Source: Clostridia bacterium
GTDB taxonomy: Bacteria; Bacillota; Clostridia; Oscillospirales; CAG-272
DNA: 52,001 nucleotides
Reading direction: 5' to 3'
Assembly (NCBI GenBank): GCA_017483305.1
Contig: JAFULC010000044.1
Location: forward strand, 75,865 to 127,865
A program made the position numbers and the translations under genes. Of the stretch, positions 1 through 52,001 are shown one piece after another. Within the stretch, counting starts at the first letter, position 1, and each line of letters starts with the position of its first letter. The notes beneath the pieces were generated by a model. The model made no database searches. It had not been told where the DNA came from and saw nothing but the letters and a program-made list of their open reading frames with translations.

Positions 1-1
1 C

Positions 2-814
2 AAGCCCGACGTAGAGGATATGAGCGAGATCCGCGGCGATATCGAATTCAAAAACCTCACCTTCCGCTATCCCGACGGCGAGTTTGACGTGCTTCGCAAC
101 GTCAGCTTCTCGGTCAAGGCAGGCGAAAACGTGGGAATTATCGGACGCACGGGCTCGGGCAAGACCACCATCGTCGATCTTATCCTCCGCACCTACAACG
201 TGCCCGAGGGAACGGTATTCATCGACGGAAAGGACGTCAATTCGATCCCGATCAAGACCGTACGCGCAAGCGCGGCATACGTGCCGCAGGACAACTTCCT
301 GTTCAGTGACACCATAGAAAACAACATCAGCTTCGCCACAGACGGCGGCGATTTTGATCAGGTCGTGCACGCCGCCGAAATGGCAGACGTTCACAGCAAT
401 ATATCCGAATTTCCTCTGCAATATAAGAGCGTCCTCGGCGAGCGCGGCGTTACCGTCTCGGGCGGACAAAAGCAAAGGATCTCCATCGCCCGCGCTCTTA
501 TGAAAAACGCCCCCATCCTCATTCTCGACGACTCGGTCTCCGCGGTCGACGTCAAGACCGAAAAGGCAATACTCGGCAACCTCCGCGAGATCAGAGGCGG
601 CAAGACCACCCTTCTTATCGCTCACCGAGTAAGCACGATCGAGCAGATGGACAAAATAATCTTCGTCGAGGACGGCGAGATCGCCGCAGTCGGCAAATAC
701 GGCGAGCTTTACGAGACCTGCCCCGAATTCAAGAATCTTGTCGATCTCCAAAAGCTCGACGGCGAGGAAAACGAGAGCTCAAACGGCGAAAGCGAGGTGG
801 ACGTAAATGTATAA
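2..814 (+). CDS. ABC exporter half-transporter, C-terminal nucleotide-binding part (5' truncated)
   Basis: The open frame runs in from the window edge, so the membrane domain and real start lie upstream; the first in-frame ATG (20) is internal to the ATPase domain. What is visible is a complete exporter-type NBD: Walker A GRTGSGKTT, signature VSGGQKQR, Walker B ILILDD, H-loop IAHRVST. The residue after the Walker B aspartate is Asp instead of the catalytic Glu, the usual mark of the degenerate half of a heterodimeric exporter (TM287/288, BmrC/D type). A charged tail follows. Its stop overlaps the next half-transporter's start by 8 nt, so the two are translationally coupled and almost certainly form one multidrug or lipid-type exporter. 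The substrate cannot be told from sequence. Confidence 0.95.
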   Translation, partial: KPDVEDMSEIRGDIEFKNLTFRYPDGEFDVLRNVSFSVKAGENVGIIGRTGSGKTTIVDLILRTYNVPEGTVFIDGKDVNSIPIKTVRASAAYVPQDNFLFSDTIENNISFATDGGDFDQVVHAAEMADVHSNISEFPLQYKSVLGERGVTVSGGQKQRISIARALMKNAPILILDDSVSAVDVKTEKAILGNLREIRGGKTTLLIAHRVSTIEQMDKIIFVEDGEIAAVGKYGELYETCPEFKNLVDLQKLDGEENESSNGESEVDVNV

Positions 815-2696
815 TATTTATCCCATACTCATCGTCGGCGCAATAATCGGCGCATTCGCAACAATATTTATCATAGCCTTCGCCACAATGAAGGACAAAA
901 AGGAAGCTATCGGCTTTGAGCGCGATATGAAGGACTCGGTCATAATCAAGAGACTTCTGAAATACGCAAAGCCCTATTGGCCGCAATTCCTTTTGGTGCT
1001 CGTGCTTATGATCTTCTCGATCGCCCACGAGATAATATCTCCTCTTATTATGGGTGATCTCATCGAGATGGTCGGCGGCGGAAGCTTCGAGCTCTCCGAT
1101 CTGTATATTCGCATAATTGCCTATGCAACTATACTGATAGTTTCGCTGATAAGCACATATTTTCAGTCGATCATACTGCAAAAGACGGGACAGCGCATAG
1201 TCTCCAACATCCGTGAGGACCTTTTCGCACACATCGAGAGCCTTTCTCACGATCAGCTCAATAAGATCCCCGTCGGCACGCTGGTCACAAGAGTCACGAA
1301 CGACACCAACGCTATCTCGATAACCTTTACGAACATCTTAGTAAACCTTGTCAAAAACGTCTTCATCATCTTCGGTGTTCTCGGTGCGATGCTCCTGCTC
1401 AACTATATGCTGACGCTCGTAGTTCTCTGCTTCGTGCCCTTCGTCGTGCTCTTCACCGTGATCTTCCGTAAATTCTCGCGCCGCGCTCACCGTCAGGTAA
1501 AGGACGGCACGACCGACATCAATATCTTCCTCTCCGAAAACCTTTCGGGAATGAAAATCATTCAGATCTTCAACCGCGAGGAGCACAAAAAGGAAGAATT
1601 CCAGAAGAAAAACCGAAAGCTCGGCAAGGCAAAGATGGATCAGATGTTTGTCTTCGGTATATTCAGACCTATGGTCTATATGCTCTACATCTCCTCTATC
1701 CTGTGCCTGTTCTACTTCGGCGCAAGAGGCAAGCTCGAGGGCTGGGAATTTCTCGGTCAGGCGATAGAGGTCAACGTGATAGTTGCCTTCTATCAGTACA
1801 TCAATAAATTCTTCAACCCCATCCAGAACCTCGCCGAGCAGTTTAACCGTCTGCAAGCGACCTTCGCTTCCTCGGAAAAGATCTATAAAATATTTGACAT
1901 CGTACCCGAGGTAGTGGACGAGCCCGATGCTATCGAGCTTGACGTCGTCAAGGGTGACATCGAGTTCAGAAACGTATGGTTCTCCTACCTGCCTGACGAG
2001 TGGGTGCTCAAGGACGTGTCCTTCAAGGTCAACGCGGGCGACACCGTCGCCTTCGTCGGCTCGACCGGCTCGGGCAAGACCACCATCCTCTCTCTGATCT
2101 GCCGAAACTACGACATTCAGAAGGGCGAGATCCTCATCGACGGAATCAATATAAAGAAGATCAAAATAAGCTCCCTGCGCCGCCACTTCGGTCAGATGCT
2201 TCAGGATGTCTTCCTCTTTGCAGGTACGATCCGCTCCAATATCGCGCTCGGACTTGAAAACGTCACCGACAGCGAGATTGAGGCGGCGTGCAAGTACGTC
2301 AACGCTGACAGCTTCATAAACAAGCTCTCGGGAGGACTTGATGAGGTCGTAAGAGAGCGCGGAAACAACTTCTCAGCAGGTCAGCGACAGCTCATCAGCT
2401 TCGCCAGAACGATAATTCATAAGCCCTCCGTCATGATTCTTGATGAGGCGACCGCGAATATCGACACCGAGACCGAGGTGCTCATTCAGGATTCGCTCGA
2501 AAAGATGATGAACATCGGAACTATGCTTATGGTCGCTCACCGTCTTTCCACCATTCAGCACGCGGACAATATCATCGTGCTCTCTCACGGAAGGATTCTC
2601 GAGCAAGGAACTCATAACTCTCTGCTCCAAAATAAAGGTCATTATTACCGCCTCTACACCCTGCAATATCACAAGGAGCAGCTCGGCGGGAAATAA
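807..2696 (+). CDS. ABC exporter half-transporter, membrane and ATPase domains (heterodimer partner)
   Basis: A 629-residue full half-transporter. An extra N-terminal hydrophobic segment (about 5-27) precedes a six-helix exporter membrane domain (about 50-330) and an NBD (about 385-615). NBD motifs are Walker A GSTGSGKTT, Q-loop GQMLQD, signature FSAGQRQ, Walker B VMILDEATANID with the catalytic Glu present, and H-loop VAHRLST. The signature has SAGQ in place of SGGQ. Since each ATP site pairs Walker motifs of one subunit with the signature of the other, this change and the Asp substitution of the upstream partner fall in the same composite site, leaving one degenerate and one canonical site. 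It overlaps the preceding gene by 8 nt and a MATE gene follows after 3 nt, which suggests one efflux operon. Confidence 0.95.
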   Translation: MYNIYPILIVGAIIGAFATIFIIAFATMKDKKEAIGFERDMKDSVIIKRLLKYAKPYWPQFLLVLVLMIFSIAHEIISPLIMGDLIEMVGGGSFELSDLYIRIIAYATILIVSLISTYFQSIILQKTGQRIVSNIREDLFAHIESLSHDQLNKIPVGTLVTRVTNDTNAISITFTNILVNLVKNVFIIFGVLGAMLLLNYMLTLVVLCFVPFVVLFTVIFRKFSRRAHRQVKDGTTDINIFLSENLSGMKIIQIFNREEHKKEEFQKKNRKLGKAKMDQMFVFGIFRPMVYMLYISSILCLFYFGARGKLEGWEFLGQAIEVNVIVAFYQYINKFFNPIQNLAEQFNRLQATFASSEKIYKIFDIVPEVVDEPDAIELDVVKGDIEFRNVWFSYLPDEWVLKDVSFKVNAGDTVAFVGSTGSGKTTILSLICRNYDIQKGEILIDGINIKKIKISSLRRHFGQMLQDVFLFAGTIRSNIALGLENVTDSEIEAACKYVNADSFINKLSGGLDEVVRERGNNFSAGQRQLISFARTIIHKPSVMILDEATANIDTETEVLIQDSLEKMMNIGTMLMVAHRLSTIQHADNIIVLSHGRILEQGTHNSLLQNKGHYYRLYTLQYHKEQLGGK

Positions 2697-2699
2697 CTC

Positions 2700-4118
2700 A
2701 TGAATAAAATAAATGTAAATTCAAAGAAATTACCCCTTAACCTTTGGAGTAAGGGCTTCTGGAGGGCGGCGTTGGCACTTGCCCTGCCCATAGCCTTTCA
2801 GAATATGCTGGCATCCTCCTTCAGCCTGGTCGATACCTTAATGGTCAGTCAGCTTGGCACAATATCGCTGTCCTCGGTCAATATGGCAGGACAGTGGAGC
2901 TGGCTTTTCAGCATGGTCATCTTCGGAATCACGTCGGGAGCGTCGGTTTTCGCCTCTCAGTACTGGGGCGAGAAAAACGTCAGCGGAATACACAAGATCC
3001 AAGGAATATCGATCATCTCCGCGCTTTTCATCTCCCTTATATTTACCCTCGTGGCGCTGATAACGCCCGAGTGGGTGATCTCACTCTTCAACGATGACCC
3101 CGACGTAATAGCGACGGGCTCTGAATATCTGCGCTTCGCCTGCATCTCCTTCCCCGCGATCGCGCTTACTCAGGTGTTTGGCGCGATACTGCGCGCGGTC
3201 GAGCGTCCTATGCTGCCGACCTTTACCACGGGATTTTCCGCCGCACTGAACGCCTGCCTCAACTACCTGCTCATTTTCCCCGCAGGAATGGGTGTCAGGG
3301 GCGCGGCGATCGCCACGGCTATCTCGTCGTGGATCTCCCCATTGATCATCATCGCAGTATCCCTGATACAGAAGAACATCCTGATCGCGCCGCTTCGCGA
3401 GGTGTTCGCCTTTGACCGTAAAACCATCGGCCAATTTTTCAGAAAAGCGTCTCCCGTCATCGCAAACGAATCAATGTGGGGACTCGGCACCACGGTGTAT
3501 AACATGATATTCGCCAACATCGGATATGAGGAATACGCCGCCATCGCCATAGTAAAAACCTTTGAAAACTTCGCCTTCTGCTTTTTCATCGGAATCTGCA
3601 CCGCCTGCTGCGTTATGGTGGGTAAATCGGTCGGTGCGGGACAGATCAGAGAAGGCATCCGCGATTCAAAGCGATTTCTTATCATCATGCCCATCGTTTC
3701 GATCATTGTCGGTGCGATAATGATCTTAGCAAGAGATCCGCTGATCTCCTTGTTCAATATGGGCAACAATATCTCTCAGTACTCTCTGGACCTTGCTGGC
3801 AAGATCGTTATCATCGTCAGTGTCTGGTCGGCGGTGAGAAACATCCCCTATATCACCGTTGTAGGCATATTCCGATCGGGCGGAGACACCACGATGGGAA
3901 CGATCATAGAGCTTGTCGTTCTCTGGTGCTTCTCAGTGCCGATGACCTTCATAGCCGCAACCGTGTGGAAGCTTCCCTTCCTTGCGGTATATGCGATAAT
4001 GTATCTCTGCGAGGATATCCCAAAATCGATATTCTTCTTAATATATTGGCGCTCCGGCAAATGGATCCGTCCCGTCACCGAGGCAGGTGTAAAGGGACTG
4101 CAAGAATTTTCACAGTAA
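2700..4118 (+). CDS. MATE family efflux transporter
   Basis: A 472-residue protein with about twelve membrane segments in two related six-helix halves. The opening ALALPIAFQNMLASSFSLVDT, with LVDTLMVSQLG just after, is the characteristic first helix of MATE antiporters, which expel cationic compounds in exchange for Na+ or H+. There is no extra domain. It starts 3 nt after the ABC exporter stop and ends before a strong bidirectional terminator, so it is the last gene of a three-gene efflux operon. The family assignment is secure; substrate and coupling ion are unknown. Confidence 0.95.
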   Translation: MNKINVNSKKLPLNLWSKGFWRAALALALPIAFQNMLASSFSLVDTLMVSQLGTISLSSVNMAGQWSWLFSMVIFGITSGASVFASQYWGEKNVSGIHKIQGISIISALFISLIFTLVALITPEWVISLFNDDPDVIATGSEYLRFACISFPAIALTQVFGAILRAVERPMLPTFTTGFSAALNACLNYLLIFPAGMGVRGAAIATAISSWISPLIIIAVSLIQKNILIAPLREVFAFDRKTIGQFFRKASPVIANESMWGLGTTVYNMIFANIGYEEYAAIAIVKTFENFAFCFFIGICTACCVMVGKSVGAGQIREGIRDSKRFLIIMPIVSIIVGAIMILARDPLISLFNMGNNISQYSLDLAGKIVIIVSVWSAVRNIPYITVVGIFRSGGDTTMGTIIELVVLWCFSVPMTFIAATVWKLPFLAVYAIMYLCEDIPKSIFFLIYWRSGKWIRPVTEAGVKGLQEFSQ

Positions 4119-4127
4119 AAATCAAAA

Positions 4128-4160
4128 GAGGCAAGCCTTGTGGCTTGCCTCTTTCTTTTT
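4128..4160. terminator. Bidirectional rho-independent terminator
   Basis: A 10-bp perfect stem (GAGGCAAGCC / GGCTTGCCTC) with a TTGT loop is followed by a T-rich run on the plus strand and preceded by an A-rich run. It sits between the convergent MATE gene and the ABC permease gene and can serve both. Confidence 0.9.
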
Positions 4161-4169
4161 ATAAACAGA

Positions 4170-5213
4170 TCAAAACATCGCTCCGAGTATCATTGCGATC
4201 ACTCCGCAGCCCGTGCAGATAAGATCGCTTGCCTTGAGCTTGAAGCTTCGGCGGTAGACGATATATCCGATCACCATCGCAATAAGGATCAGAACAGTCA
4301 TAAAATCAAGTGAATCGAACATCGTAAGAAGCGAATAGCCGTAAAGCGGAATAAGCAGCTTGTATCCAAATATCGAGCTCGAGATCTCGCCCGCCTTCTC
4401 CGCGCCCTTCTTGACGAAGGCGACAACGTAGCCAACCGCCGATGCGATTCCGATAGCTCCCCACACGAAGAACATATACATCTGCGATATATATCTGTCA
4501 GCATACATTGCCGAACCATGATAATTGTAATCAACCACATCCTTATTGACCTCGATAAGATCCTGGAATATCACGGTCAGATTATTAATAGGCGCGTAAG
4601 CAATTCCCCATCCGCTAAGATCAGACACAGCGCCCCAGCCCTTTGCTGAGAAATAGGGTCTCAATATCTGTCCCGTAATCGCCAGAGAGACGATGGCAAG
4701 GACAAACATCCATAAAATGCAGATCACTACTCCGTCCGCGACAGTGTTCGCCTGACCGAAAATGAAGCTGAAGAAGGAATACATCACAAATCCGAGCAGG
4801 ATCGAGAACAAATAGTACAGAGGCATGTATCCAAGAGCGAAATAGTCGGTATTCGCCGCAAGATAGCCGTACGCGATGAAAAAAGTCACCGAATAAATAA
4901 CCAAAACCTGAATAAATCCGCTCAAAAAGTGAACCGCAGCCATTTTCCAGCGCTTGAGCGGGAAGAAATAGAGGGTGTCAAGATTTCTGCGGTTTTTAAA
5001 GCACGTTGTCTCAAGAATCGGGATCAGTGTGCAGATTATTCCGAGAACTGTCGCGAGAATATAAAGTCCGGTCGAGCTATATTCCACCGCCACACGATCG
5101 ATACAATCCGATATGGTGTTTTGAGTGATCACGACCGCAATAATTGTGAAAATGACCGTCCTTAAGGCTGAATTTTCAAGTCTGTATAAAAGATACCGTC
5201 CAAAAGTCTTCAT
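4170..5213 (-). CDS. ABC-2 type transporter permease, GntR-linked
   Basis: A 347-residue polytopic membrane protein with roughly eight to nine hydrophobic segments and no soluble domain. I do not recognise a named family beyond the ABC-2/YtrC-like permeases. Its start overlaps the stop of the upstream ABC ATPase by 4 nt, and that ATPase is itself coupled to a YtrA-type GntR regulator. This three-gene layout is typical of ytr-like exporters that answer cell-envelope stress or antimicrobial peptides. The role as the membrane partner of this ATPase is inferred from the context. Confidence 0.85.
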   Translation of the reverse strand: MKTFGRYLLYRLENSALRTVIFTIIAVVITQNTISDCIDRVAVEYSSTGLYILATVLGIICTLIPILETTCFKNRRNLDTLYFFPLKRWKMAAVHFLSGFIQVLVIYSVTFFIAYGYLAANTDYFALGYMPLYYLFSILLGFVMYSFFSFIFGQANTVADGVVICILWMFVLAIVSLAITGQILRPYFSAKGWGAVSDLSGWGIAYAPINNLTVIFQDLIEVNKDVVDYNYHGSAMYADRYISQMYMFFVWGAIGIASAVGYVVAFVKKGAEKAGEISSSIFGYKLLIPLYGYSLLTMFDSLDFMTVLILIAMVIGYIVYRRSFKLKASDLICTGCGVIAMILGAMF

Positions 5214-6091
5214 TTCAGATACCCCCTTCCCTCGACCTCGTGTATAAACATTTCCTCAAAGTCCATCGGCATCTGCTCGATGACCGCAGGATTCAAGGCT
5301 TCAAGCATCGATTTCATCTGCGCCTGCTGTCCCTCGAGCACAATGCGGACAAACCGTCCGTTTCTCTCAAGCGAAACCACGGGAAGCGATGCAAACGTAG
5401 CATCGGAGATCTCATTTACAAAGGCAAGCTGGAACTTGCAGAAGCGGTCGACCCGCTCGGCAATATCTCCCGACGATGCAACGGTCATCTTATCGATAAG
5501 CGCATAGCAGTCGCAGAAATCCTCAAGCTCGCGCAGCGAGTGGCTCGAGATGATAACGCCGGTTCCGTCCTCCTCGACCGCCTTGTTTATCGCCTTCTTG
5601 AAGGCAAGTCGCGCCAGAGGGTCAAGACCGTCAAAAGCTTCGTCGAGCAAAAGATATTTGGGTCTCACCGCAAGCGCCAACGCCACGTAAAGCTGTCGTC
5701 TCATGCCCTTTGAAAAGTTGCGTATCGGCTTCTTTTCGTCAAGCCCGAATTCGCTCATATACAGATCGAAGACTCTGTAATCTATCTTAGGATAAAAGAC
5801 CTTATACATCTGATAAAGGCTTCTGCCCGTGGTGTGAATCGTATAGTAAGGGTCATCCGGCAAAAAGAAGATCTTTTCTCTTGCCTTCTCCTCACTCAAG
5901 CGCTCGCCGTCGCAGCTTATATCGCCTGCGGTAGCTGTATAAACTCCCGAGATGAGTCGCAGAAGCGTGGTCTTTCCTGCGCCGTTTATACCGACAAGCC
6001 CCATAACACTTCCCTCGCCAAGCGAGAGATTTACGTTTTCAAGTATCTTTTTCTGACCGATGAAATGGGTCAGGTTTTTAATCTCTAACAT
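5210..6091 (-). CDS. ABC transporter ATP-binding protein (YtrB-like)
   Basis: A 293-residue stand-alone ATPase. Motifs are Walker A GINGAGKTT, signature NFSKGMRRQ, Walker B YLLLDEAFDGLD and a switch His in ISSHSLRELE; the C-terminal ~80 residues are an accessory domain of the kind seen in ABC-2 ATPases. I chose the ATG at 6091 (MLEIKNLTHF) because GAGGAGG lies about 10 nt upstream; an upstream in-frame codon adds eight non-conserved residues. The chosen ATG lies inside the last codons of the GntR gene and the 3' end overlaps the permease by 4 nt, so all three genes are translationally coupled. Confidence 0.93.
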   Translation of the reverse strand: MLEIKNLTHFIGQKKILENVNLSLGEGSVMGLVGINGAGKTTLLRLISGVYTATAGDISCDGERLSEEKAREKIFFLPDDPYYTIHTTGRSLYQMYKVFYPKIDYRVFDLYMSEFGLDEKKPIRNFSKGMRRQLYVALALAVRPKYLLLDEAFDGLDPLARLAFKKAINKAVEEDGTGVIISSHSLRELEDFCDCYALIDKMTVASSGDIAERVDRFCKFQLAFVNEISDATFASLPVVSLERNGRFVRIVLEGQQAQMKSMLEALNPAVIEQMPMDFEEMFIHEVEGRGYLK

Positions 6092-6432
6092 TCGCCGTAC
6101 ACCTCCTCTATCCAATCAATCAGCGTTTGTTTTTCAATGCCCATATCGCGAAGCGCCGCTATCACCGCTCTCTTGTCGGGCTGATCTACGACCTTCTCTT
6201 TTCCATACGTGACAAAGGCTCCCTTCTTCGGCAACGCGCAAATAAATCCGTCCCTCTCAAGCGTTGCATAGGCTCTTGCTATCGTGTTTGGGTTTACGCC
6301 AAGCTCGCCCGCCGCATCTCTGACCGAGGGTAGCTTATCGCCGTTTTTATAGACTCCAAGCCGTATATATTCCTTAAAGCGTTCGGCTATTTCGAGATAA
6401 ACGTCCTGCTTTCCCGAAAAATTCAGCTGCAT
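6085..6432 (-). CDS. GntR family transcriptional regulator, YtrA subfamily
   Basis: A 115-residue protein: an N-terminal winged helix (VYLEIAERFKEYI; the recognition region includes GVNPNTIARAYATLERDG and is followed by the wing KKGAFVTYG), then a short helical tail. The lack of a ligand domain and the length of about 115-130 residues are typical of the YtrA subgroup, which usually represses its own operon with ABC genes. The ATG at 6432 is preceded by GGAGGA; a longer reading frame upstream runs through the promoter and is not credible. It heads the gntR-ATPase-permease operon behind a consensus sigma-A promoter with 9-bp direct repeats, the likely operator region. Confidence 0.93.
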   Translation of the reverse strand: MQLNFSGKQDVYLEIAERFKEYIRLGVYKNGDKLPSVRDAAGELGVNPNTIARAYATLERDGFICALPKKGAFVTYGKEKVVDQPDKRAVIAALRDMGIEKQTLIDWIEEVYGEC

Positions 6433-6465
6433 TTTTAGTCCTCCTTCCTCTTGTTTTTTGTGTAT

Positions 6466-6501
6466 CTGTATTATCTGTATTATCTGTTTCAACTGTATTA
6501 T
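6466..6501 (-). repeat. Four 9-bp direct repeats at the gntR promoter (candidate operator)
   Basis: On the minus strand the unit ATAATACAG occurs three times with exact 9-bp spacing, plus one degenerate unit (TTGAAACAG) in second place. The first unit contains most of the -10 box, so a bound repressor would block polymerase. Direct 9-bp spacing is unusual for GntR proteins, which usually bind dyads. Confidence 0.7.
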
Positions 6502-6525
6502 AGCATAGTGAATATTCATTGTCAA
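6497..6525 (-). promoter_or_regulatory. Sigma-A promoter of the gntR-ABC operon
   Basis: Perfect consensus hexamers: TTGACA, a 17-bp spacer, then TATAAT, reading leftwards. The -10 is itself part of the first of the 9-bp direct repeats that continue into the leader. Confidence 0.92.
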
Positions 6526-6565
6526 GTGCTTTTTGAAAAAAACATGAAAAATAAGGGATTTAAGC

Positions 6566-6599
6566 AAAAAAACACCCGCCGAGGTGATCTCGGCGGGTG
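6566..6599 (-). terminator. Rho-independent terminator of the secreted Ig-like gene
   Basis: An 11-bp perfect stem (CACCCGCCGAG / CTCGGCGGGTG) with a 5-nt loop, followed on the minus strand by seven T. It lies about 90 nt past the stop of the 6691-7791 gene. Confidence 0.9.
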
Positions 6600-6690
6600 A
6601 ATATTCATTTTGTTATTCATTTGATGCTGCTGCACAGATAGCTGCTTTTCCTCGATTTTAGCGGAATTTGCTTTCTTGCGGCTCATTTTT

Positions 6691-7791
6691 TCAACCGAGC
6701 TGATCAAGCGAGGCAACGACGACCACCTTCACGGTCTTTTCTGCCTTGTTTCCGGTCGAGTCGGTGGCAGTTATCGTGAGGGTATGCTCACCCTCGGCAA
6801 GTCTGCCTCGGTTGTCGAGCGCGCCCTCCGACCACTCGAAAATCGTCTCGAGCTCGCCGTCGACGTCATCGGTCGCAGAAATATCAAGCAGACATCTCGT
6901 ACCGACCAGCACGCTGACTGTATCCGTGCTCCAAGCTATCTCGGGAGCGGCAGTGTCCTTTTTGCCTACGTTGACGGTAAGCGTGATCTCGGAGGAGTTG
7001 CCAGCAGTGTCAGTTGCCTTTACAGTGCAGGTGTGCTGTCCCTCAACAAGCAATCCGTCAGCGTCAAGCGCACCCTCCGACCAGATATACTCGGGGGTAA
7101 TGGCTCTTTCCTCATACTCATCCCAAGCGGTAAGATCAAGCTCAAGAGTCTTTCCCTCTGTGGTATCAACGGCAGTCGAGCCGTTATATGTAATCACGGG
7201 AGCGGCGGTGTCCACCGACTTCATATTGAAGGTGATGCTGTCGATATAAACCGTAGTGGCCTCGTTGTCTGTAAATCGGAAGCCGAAGTTGACGGGCTTG
7301 AAATATCCGTTCTCGTCGGCAAAGCAAGCCATGCCCTCGGACTTCAATATATTCTCTCCGTCCTTGGTGAGTGTGATCTCGATCCACTGCTCGGTTACCG
7401 TCGGTGCGAATCGGGTGATCCAGGAATAGCCCGCATCGTCGGTGATGCGAATCTCCTTGACGTTAGCCGTGCAATAGACTCTGAACGTGATCGATTCGAT
7501 CGCGTTGACCACGATCTTTTGATTATTCAGATCAAGCGTGATTCCCGTCGCCGCGACATTTGTCAGTGCAAGAACGTAACCCGAATATCCTTCGGGAGCT
7601 CCCGACGCTGCCGCCTCTTCGGCAGTCATCATATTAAAGACGTTAGCTTTCATGCAAGCAACCCCCTCGATCTCTTCGCCGTAGGGGATCTCGTCCTTAC
7701 CTACTCCGTCCTCCATAGTTGCGGCAAATGCCGAAACCGACGAAAGTAAAAGAGAGAGCACGAGAACCAAAATAATAAGTATTTTTTTCAT
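6691..7791 (-). CDS. Secreted protein with jelly-roll-like region and two Ig-like domains
   Basis: A 366-residue exported protein. An N-terminal signal peptide (about 1-23, MKKILIILVLVLSLLL, cleavage near AFA-A) is followed by about 170 residues rich in beta strands (SITFRVYCTANVKEIRITDD, VYIDSITFNMKS), which look like a carbohydrate-binding jelly-roll. Then come two tandem bacterial Ig/HYR-like domains, each opening with DTAAP, containing WSEGALD and ending with T-D-T/S-x-GN. There is no sortase motif or membrane anchor at the C-terminus, so it is probably released or held by binding glycan. It lies 24 nt downstream of the exported phosphatase-like lipoprotein and before a terminator. Domain assignment is from pattern only; no enzyme activity is suggested. 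Confidence 0.88.
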   Translation of the reverse strand: MKKILIILVLVLSLLLSSVSAFAATMEDGVGKDEIPYGEEIEGVACMKANVFNMMTAEEAAASGAPEGYSGYVLALTNVAATGITLDLNNQKIVVNAIESITFRVYCTANVKEIRITDDAGYSWITRFAPTVTEQWIEITLTKDGENILKSEGMACFADENGYFKPVNFGFRFTDNEATTVYIDSITFNMKSVDTAAPVITYNGSTAVDTTEGKTLELDLTAWDEYEERAITPEYIWSEGALDADGLLVEGQHTCTVKATDTAGNSSEITLTVNVGKKDTAAPEIAWSTDTVSVLVGTRCLLDISATDDVDGELETIFEWSEGALDNRGRLAEGEHTLTITATDSTGNKAEKTVKVVVVASLDQLG

Positions 7792-7815
7792 ACCGTTTCA
7801 CCTCATCTTATGTGC

Positions 7816-9006
7816 TTATTCAAGCAGATTGTCGCGTATAGCCGCGATCTCATCGGCCGTCATACCGCAGGAGAGCAGATATTTCTCTACCTTCTCCGCA
7901 AAGTTCTCGCCCTGGTAGGATTTGCTTATATAGTCATAAGTTGCGCTAATGTTGCTTCTCAAAGCGTCGATGCTTGCATTGTCAAGCGTTCCGGTTACGG
8001 AGAATATCGAAAGCTCGTAATCCATCATAATATCGCTCTTGCTGACTCCTGCAAGTCCCTGAAGTAGCATAACCAGCGTTCCGGTACGGTCGCGACCGAG
8101 CGAGCAGTGAATGTATACCGGGAAGCTTGCAGGGTCAACGAAGACTCTCATCTCCTCTGCGATAGTCTCCTTACCCTCCTCGCTTCCGATTCCCATATTT
8201 CCGATATAATATCTTCCGTTAATATTAACGTAGAGCACGTCGTCGCCGAGAGGGGATTTTACACCTGCTCCGCCCTCTCCCGTGGTGCGCAGGTCGAGGT
8301 CGGTCCTGATCCCGATAATATCGTGGAAGGTCATAATACCGTTTTCGGTGATCTCCTCGAGCTTACCGCCGCGGTAGATCATTCCCTGCTTCATACGTCT
8401 GCCGTCGAGAGCGTCGTATCCGCCCGCGTCTCTGGTATTGCTGACTCCCTCTACCTTGATAGTTCTGGGGCTTCGTGCGGTCTTGAAGCTATGTACCGAG
8501 CTTCTGACGGTGCTATCGGCGATTGCGGCGTCGATCTGCCAGTAATAAGTCTTACCCGTGAAGAGCGTATCAAGCTCGACAGTGGTGCTGTTGACAAGAT
8601 AGCTCTCCGCCTCGGACATATCCTCGTTCATCGAAATATATACTCTGTAATAATCTGCTCCCTCTACCTCTTCCCATTCAAGCGAGACAGGAACAGGATA
8701 ATAAATATCCGCGTGCTGATAGAAGGGCGTAGAATCGGTCTTTTTCATGTGGAAGGTATCCCACCAACCGTACACGTCCTCGTTGGCAAGGATGACTGTT
8801 GCGTTTTCCTCGGGATATATGACAGCTATATCCCCGGCGTCCTCTTCCTTGGCGGTGGTCTCGTCGGAGCTGCCGCCCACGGTGGTTTCTTCGTTGTTAT
8901 GCTTATCTTCGGTGGTCATTTCGGTTTCCTCCTCCTGTCCGTTGCCGCAAGCCGCAAACGTGAGCAGCATTGCCACGGACAGAATAAAAATGAGTAGTTT
9001 TTTCAT
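7816..9006 (-). CDS. Exported lipoprotein with FN3-like and tyrosine-phosphatase (DSP/Y_phosphatase3-like) domains
   Basis: A 396-residue predicted lipoprotein: signal peptide ending in FAAC (lipid-modified Cys20), an acidic Thr/Glu-rich linker (21-58), a fibronectin-III-like domain (about 100-180; LEWEEVEGADYYRVYI, GKTYYWQID) and a C-terminal tyrosine-specific phosphatase fold. The last has the family's N-terminal NTRDAGG (190-196) and the catalytic loop HCSLGRDRTG (300-309), with nucleophile Cys301 and Arg307 intact. The start at 9006 is set by the signal peptide. It would act outside the cell, on phosphoprotein, phospholipid or phosphosugar; the substrate is unknown. It follows glutamine synthetase by 38 nt. 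Confidence 0.92.
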   Translation of the reverse strand: MKKLLIFILSVAMLLTFAACGNGQEEETEMTTEDKHNNEETTVGGSSDETTAKEEDAGDIAVIYPEENATVILANEDVYGWWDTFHMKKTDSTPFYQHADIYYPVPVSLEWEEVEGADYYRVYISMNEDMSEAESYLVNSTTVELDTLFTGKTYYWQIDAAIADSTVRSSVHSFKTARSPRTIKVEGVSNTRDAGGYDALDGRRMKQGMIYRGGKLEEITENGIMTFHDIIGIRTDLDLRTTGEGGAGVKSPLGDDVLYVNINGRYYIGNMGIGSEEGKETIAEEMRVFVDPASFPVYIHCSLGRDRTGTLVMLLQGLAGVSKSDIMMDYELSIFSVTGTLDNASIDALRSNISATYDYISKSYQGENFAEKVEKYLLSCGMTADEIAAIRDNLLE

Positions 9007-9044
9007 ACCTGTATTCCTTTCAAAATTAAATTCGGGATAGCGGG

Positions 9045-11150
9045 TTATTGCTTCATAGTCATTTCGCCGTACGAGGGCAGAGGCCATATTCTCGAGGGGA
9101 CTATTCCCTCCATCTCGTCGACCGCCTTTCTCAGCTCGCTCATAAGCGGAATAACGGTCTCCTTATATGACATCGCCGAGTCGGCATAATGCTTTTTGTG
9201 GGTGCGCTCGCGATCGGCGGAAATTGCCGCGCTCTTGAGCTTTTCGGCGAGGTCATAGGCTCTCTCGTTGAGATCGGACAGCTTGCGGATGATCGTCTTT
9301 TCAAGAATCGCTCCGTTGCTTCTTTCAAATATCTTCATTTTATTCTTCGCGATCTCGGCAAGCTCGCCTATATATTCCTCGACCGCAGGGATGATCTTCT
9401 TGTTGGCGATATCAACCATCGTTTTCGCCTCGATATCGATCACCTTGGAATAGTTTTCGTAATATATTTCCTCTCTTGCGCGCAGCTCGACCTCGCTCAT
9501 AACACCGAACTCGGTGAAGAGCCTGACGTTCTTTTCTGCGGTGAGGCAGGAGAAGGAGTCTACGCTGGTCTTCATATTGAGAAGACCGCGGCGCTCTGCC
9601 TCCTCGGGCCAGGCGGACGAATATCCGTTGCCGTTGAAGATGATCTGACGGTGAGATTTGAAGGTCTCCTTTATCAATGCTCTTGCCTCTCCCTCGAGAT
9701 CCTTTGCTCCCTCAAGCCTATCGGCGAAGTCCTTAAAGACCTTGGCAACCGCCGTGTTTATCACTATGTTCGACATCGCGATATTCTGAGACGAGCCGAC
9801 CATTCTGAACTCGAACTTGTTGCCCGTAAAGGCAAAGGGGGAGGTTCTGTTTCTGTCGGTCGAATCGTAACGGAAGGTCGGCACGCTGGGAACACCGAGA
9901 TCCATCGTTTTCTTGCCCTTGTTTCGATAGTCTATATCTCCAACGATCGCGTCGATCATTTCCTCAAGCTCGTCGCCAAGGAAGATCGAAACAATTGCAG
10001 GGGGTGCCTCGTTAGATCCGAGTCGGTGGTCGTTGCCGGGGGTTGCTACCGACAGTCTGAGCAGATCCTGATAATCGTCAACCGCCGCGATGACTGCCGA
10101 CAAGAAAAGCAAAAATTGCGTGTTGCCCGAGGGGTTTTTACCGGCGGACAGAAGATTTTTGCCTGTATCCGTGCCGATAGACCAGTTGTTGTGCTTGCCC
10201 GAGCCGTTAATGCCCGCGTAGGGCTTTTCGTGGAGCAGAGCCACAAGGCCGTGGCGCTCCGCGACCGTCTTCATGGTCTCCATAATTATGAGGTTCTGGT
10301 CGACGGCGACATTCGTATTGGCATATATCGGTGCGAGCTCGTGCTGAGAGGGCGCGACCTCATTGTGCTTGGTCTTGGAATTTATGCCGAGCTTCCAGAG
10401 CTCGCGGTCGAGGTCCTCCATATACGCGCCGATCTTGGTCTTAAGATGTCCGTAGTAATGGTCCTCGAGCTGCTGGCCCTTGGGCGCGGGCGCACCGAAA
10501 AGGGTTCTGCCCGTATAGAGCAGATCGTCTCGTTTATCGTAATATTCTTTGTTGATAAGGAAATATTCCTGCTCTGCGCCGACCGAGGTATTGACTCTCG
10601 TTGCGGTCGTATCGCCAAAGAGCGCAAGGATTCGCAACGCCTGCTCGCTTATAGCGTCCATAGAGCGCAGAAGCGGAGTTTTGGTGTCGAGCGCATCTCC
10701 CGTGTAGGAGCAGAAAACCGTGGGGATGTAAAGTGTGCCGTCCTTGATGAAGGCATACGACGAGGGATCCCATGCCGTATAGCCTCTCGCGTTACAGGTC
10801 TCGCGCAAGCCGCCCGACGGGAAGGACGAGGCGTCCGATTCTCCCTTTATAAGCTCCTTGCCCGAAAATTCCATAACGACCTTATCTCCGCCAATGGGGG
10901 AGATGAAGGAGTCGTGCTTTTCCGCGGTAACGCTGGTCAGCGGCTGGAACCAATGGGTATAGTGAGTCGCACCCTTTTCGGTCGCCCAATCCTTCATCGC
11001 GTTTGCGACGACGTTGGCGATCGAAACGTCTATCATTTTTCCTGTTTTGATTGTTTCGGTCAGGGATTTATAGACGTCCTTGGGCAATCTTTGACGCATG
11101 ACCGCGTCGTTAAATACCATACAGCCGTAAATCTCGGGTATATTTGTCAT
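9045..11150 (-). CDS. glnN: Type III glutamine synthetase
   Basis: A 701-residue protein, the usual length for GSIII and much longer than GSI (about 450). It makes glutamine from glutamate, ammonia and ATP in the cytoplasm. Visible family signatures are VGAEQEYFLI (metal/glutamate site), KHNEVAPSQHELAPI and NGSGKHNNWSIGTD, which carries the ATP/substrate residues. The ATG at 11150 is preceded by AAGGAGCGGAGAA; an upstream extension would run back through the promoter. It has its own consensus promoter and is the first gene of a same-strand run with two exported proteins, although the functional link is not obvious. Confidence 0.97.
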   Translation of the reverse strand: MTNIPEIYGCMVFNDAVMRQRLPKDVYKSLTETIKTGKMIDVSIANVVANAMKDWATEKGATHYTHWFQPLTSVTAEKHDSFISPIGGDKVVMEFSGKELIKGESDASSFPSGGLRETCNARGYTAWDPSSYAFIKDGTLYIPTVFCSYTGDALDTKTPLLRSMDAISEQALRILALFGDTTATRVNTSVGAEQEYFLINKEYYDKRDDLLYTGRTLFGAPAPKGQQLEDHYYGHLKTKIGAYMEDLDRELWKLGINSKTKHNEVAPSQHELAPIYANTNVAVDQNLIIMETMKTVAERHGLVALLHEKPYAGINGSGKHNNWSIGTDTGKNLLSAGKNPSGNTQFLLFLSAVIAAVDDYQDLLRLSVATPGNDHRLGSNEAPPAIVSIFLGDELEEMIDAIVGDIDYRNKGKKTMDLGVPSVPTFRYDSTDRNRTSPFAFTGNKFEFRMVGSSQNIAMSNIVINTAVAKVFKDFADRLEGAKDLEGEARALIKETFKSHRQIIFNGNGYSSAWPEEAERRGLLNMKTSVDSFSCLTAEKNVRLFTEFGVMSEVELRAREEIYYENYSKVIDIEAKTMVDIANKKIIPAVEEYIGELAEIAKNKMKIFERSNGAILEKTIIRKLSDLNERAYDLAEKLKSAAISADRERTHKKHYADSAMSYKETVIPLMSELRKAVDEMEGIVPSRIWPLPSYGEMTMKQ

Positions 11151-11181
11151 TTCTCCGCTCCTTAAGAGTTTAATCAAAGTA

Positions 11182-11210
11182 ATTATATACCTATATCCTG
11201 ATTTTGTCAA
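11182..11210 (-). promoter_or_regulatory. Sigma-A promoter of glnN
   Basis: TTGACA, 17-bp spacer, TATAAT on the minus strand, about 30 nt upstream of the glnN start. No clear GlnR-type operator was recognised. Confidence 0.9.
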
Positions 11211-11241
11211 GCAAAAGTTGGCGCAAAACGGCTTGTGTGAT

Positions 11242-11270
11242 AAAAAAAGCAGGAGACCGCGCAGGTCTCC
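11242..11270 (-). terminator. Rho-independent terminator of spoIIE
   Basis: A 7-bp core stem (GGAGACC / GGTCTCC), extended by a flanking GC pair, followed on the minus strand by seven T. It lies about 20 nt after the spoIIE stop. Confidence 0.88.
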
Positions 11271-11289
11271 CGCAATAATTGTCAAATAT

Positions 11290-13851
11290 TCAGCCTACAA
11301 CGACCACAGATACCGAAATGTCGTCTCTTTCTCTCTCGGGGTCAAGGTTTCTGACCGCCTCGCGCAAGATCTCGTCGCGAAGTCGCTCGGAGAGCTCCTC
11401 GCCGACCGAAACCGTCCTTTTTCCCTTCGACATATAGCTGCAAAGGTACTCGACCAGCCACGCGCAGTCCTCGCTGTCGGGGCAGCAGCCGTCGCTCATC
11501 ATAACTATGATATCTCCCGTTTTCGTGTCAAATTTAGTGATACGGGCGTCGGCGTTTTTGATGATCCCCATAGGCATTGTCCTTGAGCTGATCTTATACA
11601 CCGTGCCCTCTCTGGCAATATAGGTCGGCGCAGCTCCGCTCTTGACAAACGCCGCCGTGCCGCTCATCAGGTCAAGCTCAAGAAGATCGACGGTCGCCGA
11701 GCATTCCCTGCCGCAGCCCATATTCTCGGATCTTATTACGTTATTGAGCATTCGCAGAGTTATGTCTGCGCGGTTGCCTGCCGAGAGCATCTTCTGCATA
11801 AACATTGAGCATACGCCCGACGTATACGCCGCCTCGGGTCCGCTTCCCATTCCGTCGCTTATCAGCGAGTAAAAATACGAGTTATCGGTGACGAACGCAT
11901 CGGTCATATCGCCGCAGGTCTCGTCCTCGCTCTCCTCCAAGGGATCGATAAGCGGCTCATCGGGATCGCTTGACGTCCATTTTCTGCCCGAGCGTGAAAG
12001 TCTGCCGTGCGCACAGATCGCCTTGACCGTCGGTCTGGAATGCAAAAGCATCACTGCCCCATCACGCCCGACCTCGATCACGGGGTCGGAGAGGTCTGCG
12101 CCAACGATGTCGCTGATCTTTCGGCAGATCTCAGCCGCCTTCTCCGCGCTGAGCTTGTCCGAGCTCGAAACTCCCTTTGCCACGACGTGCTTACACCTTT
12201 TTCCGTACACGACTACACCGCCCACACGCAAATTCTCGCCGTAAAGATATTCAAACACTCTTTTACCTGCATCGAGGTCGCACTCGTATTCCTCGGAATC
12301 GCTGCCAAGCGCATCCTTGAGAATTGCGGTTATATCGTCGTAATTATCGGCAAAAAAGCTTGCTTTTCCGCCGTTTATGACCCTTTGCGTCGCTTCCGAA
12401 ACGGCGTTGTTGACCTCGTCGAGCAGGCGCTTGTGCCCAATACACTCCGACAAGAATTTTTCGGTCAGGTCGTCTGCTGTGACAGTTCCCTTGGTATGCA
12501 ATGCCGAGGTCACTCGTCTGACCGACTCGAGAGTGTCGGAATAGTCCGCGCCCCAGCATCTTTCGCGATTTCTGCAACCATCACAGACCCTTTCGAACGC
12601 CGTATCGGTTATCTGTCTGATGCCGAGAACGTCGGGGCGGCGGAAGCGGTCGCTCAGCTTATAAAAGGTCTCGGAAAGCGATGAAAAGGTCGCCTCGAGG
12701 GTCGACAAGCGCTCCTTTACCGCGGCGTTTTTGGTTTTTTCGGTCACCGCCTCTGCAAAATACAAGCCGCCCGCGACCTCGGCTCGCGCATAGGGTGCAT
12801 TCATCATTTCGCGGTATTTATCAACGAGCATATAAAGCGGTATCGACAAAAGCATCGGCGGCAGCACTCTTACAAGCCCCTGCTCGCCGCCTATGTAGTA
12901 GCACCAGACTACGATCAGTCCGCAGACCGCCGCTATACCCGCGTTACGCTTGACCGCGGAAACGATGCAGAAAAGCGCCGCCGAGAGTACAAGCAAGATC
13001 ATATAAAGCGGATCAAACGCCAAGCCGCACAAGAGCGCCGCGCCGATACCGAAAAATATCCCCCTTTGCGATGCGATGCAGAGTGTCAGAAGCATTGCGA
13101 GAAACGGTGCCATCGGCATTCCAAGCACGGTCTTATCTGCCGAAGCAAGCACCGCGAGAAACACCGTTGCGGCTATTGAAAGGCAGGTATACCACTCTCT
13201 TTTGTGTCTTTCCTCACCAAGCATACCGCCGAGAAGCAGGGTGGCAACGGGAGGGAGAAATATAAGGGTCAGCATACCGCACAGGCTATAAAATGAAAAA
13301 TCGTCGCGCAGAACTAAAAATATGCCGCCGATCGCGCCGCCAAGTGCCGCGCAGAGCGCTTTCGTATGTAATTCCTCGGAGAAAAGTCTGCCGAACACCG
13401 TGCTGTCGGATGCTTCGGGCTCATCTTCCTTCGTGCCGTATTTTACAAGAGCTCTGCTCTGATCTCCCCGACCGACAGTCTCGGCAAAGACCATCGGCAG
13501 AAGCGTTGCAAGCATCCGCACAAGCAAGACCGCCAGGCAGACATATCCGTAGACCGCGGGCATGCCGCCGATAATTGCCGCAAGGATGCCGACCGCGACC
13601 GCAGGAATATGCTTTTTCGCCGAGCAGGCGAGCGCTATCGCAAGCGGATACGTGCCAAAGAAAAGCTTCGCTCCGCCAAGCAGATACGCCACGGCGGCGG
13701 TCAGAACAAACGATACCAGCGCGCCAAGTCGCCGCCTTACCTCTATTTCGTCCTTTTCGCTCAATCTCTCGCGCAGCTCACGGCGGTGCTTTTTGATAAA
13801 GCCCTCTGTTTCCTTGCTCTGTTCTCTTTCAAATTTTTCGTCCTTTTGCAT
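11290..13851 (-). CDS. spoIIE: Stage II sporulation protein E, membrane PP2C phosphatase
   Basis: An 853-residue protein. A basic N-terminus leads into a polytopic membrane region (about 35-335, around ten helices), a central regulatory part with a Cys-rich stretch (CDGCRNRERC), and a C-terminal PP2C/SpoIIE domain with SLISDGMGSGPEAAYTSG and the closing DDISVSVVVV. In the family it dephosphorylates the anti-anti-sigma factor SpoIIAA, which activates sigma-F in the forespore, and it also associates with the asymmetric septum. The ATG at 13851 has GGAG 7 nt upstream; a TTG at 13890 would add 13 residues but lacks a ribosome site. It is monocistronic with its own terminator, and is strong evidence for endospore formation. 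Confidence 0.97.
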   Translation of the reverse strand: MQKDEKFEREQSKETEGFIKKHRRELRERLSEKDEIEVRRRLGALVSFVLTAAVAYLLGGAKLFFGTYPLAIALACSAKKHIPAVAVGILAAIIGGMPAVYGYVCLAVLLVRMLATLLPMVFAETVGRGDQSRALVKYGTKEDEPEASDSTVFGRLFSEELHTKALCAALGGAIGGIFLVLRDDFSFYSLCGMLTLIFLPPVATLLLGGMLGEERHKREWYTCLSIAATVFLAVLASADKTVLGMPMAPFLAMLLTLCIASQRGIFFGIGAALLCGLAFDPLYMILLVLSAALFCIVSAVKRNAGIAAVCGLIVVWCYYIGGEQGLVRVLPPMLLSIPLYMLVDKYREMMNAPYARAEVAGGLYFAEAVTEKTKNAAVKERLSTLEATFSSLSETFYKLSDRFRRPDVLGIRQITDTAFERVCDGCRNRERCWGADYSDTLESVRRVTSALHTKGTVTADDLTEKFLSECIGHKRLLDEVNNAVSEATQRVINGGKASFFADNYDDITAILKDALGSDSEEYECDLDAGKRVFEYLYGENLRVGGVVVYGKRCKHVVAKGVSSSDKLSAEKAAEICRKISDIVGADLSDPVIEVGRDGAVMLLHSRPTVKAICAHGRLSRSGRKWTSSDPDEPLIDPLEESEDETCGDMTDAFVTDNSYFYSLISDGMGSGPEAAYTSGVCSMFMQKMLSAGNRADITLRMLNNVIRSENMGCGRECSATVDLLELDLMSGTAAFVKSGAAPTYIAREGTVYKISSRTMPMGIIKNADARITKFDTKTGDIIVMMSDGCCPDSEDCAWLVEYLCSYMSKGKRTVSVGEELSERLRDEILREAVRNLDPERERDDISVSVVVVG

Positions 13852-14177
13852 TTTTATCTCCGTTCCACAAACCCGATTTTCTCGGGACAAGCATTTACTG
13901 TATGCGCGGCGGTCATAAAACGAGAATTCGCCGCGTATTTATATTATAATACGGCTCTTGTGCGCAACGGGTCGGTTTTTGGAGCGCGATTTTGCTTGCT
14001 ATTTGTCGGGTTTGAGAAAAAAATCGATGAGGTTGGAGATTTTGGTCGGTCGAGGTGTGGATTTTTGATGATTTTTGAAGTTTTGGAGGGATTGCGGTCG
14101 AACGATTTTTGAAAAAACTTGTAAAAGCCCGAAACGGCGGCACGAGAAAAATATTTTCTCTATTTTTCAAAAAGGTA
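13852..14177. other. Intergenic region between spoIIE and the YpsA-like gene
   Basis: About 330 bp with no gene. The part next to spoIIE is AT-rich (TATTATAAT on the minus strand) but no well-spaced -35 was found. The middle of the plus strand is G/T-rich with recurrent GATTTTTG-like runs. A small AT palindrome (GAGAAAA / TTTTCTC) lies near 14150-14166. I could not identify convincing Spo0A boxes. Confidence 0.6.
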
Positions 14178-14206
14178 TTTACAAATACGAACACTTGTGC
14201 TATAAT
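14178..14206 (+). promoter_or_regulatory. Sigma-A promoter of the YpsA-like gene
   Basis: TTTACA, 17-bp spacer, TATAAT, about 30 nt before the start codon at 14237. Confidence 0.88.
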
Positions 14207-14236
14207 GAAGTCACTTTGACGGGAAAGGAGCTCCTT

Positions 14237-14731
14237 ATGAATAACATCGACCAAGAGATAATGACAGTTTGCTTTACCGGTCACAGAAACATTCCCAAGG
14301 AACACGCCTTTCTGCTTCCCGGCAAGCTAAAAAGCGAGCTTGAGCGCCTGATCGAACGCGGCGCGCGCAGATTCCGCGCTGGCGGCGCGATCGGGTTCGA
14401 CACGGTTGCGGCGCTTTGCGTTCTTGAATTGAAGGAAAAATATCCGCAGATACAGCTTGATCTCATTCTTCCATGCAAGGGGCAGACGAGAGGATGGAAT
14501 CAGCCCAGCATCAAGACCTACGAGTATATAGTCGCTGCGGCAGATCGGGTCGAGTACGTTTCCGAGCACTTCACGTCCTGGTGTATGCACGAGCGCAACC
14601 GCAGGCTCGTGAGGGGCAGTCAGGTCTGCGTTGCCTATCTCGCCCACAGCGGCGGCGGAACGGCATACACCTATGCCTTTGCGCTTGAAAACGGGCTTGA
14701 GGTCGTTAATATTTATGAGGAGTTGAAATGA
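14237..14731 (+). CDS. YpsA-like SLOG family protein (DUF1273)
   Basis: A 164-residue Rossmann-like protein. CFTGHR near the N-terminus, GGAIGFDTVAA in the middle and GGGTAYTYAFALENG near the end match the YpsA/DUF1273 branch of the SLOG superfamily, which is thought to bind nucleotide-derived ligands. In Bacillus and Staphylococcus the relatives affect cell division, but the biochemical role is not settled. The ATG at 14237 is preceded by AAGGAGCTCCTT and lies 30 nt from a good promoter; in-frame codons farther upstream run through the promoter. It is monocistronic and ends at a bidirectional terminator. Confidence 0.88.
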   Translation: MNNIDQEIMTVCFTGHRNIPKEHAFLLPGKLKSELERLIERGARRFRAGGAIGFDTVAALCVLELKEKYPQIQLDLILPCKGQTRGWNQPSIKTYEYIVAAADRVEYVSEHFTSWCMHERNRRLVRGSQVCVAYLAHSGGGTAYTYAFALENGLEVVNIYEELK

Positions 14732-14735
14732 TAAA

Positions 14736-14768
14736 AGCTCTCCACCGCATACGGTGGAGAGCTTTTTT
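14736..14768. terminator. Bidirectional rho-independent terminator
   Basis: An 11-bp perfect stem (AGCTCTCCACC / GGTGGAGAGCT), loop GCATAC, followed by six T on the plus strand and flanked by four A on the other side. It overlaps the birA stop region and serves both convergent genes. Confidence 0.92.
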
Positions 14769-15543
14769 ATTTCGTTTTCTTTTCTCTTACGCTGACCTCT
14801 CCGCTACGGATGACGGTCACGTCGTTCTGTCCGTCAAGCAGGAGCAAAAGTCCGCCGCTGTCATCGACGCCGACAACTCGACCGCTTCCCGTTCTTTCTC
14901 CTCCGACTATAAGGTCGACAGACTTATCTGTAAGCATAAAGCGCTCGCGGTAGGCTGTCATATATGATCTGTCGTTCGGTCTTTCGGCGCAGGCAAGCAG
15001 GCCGTCGGTGATTTTTGCGATCAGTAGCCCTTCCTGTCCGTCAAGCTCTCCGATCGAGGATGCGACGCCTTTGAGCTCCTCGGGGAAGTCGGGAGTGCCG
15101 GTATTTATTCCGATTCCCACGATCACTGCAAGCTTGCCGCCCACCGAAGCCGTCTCGGCAAGTATTCCGCAGACCTTTCCCTGCCCGTCATAGATATCAT
15201 TTACCCATTTTATTTTCATATCTCTGCCCGTGACCGACTCTATCTCCTGTGCGACAACTGCCGCCGCGGCGGTCGTGATCGACACCGCGCTTTCCAGGGG
15301 CGCATTTGCGATATAAAGCAGGGTCATAAATATGCCGCCGTCGCGACGGCTTACAAAGCTTCTGCCCATCCGTCCTCTGCCCGCGGTCTGCTCCTTTGCG
15401 ACAAGGAGAGTGGGTACAAAGCAGTCCGCGCCTTTCCTTGCCATTCTCTTCGCCTCGGAATTGGTGGAGTCGATGACGTCGAAAATCCTGATATTCAGTT
15501 TTTCGTGCTTCAAGTGCGATCTTATCGCCTGCTCGGATATCAT
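14767..15543 (-). CDS. birA: Biotin-[acetyl-CoA-carboxylase] ligase, monofunctional
   Basis: A 258-residue ligase that activates biotin to biotinyl-AMP and transfers it to the carrier protein of biotin carboxylases. It carries the biotin/AMP loop AGRGRMGRSF, the KWVNDIY strand and a small C-terminal SH3-like domain (GRVVGVDDSGGLLLL). The N-terminal winged helix of class II BirA repressors is absent, so this is a class I enzyme and should not regulate biotin genes. The ATG at 15543 is preceded by GGAGGG; the longer upstream frame overlaps the promoter and encodes an unrelated hydrophobic stretch. Confidence 0.95.
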   Translation of the reverse strand: MISEQAIRSHLKHEKLNIRIFDVIDSTNSEAKRMARKGADCFVPTLLVAKEQTAGRGRMGRSFVSRRDGGIFMTLLYIANAPLESAVSITTAAAAVVAQEIESVTGRDMKIKWVNDIYDGQGKVCGILAETASVGGKLAVIVGIGINTGTPDFPEELKGVASSIGELDGQEGLLIAKITDGLLACAERPNDRSYMTAYRERFMLTDKSVDLIVGGERTGSGRVVGVDDSGGLLLLLDGQNDVTVIRSGEVSVREKKTK

Positions 15544-15618
15544 CTGCAACCCTCCACTCTCCGAAAATTGCGCGGCCGTCGGCTTTTCTCGGTGCTTTTT
15601 TACGGTTTTTCTGTAATT

Positions 15619-15647
15619 ATTATACGACAATATGCAAAATATGTCAA
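15619..15647 (-). promoter_or_regulatory. Sigma-A promoter of birA
   Basis: Perfect TTGACA, 17-bp spacer, TATAAT on the minus strand; the leader is about 70 nt. Confidence 0.92.
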
Positions 15648-15685
15648 GAAAAAGGAGAAATAGCGAAAAAGTTTTCAATTTAGAC

Positions 15686-15714
15686 TTGAATTCGCTATTA
15701 AAATCGGTTATTAT
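15686..15714 (+). promoter_or_regulatory. Sigma-A promoter of the trigger-factor-like lipoprotein
   Basis: TTGAAT, 17-bp spacer, TATTAT, about 40 nt before the start codon. It is back-to-back with the birA promoter. Confidence 0.75.
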
Positions 15715-15751
15715 TATATAGCGTTAAAAAAACAAAAGAAAGGTTTATAAA

Positions 15752-16951
15752 ATGAATTTTAAAAGAATACTTGCAATTATTCTTGCCGCGCTGACCTGCC
15801 TTTCGCTCTTCTGCGCGTGCAACAACGGCGGAAACGGAGACGAGAGCGAGGAAACGACCTCCAAGGAGGAGGTTGAGAGATTCGACTACTTTGCCGCAGA
15901 TATGGCCGACTACGTTGCTCTTGACAGCTCCAAGTACAAGGACTCGAGCATCACTCTCGGTACGGCTTATGAGGTTGACGACGAGATGGTCAATGACACT
16001 CTCAATTCTATGCTTTACAAGTACAGAGCGCCTCTGAACGGCGGCGAGACAATCACCGACAAGGCGATTGAATTCGGCGATACCGCATTCATCTATTACA
16101 GAGGTGAGGTCGACGGAAAGGAATTTTCGGGCGGATCCAACTTCAACGATGCAAAGCCATACGAGCTTGGAATCGGCTCGGGCAACTTCATCGACGGCTT
16201 CGAGGACGGTCTTATCGGTATAATTCCCTCCGAGACCTCCAAGGAAAATCCCTATCCTCTCAAGGTCACCTTCCCCGAAAACTACAAGGAAGATCTTGCA
16301 GGCAAGGATGCTATTTTCTACGTTTGGGTTGTTGAAATGGTTGATTACGAGCTCCCCGAGCTTACCAACGATTTCGTTACGAAGACCCTCAAGTTCAAGA
16401 CCGACGAGGAGGATGCCGCTGCGGCTCTTATCGATTACATCCGCGAGGGACTTGAGGAAAACAGAGATAACGTCATCAAGAACGACCTCTGGGAGATGCT
16501 TCTTGACGAGGCTGTAGTTATCAAATACCCCGAAACTGAGGTTCAGTATTTCTATGACTCCTACATGGAGCAGTACGAATACACCAAGAAGCAGTACGAG
16601 AGCTATGGATACACGTTCGCTTCGTTAGACGACTTCGTTATCAAATATCTCGGACTTGAGACCGGCGCTGACTGGAAGGCAGAGACCCGCGAGCAGAGCG
16701 AGATCGACGTACTTCAGAACCTGCTTTGCCACCTTATCGCGCAGGAGGAGGGTATCGAGGTAACCGACGAGGACTACCAGGCAGCGATCGACTATTATAT
16801 GGACTACTATAAGAGCTACGGTCAGTCTATAACCGAGGAGGAGCTTGTTGAAGCTATCGGCGAGCGTCTTCTCAATGAATACGCACTTTTCGAAAAGGTC
16901 AATAAGTTCCTGCTTGAAAACTGCACTGTCAATTACGAGGACAAGGAATAA
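15752..16951 (+). CDS. Exported lipoprotein related to trigger factor (FKBP-type PPIase plus C-terminal chaperone domain)
   Basis: A 399-residue predicted lipoprotein: signal peptide with lipobox FCAC (Cys23), an acidic linker, an FKBP-like domain (about 100-200; GDTAFIYYRGEVDGKEFSGG, FIDGFEDGLIGI, VTFPENY) and a helical region (about 205-390) resembling the trigger-factor substrate-binding domain. The N-terminal ribosome-binding domain of true trigger factor is absent and replaced by the export signal, so it probably acts as an envelope foldase or chaperone, by analogy with PrsA. It is highly acidic. It has its own promoter, AAAGG ribosome site and terminator. The domain reading is from motifs; the client proteins are unknown. 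Confidence 0.88.
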   Translation: MNFKRILAIILAALTCLSLFCACNNGGNGDESEETTSKEEVERFDYFAADMADYVALDSSKYKDSSITLGTAYEVDDEMVNDTLNSMLYKYRAPLNGGETITDKAIEFGDTAFIYYRGEVDGKEFSGGSNFNDAKPYELGIGSGNFIDGFEDGLIGIIPSETSKENPYPLKVTFPENYKEDLAGKDAIFYVWVVEMVDYELPELTNDFVTKTLKFKTDEEDAAAALIDYIREGLEENRDNVIKNDLWEMLLDEAVVIKYPETEVQYFYDSYMEQYEYTKKQYESYGYTFASLDDFVIKYLGLETGADWKAETREQSEIDVLQNLLCHLIAQEEGIEVTDEDYQAAIDYYMDYYKSYGQSITEEELVEAIGERLLNEYALFEKVNKFLLENCTVNYEDKE

Positions 16952-16964
16952 TCTCATATAATTT

Positions 16965-16996
16965 AAAAGCACCCGTGTTGAACACGGGTGCTTTTT
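16965..16996. terminator. Bidirectional rho-independent terminator
   Basis: An 11-bp perfect stem (AGCACCCGTGT / ACACGGGTGCT) with a TGA loop, flanked by A on the left and T on the right. It separates the convergent lipoprotein and folC genes. Confidence 0.92.
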
Positions 16997-17008
16997 CGTT
17001 GAGGGTTA

Positions 17009-18283
17009 TTATTGCTTGCCGAGTGCCTTTACTATGTCTCCATACATATAGAGCGAGCCGAGGCAAATAACGGGGCTTTTTGTTTTCTTCGCCCACAGAA
17101 GCGCCGACGCGACCGCGTCCTCGACCGAACCGCAGGCAACAGCGTTTACTCCAAGCGAGGAGAACACGCGAGCATAGTCCTCTGCGGGCAACGCTCTGGG
17201 ATTATCGGGAGTGAGACAGAACACGTCTGACGCGACCTCGGACATTCTTTTTGCCATATATTTATAGTCCTTATCCGCCATAACGCCCGTGACGATCCCC
17301 ACCCTTTCGGTCGGGAAGTATTGCTTTACGCTCTCTATTGCGCCGTCGACTCCCTCGGGGTTGTGTCCGCCGTCGGCGATCATCAAGGGCTCCTTGCTGA
17401 TGACCTCAAATCTAGCGTGCCATACGGTGCTTGCAAGTCCTTTGCGGATCGCACCGTCGGAGATCGTGACCCCATGCGCTCTCAAAAGCTCTATTGCCGA
17501 CAAAACGTTCGTGGCGTTGATGGGCTGATAGCTACCGAGCAGGGAGAGGGTGAGGCTTTCATAATTTTTGAAGTCAAGCACCGTGCCATCGAGGCTTGTT
17601 TTTCTGATCTTAAGCGATGAGCGGTCTACCTTTGTGATGTGAGCGTTGAGCCTTTGTGCCTGCTCCTTTATGACTCTATACGCGCCCTCGTGCGAGCCGC
17701 ACCAGAGCACCTCGGTACCGCTTTTAATGATCCCTGCCTTCTCTGCGGCGATTTTTTCATGCGTGTCGCCAAGTATCGCGGTATGGTCAAGCGCAATTCC
17801 CGTGATGACCAAAAGCAGAGGTGTTTTTATGATATTAGTGGCGTCAAGCCTGCCTCCAAGTCCGCATTCAAGCACGACATAGTCGCATCCCTTATTTGCA
17901 AAATGCAGGAACGCGAGCGCGGTGATAAGCTCAAATTCGGTCGGCTTATCCTCCATTTTGTCGGCGATCGGCTTTACAAGCTCGACGAGCTCACAAAGCT
18001 CGCGCTCCGAAATATTTTCTCCGTCAACGCGCATTCTCTCGCCAAACTCAAGAATATACGGAGAGGTAAAAAGTCCGACGCGATAGCCCTGCGCGCGCAA
18101 GACCGAGTCGAGCATCGCGCAAAAAGAGCCCTTGCCGTTAGTGCCCGCTACGTGAATGAATTTCAGCTTATCCTGAGGATTGCCGAGCGCCGAGCAAAGC
18201 TCGCTCACTCGCTCAAGCCCCGGATTGCAAAAGGTCCAGTTGACCGAATGGATATATTCGATAGCTTCGGTGTAGTTCATCAT
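17009..18283 (-). CDS. folC: Folylpolyglutamate synthase / dihydrofolate synthase
   Basis: A 424-residue Mur-ligase-fold enzyme that adds glutamate to dihydropteroate or reduced folates with ATP, which traps folate in the cell. Motifs are the P-loop HVAGTNGKGS, the family LFTSPYILEFGERM, ECGLGGRLDATN and DGGHNPEG in the C-terminal domain. Its start forms a 4-nt ATGA overlap with the stop of the folate transporter component folT, and a second ATG follows immediately. The coupling of uptake (FolT) and retention (FolC) in one transcript under a folate riboswitch makes functional sense. Confidence 0.96.
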   Translation of the reverse strand: MMNYTEAIEYIHSVNWTFCNPGLERVSELCSALGNPQDKLKFIHVAGTNGKGSFCAMLDSVLRAQGYRVGLFTSPYILEFGERMRVDGENISERELCELVELVKPIADKMEDKPTEFELITALAFLHFANKGCDYVVLECGLGGRLDATNIIKTPLLLVITGIALDHTAILGDTHEKIAAEKAGIIKSGTEVLWCGSHEGAYRVIKEQAQRLNAHITKVDRSSLKIRKTSLDGTVLDFKNYESLTLSLLGSYQPINATNVLSAIELLRAHGVTISDGAIRKGLASTVWHARFEVISKEPLMIADGGHNPEGVDGAIESVKQYFPTERVGIVTGVMADKDYKYMAKRMSEVASDVFCLTPDNPRALPAEDYARVFSSLGVNAVACGSVEDAVASALLWAKKTKSPVICLGSLYMYGDIVKALGKQ

Positions 18284-18837
18284 ACCTCTCCCTTTCCGTC
18301 GATAAGCTTTTTAGCCGCGGAGTTGCGACGCATAGCGCAGATCAGTATGATCTCGATCGGCGCGATCACAAGATACATCGGTACTCTCCAAAGCACCGCC
18401 CAGCCGTAAAAGGCAAAAAGTCCGATCGGCTTGATGATCATTGAGCCGACAAGATGCGCCGCAAGACAGGAGAAAATTATCCTTGCGCTTGTCTTTTTTC
18501 TGAAAACATATCGGGACATAACACCCGAGACCATTCCGACCGCCATCGCACCCACGGTAACGGCGACGTTTATGGGATAGGTCTGCGGTGATAAAAGATA
18601 GCTTATGATATCGGTCGCCGCACCGACGACTCCGCCGACCAGCGGCCCGAACATTATGCCCGAGAGCAATATCGGCAGGTTTTCAAACGTGATCCTGTAA
18701 AGCCCCTCTCCAAAATTGAGAAAGCTTTTACAAAAGATACCGATAACCACGCTCATAGCGGTCAGCATTGCCGCCATGGTCATGACCTTGAGGCTTCCGA
18801 ACAGTGAAATTTTGGTTCTTTTCGTGTTTTTTTGCAT
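18280..18837 (-). CDS. folT: Folate ECF transporter S component
   Basis: A 185-residue membrane protein with six hydrophobic segments and the S-component features ITFENLPILLSGIMFGP and GAATDIISYLL. These integral subunits bind a vitamin and dock with a shared ECF module (EcfA/A'/T) encoded elsewhere. Assignment to folate rests on S-component similarity, the coupled folC gene and the upstream THF riboswitch. The start codon is placed by AGGAAAGGAG ending 7 nt upstream; that Shine-Dalgarno is the 3' arm of a 10-bp hairpin, so translation is probably switched by the leader. Confidence 0.93.
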   Translation of the reverse strand: MQKNTKRTKISLFGSLKVMTMAAMLTAMSVVIGIFCKSFLNFGEGLYRITFENLPILLSGIMFGPLVGGVVGAATDIISYLLSPQTYPINVAVTVGAMAVGMVSGVMSRYVFRKKTSARIIFSCLAAHLVGSMIIKPIGLFAFYGWAVLWRVPMYLVIAPIEIILICAMRRNSAAKKLIDGKGEV

Positions 18838-18877
18838 AAAAAATCTCCTTTCCTCACAGCATAGGGCAGGAAAGGAG
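18838..18877 (-). promoter_or_regulatory. Ribosome-site-sequestering / terminator-like hairpin before folT
   Basis: A perfect 10-bp stem on the minus strand: CTCCTTTCCT (18877-18868), 13-nt loop, AGGAAAGGAG (18854-18845), then ATTTTTT directly before ATG. The 3' arm is the folT Shine-Dalgarno and the U-run could also end transcription. This is the probable expression platform of the folate riboswitch. A leader segment GGAGAGG (18943-18937) can pair with CCTTTCC of the 5' arm and could release the site. Confidence 0.85.
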
Positions 18878-18998
18878 AAAAATATCCTTATTTAGTGCCT
18901 ATGAAGCGGGATGCAAAGCCCTGACCGCAACTAAGACCTCTCCAACCGTCTTTTACAACGATGGGTAGCCCTGCCGATTTGCTTGCAAATCGAGCGAC
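18878..18998 (-). ncRNA. Structured leader RNA between the THF aptamer and the folT expression platform (uncharacterised)
   Basis: About 120 nt with strong local structure on the minus strand: a hairpin GATTTGC / GCAAATC (around 18977-18992), and a hexamer ATGAAG just after the aptamer that can pair with CTTCAT (around 18900-18905), closing a multi-branched domain. It also carries GGAGAGG and GCATCCCGCTTC, which resemble the 5' and 3' ends of a THF aptamer, but the conserved GTTAAGTG core is missing. I do not recognise a named family. Confidence 0.45.
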
Positions 18999-19009
18999 TT
19001 CATCCGCGC

Positions 19010-19092
19010 GAGCGGATGAATGTCTGTTTTCGTCCGACCGGCAACTCCCCGTCCCGTCGGCACTTAACGCCAAAGCCTTTACTCTTCTCTTT
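19010..19092 (-). promoter_or_regulatory. THF (tetrahydrofolate) riboswitch aptamer
   Basis: On the minus strand the conserved elements occur in order: AGAGTA near the 5' end, GCGTTAAGTGCC, a P3 helix (CCGAC / GTCGG) enclosing GGGGAGTTG, ACGAAA, and the 3' strand CATCCGCTC. This matches the pattern of THF riboswitches upstream of folT and folE genes. The 3' strand also forms a competing 9-bp hairpin with the next bases (TTCATCCGC / GCGGATGAA, 18999-19020). It fits the downstream folT-folC genes. Confidence 0.88.
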
Positions 19093-19118
19093 TTATTTGA
19101 GGCTCTCGCCTCGCTTAT

Positions 19119-19146
19119 ATTATAGCACTTTGTCGGCATTTGTCAA
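19119..19146 (-). promoter_or_regulatory. Sigma-A promoter of folT-folC
   Basis: TTGACA, 16-bp spacer, TATAAT on the minus strand; transcription would begin near 19112, giving a leader of about 275 nt that holds the riboswitch. Confidence 0.9.
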
Positions 19147-19198
19147 GCGGTGTGTCAAAATTAACAAAAAAATAATTTAAAATTAGGCTTTTTTACTA

Positions 19199-19227
19199 TT
19201 GTTAATATTCATTCCAAATGTTATAAT
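19199..19227 (+). promoter_or_regulatory. Sigma-A promoter of the MBOAT-DHHW operon
   Basis: TTGTTA, 17-bp spacer, TATAAT, about 40 nt before the MBOAT start codon; divergent from the folT promoter. Confidence 0.78.
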
Positions 19228-19266
19228 AATATTACTGCTTATCTTTTAGATTTCAAGGACTATAAA

Positions 19267-20712
19267 ATGGTATTTTCAAGTTTATTTTTTGTCTTTTTCT
19301 TTCTCGCGGTCTGTTACGGCTGTTATTTTTTAGGTCGAACGACAAAAGCGCGTAATATTATACTTCTCGTCTCATCGCTGATCTTCTACGCCTGGGGAGG
19401 CCCGGCGCTGGTGTTTTTGCTGTGCCTTATGGTCTTCGTCTGCTGGGCGGGCGCAATACTGATCGATCAGACCTGCAACCAGAAAACGAAGGGTGCGCTT
19501 TGCGCGGTCACCTGTGCCATCTGCATTGCAATACTCGTGTTTTACAAGTACACGGGCTTCTTTTTGTCGACGGCTTACTCGATCTTCGACGTTGATGCGG
19601 CTATTCCCTCTATCGCTCTTCCCATCGGTATCTCGTTCTACACCTTCCAGCTGATCTCCTACGTCATCGACGTACGGCGCGGCGAGGTCGAGGCGCAGGA
19701 AAAATACTGGCTTTTGCTTCTCTACGCTTCGCTTTTCCATCAGTGCATCGCAGGTCCTATAGTCCGATATGCCGACGTTAATTTCGACATCGAAAACCGA
19801 GTTATCAAGCGCGAGGAGGTAAGCCGCGGAATCACTCGCTTCTCTGTCGGTCTTGCCAAGAAGGCAATTCTGGCAAACGGCTGCGGCGCGATCTTTGACA
19901 AGCTTTTCAACGACGCCTCGGGCAATCCTCTCGGCGCGGATGGGATCGCGGGGCTTTCAAGCGCGGCGATCCTGCTCGGTTGCTTTTGCTATATGCTTCA
20001 GATCTATCTCGATTTCTCGGCATACTCGGATATGGCGATCGGTATGGGTCTTATGGTCGGCTTTCACTACAAGGAAAATTTCAATTATCCCTATATTGCC
20101 GATTCGGTCACCGACTTCTGGCGAAGATGGCACATCTCACTCTCGGGCTTCTTCCGCGACTACGTTTACATTCCTCTCGGCGGCAACCGCGTAAGTATTC
20201 CCCGTCATATTCTCAATATGCTCGTAGTCTGGGCGCTTACAGGCTTCTGGCACGGCGCGAACTGGAATTTCGTGATCTGGGGACTCTATTTCTTCGTCTT
20301 CCTCGTTATCGAAAAGTATCTTATCAAGCCGAAAAGAAACCCTTCGCTTGCGTGGAGAATACCAAGAATACTTCTGACTATGACAGTCGTATTCTTCAGC
20401 TTTATGATATTTAAATTCACCGATATGGCAAGTCTCGGAGCTGCCGTCGGCGGCATATTTACCTCGAACGGCAAGGGTTTTGGCGACGTTCATACCGCGA
20501 CGGTTTTCAAGAACAATATCTTTTTCATTGTCGTGAGCATTCTTGCCTGCACGCCGATCGTTCCTGCTATCTCGAGGCTTTGCGAGCGCACAAGGATGAC
20601 CGCCAAGTTCGCCGCGGCCATCGGCGCGATAATCCCATCGCTTATCTTGGTCATCTCGGCATTTGCGCTTGCAGGCGACAGCTACAATCCCTTTTTGTAT
20701 TTTCAATTTTAA
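19267..20712 (+). CDS. MBOAT family O-acyltransferase (AlgI/DltB-like)
   Basis: A 481-residue membrane protein with ten or more helices. It has the AlgI-type features FYAWGGP near the N-terminus, SFYTFQLISYVIDVRRG, FWRRWHISLSGFFRDYVYIPLGGNR and the catalytic-His segment TGFWHGANWNF. Members move acyl groups, usually acetyl, across the membrane to surface polysaccharides or other exported molecules. AAGGA lies 8 nt before the ATG. The next gene, 15 nt downstream, is a DHHW protein, the usual partner that finishes the transfer outside. No glycan synthesis genes adjoin the pair, so the acceptor cannot be named. Confidence 0.95.
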   Translation: MVFSSLFFVFFFLAVCYGCYFLGRTTKARNIILLVSSLIFYAWGGPALVFLLCLMVFVCWAGAILIDQTCNQKTKGALCAVTCAICIAILVFYKYTGFFLSTAYSIFDVDAAIPSIALPIGISFYTFQLISYVIDVRRGEVEAQEKYWLLLLYASLFHQCIAGPIVRYADVNFDIENRVIKREEVSRGITRFSVGLAKKAILANGCGAIFDKLFNDASGNPLGADGIAGLSSAAILLGCFCYMLQIYLDFSAYSDMAIGMGLMVGFHYKENFNYPYIADSVTDFWRRWHISLSGFFRDYVYIPLGGNRVSIPRHILNMLVVWALTGFWHGANWNFVIWGLYFFVFLVIEKYLIKPKRNPSLAWRIPRILLTMTVVFFSFMIFKFTDMASLGAAVGGIFTSNGKGFGDVHTATVFKNNIFFIVVSILACTPIVPAISRLCERTRMTAKFAAAIGAIIPSLILVISAFALAGDSYNPFLYFQF

Positions 20713-20727
20713 TTCGGGGAGGTCAGA

Positions 20728-22005
20728 ATGGAAAACAATTTCAAAAGCAAAACAGATGCCATAAAGACCGCCCTCTTTGTAGCGGTGATGGCGATTTTCG
20801 CGTTTATCGGTCTGCTCTTTTTCCTCAGACCGACGGTCTCGGAGACCGAAAAGCGCGAGCTTACCAAATTCCCCGAATTTACGCTCGAGTCCTTTCTCTC
20901 GGGCGAGTTTACAAGTCAGGTCAGCCTTTGGTTTGCCGACACCTACCCTCTCCGCGAGGGCATGATAAGCGCAAACAGCTCGCTTGAGTCTCTCTACGGC
21001 TTCAACAGCGAGCAGATCGTTATGGGCGGCGATGCCGACGACATTCCCGACGCTCCGTCCGACCCCTCGGACGTTGTCTTCAATCCGACCGACGACGGCT
21101 CGGGCGAAAAGGTGAGCGGTCTTTACGTCAACGCCGACATCGCTTACCAGCTTTACTCGTTTAACGAGCAGAATTCAAAGTCATACGTCGCCTTGATCAA
21201 TAATTTCGCGACTCGTGTGGACGGCAAGGCGCAGGTCTACGATCTTATCGCACCGCTTCACTATCAGATCGCACTTTCGGTCGAGACCGCGCAAAAATAC
21301 GGCGCATCGGACGGAGAAAAGGCGATAGATTATATGTATTCCCTGCTTTCCGACAGTGTCACCTCCGTGGATGCGCTGAGCGAGATGCGAGCGCACAACG
21401 GCGAATATCTCTACTTCCGTACCGACCATCACTGGACTGCGCGCGGAGCATATTACGCATTCGTCGCGTTCTGCGAGGCAAAGGGCATCGAGCCGACTGC
21501 GCTTGAGTCCTATGAAAGTTTGCGCTTTGACGGATTTCTCGGCACTCTTTATTCCGAGGCAAATCAGCCTGCGGCGATGAAGAACAACCCCGATTTTGTC
21601 GAAGCCTTCGTGCCGATGGGAACTAACGAAATTACGGTCACCGAGCGCGGCGGCAACGTAGTGAAATATCAGGTGGTTAACAAACAAACTAACGCATGGT
21701 ATCCCGCCGCGGGCGCGAAGTACAACTGCTTTATCGCAGGTGACAATCCGCTATCCGAAATACACAACCCGAATATAAGTGACGGCTCGTCTATCGTTGT
21801 GGTAAAGGAATCCTACGGAAATGCTTTCATTCCCTTCCTCGTTGATTCCTACGAATACGTTTACGTTATCGACTACCGCTACTGGTCGGGCGATCTTGCC
21901 GATTTTGTCATTGAAGGCGGCATTGACGACGTGCTTTTCCTCAACGTAGTCAGCAACACCTCGACCTCTACAAGACTTTCCGAGCTTGCGGATATTCTTC
22001 AGTAA
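20728..22005 (+). CDS. DHHW family protein (AlgJ/AlgX-like), O-acetylation partner
   Basis: A 425-residue protein with one N-terminal membrane anchor (about 11-32) and an extracytoplasmic SGNH-like domain. The diagnostic motif YFRTDHHWTARGAYYAF carries the DHHW residues; the catalytic Ser/Asn blocks appear to be VVVKESYGNAFIPFL and YVIDYRYW. An Asp/Pro-rich linker (about 105-130) suggests a flexible insertion. GGGGAGG precedes the ATG. It is co-transcribed with the MBOAT gene and probably accepts the acetyl group for transfer to a surface polymer. Confidence 0.93.
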   Translation: MENNFKSKTDAIKTALFVAVMAIFAFIGLLFFLRPTVSETEKRELTKFPEFTLESFLSGEFTSQVSLWFADTYPLREGMISANSSLESLYGFNSEQIVMGGDADDIPDAPSDPSDVVFNPTDDGSGEKVSGLYVNADIAYQLYSFNEQNSKSYVALINNFATRVDGKAQVYDLIAPLHYQIALSVETAQKYGASDGEKAIDYMYSLLSDSVTSVDALSEMRAHNGEYLYFRTDHHWTARGAYYAFVAFCEAKGIEPTALESYESLRFDGFLGTLYSEANQPAAMKNNPDFVEAFVPMGTNEITVTERGGNVVKYQVVNKQTNAWYPAAGAKYNCFIAGDNPLSEIHNPNISDGSSIVVVKESYGNAFIPFLVDSYEYVYVIDYRYWSGDLADFVIEGGIDDVLFLNVVSNTSTSTRLSELADILQ

Positions 22006-22010
22006 CACAA

Positions 22011-22050
22011 AAAGCATCGGAGCACCGTGTGGGTGCTCCGATGCTTTTTT
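22011..22050. terminator. Bidirectional rho-independent terminator
   Basis: A 14-bp perfect stem (AGCATCGGAGCACC / GGTGCTCCGATGCT) with a short GTGTG loop, then six T on the plus strand; A-rich flank on the other side. Shared by the convergent DHHW and beta-galactosidase genes. Confidence 0.94.
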
Positions 22051-22051
22051 A

Positions 22052-23818
22052 TTATCCGAGGTCGGGCTCGGCGAAAAATTCTATTGTGGTTGTGTTTGTG
22101 CCGTCAGACTCAAAAACAACGATCTCGTTTTTGCCCTCGCGGAGCATCGGTGCGGGAACGTAGAGCGTTTTGGTAGGTCCTACCCTCCAATATCTGCCGA
22201 GATTGAAGCCGTTGACTGTAACAAAGCCCTTCTCAAAGCCGTCGAGGCGCAGGAAGGTATCCTTTGGCGTGCCGTTGATCTCAAGACTTCCGCGCAGGAA
22301 TACGGGGCCGTCTATCTTCTCTCCGTCTGTCTTCTTGTATTCGAGGCGGGAAAGGTCGGTCATAGGAAGCGCGTACATATCCCATCCGAAGTGGAGCTGT
22401 GTACCGAAACGCATTCCGACTGCGCCCTTTTGGTCTCTCATCTTCGGTCCGTAATTTATTCTTCCCATATTTTCAACAAGGATGTCGAGCCGTCTTTGTT
22501 CGCCGTACGTCATCGGGATCTTGACCTTTTGCTCGTCGGGGAGTTCCGTGCTGCGCATATATGTCGTCTTATATTCGCCGTCAACAAAGACCTGCGCGCG
22601 ATCGTGCACGTGCTCGAAGTTGAGCAGCCAATCGTTTGTAGGGCCCTTGACGGTGGTTCTGTAAAGAATATATCCGAAATCCTGACCGATGCTCTCCATA
22701 AACCTCGGTGCGGCGACGTGGACGGGTGCGGAAAGGTTTTCGAGGTTATCAAAGAGCCTTGCGCTCTCGGTCAGCTCGACCTTGCCGTAAGCCGCTTTTT
22801 CGGTCTCCTTGGCGGTGATCGCGGGAACCTTATCGCCGTATTTTTCGACAAGGATGTCGCGGAATTTATAATAAGCGTCGGTTCGGTCGCCCGCCTCAGT
22901 CAGAAGCGCGCCGTAATCGTAGCTTGTGATCGTTGCAAAGTATCTGTCGGTATAATTCGCGCCGTTGTTGAAGCCGAAATTCGTGCCGCCGTGGAACATA
23001 TAGACGTTTATCGACCAATCGTTGTCCATAAAGGTCTTGAAGTCCGAGACGATCTCCTCGGAAGCTCTGCGGTGGTGCTCGACTCCCCAATGGTCAAACC
23101 AGCCGTTCCAATATTCTCCGCACATAAAGGGCTGATCAGGGAAATATTCGAACATTACCGCGCTCTGCTCCTCGGGTCTTGAGCCGAAATTAGCAACGCT
23201 GATGCACTCTCCGGGCAGAGTGCCGCCCGTGAGCATACTGTAGCAGGGGCCGTCCGACGTGAAGAAGAGACAGTCGGCATCAAATTCCTTATACATATCA
23301 AGGACTGCGTGGAGATAGTCCTTGTCGTTTCCGTAGCTTCCGTACTCATTTTCAACCTGAAGCATCACGATATTTCCGCCGTTGACCGCGAGATAAGGTC
23401 TTATTCTTCCGAGAAGCTCCTTATAATATCTGCGGACCTTGGAAAGATAAAGCTCGTCGTTGCAGCGCAACGCCATATCGGGATACTTCAGAAGCCACGC
23501 GGGCAGTCCTCCGAAATCCCACTCTGCGCAGATGTAGGGGCCCGGACGGAGAATGACGTAAAGCCCGAGGCTTGCGGCGGTCTCTATATATTTTTCGATG
23601 TCGAGCATGCCCGAGAAATCGAATTTGCCCTCCTCGCGCTCGTGAAGATTCCAGCAGGTGTAGGTCTCTACACAGTTAAAGCCGCACTCCTTGAGCTTGA
23701 GCAGGCGGTCGTACCAATATTCCTGCGGTATTCTGAAATAGTGCATTGCACCCGAGATGACGGTGAAGGGCTCGCCGTCCATATAAAATTGTTTGCCCTT
23801 GTAGCTTAAGATACTCAT
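22052..23818 (-). CDS. Beta-galactosidase, glycoside hydrolase family 35
   Basis: A 588-residue cytoplasmic enzyme with no signal peptide. The N-terminal TIM barrel (about 1-325) contains the family block RPGPYICAEWDFGGLPAWLL, the acid/base Glu158 in ENEYGSYG and the nucleophile Glu235 in GEYWNGWFDHWG. Two to three beta-sandwich domains follow, ending in the GH35 segment GFVTVNGFNLGRYW. It should remove terminal beta-linked galactose from short oligosaccharides taken up by the cell. It is monocistronic with its own promoter and an AAGGAG site; no sugar transporter adjoins it. Confidence 0.96.
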   Translation of the reverse strand: MSILSYKGKQFYMDGEPFTVISGAMHYFRIPQEYWYDRLLKLKECGFNCVETYTCWNLHEREEGKFDFSGMLDIEKYIETAASLGLYVILRPGPYICAEWDFGGLPAWLLKYPDMALRCNDELYLSKVRRYYKELLGRIRPYLAVNGGNIVMLQVENEYGSYGNDKDYLHAVLDMYKEFDADCLFFTSDGPCYSMLTGGTLPGECISVANFGSRPEEQSAVMFEYFPDQPFMCGEYWNGWFDHWGVEHHRRASEEIVSDFKTFMDNDWSINVYMFHGGTNFGFNNGANYTDRYFATITSYDYGALLTEAGDRTDAYYKFRDILVEKYGDKVPAITAKETEKAAYGKVELTESARLFDNLENLSAPVHVAAPRFMESIGQDFGYILYRTTVKGPTNDWLLNFEHVHDRAQVFVDGEYKTTYMRSTELPDEQKVKIPMTYGEQRRLDILVENMGRINYGPKMRDQKGAVGMRFGTQLHFGWDMYALPMTDLSRLEYKKTDGEKIDGPVFLRGSLEINGTPKDTFLRLDGFEKGFVTVNGFNLGRYWRVGPTKTLYVPAPMLREGKNEIVVFESDGTNTTTIEFFAEPDLG

Positions 23819-23862
23819 TGTGCATCTCCTTCGGTCTGAAAACTGGCCCTATCGGTCGACTA

Positions 23863-23891
23863 ATTTTAGCATATTGTCAAGGCGTTGTCAA
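23863..23891 (-). promoter_or_regulatory. Sigma-A promoter of the GH35 gene
   Basis: TTGACA, 17-bp spacer, TAAAAT on the minus strand, about 45 nt from the start codon. A second TTGACA lies inside the spacer. Confidence 0.85.
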
Positions 23892-23951
23892 CAGATTTCA
23901 GAAACTTTCAAGGCGAAATTGCATATAATAAAAAGGATTTCAAATAATTGC

Positions 23952-23980
23952 TTGCAATCGCGTGCTTTTTGTGATAAAAT
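23952..23980 (+). promoter_or_regulatory. Sigma-A promoter of the flavin reductase-like gene
   Basis: TTGCAA, 17-bp spacer, TAAAAT, about 70 nt before the start at 24052. Confidence 0.75.
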
Positions 23981-24051
23981 AAAGAAAACGGCGCGTTTCC
24001 TTTACAGATATTGCGCATTTATGCCGCGAACGCGGCGGAACGGAGGCAAAA

Positions 24052-24564
24052 ATGAACTCTTATATTCAGTTAACTCCCGACGAGTTTGATCGCTCCCCTT
24101 TTCGTCTTATCGGAAAGGATTGGATGCTTATCTGCGCTCCCGACGGCTCGAAGGAGAGCGGAGCGAGCGCCATGACCGCAAGCTGGGGCGGCTTGGGCAT
24201 ACTCTGGAACAAGCCCGTGGCGACCGCATACATCCGTCCGCAGAGATACACCTACGGTCTGGTTGAGGAGAGTGAGAAAATCTCTCTGTGCTTTCTCGGA
24301 GAAGAATTCCGCAAGGCGCTCGCGTTTTGCGGCAAAGAGTCGGGACGTGATCGCGACAAGCTCAAGGAGTGCGGTCTTTCGACAGAAAGCTTTGACGGCG
24401 TTCCCACGATCGCAGAGTCTGACGTGATAATGATATGCAGAAAGCTTTACGCCGACGATCTGAGGGAAGAAAAATTCGTTGATAAGAATATGCTCTCGCA
24501 TTATAACGGCGACTACCATCGCTTTTACATCCTTGAGATTGAGAAAATACTTGTTAAAGAGTGA
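24052..24564 (+). CDS. Flavin reductase-like (flavoredoxin family) protein
   Basis: A 170-residue protein of the FMN-binding split-barrel flavin reductase/flavoredoxin group. SAMTASWGGLGILWNKPVAT is the conserved FMN-phosphate region and VEESEKISLCFLGEEFRKAL follows as in the family. The start has GGAGG 5 nt upstream. Stand-alone members in anaerobes bind FMN and are reported as electron carriers or reductases; the partner is unknown. An interspersed palindromic repeat follows directly, then the phosphodiesterase gene. Confidence 0.9.
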   Translation: MNSYIQLTPDEFDRSPFRLIGKDWMLICAPDGSKESGASAMTASWGGLGILWNKPVATAYIRPQRYTYGLVEESEKISLCFLGEEFRKALAFCGKESGRDRDKLKECGLSTESFDGVPTIAESDVIMICRKLYADDLREEKFVDKNMLSHYNGDYHRFYILEIEKILVKE

Positions 24565-24583
24565 TACTCTTTTTGCTATGAAG

Positions 24584-24683
24584 CTTTAAAACCCAAGCCA
24601 TAGGATCAATCTCTATCCTATGGGAAGTTTTTGGAAGGTCAAGGAAACCTTTTTCCCCAAAAGGTTTCCTTGCTCATCCCCTC
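24584..24683 (+). repeat. Interspersed palindromic repeat, copy A
   Basis: About 100 bp of a family also found at 33.0, 35.9 and 40.0-40.25 kb. In order: TTTAAAACCC, a 9-bp stem (CCATAGGAT / ATCCTATGG), AGTTTTTGGAAGGTCAAGG, and a long palindrome (AAGGAAACCTTTT / AAAAGGTTTCCTT, 24641-24671), then a C-rich end. No T-run follows, so it is not an ordinary terminator. Confidence 0.88.
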
Positions 24684-24701
24684 CGGAAAGGAAATCTTAC
24701 T

Positions 24702-25262
24702 ATGAAATTATTGATTGCATCGGATATACACGGAGACGCGGCGTGCTGTCGTGCCATGCTTGACGCGGCGGAGCGCGAATCTGTCGAAAGGATACTGCTT
24801 CTCGGCGATCTGCTTTATCACGGGCCGAGGAATGATCTGCCCCTGGGCTACGCGCCGAAGGAAGTGATCGAAATGCTCAACGCCGCAGCGGACAAGCTTA
24901 TTTGTGTCAGAGGCAACTGTGACACAGATGTGGATCAAATGGTGCTTAACTTCCCTATTCTTTCGGAGACGGCGTGGGTCTATGACGGCGAGGCAAAATT
25001 GAGCTTATTTATGTCTCACGGACATAAGTTTTCGCCCGAAAATCTGCCGCCTTTGCCGAGTGGAACGGTGTTTTTATACGGTCACACGCACGTGCTCGGA
25101 CTTAAAGAGGTGGGTGGCGTGATATGCATCAATCCGGGTTCGGTTAGCCTGCCGAAGAACAACAATCCAAAGACCTACGGAGTCTACGACGGTGGGGTTT
25201 TTGAGATCAAGGAGCTTGACGGAACGGTCGTTGAGCGTTATGATCTACGGAAAAACGCTTGA
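24702..25262 (+). CDS. yfcE: YfcE-type metallophosphoesterase (phosphodiesterase)
   Basis: A 186-residue cytoplasmic enzyme of the MJ0936/YfcE family. All metal-binding blocks are present in order: DIHGD, GDLLYHG, GNCD, SHGH and GHTH. Family members cleave phosphodiester bonds with Mn2+; the natural substrate is unclear. The interspersed repeat lies immediately upstream, and the ribosome site GGAAAGGAAA sits between the repeat and the ATG. It is probably expressed from the flavin reductase promoter by read-through. Confidence 0.95.
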   Translation: MKLLIASDIHGDAACCRAMLDAAERESVERILLLGDLLYHGPRNDLPLGYAPKEVIEMLNAAADKLICVRGNCDTDVDQMVLNFPILSETAWVYDGEAKLSLFMSHGHKFSPENLPPLPSGTVFLYGHTHVLGLKEVGGVICINPGSVSLPKNNNPKTYGVYDGGVFEIKELDGTVVERYDLRKNA

Positions 25263-25309
25263 TTTTGTTGCTTGTAACAGAAAATTTACAAAATTCGGTC
25301 TGTCTCCTC

Positions 25310-25338
25310 TTGAAAAATGATCGATTATGTTATATAAT
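25310..25338 (+). promoter_or_regulatory. Sigma-A promoter of efp
   Basis: TTGAAA, 17-bp spacer, TATAAT, about 50 nt before the efp start codon. Confidence 0.88.
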
Positions 25339-25392
25339 GAAATGTAAACTATGCACGACTTTATTTTGGTGCTTATTTGGAGGTAAACTTTT

Positions 25393-25950
25393 ATGGTAGT
25401 AGCCGGTGATTTTAAAAACGGTATAACTTTTGAAATGGATGGTAACGTTTATCAGGTTATCGAATTCCAGCACGTAAAACCCGGCAAGGGTGCGGCTTTC
25501 GTTCGTACAAAGCTTAAGAACGTTATTTCCGGTGCAGTTATCGAGAAAACTTTCAGCCCTACGGACAAGTATGAGAATGCTTATATCGAGAGAAAAGATA
25601 TGCAGTACTCCTACAACGATGGCGATCTTTACTATTTTATGGACATGGAGACCTTCGACATGCTTCCTCTTAACAGAGACAAGCTCGGCGATGCCTTCAA
25701 GTTCGTTAAGGAAGAAATGATGTGCAAGATCATTTCCTACAAGGGCAACGTATTCGGCGTTGAGGCTCCCACCTTCGTTGAGCTCGAGGTTACCGAGACC
25801 GATCCCGGTTTCGCAGGCAACACCGCAACCAACACCCTTAAGCCCGCAACTCTTGAGACCGGTGCCGTTATCAAGGTTCCGCTCTTCATCAACGTTGGCG
25901 ATATGCTTAAGATCGACACTCGTACGGGTGAATATCTGTCCCGTGCTTAA
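25393..25950 (+). CDS. efp: Translation elongation factor P
   Basis: A 185-residue protein with the three beta-barrel domains of EF-P, which relieves ribosome stalling at polyproline. The tip loop reads [10 protein letters not shown], with Lys32 at the position that is modified in other bacteria. The C-terminal signature [25 protein letters not shown] is complete. GGAGG lies 9 nt before the ATG. No epmA/epmB-type modification genes lie nearby. A hairpin terminator follows, then the CD1247-like gene. Confidence 0.98.
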
Positions 25951-25964
25951 TTTCTGAAAACAAT

Positions 25965-26008
25965 AAAACGGGAGGCTTTTGTACAAATCGTGCGCAAGCT
26001 CCCGTTTT
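25965..26008 (+). terminator. Probable terminator after efp
   Basis: A long stem AAAACGGGAG(G)CTT / AAGCTCCCGTTTT with one bulge and a 17-nt loop, followed by only four T. Termination may be partial, which would allow read-through into the next gene 42 nt away. Confidence 0.65.
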
Positions 26009-26049
26009 ATGCTATTATAGCAAAAAATTATAGAAAAGAGGATAATAAA

Positions 26050-26514
26050 ATGACACTTACTGAAAAGACTGCATACATCAAGGGCCTTTGCGAGGGTCTC
26101 GAATTCGACAAGAAGGATACCGCTGAGGCGAAGATCATCAAGGCGCTTCTCGATCTCTGCTCCGATATGGCTGAGGAGCTCTCCGAGCTTGAGGCTGACG
26201 TTGAGGACCTCTTCGATTACTGCGAGGAGCTCGACGAGGATCTCGGCGACGTTGAGGAGGTTCTTCTCGACGAGGACGAGGATGACGACGAGTGGGATGA
26301 CGAGGAATGCGACGGCGAGTGCGATGAGTGCGAGCTTTGCGGCGAATGCGAATACTGCGACGACGAGGACTATTTTGAGATAGTTTGCCCCTCTTGCGGT
26401 GAGACCGTTTGCTTCGACGAGTCGGTAAACGCTGAGGATCTTGCTTGCCCCGCTTGCGGCAGCGAGCTCGGTTGCATCGTTGACGAGGACGACGTAAACC
26501 CTGTTGAAGACTGA
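26050..26514 (+). CDS. CD1247-type acidic zinc-ribbon protein
   Basis: A 154-residue protein. The N-terminal helical part (TEKTAYIKGLCEGLEFD, then TAEAKIIKALLDLCSDM and a Glu-rich coiled coil to about 70) matches the CD1247 N-terminal domain known from Clostridioides. A C-terminal zinc ribbon follows (Cys113, Cys116, Cys133, Cys136). Between them is a very acidic stretch with six extra Cys at 87, 91, 94, 97, 100 and 103, an odd addition that could bind a second metal. The ATG at 26050 follows GAGGATAATAAA. Function is unknown. The last ~13 codons and following bases are duplicated 2.1 kb downstream (28598-28653). Confidence 0.9.
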   Translation: MTLTEKTAYIKGLCEGLEFDKKDTAEAKIIKALLDLCSDMAEELSELEADVEDLFDYCEELDEDLGDVEEVLLDEDEDDDEWDDEECDGECDECELCGECEYCDDEDYFEIVCPSCGETVCFDESVNAEDLACPACGSELGCIVDEDDVNPVED

Positions 26515-26529
26515 TTCGGATAACATATT
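26472..26529 (+). repeat. Direct repeat, left copy (3' end of the CD1247-type gene)
   Basis: 58 bp from within the last codons of the gene through its stop and the following TAACATATT. It matches 28598-28653 with one base change and a 2-bp indel. The pair brackets the XRE/AlbA_2 module. Confidence 0.93.
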
Positions 26530-26530
26530 T

Positions 26531-26577
26531 GAGCTGTCTTAATGCGTATCGTAACGCGTTTAAGACAGCTCTTTTTT
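26531..26577 (+). terminator. Rho-independent terminator after the CD1247-type gene
   Basis: A 12-bp stem (GAGCTGTCTTAA / TTAAGACAGCTC) with a 17-nt loop, then six T. It lies within the inserted segment, immediately after the left direct repeat, so the insertion brought a new terminator to the gene. Confidence 0.88.
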
Positions 26578-26740
26578 GCGTTTGACTATTGAATTTTCAA
26601 ACTAAATACCTATACGGGACGCAGGCGGTTTTGTCTGCGCCCTATCTATTTTATATGCACTCTTATTTTCATTAAAGTGTCAATGACAGCGCTTTTCGTT
26701 GTAAAATTCCTATTATCGCACGAATATTTTAACTTGCGCG

Positions 26741-26769
26741 TTGATTTTTTGCAAATTGTGTGTTATAAT
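26741..26769 (+). promoter_or_regulatory. Sigma-A promoter of the XRE-AlbA_2 pair
   Basis: TTGATT, 17-bp spacer, TATAAT, about 35 nt before the XRE start. Confidence 0.8.
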
Positions 26770-26803
26770 ATAAACTGTAATGATGTATTTTTTGAGGTGA
26801 CTT

Positions 26804-27019
26804 ATGGCTGCAAGTTATAAACCTTTATTCAAACTTCTCATCGACCGTAATATGAAGAAAAAGGAGCTCGCGGAGCGTGCAGGGCTTAGCCTTGCTACCA
26901 TTACGAAAATGGGCAAGGAGGGCACGGTTGTTACAACCGATGTTCTCGTAAAGATATGTGTAGCTCTGAGGTGTGAAATCGGGGATATTGTCGAGATCGT
27001 GCCCGATGAGAACGAATAA
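26804..27019 (+). CDS. XRE family HTH transcriptional regulator (small)
   Basis: A 71-residue single-domain Cro/CI-type helix-turn-helix: LIDRNMKKKELAERAGLSLATITKMGKEG, then TTDVLVKICVALRCEIGDIVEIV. This size is typical of plasmid- or phage-borne YozG-like regulators. GAGGTGA precedes the ATG. It is 15 nt upstream of the AlbA_2 gene, so it probably represses the pair. The location inside the bracketed insertion suggests acquisition with its partner. Confidence 0.93.
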   Translation: MAASYKPLFKLLIDRNMKKKELAERAGLSLATITKMGKEGTVVTTDVLVKICVALRCEIGDIVEIVPDENE

Positions 27020-27034
27020 TGTGGAGGTCTTACG

Positions 27035-28495
27035 ATGATTGATTTCAACAACATTGAAAAATACAAAGAAAACAACCGCATTGAAGCAAAAAAGGCAATT
27101 GGCGGTCTGCCCCGTAGCATTTGGGAAACCTACTCTGCGTTCGCTAATACGCTCGGCGGTATCATTCTGCTCGGTGTTGAGGAACACGCGGATAAGTCCT
27201 TGCACCCCGTTGACCTACCCGATCCCGAAAAGCTAATAAAGGACTTTCGGGATATTGTCAATAACGCGAACAAGGTTAGCGCCAATATTCTCTCCGACAA
27301 GGACGTAACCATTGAGAATATAGACGGCAAGCACATTGTGGCTATCCGTGTGCCTCGTGCACAGCGCAGCGATAAGCCCGTGTATATTGACGGCAACCCT
27401 CTTTCAGGAAGCTACCGCCGCAACGGCGAGGGTGACTACAAGTGTACTAAGGAAGAAGTGCATGCGATGATGCGCGATGCCGCAATAAAGACGCAGGATA
27501 TGCTCGTGCTTGAAAGTATGGAGCTTAACGCCTTCGATTACGATAGCGTGAAGCGTTACCGCATTCGTATGAAGACCTACCGTCCCGGTCACGTATGGGA
27601 GGAGCTTGAAGACGTAGAGTTTCTTTACAAGCTCGGCGCGGTTGGAAGATCGAGCGACGGTAAGATGCACCCCACCGCCGCAGGACTTTTGATGTTCGGC
27701 TATGAATATGAGATCGTAAAAGAATTTCCCACGTATTTCCTTGATTATCAGGAGCAATTTGATCCCAACACTCGCTGGACAGACCGAATAGTTTCCTCGT
27801 CGGGTGATTGGAGCGGAAACGTTTACGATTTCTATTTCCGCGTTTATAACAAGATTACGCAGGATATTAAAGTTCCGTTCAAGCTCGAGGGTGGCGACCG
27901 CATTGACGATACGCCCGTCCACAAAGCACTCAGAGAAGCTCTTGCCAATTGCTTGATAAACGCCGATTATTACGGCAGACAAGGTCTTGTCATAATCAAG
28001 AAAAAAGATGTTATTACGCTTTCCAATCCCGGCGGCTTCCGTATCGACGTGGAGGCGGCAAAGAGTGGCGGCGTTTCAGACCCTCGTAATAGTACGCTAA
28101 TCAAGATGTTCAACCTTATCGACGTAGGTGAGCGCGCAGGTAGTGGTATTCCGAATATTTTCAGCATTTGGAAAAAGCAAGGTTGGTCTGCCCCTGTTAT
28201 CAACGAGAGTTTTGAACCCGATAGAATCACTTTATCGCTTACTTTTGGAAAACCGAGCGATAAAAACCAAGCGATAAAATCAAGCGATAAGAAGCGAGCG
28301 ACAAAAACAATCGCGTATAGAGAAGCTATTGTAGTATATCTTACCGAAAACATTTCTGCCAAGTGTTCCGAGCTTTCCTCCCTTATCGGCATTAGTGATT
28401 CGAGAACAAGAGCTGTTCTGGGCAAGATGATCGAGGATGATATTCTCATTGCCGAGGGCGAAAACAGGAACAGAGTATATAAACTAAAAGCTTAG
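27035..28495 (+). CDS. AlbA_2 (Schlafen-type) domain protein with GHKL ATPase and winged-helix domains
   Basis: A 486-residue protein. The N-terminal AlbA_2 (Schlafen AlbA-like) domain (about 10-120) opens with NRIEAKKAIGGLPRSIWETYSAFANT and contains GGIILLGVEE. A GHKL-like ATP-binding domain follows (about 285-370; ALREALANCLINADYYG, LSNPGGFRI, RNSTLIKMF). The C-terminal 65 residues form a winged helix after a Lys-rich linker in which SDKK-like units recur. This architecture is common next to small XRE genes and is usually annotated as an ATP-binding or transcriptional regulatory protein. Some relatives sit in defence islands, but a role here is unproven. GGAGG precedes the start. Confidence 0.92.
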   Translation: MIDFNNIEKYKENNRIEAKKAIGGLPRSIWETYSAFANTLGGIILLGVEEHADKSLHPVDLPDPEKLIKDFRDIVNNANKVSANILSDKDVTIENIDGKHIVAIRVPRAQRSDKPVYIDGNPLSGSYRRNGEGDYKCTKEEVHAMMRDAAIKTQDMLVLESMELNAFDYDSVKRYRIRMKTYRPGHVWEELEDVEFLYKLGAVGRSSDGKMHPTAAGLLMFGYEYEIVKEFPTYFLDYQEQFDPNTRWTDRIVSSSGDWSGNVYDFYFRVYNKITQDIKVPFKLEGGDRIDDTPVHKALREALANCLINADYYGRQGLVIIKKKDVITLSNPGGFRIDVEAAKSGGVSDPRNSTLIKMFNLIDVGERAGSGIPNIFSIWKKQGWSAPVINESFEPDRITLSLTFGKPSDKNQAIKSSDKKRATKTIAYREAIVVYLTENISAKCSELSSLIGISDSRTRAVLGKMIEDDILIAEGENRNRVYKLKA

Positions 28496-28517
28496 AAATT
28501 TTTTAGAAGAAGTAAAA

Positions 28518-28640
28518 ATGGCTTCTATCATAGATACTTGTTACGATAATGGAACGGGTGATATTATGGAAGAATTGAAAAAGCGAAAAACACTCTATTG
28601 CATCGTTGACGAGGATGACGTAAACCCTGTTGAAGACTGA
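28518..28640 (+). pseudogene. 40-codon ORF ending in the duplicated tail of the CD1247-type protein
   Basis: An ATG at 28518 opens a 40-residue frame (a second ATG lies at 28566) whose last 13 residues, CIVDEDDVNPVED, equal the C-terminus of the 26050-26514 protein. The upstream part does not resemble that protein. Most likely it is the remnant of the original gene end, displaced when the XRE/AlbA_2 module arrived, now joined in frame to element DNA. A purine-rich AGAAGAAG lies upstream, so translation is possible but unproven. Confidence 0.6.
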
Positions 28641-28653
28641 TTCGTAACATATT
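28598..28653 (+). repeat. Direct repeat, right copy
   Basis: 56 bp matching 26472-26529 with one substitution and a 2-bp deletion after the stop codon. It is followed at once by a strong terminator, probably the original terminator of the CD1247-type gene. Confidence 0.93.
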
Positions 28654-28690
28654 AAAACGGGAGAAGGATACAATCCTTCTCCCGTTTTTT
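28654..28690. terminator. Bidirectional rho-independent terminator
   Basis: A perfect stem AAAACGGGAGAAGGAT / ATCCTTCTCCCGTTTT with an ACA loop and six T. It serves the plus-strand genes and the convergent glycosyltransferase gene. Confidence 0.93.
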
Positions 28691-28693
28691 ATT

Positions 28694-29713
28694 TTAATAG
28701 TATCTTACGATCTTATTGGAGATCGCGTAGAAAACACCCGTGAGCCATCTGCCGAAGGCGCCGGGGAGATTGGCGAAAACAAGGGGCGTGCGCCAACGGA
28801 AATAATTGCCGTATTTTTTGTCAAACGCCTTGCAATCCTCCCACATCTGCTTGAGATCCGCGTCGGTCTCCTTGCTCTTGTTGCCTCTGGTGATAAAGGT
28901 TGAAATGCCGAACATCATGAAAAGCTCGTGCTTCATATATCGGCGGAGCTTGCGCGATTTCAGATCGTCAAGGTGGCAGCTCTGAAAGCTCAGGACTGTG
29001 CTGAGCAGCTGATGCTTATATCTCTTTCTGAAAATGTCTCTCTGCACTGACTGTCCCTCTCTGCCGATGGTATAGCGGTAGAGGTCCTTGTTGAGATAAT
29101 ACATTTTCTCAACGTACGGCAGCGACAGACAGATCATATAGTTGTCCTCGTAGAAGGTGTGCTTCGGGAGCTCCTTGCCGCTCTTTTTCATGATCTCGGT
29201 GCGGAAGGTACAGCTGTGTATAGTCAGCATCTGGCGCAGGCGGAAACGACGGGTCTCCTCCCATGTGAATATTCTGTTTTCGGGCAGTGCGTTCTTATAG
29301 CAGATCGACTGGTCGCCGATGCCGTCCTCGTGGGCGTAAAAGTAGTTCGTGACGAAAAGATCCACGCCGCCCTGTGCCTCGCACTCCTCGAGCTTTTCGA
29401 TCATCAAGGGGAGATTCTCGTCAAGCACGTCGTCACTGTCAACGACCTTAAAGTATTTTCCCGTTGCTCTCTTAAGTCCCTGATTTATTCCCTCGCCATG
29501 ACCGCCGTTCTCCTGATGAACGACTCTTACGATCTCGGGATATTTTGCTACGTACTCGTCTGCGATAGCACCCGTGCCGTCCTTCGAGCCGTCGTTGATA
29601 ATGATTATCTCGATCTTCTCTCCGCCGACAAGCAGACTGTCTATACATTTGCGCATATAGCCCTCCGAGTTATAGCACGGAACGGTTACTGTAAGCAATT
29701 TTTCGTTACTCAT
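28694..29713 (-). CDS. Family 2 glycosyltransferase
   Basis: A 339-residue GT-A fold enzyme without membrane segments. The N-terminal domain has LTVTVPCYNSEGYMRKCIDS, IIINDGSKDGT and the nucleotide-sugar metal motif VDSDDVLDE. The C-terminal 100 residues are basic. GAGGTGA precedes the ATG, which lies 4 nt after the UDP-galactopyranose mutase stop. The pair points to a galactofuranose-containing surface glycan, and this enzyme could be the galactofuranosyl- or another sugar transferase; the acceptor is unknown. Confidence 0.93.
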   Translation of the reverse strand: MSNEKLLTVTVPCYNSEGYMRKCIDSLLVGGEKIEIIIINDGSKDGTGAIADEYVAKYPEIVRVVHQENGGHGEGINQGLKRATGKYFKVVDSDDVLDENLPLMIEKLEECEAQGGVDLFVTNYFYAHEDGIGDQSICYKNALPENRIFTWEETRRFRLRQMLTIHSCTFRTEIMKKSGKELPKHTFYEDNYMICLSLPYVEKMYYLNKDLYRYTIGREGQSVQRDIFRKRYKHQLLSTVLSFQSCHLDDLKSRKLRRYMKHELFMMFGISTFITRGNKSKETDADLKQMWEDCKAFDKKYGNYFRWRTPLVFANLPGAFGRWLTGVFYAISNKIVRYY

Positions 29714-29717
29714 AAAA

Positions 29718-30821
29718 TCACCTCAAAAGATTTTCGGACAGCTTCAATGCGGAAGCTATCACGGTATCCATGTCGTAATACTTGTATTCTCCGAGTCTGC
29801 CACCGAAGATGATTCCCTGCTCGGACTCGGCAAGCTCCTTATATTTCGCGTAAAGTGCGCCGTTTTTCTCGTCGTTTACGGGATAATATGGCTCGTCGCC
29901 GACCGTCCACTCCGAGCTGTACTCGCGGCTGATGACGGTCTTGGGCTGATCTCCGAACTCGAAGAATTTATGCTCAATAATTCTTGTCCAAGGGGTCTCT
30001 CTGTCGGTGTAATTGACAACGGCGTTGCCCTGGAAGCTCGGCTTATCCAACACCTCGGTCTCAAATCTTACCGAGCGGTATTCGAGTGCGCCCAGCTTAT
30101 AGCCGTAATACTCGTCGATAGCGCCCGTATAAACGACCGTTTCGGCAAGTGTGCAGAGCTCGTCCTTATTCTCAAGGAAATTAACTCCGAGTCTGACCTC
30201 GATGCCCTCGAGCATATTCTCGACCATTTTGGTATATCCGCCCTCGGCGATTCCCTGATATTTCGCGTTGAAGTAGTTATTATCAAAGGTAAATCTGCAG
30301 GGCAGGCGCTTGATTATGAAGGACGGAAGTGCCGTGCAGGGTCTTCCCCACTGCTTTTCGGTATATCCCTTTACAAGCTTTTCATAAATGTCCGTGCCGA
30401 CAAGCGATATCGCTTGCTCCTCGAGGTTTTTCGGCTCGGTTATTCCCGCCGCCGCTCTCTGCTCCTCGATCTTTGCCTGCGCCTGTTCGGGAGTTACGAC
30501 TCCCCACATCTTATTGAAGGTGTACATATTGAAGGGCAGACTGTAAAGCTCACCGTGAAAGTTTGCCACGGGAGAGTTGGTATAGCGGTTAAACTCCGCA
30601 AATCTGTTTACGTATTCCCAAACCCTCTTATCGTTGGTATGAAAGATGTGCGCGCCGTATTTGTGGACGTTTATTCCCTCCACAGCCTCGGTGTACACGT
30701 TGCCCGCGATATGCTCGCGGCGGTCTATAACAAGGACCTTTTTTCCTTTCTTCGTTGCCTGCTCTGCAAAAACCGCGCCGAACAGACCTGCGCCGACGAT
30801 AAGATAATCGTATTTTTTCAT
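29718..30821 (-). CDS. glf: UDP-galactopyranose mutase
   Basis: A 367-residue flavoenzyme that interconverts UDP-galactopyranose and UDP-galactofuranose. The FAD-binding GAGLFGAVFAEQ, IDRREHIAGNVYTE and KYGAHIFHTND are characteristic, as is YTEKQWGRPCTALP in the middle. The ATG at 30821 is 10 nt from AGGAGG; a TTG two codons upstream is closer to the site and cannot be excluded. It is first in an operon with the GT2 gene and has its own promoter, implying galactofuranose in the cell envelope. Confidence 0.97.
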   Translation of the reverse strand: MKKYDYLIVGAGLFGAVFAEQATKKGKKVLVIDRREHIAGNVYTEAVEGINVHKYGAHIFHTNDKRVWEYVNRFAEFNRYTNSPVANFHGELYSLPFNMYTFNKMWGVVTPEQAQAKIEEQRAAAGITEPKNLEEQAISLVGTDIYEKLVKGYTEKQWGRPCTALPSFIIKRLPCRFTFDNNYFNAKYQGIAEGGYTKMVENMLEGIEVRLGVNFLENKDELCTLAETVVYTGAIDEYYGYKLGALEYRSVRFETEVLDKPSFQGNAVVNYTDRETPWTRIIEHKFFEFGDQPKTVISREYSSEWTVGDEPYYPVNDEKNGALYAKYKELAESEQGIIFGGRLGEYKYYDMDTVIASALKLSENLLR

Positions 30822-30867
30822 TGGCAATAAGCCTCCTTATAGATCAACGACCTCACAGGCCATAGAT

Positions 30868-30896
30868 ATTATAGCATTTCAGAGATAAAAAAGCAA
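30868..30896 (-). promoter_or_regulatory. Sigma-A promoter of glf
   Basis: TTGCTT, 17-bp spacer, TATAAT on the minus strand, about 45 nt from the glf start. Confidence 0.75.
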
Positions 30897-30953
30897 TAGG
30901 GTCAACAGGAATTACCTTTAAAATTTGTTAATTAATTGTGACCAAACGCTTGA

Positions 30954-32975
30954 TCAACGTGATTTTTTATTAGTTTTTCGCGCAGAAGCCTTCGAGAAAC
31001 TATGATTTTTGCTATTTTTTGGATTTCTATCGGTCGTTTTTCTTGCATTCGCGCCGTTCTTGGCGGTCGGTCTTGCATCCTTGGCTCTTGCCTGCTTGTC
31101 CTTTGTCGAAGAACGCGACGGCCGGGCGGATTTATCCTTTTGGCTCCGCGTATTCGTTTGCTTTGCCGATCTGTCGGCGGCGGGGCGAACCAAACAGTCC
31201 TCGCCGTAGCCGATAAGGTCCTCTCTGCCCGCCTTGACAAGCGCCTCGCGGACAAGGTCGGCATTCTGGGGTCTGTTATACTGCAAAAGCGCTCTTTGGA
31301 GCTGCTTTTCGTGATAATCGGTAGCTACGTAGACCGGCTTCATATCAAGCGGATTTATTCCCGTGTAATACATGACCGTGGATGCGGTGCCCGGGGTGGG
31401 ATAGTAATCCTGCACCTGCTCGGGTGCATAGTGGTCTCGCTTGAGGCAGAGCGCAAGGTTGATCGCGTCGTTGAGCGTTGAGCCCGGGTGGCTCGACATA
31501 AGATACGGAACGAGGTACTGCTCTTTTCCTATCTCGTGGGTGATATCGAAGAATTTTTTTCTGAAGCTCTGATAGACCTCGAAGTCGGGCTTGCCCATAC
31601 AGCGAAGCACGGGGGACGAGCAATGCTCGGGCGCGACCTTGAGCTGTCCCGAGACGTTATCGCGCACAAGCTTACGGAAAAACGCGTCGTTTTTGTCGCA
31701 CATCAGGTAATCGAAGCGGATACCCGAGCGAACGAAGACCTTTTTGACCTTAGGGATCTTCTCTATTTCCTCGAGAAGCTTGATATACTCGGTGTGGTCG
31801 ACCTTAAGGTTTTTACACGGTGTGGGTGCGAGGCACTTGCGTGAGGGGCAGACACCGCTCTTGAGCTGCTTATCGCACGAGGGATAGCGGAAGTTTGCCG
31901 TAGGACCTCCTACGTCGTGTATGTAGCCCTTGAAATCGGGCATTTCGGCAATTATCCTTGCCTCGTTGACAACGCTTTCTATACTTCTCGAGCGCACGGT
32001 CCTTCCCTGATGGAAGGCGAGCGCGCAGAAATTGCAGGCACCGAAGCAGCCGCGGTTGTGCGTGAGCGAGAATTTGACCTCCTCGATCGCGGGCACGCCG
32101 CCCTCCTTTTCGTACGAGGGGTGATAGGCGCGCATATACGGCAGGCTATAGACTCGGTCGAGTTCCTCTCGCTCAAGCGGCGGCATTGGCGGATTCTGGA
32201 CTAACATTTTGCCGTCGTACAGCTCGCAGATAGCCCGTCCGTTGATCGAGTCCTGATTTTTATACTGCACGCCGAAGGCTTCGGCGTACTTTCTTTTATC
32301 GGTCTTAAGCTCGTTATAGTCAAAGGTTGCCGCGATCGGGTAATTGACCTTATCCTCGGGCTTGCAAAGGTAGACCGTGCCTCTGACGTCTCTTATCTTC
32401 TTGATCGGCACGCCCTTGTCGAGAAGCTCGGCGATTCGAGTGAGTATCTTCTCGCCCATTCCATAGGTCAGGATGTCGGCGCGGCTATCGACCAGCACCG
32501 AGCGGCGAACCTTGTCGTCCCAATAATCGTAATGAGCAAAGCGGCGCAGGGAGGCTTCAAGTCCGCCGAGAATGATCGGCACGTCACCGTACGCCTCACG
32601 TATCCTGTTTGAATAGACTATGACCGCACGGTCAGGGCGCTTGCCCATCTTGCCGCCCGGAGAATAATAGTCGTAGGTTCTCTTTTTCTTCGCCGCGGTA
32701 TAATGCGCGACCATTGAATCTATATTTCCCGCGCTTACTAAAAATCCAAGCCTCGGTCTGCCAAATCTCTTGAAATCCTCGCAGGATTTGTAGTCGGGCT
32801 GCGACAGAAATGCGATTCTGAAGCCCTTGTCCTCAAGCACTCGGCAAATTATCGTCGCGCCAAAGGACGGATGGTCTACGTACGCGTCGCCGCAAACGTA
32901 CACGAAATCAGGCTGATCCCAGCCTCTTTCAAGCATATCTTCTTTTGTTATAGGGAAAAATCCTTTATCGTGCAT
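30954..32975 (-). CDS. YgiQ family radical SAM protein (UPF0313)
   Basis: A 673-residue protein. The N-terminal half has the YgiQ features [31 protein letters not shown] and [15 protein letters not shown]. The radical SAM core carries CFGACNFC, which binds the 4Fe-4S cluster and SAM, and CPSRKC may hold further Cys ligands. The reaction is unknown for the family. The last 80 residues are a Lys/Arg/Ser/Thr-rich low-complexity tail, unlike the core, and may bind nucleic acid. The ATG at 32975 has AAAGGAC upstream; longer frames run into a palindromic repeat. It lies downstream of spoVM with that repeat between them. Confidence 0.95.
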
Positions 32976-33008
32976 TTTGACTTGTCCTTTCTTTGTAAGT
33001 GGGAGAAG

Positions 33009-33094
33009 CGCAAGGGGAACTTTTGCAAAAGTTCCCCTTGACCCCTCAAAACTCCCCATAGGATAGAAATTAATTCTACGGTTTGGGCTTTGAG
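33009..33094 (-). repeat. Interspersed palindromic repeat, copy E (minus orientation)
   Basis: The same element as copies A-D, inverted. It has a perfect 30-bp palindrome (33011-33040; arms CAAGGGGAACTTTTG) whose sequence differs from that of copy C (AAGGAAACCTTTTTG) at paired positions, so the pairing is conserved while the bases change. The smaller stem is CCGTAG / CTATGG with a G-U pair. Confidence 0.88.
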
Positions 33095-33173
33095 ACGGTG
33101 GAGCTTGGGTGATAGGGTGAATGGAAAAGCTCGCCTGATTGGAGTTTTTGAAGATTCTTAAGTCGTCGGAGAC

Positions 33174-33263
33174 TTATCTCTTTTTCTTCTCTTTCTTTAT
33201 CCCGAATATTGTTCTGAGCAACGGGGCTAAAAAGCCCGGCGAGCGCACAAGTATTATTTTCAT
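33174..33263 (-). CDS. spoVM: Stage V sporulation protein M (SpoVM), 29 residues
   Basis: A tiny gene with GGAGG 5 nt before its ATG. The peptide begins MKIILVRSPGFLAPLLRTIF and ends in GIKKEKKKR, the layout of SpoVM: a short amphipathic helix containing a Pro, flanked by positive charge. SpoVM recognises the convex forespore membrane and anchors SpoIVA and the spore coat. The position directly after thiN and rsgA is that of spoVM in B. subtilis, which strongly supports the call. It should be expressed in the mother cell during sporulation; an inverted repeat and a CATATAAT box lie just upstream. Confidence 0.9.
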   Translation of the reverse strand: MKIILVRSPGFLAPLLRTIFGIKKEKKKR

Positions 33264-33275
33264 AACGACCTCCGA

Positions 33276-33301
33276 ATATAATGTGTTCATCAACATTATA
33301 T
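33276..33301 (-). promoter_or_regulatory. Inverted repeat upstream of spoVM
   Basis: A perfect 9-bp dyad ATATAATGT / ACATTATAT with an 8-nt centre, 13 nt before the spoVM start. On the minus strand it includes CATATAAT, similar to a sigma-E -10 box, but no well-spaced -35 is clear. It could be an operator or part of a sporulation promoter. Confidence 0.5.
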
Positions 33302-33329
33302 GCTGAAGGAGGGCTACTGACCGCAAAAA

Positions 33330-33953
33330 TTACAGATCCTTCGACTCGATTATATAAATGCCGCCCTTTTTGACTGTTATAAGCGCGCAATTCTTCGTGA
33401 TCTCGTTCGAAACGGCAAACTGGTGATTGCGCAAAAGAGTTTTCTTGATAAGCGGATATTTGCCGCCCTCGATGCTGACGCCCTTGACCTTTTCGTCGGC
33501 GGCGATCACCGAGAAATATTTATATTGGCTTCTCACCACTATAAAGCCGCTGTCGCGGATATATCTGACACGGTTCTGGCCGTTCACGATATATATCGGC
33601 AGGCGCTTTTCCCAATATTTTTCAAGGATCGCAAGCGTGGAGAGCGTATGATCGAGTCTGCCCGACGTGCTTCCGACAATCACGATCTCGTCTGCACCGC
33701 GCTCGACTGCCATGTCGACCGCGATCTGCGTATCGGTAACGTCCTTTTCCTCCGGGAGCCTGAACACCTCGTCGACGTCGTCGGGGATATCGCCAAGTGA
33801 GTCGAAGTCGCCGATAAGAATATTTATATGCGCGCCCATAAGCGCCGCGTTTTTGTATCCCGCGTCGGCGGCGATAACGAGGTCGTTCCCATCGGGCTTT
33901 TCCTCTATGTATTGGTGGAATATCTCTCCGCCTGTAAAAATATATGCCTTCAT
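33330..33953 (-). CDS. thiN: Thiamine pyrophosphokinase
   Basis: A 207-residue enzyme that converts thiamine and ATP to thiamine diphosphate. Conserved blocks are AADAGY, LIGDFDSLGD, DVTDTQIAVDMA and GSTSGRLDH; the C-terminal half is the beta-rich thiamine-binding domain. It starts 6 nt after rsgA and precedes spoVM, as in the Bacillus locus, except that rpe, normally between rsgA and thiN, is absent. No TPP riboswitch is visible. Confidence 0.96.
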   Translation of the reverse strand: MKAYIFTGGEIFHQYIEEKPDGNDLVIAADAGYKNAALMGAHINILIGDFDSLGDIPDDVDEVFRLPEEKDVTDTQIAVDMAVERGADEIVIVGSTSGRLDHTLSTLAILEKYWEKRLPIYIVNGQNRVRYIRDSGFIVVRSQYKYFSVIAADEKVKGVSIEGGKYPLIKKTLLRNHQFAVSNEITKNCALITVKKGGIYIIESKDL

Positions 33954-33959
33954 AAGTAA

Positions 33960-34880
33960 TTATTTATCCCATTTGTGTTTGTTTTTAAGGGTCTCATAGA
34001 GAGAGACGTAGCTCTCGTGGCGGCTCTTTGCTATCTCGCCCCGCTTTACCGCATCAACGATAGCGCAGCCTTCCTCTCTCAGATGCGTGCATTTGGTGTA
34101 TTTGCACTCGCCTATGCGCTCGTTTATCTCGGGGAAGCAGAGCGGAAGCTGCTCGAGATCGAAGAAGTCGAATCTTTCGAAATCAAGCATCGAAAAGCCG
34201 GGGGTGTCGGCGAGGTAAAGGCTCTCTCGGATCGGATACAGCGTGACCGCGCGGGTCGTGTGTCTTCCTCTGGCGGTCTTTCGGCTGACGTCGCCCGTGC
34301 CGAGCTCGAGACTCGGGAAAAGCTTGTTCATCAGCGTGGATTTCCCAACTCCCGACGCGCCCGCAAACGCGGCGATATTGCCGCCGAGAGAGGTGTTTAT
34401 ATATTCTTGGATCTCATCGACTCCCTCGCCCGTGGCGCAGGAGAGAACGAAGACCTTATATCCCGCTTTTTCGTAGGTCTCCTTTATAAGCGCGGCATAT
34501 TCCCTATCAAGCTCGCACTTTCCGACCACAATCACGGGAGTGACGTTATTGTGCTCGAGGATCGCGGTGAGCTTATCGGTCATATCAAGCATAGGCTTCG
34601 GGGAGCTTGCCGCCATCGTAACAAACACCGTGTCAAGATTGGCAAGCGGCGGACGGATGAGCGAATTTTTGCGCTCGCAAATCTCCTCGATCACCGCATT
34701 CTGCTCGCCGTCCGACACGTCGAGAGTGACGTCGTCTCCAACCATAGGCGACAGGTTGCCGTGTCTGAAGGCGCCTCTGGCACGGCAGGATATTTCTCTA
34801 TATCCCTCGCCGTCCTTTACTCTGACGGTGTAAAGTCCGCCCAGAAGTCCGATTATTTTTCCTTTAATCTTCAGATCCAT
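33960..34880 (-). CDS. rsgA: Ribosome small subunit-dependent GTPase A
   Basis: A 306-residue circularly permuted GTPase that helps 30S subunit maturation. Order: N-terminal OB fold (GDDVTLDVSDGEQNAVIEEI), G4 (VVGKCEL in place of NKxD), G1 AGASGVGKSTLMN, G3 DTPGF, and a C-terminal zinc knuckle (CKYTKCTHLREEGC). The ATG at 34880 is preceded by TGGAG, which belongs to a repeated hairpin leader element (34886-34948). It sits in the position of cpgA/rsgA in the Bacillus locus. Confidence 0.97.
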   Translation of the reverse strand: MDLKIKGKIIGLLGGLYTVRVKDGEGYREISCRARGAFRHGNLSPMVGDDVTLDVSDGEQNAVIEEICERKNSLIRPPLANLDTVFVTMAASSPKPMLDMTDKLTAILEHNNVTPVIVVGKCELDREYAALIKETYEKAGYKVFVLSCATGEGVDEIQEYINTSLGGNIAAFAGASGVGKSTLMNKLFPSLELGTGDVSRKTARGRHTTRAVTLYPIRESLYLADTPGFSMLDFERFDFFDLEQLPLCFPEINERIGECKYTKCTHLREEGCAIVDAVKRGEIAKSRHESYVSLYETLKNKHKWDK

Positions 34881-34885
34881 TAAAT

Positions 34886-34948
34886 CTCCATTCCGCCGCC
34901 ATTGGCGGCTCACATAGCCATCGGTGAATTTTGTCCACAGGAAATTAG
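34886..34948 (-). repeat. Shine-Dalgarno-bearing hairpin leader repeat, copy at rsgA
   Basis: On the minus strand: a small hairpin region (CCTGTGG), AAAATTCACCGATGGCTATG, a stem GCCGCC / GGCGGC, four bases, TGGAG, then the rsgA start. The same order recurs at rpoZ and twice before cysS. Confidence 0.8.
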
Positions 34949-35006
34949 CGAAGCTATCTCTATGCCGCGCGTTAACATTTCCTATTGAACAGAAATAACC
35001 TTCACG

Positions 35007-35816
35007 CTATTCTCCGTTTTCGTTGTCTCCGCCGTCAATATATCTGCCGAACGGATGTAATTGGTCTTTTTTATCTTCTTTTCCCGTGCTTACGGTGATG
35101 TTTATTTTGCTATGATATCTGACGTAGCTGCCTGCATCAAGGCTTTGTGAGATCACAAGACCCTCACCAACCGTATCGGACGGCTCGTAAAGAATTTCTC
35201 CCACAAGCAAGCCGTCGGAAAGCAGCTTGGCGCAAGCCGAGCCCTGATCAAGCCCAGTGAGATCACTCACCCTGACCGAGCCCTTGACATGCTTTCGGCA
35301 GACGAAGAGCGTGACCTTGTCGCCCTGCTTTATTCTCGCACCCGCGTCGGGCGAGGTATATAGCACGCGGTCGAGCTCGGCATTTTCATCGTATACCGAA
35401 ACGATCCTGATCTGTGCACCGAGCGCTCGAAGCATTGCTGCCGCCTCGGTGTACGTGACGTTGCATAGGTCGGGGAGCTTGCTTTCCTCCGCGCCCATAC
35501 TGACAATAAGCTTTACGGTGTATAATTCGCCATCGGCGACCTTTCGCCTCGCGCCCGAATAGGGCTCTTGCGAAATTATCTCTCCCTCGGGCACGCTGCC
35601 CGAATAGACAAGCTCGCTTTCAAAGCGTATTCGGTCGTGTGGCTCTAATTCTGCATATTTTCGCCCGACGAATGACGGAATTATAATTGTTTCGCGGTCT
35701 CTTTTGGTGCTGGCAAACAGCGAAAAAAAGACGCAGATTGCGGTTGTTGCAAGCACCGCTGTCGAAATAAAAGCTCCGAAAAGCAGCCTTTTGGACGAGA
35801 TTTCTTTGTTTTTCAC
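35007..35816 (-). CDS. Membrane-anchored PASTA-domain protein without kinase domain
   Basis: A 269-residue protein: short cytoplasmic N-terminus, one membrane helix (about 11-35), three PASTA domains (about 42-108, 112-176, 179-245) and a hydrophilic tail. PASTA domains bind muropeptides or lipid II in PrkC/PknB-type kinases. In B. subtilis prkC sits at this place, between rlmN/prpC and rsgA; here the kinase domain and the phosphatase prpC are both missing. The GTG start has AGGGGAA upstream, and the stretch before it is filled by an interspersed repeat, not by kinase coding sequence. It may be a wall-sensing adaptor or a relic. Confidence 0.9.
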   Translation of the reverse strand: MKNKEISSKRLLFGAFISTAVLATTAICVFFSLFASTKRDRETIIIPSFVGRKYAELEPHDRIRFESELVYSGSVPEGEIISQEPYSGARRKVADGELYTVKLIVSMGAEESKLPDLCNVTYTEAAAMLRALGAQIRIVSVYDENAELDRVLYTSPDAGARIKQGDKVTLFVCRKHVKGSVRVSDLTGLDQGSACAKLLSDGLLVGEILYEPSDTVGEGLVISQSLDAGSYVRYHSKINITVSTGKEDKKDQLHPFGRYIDGGDNENGE

Positions 35817-35866
35817 GGCAATTCCCCTTTTGGTTGATATGTAAAGGGGCTCGTTGCCTCCGGCGG

Positions 35867-36034
35867 CTTAAAACCTTTTTGGAAAAAAGGTTTTAAAAAT
35901 TCCAAAAACTTTCAATAAGGGTTTTTGAGGGTGTTTTTTGTACTATATCATTTTAAAACCCAAACCGTAGGATCTATCCCTATCCTACGGGAAGTTTTTG
36001 AAGGTCAAGGAAGCTTTTTTCAAAAAGTTTCCTT
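35867..36034. repeat. Interspersed palindromic repeat, copy B (composite)
   Basis: About 168 bp. A left palindrome (TTAAAACCTTTTT / AAAAAAGGTTTTAA), then a middle with TCCAAAAACTTTCAATAAGG and TTTTAAAACCCAAACC, then the stem CCGTAGGAT / ATCCTACGG (35965-35990), then the right palindrome (36007-36034). The left and right ends are related in inverted orientation. The rlmN stop codon (36020-36022) lies inside the right palindrome. Confidence 0.88.
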
Positions 36035-37105
36035 GCGCTCCTCCACCGCACCCTTCGCATCCCCCTCCGCGTCCTCGCGTCTGAGCTGACCGCAGGAGGC
36101 ATTGATATCCGAGCCGAGAGTACGTCGGACGGTCGCTCTGATGCCGTGGCTTTCAAGAGTTGCGGCAAAGGCTTTGACGGCGGCTTTGTCCGAGCTTCTG
36201 AAGCCCGACTCGGTGACCTCGTTTACGGGGATGAGGTTGACGTGTATTGGCATAGTCTCGCTTCTTGTGCGAAGCTTGGCATTAAGTGTATTTGCAAGGT
36301 GCAGGGCGTTTTGCTTAGTGTCATTCTTCCCTGCGATGAGCGTGTATTCAAAAGAGATGCGGCGCTGGGTCGATCTGTAATATTCTCGACAGGCATCAAG
36401 CAGCTCGTCCACGCCCCATGCCTTATTTACGGGCATGATCTCCGAGCGCGTGCTATCGTCCGACGCGTGAAGCGAGACCGAGAGCGTGATTGGAAGATCG
36501 AGCTTGGCAAGCTCGTATATTTTCGGCACGACGCCGCAGGTCGAAAGTGAGATATGGCGGTAGCCGACGTTGACACCCTCGGGAAGATTTACGAGACGTA
36601 AAAACTTCACGACGTTATCGTAGTTATCGAGCGGCTCACCGATTCCCATCATGACGATATTGGATATTCTGATGACGAGATCCTTCTGCGCCGCTATAAG
36701 CTGACCGAGTATTTCGCCCGATTCAAGATCGCGAACTCTGCCCGCCACGGTAGACGCGCAGAATTTGCAGCCCATTCGGCAGCCGACCTGCGAGGAAACG
36801 CAGATCGTGTAGCCGTGCTCGTATTTCATAACGACCGACTCGATACAGTTGCCGTCTGACAGCTCGAAGAGGTATTTTACCGTGCCGTCGAGCTTTGAGG
36901 TCAGCTTACGCTTGACCTTTGGCAGACTGCAATCGAGAGCATTATGTAATTTTTGCTTGGTCACCTTGCCCACGTTGGTCATCTCGTCAAGCGAGATGCA
37001 CTTGTGAAGCTGGGTAAATATCTGTCCTGCCCGATAGGAAGGCTCGCCGAGCGATACCATCAGCTCCTTGAGCTCCTCGGGCGTGTATGATAATATATTT
37101 TTCAT
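36020..37105 (-). CDS. rlmN: 23S rRNA (adenine-2503-C2)-methyltransferase
   Basis: A 361-residue radical SAM enzyme that methylates A2503 of 23S rRNA and A37 of some tRNAs. The cluster motif CRMGCKFC, GIGEPLDNYDNV, SLHASDD and the C-terminal VRRTLGSDINASCGQL with the conserved Cys are all present. The ATG at 37105 is preferred over a TTG three codons earlier. The final residues (ERKETF and stop) are encoded by the interspersed repeat, so the natural end has been replaced; the change is past the conserved core and should not harm activity. It lies 11 nt after rsmB. Confidence 0.97.
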   Translation of the reverse strand: MKNILSYTPEELKELMVSLGEPSYRAGQIFTQLHKCISLDEMTNVGKVTKQKLHNALDCSLPKVKRKLTSKLDGTVKYLFELSDGNCIESVVMKYEHGYTICVSSQVGCRMGCKFCASTVAGRVRDLESGEILGQLIAAQKDLVIRISNIVMMGIGEPLDNYDNVVKFLRLVNLPEGVNVGYRHISLSTCGVVPKIYELAKLDLPITLSVSLHASDDSTRSEIMPVNKAWGVDELLDACREYYRSTQRRISFEYTLIAGKNDTKQNALHLANTLNAKLRTRSETMPIHVNLIPVNEVTESGFRSSDKAAVKAFAATLESHGIRATVRRTLGSDINASCGQLRREDAEGDAKGAVEERKETF

Positions 37106-37116
37106 AGCTTTCAACT

Positions 37117-38436
37117 TTATTTTCTTGTGAATTTTGAGACGAAAAATCCGTCTGTACCGTCCTTATCGGGCGAAAGCGAGAGCATTCCGCGCTCTGAGCG
37201 GACGCCTCCGACTTCAAAATCGCAGATCTCAAACTCGGGGTGAGCCGAGAGGAATTTTTCAACGTTTTCTTCGTTCTCCTCAGGTAACACGGTGCAGGTC
37301 GAGTAGACCAGCACGCCGCCCTTTTTGACGTATCGCGAGCAATTTTCGAGGATCGCGAGCTGAATTTCGGGAAGCCTTGCAAAGTCGGCGATGCTTTTGT
37401 ATCTTATCTCGGGCTTCTTTGCAATTACACCGAGTCCCGAGCAGGGCACGTCGCAAAGAACTCTGTCGGCTTGCCCTTCGAGCTTCTCGTCAAAGCTTCT
37501 GCCGTCTCGCACCGATGCGGTGATCACGTCGATGCCGAGACGCTCTGCGCTCTTGTCGATAAGCTTCAGCTTGCTTTCGTGAAGGTCGAAGGAAAGGATG
37601 TTTCCCGTGTTCTCCATTTTTATTGCCGAGCCGAAGGATTTTGAGCCCGGGCAGGAGCAAGCGTCGATCATAAGCATATTTTTTTGCGCGTCAAGCGCTT
37701 CTACACAAATCTGCGATGCCTCGTCCTGAACGAAAAACAAGCCCTCATCAAAGCCGGGAAGGGCGGTAAAGCTCACATTTTCGAGCAATATCGCGTTTTC
37801 GAGGCGCTCCGACAAGGTGTACTTGATCCCCTTTTCGTCGAGCATCAGAGCATATTTTTCGCGGCTTATCTTCAGCGTGTTGATGCGCAGAGTCAGCTTG
37901 GGCGGACGGTTGAAGATCTCAAAAATTTCTTTTGCTCGGTCGTATCCGTAGATCTCCAAAAATCTGCGGCAAACATCCTCGGGAAAGGAGTAACGAAGCG
38001 ACAAGTGTGCGATAGGATCGGATTTTTCGTCCGGGAAAAAGCTTTCGACTCCCTCGCCGTCGCGTCGCCTTAAAAACGAGCGCATGATCGCGTTGACGAA
38101 GCCTCGGCTTCTTCTCGGCGCCATATTTACAGTCTCGTTGACCGCCGCGTAGTCCGGGATCTTATCAAGGCAGAAAAGCTGATATATGCCCATTCGGAGC
38201 AGCGCTCTCGTGTCGGCATCGATCCTTTGCGAGTTAGCGGCAAGCTTGTCGATGATATGATCGAGCGTGAGCTGTCTTTCGGTCACGCCCATAACGGTTG
38301 CCGTGACAAGCCCCTTGTCAACGTCGGACAGCTCACTTTGAGTCAGCGCGCGGTTGATCGCAATATTTGAATAAGTCGCATGTTTCCCTGCGTCCTTCAA
38401 TATTTTGAAGGCAAGCGCTCTCGCGTGGTCTGCCAT
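37117..38436 (-). CDS. rsmB: 16S rRNA (cytosine-967-C5)-methyltransferase
   Basis: A 439-residue enzyme. The N-terminal NusB-like RNA-binding domain (about 1-140) is followed by a SAM methyltransferase with CSCPGSKSFGSA, the catalytic Cys in DVPCSGLG and the second Cys in VYSTCTVLPEENEENV. It methylates C967 of 16S rRNA. AAAGGA precedes the ATG. Order fmt-rsmB-rlmN matches the conserved Bacillota cluster. Confidence 0.97.
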   Translation of the reverse strand: MADHARALAFKILKDAGKHATYSNIAINRALTQSELSDVDKGLVTATVMGVTERQLTLDHIIDKLAANSQRIDADTRALLRMGIYQLFCLDKIPDYAAVNETVNMAPRRSRGFVNAIMRSFLRRRDGEGVESFFPDEKSDPIAHLSLRYSFPEDVCRRFLEIYGYDRAKEIFEIFNRPPKLTLRINTLKISREKYALMLDEKGIKYTLSERLENAILLENVSFTALPGFDEGLFFVQDEASQICVEALDAQKNMLMIDACSCPGSKSFGSAIKMENTGNILSFDLHESKLKLIDKSAERLGIDVITASVRDGRSFDEKLEGQADRVLCDVPCSGLGVIAKKPEIRYKSIADFARLPEIQLAILENCSRYVKKGGVLVYSTCTVLPEENEENVEKFLSAHPEFEICDFEVGGVRSERGMLSLSPDKDGTDGFFVSKFTRK

Positions 38437-38503
38437 ATCAAAAATCCTTTCTGTAAAATAGTTTGCTTCAAAATGTCAAAATAAATCGATGAAATATTTT
38501 GAA

Positions 38504-39439
38504 TTATGAAAGCAGATCTCCCGCTGCTATCTTTCTGCCGCGGACGAAATCTGCGGCGCTCATTTTGCCCTTGCCCTCGGGAACAACGGTCAGAAGCGAC
38601 AAAATCCCCTTGCCGCAAGCGACCTTGATGTCGTCATCGACCGAAATGACCGTACCAGCCGGCTCACCGTTTGTCTTGTTGTCATCAACAACGCGACTTG
38701 CAACGACCTTGAGCAGCTTTCCGTCGGGTGTATGGGTGAAGGAGAGCGGAATGGGCGAAAGGCCGCGGATGAGGTTATGAAGCTCTCTCGCGGGGCGCGA
38801 AAAATCGAGCAAGCAGTCGCTTTTTTCGATCTTCGCGGCATAGGTTGCAAGGCTATCGTCCTGCTTTTCGGGGATGATCTCTCCTTTTTCTATCTTTTCA
38901 ACGGTTTCTATCAAAAGCTTGGCGCCGCAGTCGGCAAGGCGGTCGTGTATATCCTCAAAATTATCATTTTCGCCGATCTCGACCTCTGCTTTCAGCAGCA
39001 TATCGCCCGTGTCAAGTCCTGCCGCCATAAGCATTGTCGTAATGCCCGTGGTCTGCTTTCCGTCGATTATCGCTCTTTGCATCGGCGCCGCTCCTCTGTA
39101 TTCGGGCAGAAGCGAGCCGTGAACGTTCACACAACCGTATTTGGGATAATCGAGCACGTTCTGCGGCAAAATCTTACCAAAAGCAACGACAACTATCAGC
39201 TCGGGATCAAGCTCTGCAAGCGTTCCTGCAAACTCCTCTCCCTTAAGCGTGCTCGGCTGATATACGGGTATATTCTGCTCGAGCGCGTAGACCTTGATGG
39301 GCGGAGGAGTCAGGTGATGTCCTCTGCCCTTTGGCGTATCTATCTTGGTTACAACTCCCACGATCTCGTGTCCGCTCTCGCAAAGTGCGCGCAGAGTCGG
39401 CAGAGCGAAATCAGGGGTTCCCATAAATAAAATTCTCAT
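38504..39439 (-). CDS. fmt: Methionyl-tRNA formyltransferase
   Basis: A 311-residue enzyme that formylates initiator Met-tRNA with 10-formyl-THF. It begins MRILFMGTPDFALPTL and carries the formyltransferase motif HGSLLPEYRGAAPMQRAI and the catalytic Asp region GLDTGDML; a C-terminal OB-like domain follows. It starts 19 nt after def, its partner in N-terminal formyl-Met handling, and both depend on folate supply, which folT-folC elsewhere in the window provides. Confidence 0.97.
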   Translation of the reverse strand: MRILFMGTPDFALPTLRALCESGHEIVGVVTKIDTPKGRGHHLTPPPIKVYALEQNIPVYQPSTLKGEEFAGTLAELDPELIVVVAFGKILPQNVLDYPKYGCVNVHGSLLPEYRGAAPMQRAIIDGKQTTGITTMLMAAGLDTGDMLLKAEVEIGENDNFEDIHDRLADCGAKLLIETVEKIEKGEIIPEKQDDSLATYAAKIEKSDCLLDFSRPARELHNLIRGLSPIPLSFTHTPDGKLLKVVASRVVDDNKTNGEPAGTVISVDDDIKVACGKGILSLLTVVPEGKGKMSAADFVRGRKIAAGDLLS

Positions 39440-39458
39440 AAATTCAAATGACCTCGTG

Positions 39459-39935
39459 TTATTCTAATTCCTCGATCTCCTCGCGGGTCAGCATTCTCTC
39501 GGCTACGTCGGGATAAAGCTTGCCGTCAAGATGGTCAAGCTCGTGGCAGAAGCAACGCGCCAAAAGTCCAGAGCCGCTGTAATCAACGGTCTCGCCATGA
39601 CGGTTGGTTGCTCTTACGGTCACGTGCATCGGGCGCTTTACTATTCCCCACTGTCCCGGCAGCGAAAGGCAGCCCTCCATTCCCTCCTGCTCGCCTGCAA
39701 ACGCGATTATCTTCGGGTTGATCAGCTCGAGCACGTTGCCGTCCTCGACCTCGATTACTACGATTCGACGCAAAATGCCGACCTGAGGACCCGCAAGGCC
39801 AACGCCTCCCGCGTCCCTCATCGTATCAACCATATCGTCAAGCAGAGTCAGAACTCTGGGGGTGATTTTGTCTACAGGGCGGCAAACCTTACGTAATGTA
39901 TCGTCGCCTACTTTTACTATCTTTAATTTTGCCAT
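39459..39935 (-). CDS. def: Peptide deformylase
   Basis: A 158-residue metalloenzyme that removes the formyl group from nascent proteins. All three motifs are present: GGVGLAGPQVG, EGCLSLPG with the metal Cys, and HELDHLDG with two metal His. The ATG at 39935 has AAAGGAG upstream; a longer frame runs into the repeat-filled spacer and is not credible. Between def and priA lie two copies of the interspersed repeat. Confidence 0.97.
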   Translation of the reverse strand: MAKLKIVKVGDDTLRKVCRPVDKITPRVLTLLDDMVDTMRDAGGVGLAGPQVGILRRIVVIEVEDGNVLELINPKIIAFAGEQEGMEGCLSLPGQWGIVKRPMHVTVRATNRHGETVDYSGSGLLARCFCHELDHLDGKLYPDVAERMLTREEIEELE

Positions 39936-39977
39936 TGCTTTCTCCTTTCTTATTCGCAGGGCTCCACCCTGCACCCG

Positions 39978-40110
39978 CCAGAACCTTTTTGGAAAAAAGG
40001 TTCTGGACTCCAAAAACTTTCGATAAGGGTTTTTGGGGGTGTGATTTTTGTGCTATATCATTTTAAAATCTAAACCGTGGATTTATTTCTTTCCTATGGG
40101 GATTTTTGAT
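39978..40110 (+). repeat. Interspersed palindromic repeat, copy D (partly decayed)
   Basis: It begins with a palindrome (CCAGAACCTTTTT / AAAAAAGGTTCTGG, 39978-40006), continues with ACTCCAAAAACTTTCGATAA and a TTTTAAAATCTAAACC segment, and ends in a degenerate right half lacking the long right palindrome. The left half matches that of copy B. Confidence 0.82.
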
Positions 40111-40149
40111 AGGTCGCTTTATATAAAGGTCTTTTTGGCGTTAGAATTT

Positions 40150-40258
40150 AAACTATATCTTTTTAAAACCCAAACCGTAGAACCTAACTCTATCCTATGG
40201 GGAGTTTTTGGAAGGTCAAGGAAACCTTTTTGCAAAAAGGTTTCCTTGCGCGTCCCCT
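40150..40258 (+). repeat. Interspersed palindromic repeat, copy C
   Basis: A right-half copy in tandem with copy D: TTTTAAAACCCAAACCGTAG, a stem pairing CCGTAG with CTATGG (one G-U), then GGAGTTTTTGGAAGGTC and a perfect 30-bp palindrome (40218-40247). It ends in a C-rich stretch just past the priA stop. Confidence 0.88.
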
Positions 40259-40279
40259 CGCGCCTCCTCGTACATCCGC

Positions 40280-42766
40280 TTACAATCCCGAGGGATTAAA
40301 ATCTACGGAGAGATTGACCTTGGACTGACCGTTTTTACCGAAGTCGGTGAGGAGCTTTGAGACGAGCTCGCGGCTACGGCGGTTAAGTCTACATTTAACG
40401 ACGATCCGCATACGGTATTTTTTCTCGACCTTATAGACGGGAGACTCGAAGGGTCCGAAGACTATCATCTCGACGTCCTTGAAGTCGAAGGCGGCGAGCT
40501 TATCGATCTCCTGCCTTAGCACCTTTGCGCTGACGAGCACCTGTTTTTCATCGGCGCCTGTGAGTGTGAGGAGTGCGATGTCGCAGTAGGGCGGGAAAAC
40601 GAGCAGCTTGCGCAGTCTGATCTCCGAGGCATAGAAGGTCTCGTAATCCTGCTTGCAGGCGAGCCGTATGGTATCGTTGTCGGGGTTGTTGGTCTGAATG
40701 ATCGCGGTGCCCTTCTTTTTGGATCGACCCGCGCGTCCGATGACCTGAGTGAGCATCGAAAAGGTGCGCTCGTTGGCGTGATAATCGTCCATATAGAGCG
40801 ACATATCGGCGAGAAGGACTCCTACGAGGGTAACGTCGGGGAAATCGTGTCCCTTGGTAACCATCTGCGTGCCGAGCAATACGTCGCCGCGGCGCTCCTT
40901 GAAATCGGTAAGGATTCCGTCAAGAGAATTTTTCGCGGAGGTGCTGTCGGCATCCATTCTCAATATCTTTTTGTCAGGCAGCAGGCTCTCGAGCTCCTGC
41001 TCTATCTTCTGTGTTCCGAAGCCGGTCTTGACCAGATGCTCGGAGCCGCAGGTGGGACATTTTGTGGGAACGGCTGTCTTATATCCGCACCAATGACAGA
41101 ACAAAAATCCGTTATCGTAGCCACCGCGACGGGTGTGATAATTCATTGAGATCGAGCAATTGGGGCAGACGAGGGTCTCTCCGCAGGATTTGCATCCGAC
41201 CGAGGTGTTATATCCTCGGCGATTTAAAAAGAGCACCGCCTGCTCGTCGCGGTCGGCTGTATTCTTAAGCTCCTCCTTGAGAAGCGTGCCGATGGGAGAC
41301 TGATTTCCGTCTCTGTGCTCGTTTCGCATATCCCAGATCTTGACCTCGGGAAGCTCGGCTCCGCCGTAGCGCTCCTTAAGCTTTACGAGGGTGTACTGAC
41401 CGTTCACCGCCTTGGTATAGCTCTCGATCGAGGGGGTCGCGGAGGCAAGCAGAAGCACTGCATTGTTTTTCGCGCAACGCCATCTCGCAATATCTCGCGC
41501 GTGGTATTTTGGCGAGGTGTCGGATTTATAGGTGGTCTCGTGCTCCTCGTCGATAATAACGAGTCCGAGATTTTTAACAGGCGAGAAGATCGCAGAGCGC
41601 GTGCCTATAACGAGGTCCGCCTCTCCGTCTCTGATCCTTGCGAACGAATCGTATCTCTCTCCCGCCGAAAGTCCTGAGTGGACGAGGGCGATCCTGTCGC
41701 CGTAGCGAGAGTTGAATATCTTAAGTGTCTGAGGTGTGAGCGCGATCTCGGGCAGGAGCATAATTACTCCCTTGCCCTGTGCAAGCGCCTCGTCGATGGC
41801 GCTGATAATAACGCTGGTCTTTCCGCTTCCCGTAACGCCGTGGAGCAATACCGCTCTCGCTTCGTTTTCTTCAAGCTTCGATTTGATAATTTTAAGTGCC
41901 TCGGTCTGCTCGGCGTTGAGCTTGTATTCTATCTTTTCCTCGGTCTGCGACTCGTAGGATCTTCTCCACACGCGACGCCTCTCGAGGGCTATAAGTCCTT
42001 TTTTGACAAGCGCATCAAGCTGTGCCTTGGTGACCTCAAGCTCGCTTATAAGGCGGTCTGCCAATATCGGCTCGGTCGACTCTGCAAGAGCTCTGAGTAT
42101 CGCCTTTTGCCTGTCGGAGCGAAGCTTTGAACTGTCAAGCAAGCACTTGCACTCATCGGCATCAATTGCGAGCGAATAATAGCTCTCGCACGCCTCGGAC
42201 ATGGTTTTGCCCATAATGAGCTCTCTTTGCACCATGCCTCTTGAAAGCAGCTTTTTCGTTGCCGATTCCGCAACAGCCGCGCCGAACTTTGCTTTCAGGG
42301 AATCAAGACTCTTTCCTCCCGTCGTGCAGAGATAATCGTACACGAAAAGGTCTCCCGGGTCAAAGCCCGATGAGGCATCCGGTCCCTTTGTGCCTGCGGC
42401 GTAATAAAACTCCGTCATTTTTCCAAGCACGCTCGACGGCATAACGCATCTTACCGCCTCGCCAAAGGTACAGAGCCACTGCTCCTTCATGTATTCGCAA
42501 AGAGAAAGCATCTCGCCGCTAAGCTCGGGACGGTCTGTACAGACCTCGGCTATCGGCTTGGCGTCGCGAAAGGACGGGCAATGCAAAAGCTCCTTGACCA
42601 CCGCCATCTGCTTGCGGTTACCTCTGCCGAACGGCACGGTGACAAATCTGCCCGCGTATATCTCGCCGCGAAGCTCAAGCGGTATAAAATAGTCGTAGGT
42701 CGTGTCGATGCAATACGGATTGTCAAGCAAATAAACGCTTGCATATTCGTAGGTCTTGTTTTCCAC
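40280..42766 (-). CDS. priA: Primosomal replication restart helicase PriA
   Basis: An 828-residue helicase that reloads the replisome at collapsed forks. The N-terminal DNA-binding part (about 1-260) is followed by helicase motifs LLHGVTGSGKTSV, DEEHETTYK (DEEH box), ASATPS, and the zinc-binding array with CKSCGETLVCPNC and CHWCGYKTAVPTKCPTCG, then DADST and QMVTKGHDFPDVTLV. The start is GTG at 42766 with AAAGGAG upstream. coaBC, which precedes priA in many Bacillota, is absent. Confidence 0.97.
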   Translation of the reverse strand: MENKTYEYASVYLLDNPYCIDTTYDYFIPLELRGEIYAGRFVTVPFGRGNRKQMAVVKELLHCPSFRDAKPIAEVCTDRPELSGEMLSLCEYMKEQWLCTFGEAVRCVMPSSVLGKMTEFYYAAGTKGPDASSGFDPGDLFVYDYLCTTGGKSLDSLKAKFGAAVAESATKKLLSRGMVQRELIMGKTMSEACESYYSLAIDADECKCLLDSSKLRSDRQKAILRALAESTEPILADRLISELEVTKAQLDALVKKGLIALERRRVWRRSYESQTEEKIEYKLNAEQTEALKIIKSKLEENEARAVLLHGVTGSGKTSVIISAIDEALAQGKGVIMLLPEIALTPQTLKIFNSRYGDRIALVHSGLSAGERYDSFARIRDGEADLVIGTRSAIFSPVKNLGLVIIDEEHETTYKSDTSPKYHARDIARWRCAKNNAVLLLASATPSIESYTKAVNGQYTLVKLKERYGGAELPEVKIWDMRNEHRDGNQSPIGTLLKEELKNTADRDEQAVLFLNRRGYNTSVGCKSCGETLVCPNCSISMNYHTRRGGYDNGFLFCHWCGYKTAVPTKCPTCGSEHLVKTGFGTQKIEQELESLLPDKKILRMDADSTSAKNSLDGILTDFKERRGDVLLGTQMVTKGHDFPDVTLVGVLLADMSLYMDDYHANERTFSMLTQVIGRAGRSKKKGTAIIQTNNPDNDTIRLACKQDYETFYASEIRLRKLLVFPPYCDIALLTLTGADEKQVLVSAKVLRQEIDKLAAFDFKDVEMIVFGPFESPVYKVEKKYRMRIVVKCRLNRRSRELVSKLLTDFGKNGQSKVNLSVDFNPSGL

Positions 42767-42875
42767 GCGCTTTCTCCTTTCTTTTGCTTCTGTGTCTTTA
42801 AGTCTTAAAAAATATCAGTCAAAAAAGCCGTATGGCGCCGCCCGATACCGAGCCGCGCCCACGAAATATTAAAAA

Positions 42876-43259
42876 TCAGTTCTCCTCGGACTCGGTCTCA
42901 TCCTCGTCGTCGCCTGCGTCCTCCGCAAACATCTTCTTGAAATCGATCGGCTCCTCAACCGCTTCCTCTTCCTTCGCGGTCTCGTAAACGTAACCCTCGG
43001 GGCGACGGACGATAACGTATTCTCCGTCGTGGATCCTTCTTATTGCAGTCTTGACTGCCTTTTCGTCGCGAAGCTCCTTGTTGATGAGCGTATTGATGGG
43101 CTTATCGGTCTCCTTGTTACCCGTCTGCGACTTCTCGGCATTCTCTCTCTGCTTTACGTATTCGTCGGTGACGATACGCGCGCATCTTGCGGTTGCCAAG
43201 GAAAGCTCGTAGCGGTTATACTTGCCCTTTGTAAGCTCGTTGATCGTAGGATAAAGCAT
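42876..43259 (-). CDS. rpoZ: RNA polymerase omega subunit, extended
   Basis: A 127-residue protein beginning MLYPTINELTKGKYNRYELSLATARCAR, the conserved helix of omega, with the later strand KAVKTAIRRIHDGEYVIV. Omega is usually about 65-90 residues; here there is a polar insertion of roughly 20 residues in the middle (NAEKSQTGNKETDKP) and a strongly acidic C-terminal tail. The ATG at 43259 lies 8 nt after TGGAG of the repeated hairpin leader; an earlier in-frame start lies inside that hairpin. It follows remA, and gmk, normally between them, is missing. Confidence 0.88.
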   Translation of the reverse strand: MLYPTINELTKGKYNRYELSLATARCARIVTDEYVKQRENAEKSQTGNKETDKPINTLINKELRDEKAVKTAIRRIHDGEYVIVRRPEGYVYETAKEEEAVEEPIDFKKMFAEDAGDDEDETESEEN

Positions 43260-43266
43260 ATTAATA

Positions 43267-43302
43267 TCTCCATTCTGCCGCATTTGCGGCTCATATAATT
43301 TT
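43267..43302 (-). repeat. Shine-Dalgarno-bearing hairpin leader repeat, short copy at rpoZ
   Basis: Minus strand: a stem GCCGCA / TGCGGC with AA loop, four bases, TGGAG, then the rpoZ start. Only the second hairpin and the ribosome site of the repeat are kept. Confidence 0.72.
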
Positions 43303-43320
43303 CAGATTTTGTTTTCTTAG

Positions 43321-43590
43321 TTACTCGTCCTCGTCCTCGCCGTCGATGACGTCGGAATCGCTCGAAAGTCGGTTCGCAACGGTCTCGGTCTGAAGTGCGG
43401 AGAGTATTACGTGGTCAGAGTCGGTGATTATGACCGCTCGGGTCTTTCTGCCACAGGTAGCGTCGATAATTCTGCCCGTGTCCTTGGCGTCCTGAATAAG
43501 CCTTTTGATCGGCGACGATTCGGGACCGGTCAGGGTGATTATTCTATGTGCGGCAACCATATTGCCGTATCCGATGTTTATGAATTTCAT
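43321..43590 (-). CDS. remA: RemA family DNA-binding regulator (DUF370)
   Basis: An 89-residue protein starting [20 protein letters not shown] with [20 protein letters not shown], the DUF370/RemA signature. RemA forms ring-like oligomers that bind DNA; in B. subtilis it activates matrix and osmoprotection genes. GGAGG precedes the ATG. The yicC-remA neighbourhood is conserved in Bacillota. A short acidic tail (DGEDEDE) is added. Confidence 0.96.
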
Positions 43591-43608
43591 ACCGTTCTCC
43601 TCCCTGCG

Positions 43609-44496
43609 TTATTCGATATTCTGCACCTGCTCGCGTAGCTTTTCGATCTCGGTCTTGATCTCGACCACAAGATGGGCTATCCTCGAGTTTCCGCATTTCG
43701 ATCCGATCGTGTTGGTCTCGCGGTTCATTTCCTGAATCAGAAAATCAAGGCTTCTACCGACCGGCTCCTCGCTCTTAAGGTAGTCGTAAAACGCGCAGAA
43801 ATGCGATTTCAGGCGAACTATCTCCTCGTCGATCGCGGCGCGGTCTGCATAGATCGCACATTCGGTCAGAATTCTGTTTTCGTCAACCGTGACGTTATTA
43901 TCCGCCAGCACCGCTTTAAGCTTTTCCTCAAGGCGTGCGCGGTAGCCTTCTATATCCTCGGCAGAAAGGCGCTCGATCTCGGCGACGTTCTCCTTGATAT
44001 GTTCCATTTTAGTGCACAGGTCGGATTCTATTCTCGCTCCCTCGGATGCTCTCGCGGCAATAAACTTATCCGCCGCACGCTCCAGCACTTCCTTGAGCGC
44101 AAGCCAATCCTGCTCGATATCGTCCTCGGGCTTTTTGAGCACGAAGACCTCGCGGTCGCGCGCGACCTCCATAACGGTTATCTCGCCGCCAAGCGAGAAG
44201 GTTTCCTTGAGCTCCTTGAGCGCGGCGATATATTTAGCGGCATAGTCTGTATTGACCGTGATCTCACTCTCCGCCGCCTCGGCAAACTCGACGAATACGC
44301 CAACGTCCACCTTTCCGCGCGATATTCCCTTTTCCTGCAAATAAGGCTTGATTCTTTGCTCCAGCGGAGAATAGAGGCGCGGGAGCTTGACCTGGCAGTC
44401 GAAATATCTGTTGTTGACAGATTTTATCTCGACCGTAACGTCCTTGCCGCCTATCTGTGCTCTTTCTCTGCCGAAGGCAGTCATACTTTTAAGCAT
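43609..44496 (-). CDS. YicC/YloC family endoribonuclease
   Basis: A 295-residue protein with the family ends intact: MLKSMTAFGRERAQ at the N-terminus, VEIKSVNNRYFD and, near the C-terminus, RSLDFLIQEMNRETNTIGSK and IAHLVVEIKTEIEKLREQVQN. Family members are ring-shaped RNases acting on single-stranded or small RNAs. It is the first gene of the 44.5-31 kb minus-strand cluster, 18 nt before remA, with its own consensus promoter. Confidence 0.96.
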   Translation of the reverse strand: MLKSMTAFGRERAQIGGKDVTVEIKSVNNRYFDCQVKLPRLYSPLEQRIKPYLQEKGISRGKVDVGVFVEFAEAAESEITVNTDYAAKYIAALKELKETFSLGGEITVMEVARDREVFVLKKPEDDIEQDWLALKEVLERAADKFIAARASEGARIESDLCTKMEHIKENVAEIERLSAEDIEGYRARLEEKLKAVLADNNVTVDENRILTECAIYADRAAIDEEIVRLKSHFCAFYDYLKSEEPVGRSLDFLIQEMNRETNTIGSKCGNSRIAHLVVEIKTEIEKLREQVQNIE

Positions 44497-44604
44497 ATCG
44501 TTCCAATCCTCCGCCTTACTCTCATTTTCGGGCGGATTTCAGAAGTATTTTTCGGAAAACGGCGAGATCTGTCGACCTCTCCCTTCCGAAAGACATATAT
44601 ATTA

Positions 44605-44633
44605 ATTTTAATATATTTTTATCTTATTGTCAA
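44605..44633 (-). promoter_or_regulatory. Sigma-A promoter of the yicC-remA-rpoZ cluster
   Basis: TTGACA, 17-bp spacer, TAAAAT on the minus strand; the leader to yicC is about 100 nt. Confidence 0.87.
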
Positions 44634-44665
44634 GAGTTTTTTCAAAAAACCTCGGTTTTGCAAGC

Positions 44666-44702
44666 AAAAATTACACGTGCAGGTCGACAACGAGACCTGC
44701 AC
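44666..44702 (-). terminator. Rho-independent terminator after gtrA
   Basis: A 9-bp stem GTGCAGGTC / GACCTGCAC with an 8-nt loop, followed on the minus strand by TGTAATTTTTG. It closes the cysS-gtrA unit. Confidence 0.8.
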
Positions 44703-44711
44703 GCGAACGGT

Positions 44712-45224
44712 TTATTTTTTCTTCTTGAAAACGAAGATCTTACTGAAAATATAGTTGCAGATTATGACGATGACTGCGGCTACCACCTTTGCGCCGATCT
44801 CGGCGAGATTCCACTCTCTGCCAAGCAGGAGAACCGAGGTCATTGCGGGGATAAGCTGCGCGAGCGCCATTGCGCCGAACAAGGTCACCACGAAGTCGAT
44901 AAAGAAGGTCACCACTCTGCCCGCTGAAAATTTTACGAGCTGGAGAGGGATCGACACGTTCTTGTCGGCATCGGTGAACACCCATTTGCGATTCGTAAAG
45001 AAGGCAAACAGAACCGCCGCAACCCACTGTATTATCTGCGCTGCCGTATACGCCGCGACGTATTTTCCGCTGGTCGTATCCTCAACGGGCAGACCCATTG
45101 CGCCCTTCAGCGCCCAAAGGACTGCGAAGTAAACCACCCAGCCCACAAAAGTCGTCAGCACGCCGAAGACGAGATACAGCAATATTTCGCGGTGTTTTTT
45201 ACAAAGCTCCTTGATCTTTTCCAT
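44712..45224 (-). CDS. GtrA family membrane protein
   Basis: A 170-residue protein with four membrane helices and the GtrA features LVFGVLTTFVGWVVYF, ALFAFFTNRKWVF-like (VLFAFFTNRKWVFTD) and a basic C-terminus (FSKIFVFKKKK). GtrA-like proteins are thought to flip or carry polyprenyl-linked sugars or assist surface glycosylation. It starts 1 nt after the cysS stop, which suggests co-transcription although the functions are not related. Confidence 0.93.
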   Translation of the reverse strand: MEKIKELCKKHREILLYLVFGVLTTFVGWVVYFAVLWALKGAMGLPVEDTTSGKYVAAYTAAQIIQWVAAVLFAFFTNRKWVFTDADKNVSIPLQLVKFSAGRVVTFFIDFVVTLFGAMALAQLIPAMTSVLLLGREWNLAEIGAKVVAAVIVIICNYIFSKIFVFKKKK

Positions 45225-45225
45225 T

Positions 45226-46680
45226 TCAGCTTCCTATCTTGAAGGTTGTGCCCGAGCGGTCGTCAATAAGAGTAACTCCCTTGTCGGCGAGATACTGACG
45301 GATACGGTCTGCCTCGGCAAAGTTCTTTTCCTTCTTAGCCTGCTTTCTCTTTTCGATAAGCTCGACTATCTCTGCGATGAACGGGTCGCTCAGATCATAC
45401 GCTACCTCAGCCTTCGTCTTCTCTTCCTCCTGCTTTCTTGCCGCTCTTACCTTCTCCGCCGCCTCAAGCATACCTATGCAGAGCACGGTGTCGAAGTCCG
45501 CGAGGGCTGCGAGCTTGGTCTTGCCGTTGGTCTTGGACTTGAGAACGTCGTAGACCGCGGTGACTGCGAGAGAGGTATTGAGATCGTTATCCATAGCCGC
45601 TCTGAATTTCGCCTTGAGCTCGGCGAGCGCAGCCTCATCTATCTCTCCGTCGTTTGCATCGAGCTGAGCGATCTTTGCGATAAGCTTATTATATGCAATA
45701 GTTGCGTTGTCGAGGTTTTCATAGGAGAAAACGAGCGATTTACGGTAATGCGACTGTAGGCAGAAGAAGCGGTAAACGAGGGGATCGTAGCCCTTGCTCT
45801 CAAGCAAGGAGACGGTCAGAAATTCGCCGCTCGATTTTGACATTTTGCCCGAATTTGTGTTAAGGTGATAAACGTGGAACCAATAATTGCACCATTTATG
45901 ACCGAGGAACGCCTCGGACTGCGCTATTTCATTAGTATGGTGCGGGAACTGGTTGTCTATACCTCCGCAATGGATATCGAGATATTCGCCGAGGTATTTC
46001 ATGCTGATGCCCGAGCACTCGATGTGCCAGCCGGGATATCCGATGCCCCAAGGGGAATCCCATTTGAGCTCCTGATCGTCGAACTTGGACTTGGTGAACC
46101 AGAGCACGAAGTCTGCCTTGTTCTTCTTGTTGCCGTCCTCCTCAACGCCCTCGCGCACTCCGACCTCGAGGTCCTCCTCGGTGAAGTCGTTGAAAACGTA
46201 GTACTGCTCGAGCTTTGAGGTGTCAAAATAGACGTTTCCGCCCGCTACGTAAGCAAAGCCCTTGTCGAGAAGCCCCTGTACGAGCGCGATAAACTCCGCG
46301 ATACATCCCGTTGCGGGCTGTACGGTGTTCGGAACCTTTATATTGAGCTTCTTGCAGTCGGCAAAAAACGCATCGGTGTAATACTGCGCGATCTGCATTA
46401 CGGTCTTCTTTTCGCGCTTTGCTCCCTTGAGCATTTTATCCTCTCCCGTGTCACCGTCGCTTGACAGATGTCCGACGTCGGTGATATTCATAACGCGGTT
46501 AACGTCATAGCCGACGTAAGAGAGATATTTTTCAAGCACGTCTTCCATGATGTACGTGCGAAGATTTCCTATGTGCGCGTAGTGATAGACGGTAGGTCCG
46601 CAGGTATACATGCTGACCTTGCCCTCTTGACGAGGCACGAACTCTTCTCTTTTTCTCGTAAGTGAGTTGTAAAGTAACAT
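45226..46680 (-). CDS. cysS: Cysteinyl-tRNA synthetase
   Basis: A 484-residue class I synthetase. Motifs are the zinc Cys in [13 protein letters not shown]-like [10 protein letters not shown], the WHIECS block, [11 protein letters not shown] and the KMSKS loop [10 protein letters not shown]. The anticodon-binding C-terminus is complete. The ATG at 46680 has GGAG 6 nt upstream, supplied by the repeated hairpin leader; a GTG four codons earlier overlaps that site. No T-box leader is visible; two tandem leader repeats occupy the upstream region. Confidence 0.97.
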
Positions 46681-46686
46681 ATTATT

Positions 46687-46750
46687 CTCCACTCTGCCGC
46701 CAGCGGCGGCACAAATAGTTATCGTTGAATTTTGCCGAAGGCGAAATTCG
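46687..46750 (-). repeat. Shine-Dalgarno-bearing hairpin leader repeat, copy at cysS
   Basis: Minus strand: hairpin GAATTTCGCC-TTC-GGCAAAATTC, spacer AACGATAACTATTTGT, stem GCCGCC / GGCGGC, four bases, TGGAG, then the cysS start. Nearly identical to 46800-46856. Confidence 0.87.
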
Positions 46751-46799
46751 TGCGTGAAAAAGTGTTTTTCACTCTAAAAAGGAAGCCACTTTCACGCTG

Positions 46800-46856
46800 A
46801 CTCCACTCTGCCGCCCTTGGCGGCACAAATAGTTGTCGGTGAATTTTGCCGAAGGC
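46800..46856 (-). repeat. Hairpin leader repeat, distal copy
   Basis: The same unit as 46687-46750, about 114 bp away in the same orientation, ending in TGGAG but with no start codon after it. Between the two copies is a separate hairpin (GTGAAAAA / TTTTTCAC, 46754-46772) and a related inverted segment near 46788-46798. Confidence 0.87.
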
Positions 46857-46865
46857 AAACGGAAT

Positions 46866-47732
46866 TTATCCGATCAGATCTGCCATTTCCATAAGCCTGT
46901 GAGCTCGGCTGACTATAGTTTTGCCAAAATTCTCTCTGACCTCGCGGTCGCCCGAAAGCGCCCATGCGGTGACCTCAACGTCAAGTATTCCGCAAAATTC
47001 GCTTTCTTTTATTCCCTTTGCAACGTCGCTCCAATCGATGCTACCGTCAAAGGGGATGAGGTGCGCATCCTTATGCCCACCGTTGTCATGGATATGCAGG
47101 ACCTCGATCTTGCCTTTAAGTATCTTCATCTGCTCAGACTGCGTATATCCGCTGATGTTGGCGTGTCCGACGTCCCAGCAAACTCCGATCCCGAGCTTTT
47201 CGGCAAGCGCGGAAATATTCAGCGCGCAGGAGCCGTAGAGGTGGTTATCGGGGGCTTCTTTTTCGCTAGGCATATTTTCAACGCAGAGGCGAACGCCCTT
47301 GCTTTTTGCATACTCGACCACGGGAGAGAGGAAGGCAATATTCGCTCTTACCCAGTCTCCATACGTTCTTTCGGACGAATAGAAGGATATGGGGTGAATG
47401 ACCGCGCGGGAAATTCCCATAAGCCTTGCCGCGTTGATTCCGCGGAAGAGCTCTTTGGTATATTTTGCCATCAACCCGGGATTGTTCGGGTCGGGCATAT
47501 AGAAGGAGAGATGACAGACGGGCAGGCTGATGCCCTTGCTTTGCGCCTTACGAGCAGTCGAATAAAGCACCGACTCCCACGAATCGTCGTATCTTGAAAG
47601 CGACTCAAACGACATATCGATCGCGCCAAGACCTACGGTCTCGAAAAAATCGACCATAGACGAGCAGGAAAAACGTCCGTTTGGATGATCCTCGTAAATT
47701 CTCGACGGCGCGCATAGCGTGACCTTTTTCAC
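46866..47732 (-). CDS. TIM-barrel sugar phosphate isomerase/epimerase family protein
   Basis: A 288-residue AP-endonuclease-2-type TIM barrel. Metal-ligand segments typical of the family are visible: HPISFYSS, CVENMPS, CWDVGHANISGY, VLHIHDNGGHKDAHLIPFDGSIDW and ILDVEVTAW. It should be a metal-dependent isomerase or epimerase acting on a sugar or polyol; the substrate is unknown. The GTG start at 47732 has AAGGAGG 5 nt upstream; no ATG fits. It has its own consensus promoter. Confidence 0.92.
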   Translation of the reverse strand: MKKVTLCAPSRIYEDHPNGRFSCSSMVDFFETVGLGAIDMSFESLSRYDDSWESVLYSTARKAQSKGISLPVCHLSFYMPDPNNPGLMAKYTKELFRGINAARLMGISRAVIHPISFYSSERTYGDWVRANIAFLSPVVEYAKSKGVRLCVENMPSEKEAPDNHLYGSCALNISALAEKLGIGVCWDVGHANISGYTQSEQMKILKGKIEVLHIHDNGGHKDAHLIPFDGSIDWSDVAKGIKESEFCGILDVEVTAWALSGDREVRENFGKTIVSRAHRLMEMADLIG

Positions 47733-47784
47733 GTCAACCTCCTTTCCTTTGCGGCAAATTCCCGCAAAAACAGATTTACATTTT

Positions 47785-47813
47785 ATTATATCAAAATTTT
47801 GCGGCTTTGTCAA
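47785..47813 (-). promoter_or_regulatory. Sigma-A promoter of the TIM-barrel gene
   Basis: Perfect TTGACA, 17-bp spacer, TATAAT on the minus strand. Confidence 0.92.
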
Positions 47814-47908
47814 TCGTTGTTGCGTCTTTTTTTGCCCCTCGAACGATTTTTTGGGGAAATTGCGCCCAAAGCCCTCTTATTCACGGTTTCTTTTTTGCTA
47901 ATTGACTA

Positions 47909-47937
47909 TTGACTTGATAGGGTTTTTGATGTATAAT
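47909..47937 (+). promoter_or_regulatory. Sigma-A promoter of the iron alcohol dehydrogenase gene
   Basis: TTGACT, 17-bp spacer, TATAAT, about 65 nt before the start codon at 48005. A second TTGACT lies 10 bp farther upstream. Confidence 0.82.
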
Positions 47938-48004
47938 AAAAAGGTAAGCTGGAGTAGTATCGTTATTAATATCATCAACACCGTTCATTCCGAAAGGATC
48001 AAAA

Positions 48005-49171
48005 ATGCAAAATTTCACTCTGTTCACTGCCGTTCATTTCGGCGACAACGCGCTTTCGCGCCTTGCAAAGCTCGAATACAAGAGCGTTTTCATAGTTGCC
48101 GACCCCTTCACCGTCAAAAGCGGTCTGATCGGCAAGATCACCGCGCCTCTCGATTCGGCAAGTATTAAATATACCATTTATTCGGACGTCGTTCCCGACC
48201 CCTCGATACAGAAGGTGGTTGCGGGCGTTACCGCGCTTATGCGGGACAAGGCTCCCTGCATTATCGCCGTTGGAGGCGGCTCGGCAATCGACCTGACAAA
48301 GTGCGTCCGTCAGTTTGCAAACAAGATGGAGCCGACATATTTCCCGAGATTTATAGCTATCCCCACCACCAGCGGAACGGGCAGCGAGGTCACCTCCTTT
48401 GCGGTCATTACCGACACCGAGAAGAACGTCAAGCACGCCCTGCTCGACGACAAGCTTCTTCCCGACGAGGCTATCCTTGACGTAGAGATGGTCAAGAGCG
48501 TTCCCGCGTCGATCACAGCGGACACCGGCATGGACGTAATTACACACGCTATCGAGGCATACGTCAGCAAGAACGCCAACGTTTTCTCGGATATGTATGC
48601 AAAGAAAGCGACTCAGATATGCAAGGATTATCTCGTTCGCTCGTATAAATACGAGGAAAACGGAGACGTTGAGGCGAGAGCGCAGATGCACGTTGCATCC
48701 AATCTCGCGGGAGTTGCCTTCAATGCGGTCTCGCTCGGACTTAATCACGGCATGGCACATCAGCTCGGAGCACAGTTCCACATTCCTCACGGCCGAGCAA
48801 ATGCAATATTGCTCCCCGCAATAATCAGCTACAACAGTGACGTTACCCATCAGACTCACTCGATGACCGAGCCTACCGAAATCGCGAAAAAATACGCGAG
48901 CCTTGCCCGCAGGATCGGAGTAGGAAGCTACAATGATATCGCATCGGTCAAGTCGCTTATGAGCTATCTTGAGGAGCTTCGCGTTGAAATGAACGTTCCC
49001 CGCTCGATCAAGGAGGCGGCGCCCGCGCTTTCGCGCGAGGAATATATGTCAAAGGTAGTTGCGATGGCAGATGCCGCGCTTGAGGACAGATGTACTCCCT
49101 CGAACCCCAAGGAGCCCAACAAGCTTGATATTATAAGACTTTTCGTCGAGATCTACGATCACGAGGACTAA
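48005..49171 (+). CDS. Iron-containing alcohol dehydrogenase
   Basis: A 388-residue single-domain Fe-ADH. The NAD-binding AVGGGSAIDLTKCV and TTSGTGSEVTSFAVI are typical, and the metal ligands lie in TGMDVITHAIEAYVS (Asp, His) and LGLNHGMAHQLGAQFHIPHGRAN (two His). It should reduce aldehydes to alcohols with NADH or the reverse during fermentation. It resembles short PduQ/EutG-like enzymes, but no microcompartment genes are nearby. AAAGGA precedes the ATG and a terminator follows, so it is monocistronic. Confidence 0.95.
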   Translation: MQNFTLFTAVHFGDNALSRLAKLEYKSVFIVADPFTVKSGLIGKITAPLDSASIKYTIYSDVVPDPSIQKVVAGVTALMRDKAPCIIAVGGGSAIDLTKCVRQFANKMEPTYFPRFIAIPTTSGTGSEVTSFAVITDTEKNVKHALLDDKLLPDEAILDVEMVKSVPASITADTGMDVITHAIEAYVSKNANVFSDMYAKKATQICKDYLVRSYKYEENGDVEARAQMHVASNLAGVAFNAVSLGLNHGMAHQLGAQFHIPHGRANAILLPAIISYNSDVTHQTHSMTEPTEIAKKYASLARRIGVGSYNDIASVKSLMSYLEELRVEMNVPRSIKEAAPALSREEYMSKVVAMADAALEDRCTPSNPKEPNKLDIIRLFVEIYDHED

Positions 49172-49176
49172 AAATA

Positions 49177-49206
49177 ACGACCACCCGTCGGGTGGTCGTA
49201 TTTTTT
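49177..49206. terminator. Bidirectional rho-independent terminator
   Basis: A 10-bp perfect stem ACGACCACCC / GGGTGGTCGT with a GTC loop, then ATTTTTT; A-rich on the other side. Shared with the convergent DUF1015 gene. Confidence 0.92.
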
Positions 49207-50470
49207 ATTGAATAATCTTTCTGCATTCGAGGTAGAAGCGCTTATCTGCCGCGTGTCCCATCGAGAAGGTCTTGCGAGGCAAAGCACCGTCGCAGATAAC
49301 GGTTTTGAAAAGCATATTCTTCGACATGCCGTCAAAGGTGATCCCGAGAGTGTTTTCCTGCTTCGTCAGCGCTCTGACGGTCTCGATGCCGTGGATATAA
49401 TCGACGGTCACCTCGGGGTGAGCTTTGACATAAATATCAAGGAAGTTTTGCACCGTTCCGACCGCAAGCTGAGCTTCGGCGCTCTGTGCCGTATATTTCA
49501 TTACGATCTCGCCGCTCTGCCAGAGATCAATGACCTGCTCCTCGGCATTTCCGTGAAGCGCGGACAGGTAGTCGGCAAAGGATCTTGTAAAATCTTCCTT
49601 ATCGACTCCGAAAAGAACCCTGTATATCGGCTCGAATTCGAGCGCTTCGTCGTGCAGATTGACGATCTCGCAAAGCGCAAAGCGTGCGGGGTGGCATTTT
49701 GCCGCCTCATCGCCAAGCTCCCGCTTGATCTCCTCGTAAAGCGCCTTTGCGGAGGCTAACGAGTGGTTTCCGTCGCCCATCGCGAAAAGGAGCGGCAAGG
49801 CGTCAACTCCGTATTTTTGCTTCATCGCTTCGCTCGTCGCAAGCGCGCCGAGAGCCGAATTGATCCGGTCAAAATCCTCACTGTCGATAAAGCACCCCTT
49901 TACGTGTCCACTATCTGCCATCAGGTCGAAATCGTACGCCTTCGCATAGCCCTCCGCCTTGGAGGCGATAGGCTCGATGACCGTGCGCTCAATATCGTCG
50001 ATAAGTATCATTATGTGCGGCATCTCAAAAGCCGCTCCGCGACGGATGGCAACTCTCGGCGGTATGCGCTCGAGCACCGTGCCCTCGGTGGCGCGTGTCA
50101 GGGTCTGTGAGCCCCTTGAATAGTCATAATCCTCGAGGTCGATCGCGCCCACGATACCTCTGCGGATCCTGCCGTCCGACTGCTTTCTTTCGAGATATAT
50201 CATCGAATCCTTGTGCTCGACAAGGTGATCTTTGAGATATTCGCGCATTTTTTCGTTGATTTTCGGGATCTGCTCGCTCTCTCTGTCAAGGAAAGCCTCG
50301 GGGAGCATAAGCTCGAGCGTGGACGGGCATCCTGCAGCGAATTCATACGCCTTGTTCCAATAGTCAGGCTCGCTGGTATACTGGTCGCAGGCGACTGCCG
50401 CCCATTTCGTGCCGTCGATCTTATTAAAATCGGGCAGCAATATATTTGTCGGATAAAGATAATTTTTCAT
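49205..50470 (-). CDS. DUF1015 family protein
   Basis: A 421-residue soluble protein with the family blocks WAAVACDQYTSEPDYW near the N-terminus, GIVGAIDLEDYDYSRGSQTL and the hallmark FAMGDGNHSLASAKAL. DUF1015 proteins are widespread in anaerobes, often near serine or amino acid metabolism genes, and lack an agreed function. The gene is divergent from aspartate kinase and has its own promoter. Confidence 0.93.
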   Translation of the reverse strand: MKNYLYPTNILLPDFNKIDGTKWAAVACDQYTSEPDYWNKAYEFAAGCPSTLELMLPEAFLDRESEQIPKINEKMREYLKDHLVEHKDSMIYLERKQSDGRIRRGIVGAIDLEDYDYSRGSQTLTRATEGTVLERIPPRVAIRRGAAFEMPHIMILIDDIERTVIEPIASKAEGYAKAYDFDLMADSGHVKGCFIDSEDFDRINSALGALATSEAMKQKYGVDALPLLFAMGDGNHSLASAKALYEEIKRELGDEAAKCHPARFALCEIVNLHDEALEFEPIYRVLFGVDKEDFTRSFADYLSALHGNAEEQVIDLWQSGEIVMKYTAQSAEAQLAVGTVQNFLDIYVKAHPEVTVDYIHGIETVRALTKQENTLGITFDGMSKNMLFKTVICDGALPRKTFSMGHAADKRFYLECRKIIQ

Positions 50471-50533
50471 TATAAGCCCCTCTCGGATTCTGTCGGGAAA
50501 GATCGACTCGGTCGATCTCTTTTCCCTAGTTGT

Positions 50534-50562
50534 ATTTTACCATAAATCGCTTCGACAATCAA
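50534..50562 (-). promoter_or_regulatory. Sigma-A promoter of the DUF1015 gene
   Basis: TTGATT, 17-bp spacer, TAAAAT on the minus strand, about 65 nt from the start codon. Confidence 0.78.
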
Positions 50563-50655
50563 GCGTTTGAGCTAAAAATCTCAAAAAATACGCTTTTTTT
50601 GTTAATAAAAACACCTTTTCTGCGGCGAAATCGACTTTTTTATTGATAATTGCTA

Positions 50656-50684
50656 TTGACAAAAAAGCCGATTTTTCATATAAT
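50656..50684 (+). promoter_or_regulatory. Sigma-A promoter of the aspartate kinase gene
   Basis: TTGACA, 17-bp spacer, TATAAT. The leader of about 70 nt is too short for a lysine riboswitch. Confidence 0.92.
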
Positions 50685-50728
50685 ATAGTATACATCGTCA
50701 TTTTCACGGAGTAAATCAACAAGATATA

Positions 50729-50744
50729 TTGCGCCACGGCGCAA
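50729..50744 (+). promoter_or_regulatory. Small hairpin before the aspartate kinase ribosome site
   Basis: A 6-bp stem TTGCGC / GCGCAA with a CACG loop, directly followed by GAAAGG. It could stabilise the leader or tune ribosome access. Confidence 0.4.
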
Positions 50745-50759
50745 GAAAGGCAGATATAT

Positions 50760-52001
50760 ATGAGTCTTAAAGTCGTTAAATTCGGAGGCTCTTCGCTTGC
50801 AGACGCTCAGCACTTCCGTCAGGTTGCCGAGATAATCAAGGCAGACCCCGACCGCAGATACGTCGTTCCCTCCGCTCCCGGAAAAAGATTCCCCGAGGAC
50901 ACAAAGGTGACCGACCTCTTTTACACCCTCTTTGAACTTGTTCGCGCTCACGCCTCAAGCGACGTGATCGATGCACACTACGAAAAGATCAAGGAAAGAT
51001 ATAATTCAATAATTTCCGAGCTCGGTCTTAACTTTGACCTCTCGGGCGAATACGAGTACATCAAGAATGCGATCCTCCACAATTCCGGTCGTGACTTCGC
51101 GGCAAGCCGCGGCGAATACCTCAACGGTCTTATTCTTGCAAAATATATTGGATTTGATTTCATCGACGCGGAAAACGTGGTCTACTTCCGCGAAAACGGA
51201 ACCTTTGACGAGGACAAGACCAACGACATTCTTTCACTTGAGCTCAAGGATCACAAGTACGCCGTTATCCCCGGTTTCTACGGAACCGCACCCAACGGCA
51301 CCATCGTTACCTTTTCGCGCGGCGGCTCCGACATTACCGGTTCTATCGTTGCGCGCGCGGCTGAGGCAGATCTTTACGAGAACTGGACCGACGTTTCGGG
51401 CTTCCTTATGGCAGACCCCCGTATCATCAGCAATCCCCAGCCCATCGATACGATAACCTATCGTGAGCTTCGCGAGCTTTCATATATGGGTGCGACTGTG
51501 CTTCACGAGGATGCGATCTTCCCTGTTCGCTACGCGGGTATTCCGATCAATATCAGAAACACCAATCACCCCGAGGACAAGGGCACGATGATCGTTTCGC
51601 AGGCATCAAGCTACGACAGCGAGCACGTCATCACCGGTATCGCGGGCAAGAAGGGCTTTTCTGTTATCACTATTGAAAAGGATATGATGAACTCCGAGAT
51701 CGGTTTCGGCCGAAAGGTGCTTGAATGTCTCGAGGACAACGACGTTTCCTTCGAGCATCTCCCCTCGGGCATAGACACGATGAGTGTCGTGGTCTCCACC
51801 GCACAGTTCGAGGCTCACAAGGAGCGCGTGCTTCAGGCGATCAACCGCCGCACAAAGCCCGACAGCATCAGCATTGAGGACGGTCTTGCTCTGCTTGCGG
51901 TCGTTGGACGCGGTATGGTCAAGGCAAAGGGTACTGCGGCAAGACTCTTCTCCGCTATCTACAATGCGGGAGTCAACATCCGCATGATCGATCAGGGCTC
52001 A
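50760..52001 (+). CDS. Aspartate kinase (3' truncated by window end)
   Basis: 414 residues are visible with no stop before the edge. It begins MSLKVVKFGGSSLADAQHF, the amino acid kinase start of aspartokinase, and continues with APGKRFPEDTKVTDLFY, FSRGGSDITGSIVARA and WTDVSGFLMADPRI. Two ACT regulatory domains follow (from about 295; VITIEKDMMNS and LLAVVGRGMVKAKGTAARLFSA). It phosphorylates aspartate as the first step to lysine, threonine and methionine, and the ACT pair suggests feedback control. GAAAGG precedes the ATG at 50760. Only a few tens of residues are probably missing. Confidence 0.95.
   Translation, partial: MSLKVVKFGGSSLADAQHFRQVAEIIKADPDRRYVVPSAPGKRFPEDTKVTDLFYTLFELVRAHASSDVIDAHYEKIKERYNSIISELGLNFDLSGEYEYIKNAILHNSGRDFAASRGEYLNGLILAKYIGFDFIDAENVVYFRENGTFDEDKTNDILSLELKDHKYAVIPGFYGTAPNGTIVTFSRGGSDITGSIVARAAEADLYENWTDVSGFLMADPRIISNPQPIDTITYRELRELSYMGATVLHEDAIFPVRYAGIPINIRNTNHPEDKGTMIVSQASSYDSEHVITGIAGKKGFSVITIEKDMMNSEIGFGRKVLECLEDNDVSFEHLPSGIDTMSVVVSTAQFEAHKERVLQAINRRTKPDSISIEDGLALLAVVGRGMVKAKGTAARLFSAIYNAGVNIRMIDQGS

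Follow-up and report, generated by a model that had tools for sequence, protein, structure and literature searches.

Intergenic repeats in the window, the whole 52,001-nucleotide stretch of a Clostridia genome that was analysed, are members of a genome-wide family in which dozens of intergenic gaps carry a hairpin-ended repeat. We give about even odds (probability roughly 0.5) to the reading that this family is an old, modular, interspersed palindromic repeat of a gut Clostridia genus (Oscillospiraceae-like) that is inherited in place, has its hairpins rewritten whole and acts as gene-border punctuation. It is filed here as a new, BOX/BIME-like modular repeat with a putative function.

Modular anatomy of the repeat

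A full element consists of hairpin HP1, a central domain closed by pairing between CCAAAAACTT and AAGTTTTTGG, and hairpin HP2. The copies have in common TTTTAAAACCCAAACC, a small stem around CCRTAG (24598-24623 and 35965-35990), AAGTTTTTGGAAGG and a near-perfect terminal palindrome whose arms differ from copy to copy; the apex and motif are constant, and the outer stems vary yet remain paired. The end hairpins form outward pairs in inverted orientation (for example, 35868-36035), giving the terminal inverted repeats expected of MITEs. The features of the window are as follows.

24585..24672, + strand: copy A, central half (16-mer, small stem 24598-24623, AAGTTTTTGG motif) and HP2-type hairpin 24640-24672
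33011..33094, - strand: copy B, HP2-type hairpin 33011-33040, motif, small stem and 16-mer; polarity reverse of usual
33141..33162, + strand: remnant of the second end of copy B, GGAGTTTTTGAAGATTCTTAAG; hairpin present in G009 and G011 but missing here
35856..35867, unstranded: sHP, small GC palindrome GCCTCCGGCGGC, between copy C HP1 and the start of the downstream - strand gene
35868..35896, - strand: copy C hairpin HP1, TTAAAACC..GGTTTTAA
35900..36000, unstranded: copy C central domain, closed by CCAAAAACTT/AAGTTTTTGG pairing, with small stem 35965-35990 inside
36006..36035, + strand: copy C hairpin HP2, CAAGGAAGC..GTTTCCTTG; covers the last 16 bases of ORF 36020-37114 (- strand)
39956..39972, unstranded: sHP GCAGGGCTCCACCCTGC, between element D/E HP1 and the start of the - strand gene with ORF end 39459
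39978..40006, - strand: element D/E hairpin HP1, CCAGAACC..GGTTCTGG
40009..40149, + strand: element D/E first central module (D), degenerate; the HP2 place reads GGTCGCTTTATATAAAGGTC
40150..40215, + strand: element D/E second central module (E)
40217..40248, + strand: element D/E hairpin HP2, CAAGGAAACCTTTTTGCAAAAAGGTTTCCTTG; 31 nt from the end of - strand ORF 40280-42766

All five copies reported in the first-pass annotation are present, as are their common blocks, the inverted relationship of left half to right half, the paired arm differences between copies and the G-U variants of the small central stem; D and E, however, form one composite element with a doubled centre rather than two separate copies. 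The copies are intergenic, as had been described, except where HP2 of C runs into an ORF end. The number of central modules varies, with one in C, two in D/E and a longer array at the D/E slot in the related genome G011. A rearrangement breakpoint at D/E in G009 and G011 was considered; it is not supported for G011, whose fetched contig ends fall within the tandem array, and the right-hand contig of G009 at this slot runs into unrelated coding sequence. No second hairpin was seen in copy A, which sits between two + strand genes. The second end hairpin of copy B is present in G009 and G011 and absent from the source genome (G000) and G004, apparently having been lost between CTTAAG repeats.

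Six folds of copies and part-copies have z-scores between -3.6 and -5.5, and for each of them 0 of 200 shuffles reached the same stability. Alignment A2, with unit ends corrected, contains 14 of 15 units and leaves out L013m. Neither the element in the window nor the D/E region had an Rfam 15 match at the gathering cut-off, in line with the earlier remark that no named family was recognised, and a literature search reaching few subscription journals recognised no published name. The only Rfam 15 match in the window at this cut-off is a THF riboswitch at 18902-19088. Phage similarity of 33960-38436 was sought by megablast and none was found.

A genome-wide and genus-wide family

The 2.0 Mb source genome contains 26 exact matches to the grammar of the element, against 0 for a reversed-pattern control. 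Further copies were also recovered by a covariance-model search, as the first-pass annotation had proposed, in 43 rows representing 42 places at E<=1e-4 among the 150 of 1822 candidates scored. Among the genomes compared, which are mostly metagenome assemblies with simple ORFs as gene calls, the model, scoring 150 candidates in each genome, matched at E<=0.001 in 10 of 12 genomes of the genus, in two of six other genomes of the family (one match apiece) and in none of 11 other genomes of the order. Copy number across the genus is uneven, from 0 to 71 model matches with the same number of candidates scored, and a looser grammar is patchily distributed across the order, matching in 42 of 245 genomes. 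Among 16 stretches from a genome pattern scan, 11 were inspected; the hairpin is present in six of the seven Clostridia stretches and interrupted in the seventh (L212), and the matches in two Desulfobacterota and two Saprospiraceae, with no palindrome after them, were judged to be chance.

The association of the hairpin with the 8-mer AGTTTTTG is not due to chance, because a hairpin comes next in 33 of 63 places in the 334 kb fetched (largely around units), compared with 68 of 3000 random positions in the same sequence; five permuted 8-mers have a hairpin next to them in 0 of 95 places. The overlapping 8-mers GTTTTTGA (20/58) and AAGTTTTT (41/71) occupy AGTTTTTG sites and are unusable as controls. 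By eye, the AGTTTTTG motif seemed able to pair with the loop of the hairpin; this was rejected, with no covariation and a full match in 18 of 92 cases against a shuffled mean of 19.0. At slots 6 and 11 the spacer and the 3' flank looked able to form an outer stem, which did not rise above shuffles either in 131 units (p 0.54 for mean run, 0.52 for runs >=5) or in 42 HP2-like units (p 0.39 and 0.22, respectively).

Proposed inheritance at gene borders

The elements are usually ordered from stop codon through HP2, centre, HP1 and a small GC hairpin to the next start, with copies A and B running in reverse (in A, HP2 lies towards the start). Counted once per slot, and with classes defined after the flanks had been seen, HP1-type hairpins are start-facing in 16 slots and stop-facing in 2, while HP2-type hairpins are start-facing in 5 and stop-facing in 16 (Fisher p = 7e-5). 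Another 32 of the 75 slots are of neither type; where these have an ORF boundary, they divide 11 versus 11. As part of the preferred reading, the elements in the transcript would serve as gene-border punctuation, with HP2 behind the stop codon possibly acting as a 3' end block and HP1 and the small GC hairpin standing as punctuation ahead of the ribosome site.

The frequent placement of HP2 close behind a stop codon is also what intrinsic terminators of unusual form would predict, and in copies A and C the small stem of the centre has a terminator-like score on both strands. The end hairpins, however, lack a T-tract. The absence of a T-run had been noted for all copies, which is not wholly right, as this small stem is followed by GAAGTTTTTG, a weak terminator-like match. 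A canonical terminator-like site lies nearby at 28654-28688, and the terminator-like matches of the region (25) about equal the shuffle mean (22.6). We consider this reading highly improbable.

Comparison with sister species indicates that the elements are old, because 7 of the 11 units compared in G008, a species with flank identity of 70-83% (one flank 92%), occupy gene slots in which the source genome has a unit too. Shared slots account for 2 of 5 compared units in G005, 14 of 18 in G011 and 6 of 6 in G009. The choice of slots was centred on high-scoring units (in G008, 11 stretches for the 37 model matches; in G011, 18 for 71; in G009, 6 for 70; and in G005, 4 for 48 plus one further place), so missing hairpins are under-counted in these comparisons. 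Hairpins are nevertheless missing in some sisters at B, C and set 7, so single hairpins are not essential. Given that the compared hairpins differ between G008 and G000, some of this sharing could reflect hot spots of insertion.

These observations bear on the suggestion of a MITE- or REP-like composite, in which a non-autonomous element (MITE/REPIN-like) would be moved in trans by a transposase recognising the end hairpins. The family is indeed dispersed, composite and palindromic, and its inverted, hairpin-forming end units, uneven copy number in the genus, patchy distribution of the looser grammar, presence or absence at orthologous gaps (including set 6, with gaps lacking the element judged by eye) and a single new stem shared by two slots in both G009 and G011 are consistent with mobility. 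On the other hand, the REP-associated tyrosine transposase (RAYT) raised with that suggestion did not appear, since a search with PF01797 (Y1, IS200/RAYT) gave 0 matches in G000 (97% complete), G008, G009 and G011. The matches in G002, G005 and G010 (above cut-off) and G004 (below) have no convincing adjoining unit (best 12.3 bits), and the single filled/empty comparison, at set 6 with partly diverged flanks, showed no target duplication. The long residence of the elements at orthologous gene slots argues against active MITE jumping, and we regard a mobile element as an unlikely account of the family overall. Under the preferred reading, copies would have dispersed long ago and would now be mostly inherited in place.

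Hairpins change as blocks

The covariation is real. Across 81 rows, 97.5% of cells are paired and 13 of 14 pairs have changed on both sides; the 1100 cells include 10 G-U, 27 unpaired and 251 changed on both sides. The covariation score is 0.58, compared with 0.18 in shuffles and <=0.25 when slid, in a test that is partly circular, as the model picked and aligned the matches and opposite-strand readings of the same palindromes are included. Such covariation, together with polarity relative to transcription, stable folds and the G-U variants of the small central stem, would fit a structured RNA element whose base pairing is kept by selection through ordinary compensatory mutation, akin to the selection on folded RNA or cruciform DNA that the first-pass annotation drew from the paired changes.

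The changes between close species do not bear out that argument. Orthologous hairpin comparisons in the close clade, those inside one slot not being independent, comprised 43 identical, 6 single changes, 0 isolated doubles and 10 blocks in 8 slots. A block has two or more pairs changed, and the spacer changed in 10 of 10 blocks against 0 of 6 singles, which argues that the hairpin is replaced as a unit. Next to the changed hairpin of slot 6, the 31 bases that make up centre and motif show a difference at one base. Because the paired changes come as blocks with no isolated double, selection on folded RNA is not a necessary reading, and whole-hairpin replacement or template switching fits better. 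With so few G-U cells, hairpins absent from some sister species and a partly circular test also weighing against it, a structured RNA maintained by stepwise compensation is rather improbable.

A further account holds that replication template switching makes the stems and keeps them perfect, the elements being neutral. Multi-base paired changes are described as a template-switching signature in PMC8794818, and loops occur as reverse complements at slots 14 (ggg/ccc) and 43 (ggt/acc). Neutrality leaves unexplained the polarity, the retention of slots and the strong bias of the loops towards one strand (pyrimidine in 103, purine in 5 and mixed or none in 38 of 146 units, some of them opposite-strand readings of single palindromes); moreover, for five-pair blocks in which the spacer has changed, the other arm does not suffice as a source, and no source was traced. 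We consider this account quite improbable.

A donor copy for the new hairpins was sought and found at a second place for only 4 of 17 module-genome entries; the other 13 occur at one place only in the fetched sequence, which gives no general support to copying from another resident copy. Slots 6 and 23, which have an identical new stem and spacer in both G009 and G011, provide one case for such copying. One stem checked genome-wide matched once in G009 and once in G011, with no match in 10 other genomes; the second copy in G009/G011 has a longer T-run. In the reading that we prefer, single hairpins would be exchanged or rewritten as whole palindromes, by replication template switching or recombination with another copy, which would leave the arms complementary without stepwise compensation.

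Covariation is commonly held to be the best sign of a functional RNA, and in the orthologous hairpins of these sister species strong covariation arises from block changes without isolated compensatory steps. This set is ready for testing template switching against compensatory selection, and it counsels caution where RNAs are sought by covariation among repeat families. In this little-studied group of gut bacteria, the family also appears to mark the borders of genes. Only with low confidence do we extend the picture to gene-border elements throughout this order of Clostridia, with positions long inherited, end hairpins rewritten as perfect palindromes in single events, covariation without stepwise compensation and a punctuating role in transcripts; if true, the elements would constitute a natural, many-copy record of hairpin rewriting.

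Comparison with known repeat systems

In anatomy and behaviour the family is likened to BOX elements and to BIMEs, the latter being placed beside REPs and REPINs. REPs and REPINs, as described in PMC3733652 and PMC3116915, are likewise inverted palindrome pairs with a spacer, intergenic, near gene 3' ends and sometimes overlapping an ORF end, and REPINs show compensatory changes; in REPINs, however, it is the spacer that varies between invariant ends, the opposite of the situation here. The present family also differs in having no RAYT found and no constant GTAG/CGTC foot: among 130 distinct units, 1 has GTAG in the last 8 spacer bases and 1 in the first 8 flank bases, and 14 have CGTC in the flank and 0 in the spacer. 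IS200/IS605-derived ends similarly have hairpins at both ends, but no Y1 transposase was found in the source genome, and those of its relatives lack a convincing unit. SPRITE, as outlined in PMC3049150, is also a short hairpin repeat of a Gram-positive bacterium in which target duplication is not established, although its stem is followed by a long T-rich tract that the end hairpins here lack.

BOX of Streptococcus pneumoniae, as described in PMC3049150, is short and intergenic, with a predicted RNA fold, and is found in few species, slow to move today and MITE-like. It has modular ends and a centre of variable copy number, an arrangement that is also found here. BOX has terminal inverted repeats and target duplications, the latter not seen in the one comparison made for this family, at set 6, with partly diverged flanks; here, comparing by description only, the outer stems vary while the apex and motif are constant.

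Anatomy and folding of the element

All five copies reported in the first-pass annotation are present in the window, and each is built from a unit comprising a motif around (G/A)AAGTTTTTG, a short and mostly purine spacer, and a hairpin with the apex TTTTT..AAAAA, the outer stem of which varies from copy to copy. Two outward-oriented units, HP1 and HP2, flank a centre in the full element (35868-36035; 39978-40248). The name HP1 is given to units with a small GC hairpin behind them (such as GGGGCAGAGCCCC, GCAGGGTGGAGCCCTGC or CCGTCGGAGAC) and HP2 to those with a pyrimidine tract there. The count of five separate copies needs revision, since a single element contains both D and E as central modules; at this slot, that is, the orthologous gene border, the related genome G011 carries a longer tandem array of the central module.

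18902-19088, minus strand: THF riboswitch (Rfam, 66.1 bits)
24585-24672: copy A
33011-33094: copy B
35868-36035: copy C, full element
36020-37114, minus strand: ORF call
39978-40248: copies D and E, full element

When copy C is folded as RNA, HP1 forms an independent hairpin and the central domain is closed by motif-motif pairing, CCAAAAACTT with AAGTTTTTGG, enclosing the small CCRTAG stem; HP2 forms an independent hairpin when the opposite strand is folded. Six folds, covering copies A to E or portions of them, gave z-scores of -3.6 to -5.5; for each, none of 200 shuffles reached the same stability. The G-U tolerance proposed for the small central stem is seen in B, D and E and in orthologues of C. 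The ORF call at 36020-37114 extends into HP2 of copy C, with its stop codon within the hairpin apex. Because its portion below about 36065 (36020-36065) lacks conservation in the relatives read, the element may have lengthened this protein.

Copy number and distribution

A covariance-model search of the source genome (G000; 2.01 Mb, 63 contigs) recovered further copies, as the family described in the first-pass annotation would predict. The model, R1, built from 14 units, returned at least 103 rows at E<=1 and, among them, at least 43 (at least 42 places) at E<=1e-4; these are lower bounds because 150 of 1822 candidates were scored, and many weak rows are the opposite strand of the same palindrome. 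The same genome has 26 matches to the grammar AGTTTTTG-N3-33-CTTTTT-N0-8-AAAAAG and none to the reversed control. In sequence mostly around units, a hairpin follows AGTTTTTG in 33 of 63 places and five permuted 8-mers in 0 of 95.

With 150 candidates scored per genome, 10 of the 12 genomes examined in the genus, G000 included, have R1 matches at E<=0.001 (7 to 71 each), with none in G003 and G007; so do two of six genomes from the rest of the family (one match each) and 0 of 11 from the rest of the order. Across 245 genomes of the order, a looser grammar matched in 42, about 277 times by hand sum vs about 20 for the reversed control. These matches cluster in a few genera of several families, have genus-typical stems and may be kin of the window's family. 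Among stretches of named genomes with the window-type motif, 12 of 16 are Oscillospiraceae or Clostridia metagenome assemblies; the hairpin is present in six of the seven of these 12 that were read. Several such assemblies derive from goat and roe deer gut.

Residence at gene slots

Higher-scoring units were compared by their flanks with loci of G000. A slot also holding a G000 unit was found for 14 of 18 units in G011, 6 of 6 in G009, 2 of 5 in G005 and 7 of 11 in G008, where flanks are 70-83% identical (one, 92%). The gap of copy B holds the element in the close clade (G000, G004, G009, G011) and a differently armed one in G008; none was seen there in G001, G002, G003, G006, G007 or G010, and G005 has unit-like hairpins past the next small gene. 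At the D/E gap, the G008 element likewise differs in its arms, and none was seen in G001, G002, G003, G005, G006 or G007. For the C gap, compared in G008, G001, G002, G005, G006 and G007, no element was seen. In one set of aligned orthologous gaps (set 6), an entire element separates the stop codon from the ribosome site in G009 and G011, and G000 has nothing; no target duplication is visible in this single comparison, the flanks of which have partly diverged.

A second interspersed family (CTCCACTCTGCCGCCAGCGGCGGCACAAATAGTTATCGTTGAATTTTGCC) lies at 34886-34944, 46687-46745 and 46801-46859 of the window, 75-90% identical to its reference copy. On G000 contig C50 (stretch L144), arrays in which GTGATAT precedes short palindromes whose stems differ occupy about 11325-11560 and 15745-15950, the latter filling a gene gap where G009 and G011 have an HP1 unit. 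L023, L041, L042 and about 2208-2547 of L144 contain a repeat of ~300 bp whose ends resemble TTGGGTTCTAAC / GTTAGAACCCAAA and which precedes a hairpin with the element's apex type; at the L144 place it is present in G000 and absent from G009 and G011. At the right end of L114 (G009 contig C21), unrelated coding sequence runs directly into half an element hairpin, reflecting either a genuine junction or an assembly error at the repeat.

Covariation and replacement of end hairpins

The claim that the hairpin arms change together between copies holds. In alignment A3 (101 matches, 81 distinct rows), 97.5% of 1100 cells are paired, 10 of the 1100 being G-U, and 13 of 14 pairs show both-sided changes (251 cells). 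The covariation score of 0.58, vs 0.184 for shuffled and at most 0.247 for slid alignments, is inflated in magnitude because the alignment was fitted to structure and includes opposite-strand readings. The units themselves clearly show many different near-perfect stems.

Among 146 units, 43 slots hold units in at least two genomes. Arms were compared outward from the apex at the shift giving most identity, with several non-independent comparisons per slot. Within the close clade, 43 comparisons are identical, six show single-arm changes only, none shows one isolated double change, and 10 (eight slots) have both-arm changes at two or more pairs; more distant comparisons comprise two identical, zero single-arm only, two isolated double and 25 block changes. 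All 10 block comparisons, and none of the six single-arm ones, show a difference within the last seven spacer bases. At slot 6, spacer and five stem pairs differ between G000 and G009/G011, and the 31 adjoining bases of centre and motif differ at one position. Slots 6 and 23 carry an identical new stem and spacer, in G009 as well as G011. Of 17 changed stems, 13 occur at one place and four at two in the covered part of their own genome. Loops are pyrimidine in 103 of the 146 units, purine in five and mixed or absent in 38; two slots have loops that are reverse complements of each other between sisters. Some hairpins present in sisters are missing, namely B in G000 and G004, C in G004 and set 7 in G000, apparently lost between short repeats (AGTTTTT for set 7). 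Set 7 (L138, about 13850-14040; L139, about 13760-13990) has an HP1-type hairpin, its stem interrupted by other sequence.

Polarity relative to genes

HP1 units face an own-strand start codon 33 times and an opposing stop five times; HP2 units are start-facing eight times and stop-facing 27 times, and the remaining units, which fit neither type, split 18 to 15 (40 of 146 units have no ORF boundary in range). Counted once per slot (75 slots, 14 without a boundary and 32 of neither type), the start-facing to stop-facing ratios are 16:2, 5:16 and 11:11, respectively, with Fisher p = 7e-5 for HP1 vs HP2. A transcript would thus usually run from stop through HP2, centre, HP1, small GC hairpin and ribosome site to start. 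Some exceptions are errors of simple gene calls (for example, L007 and L142, where a start directly follows); copies A and B are true exceptions.

Interpretation and comparison with known systems

We read the repeat as mostly static, modular, polar and intergenic, with hairpins replaced as units. At roughly even odds (about 0.5), it is a BOX/BIME-like family that would have spread long ago by transposition and would now be inherited in place, its stems possibly rewritten via template switching or recombination, and its elements tolerated or perhaps used as transcript punctuation. The data show the anatomy, the copy number, the sharing of slots, the polarity, the block changes, the missing hairpins and the tandem centre; transposition in the past, the way stems are rewritten and a punctuation role are inferred.

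Multi-base paired changes are the signature ascribed to template switching in PMC8794818, and the likeness here lies in the pattern of change. In REPINs, as portrayed in PMC3116915, the ends are invariant and it is the spacer that varies; the window's family shows the opposite pattern. The suggested REP-associated tyrosine transposase did not materialize: a PF01797 search found none in G000, G008, G009 or G011. Rfam gave no match for the element above gathering. Tagged REPs, as described in PMC3733652, share a location near the 3' ends of genes, but the window's family lacks their constant GTAG or CGTC tag (beside two and 14 of 130 units, respectively). BOX elements are modular and slow-moving, as the window's family is, but have target duplications as a feature, according to PMC3049150; both likeness and difference are drawn from description rather than sequence. 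We file the family as a modular intergenic repeat outside REPIN, BOX and tagged REP, set apart from BOX by description.
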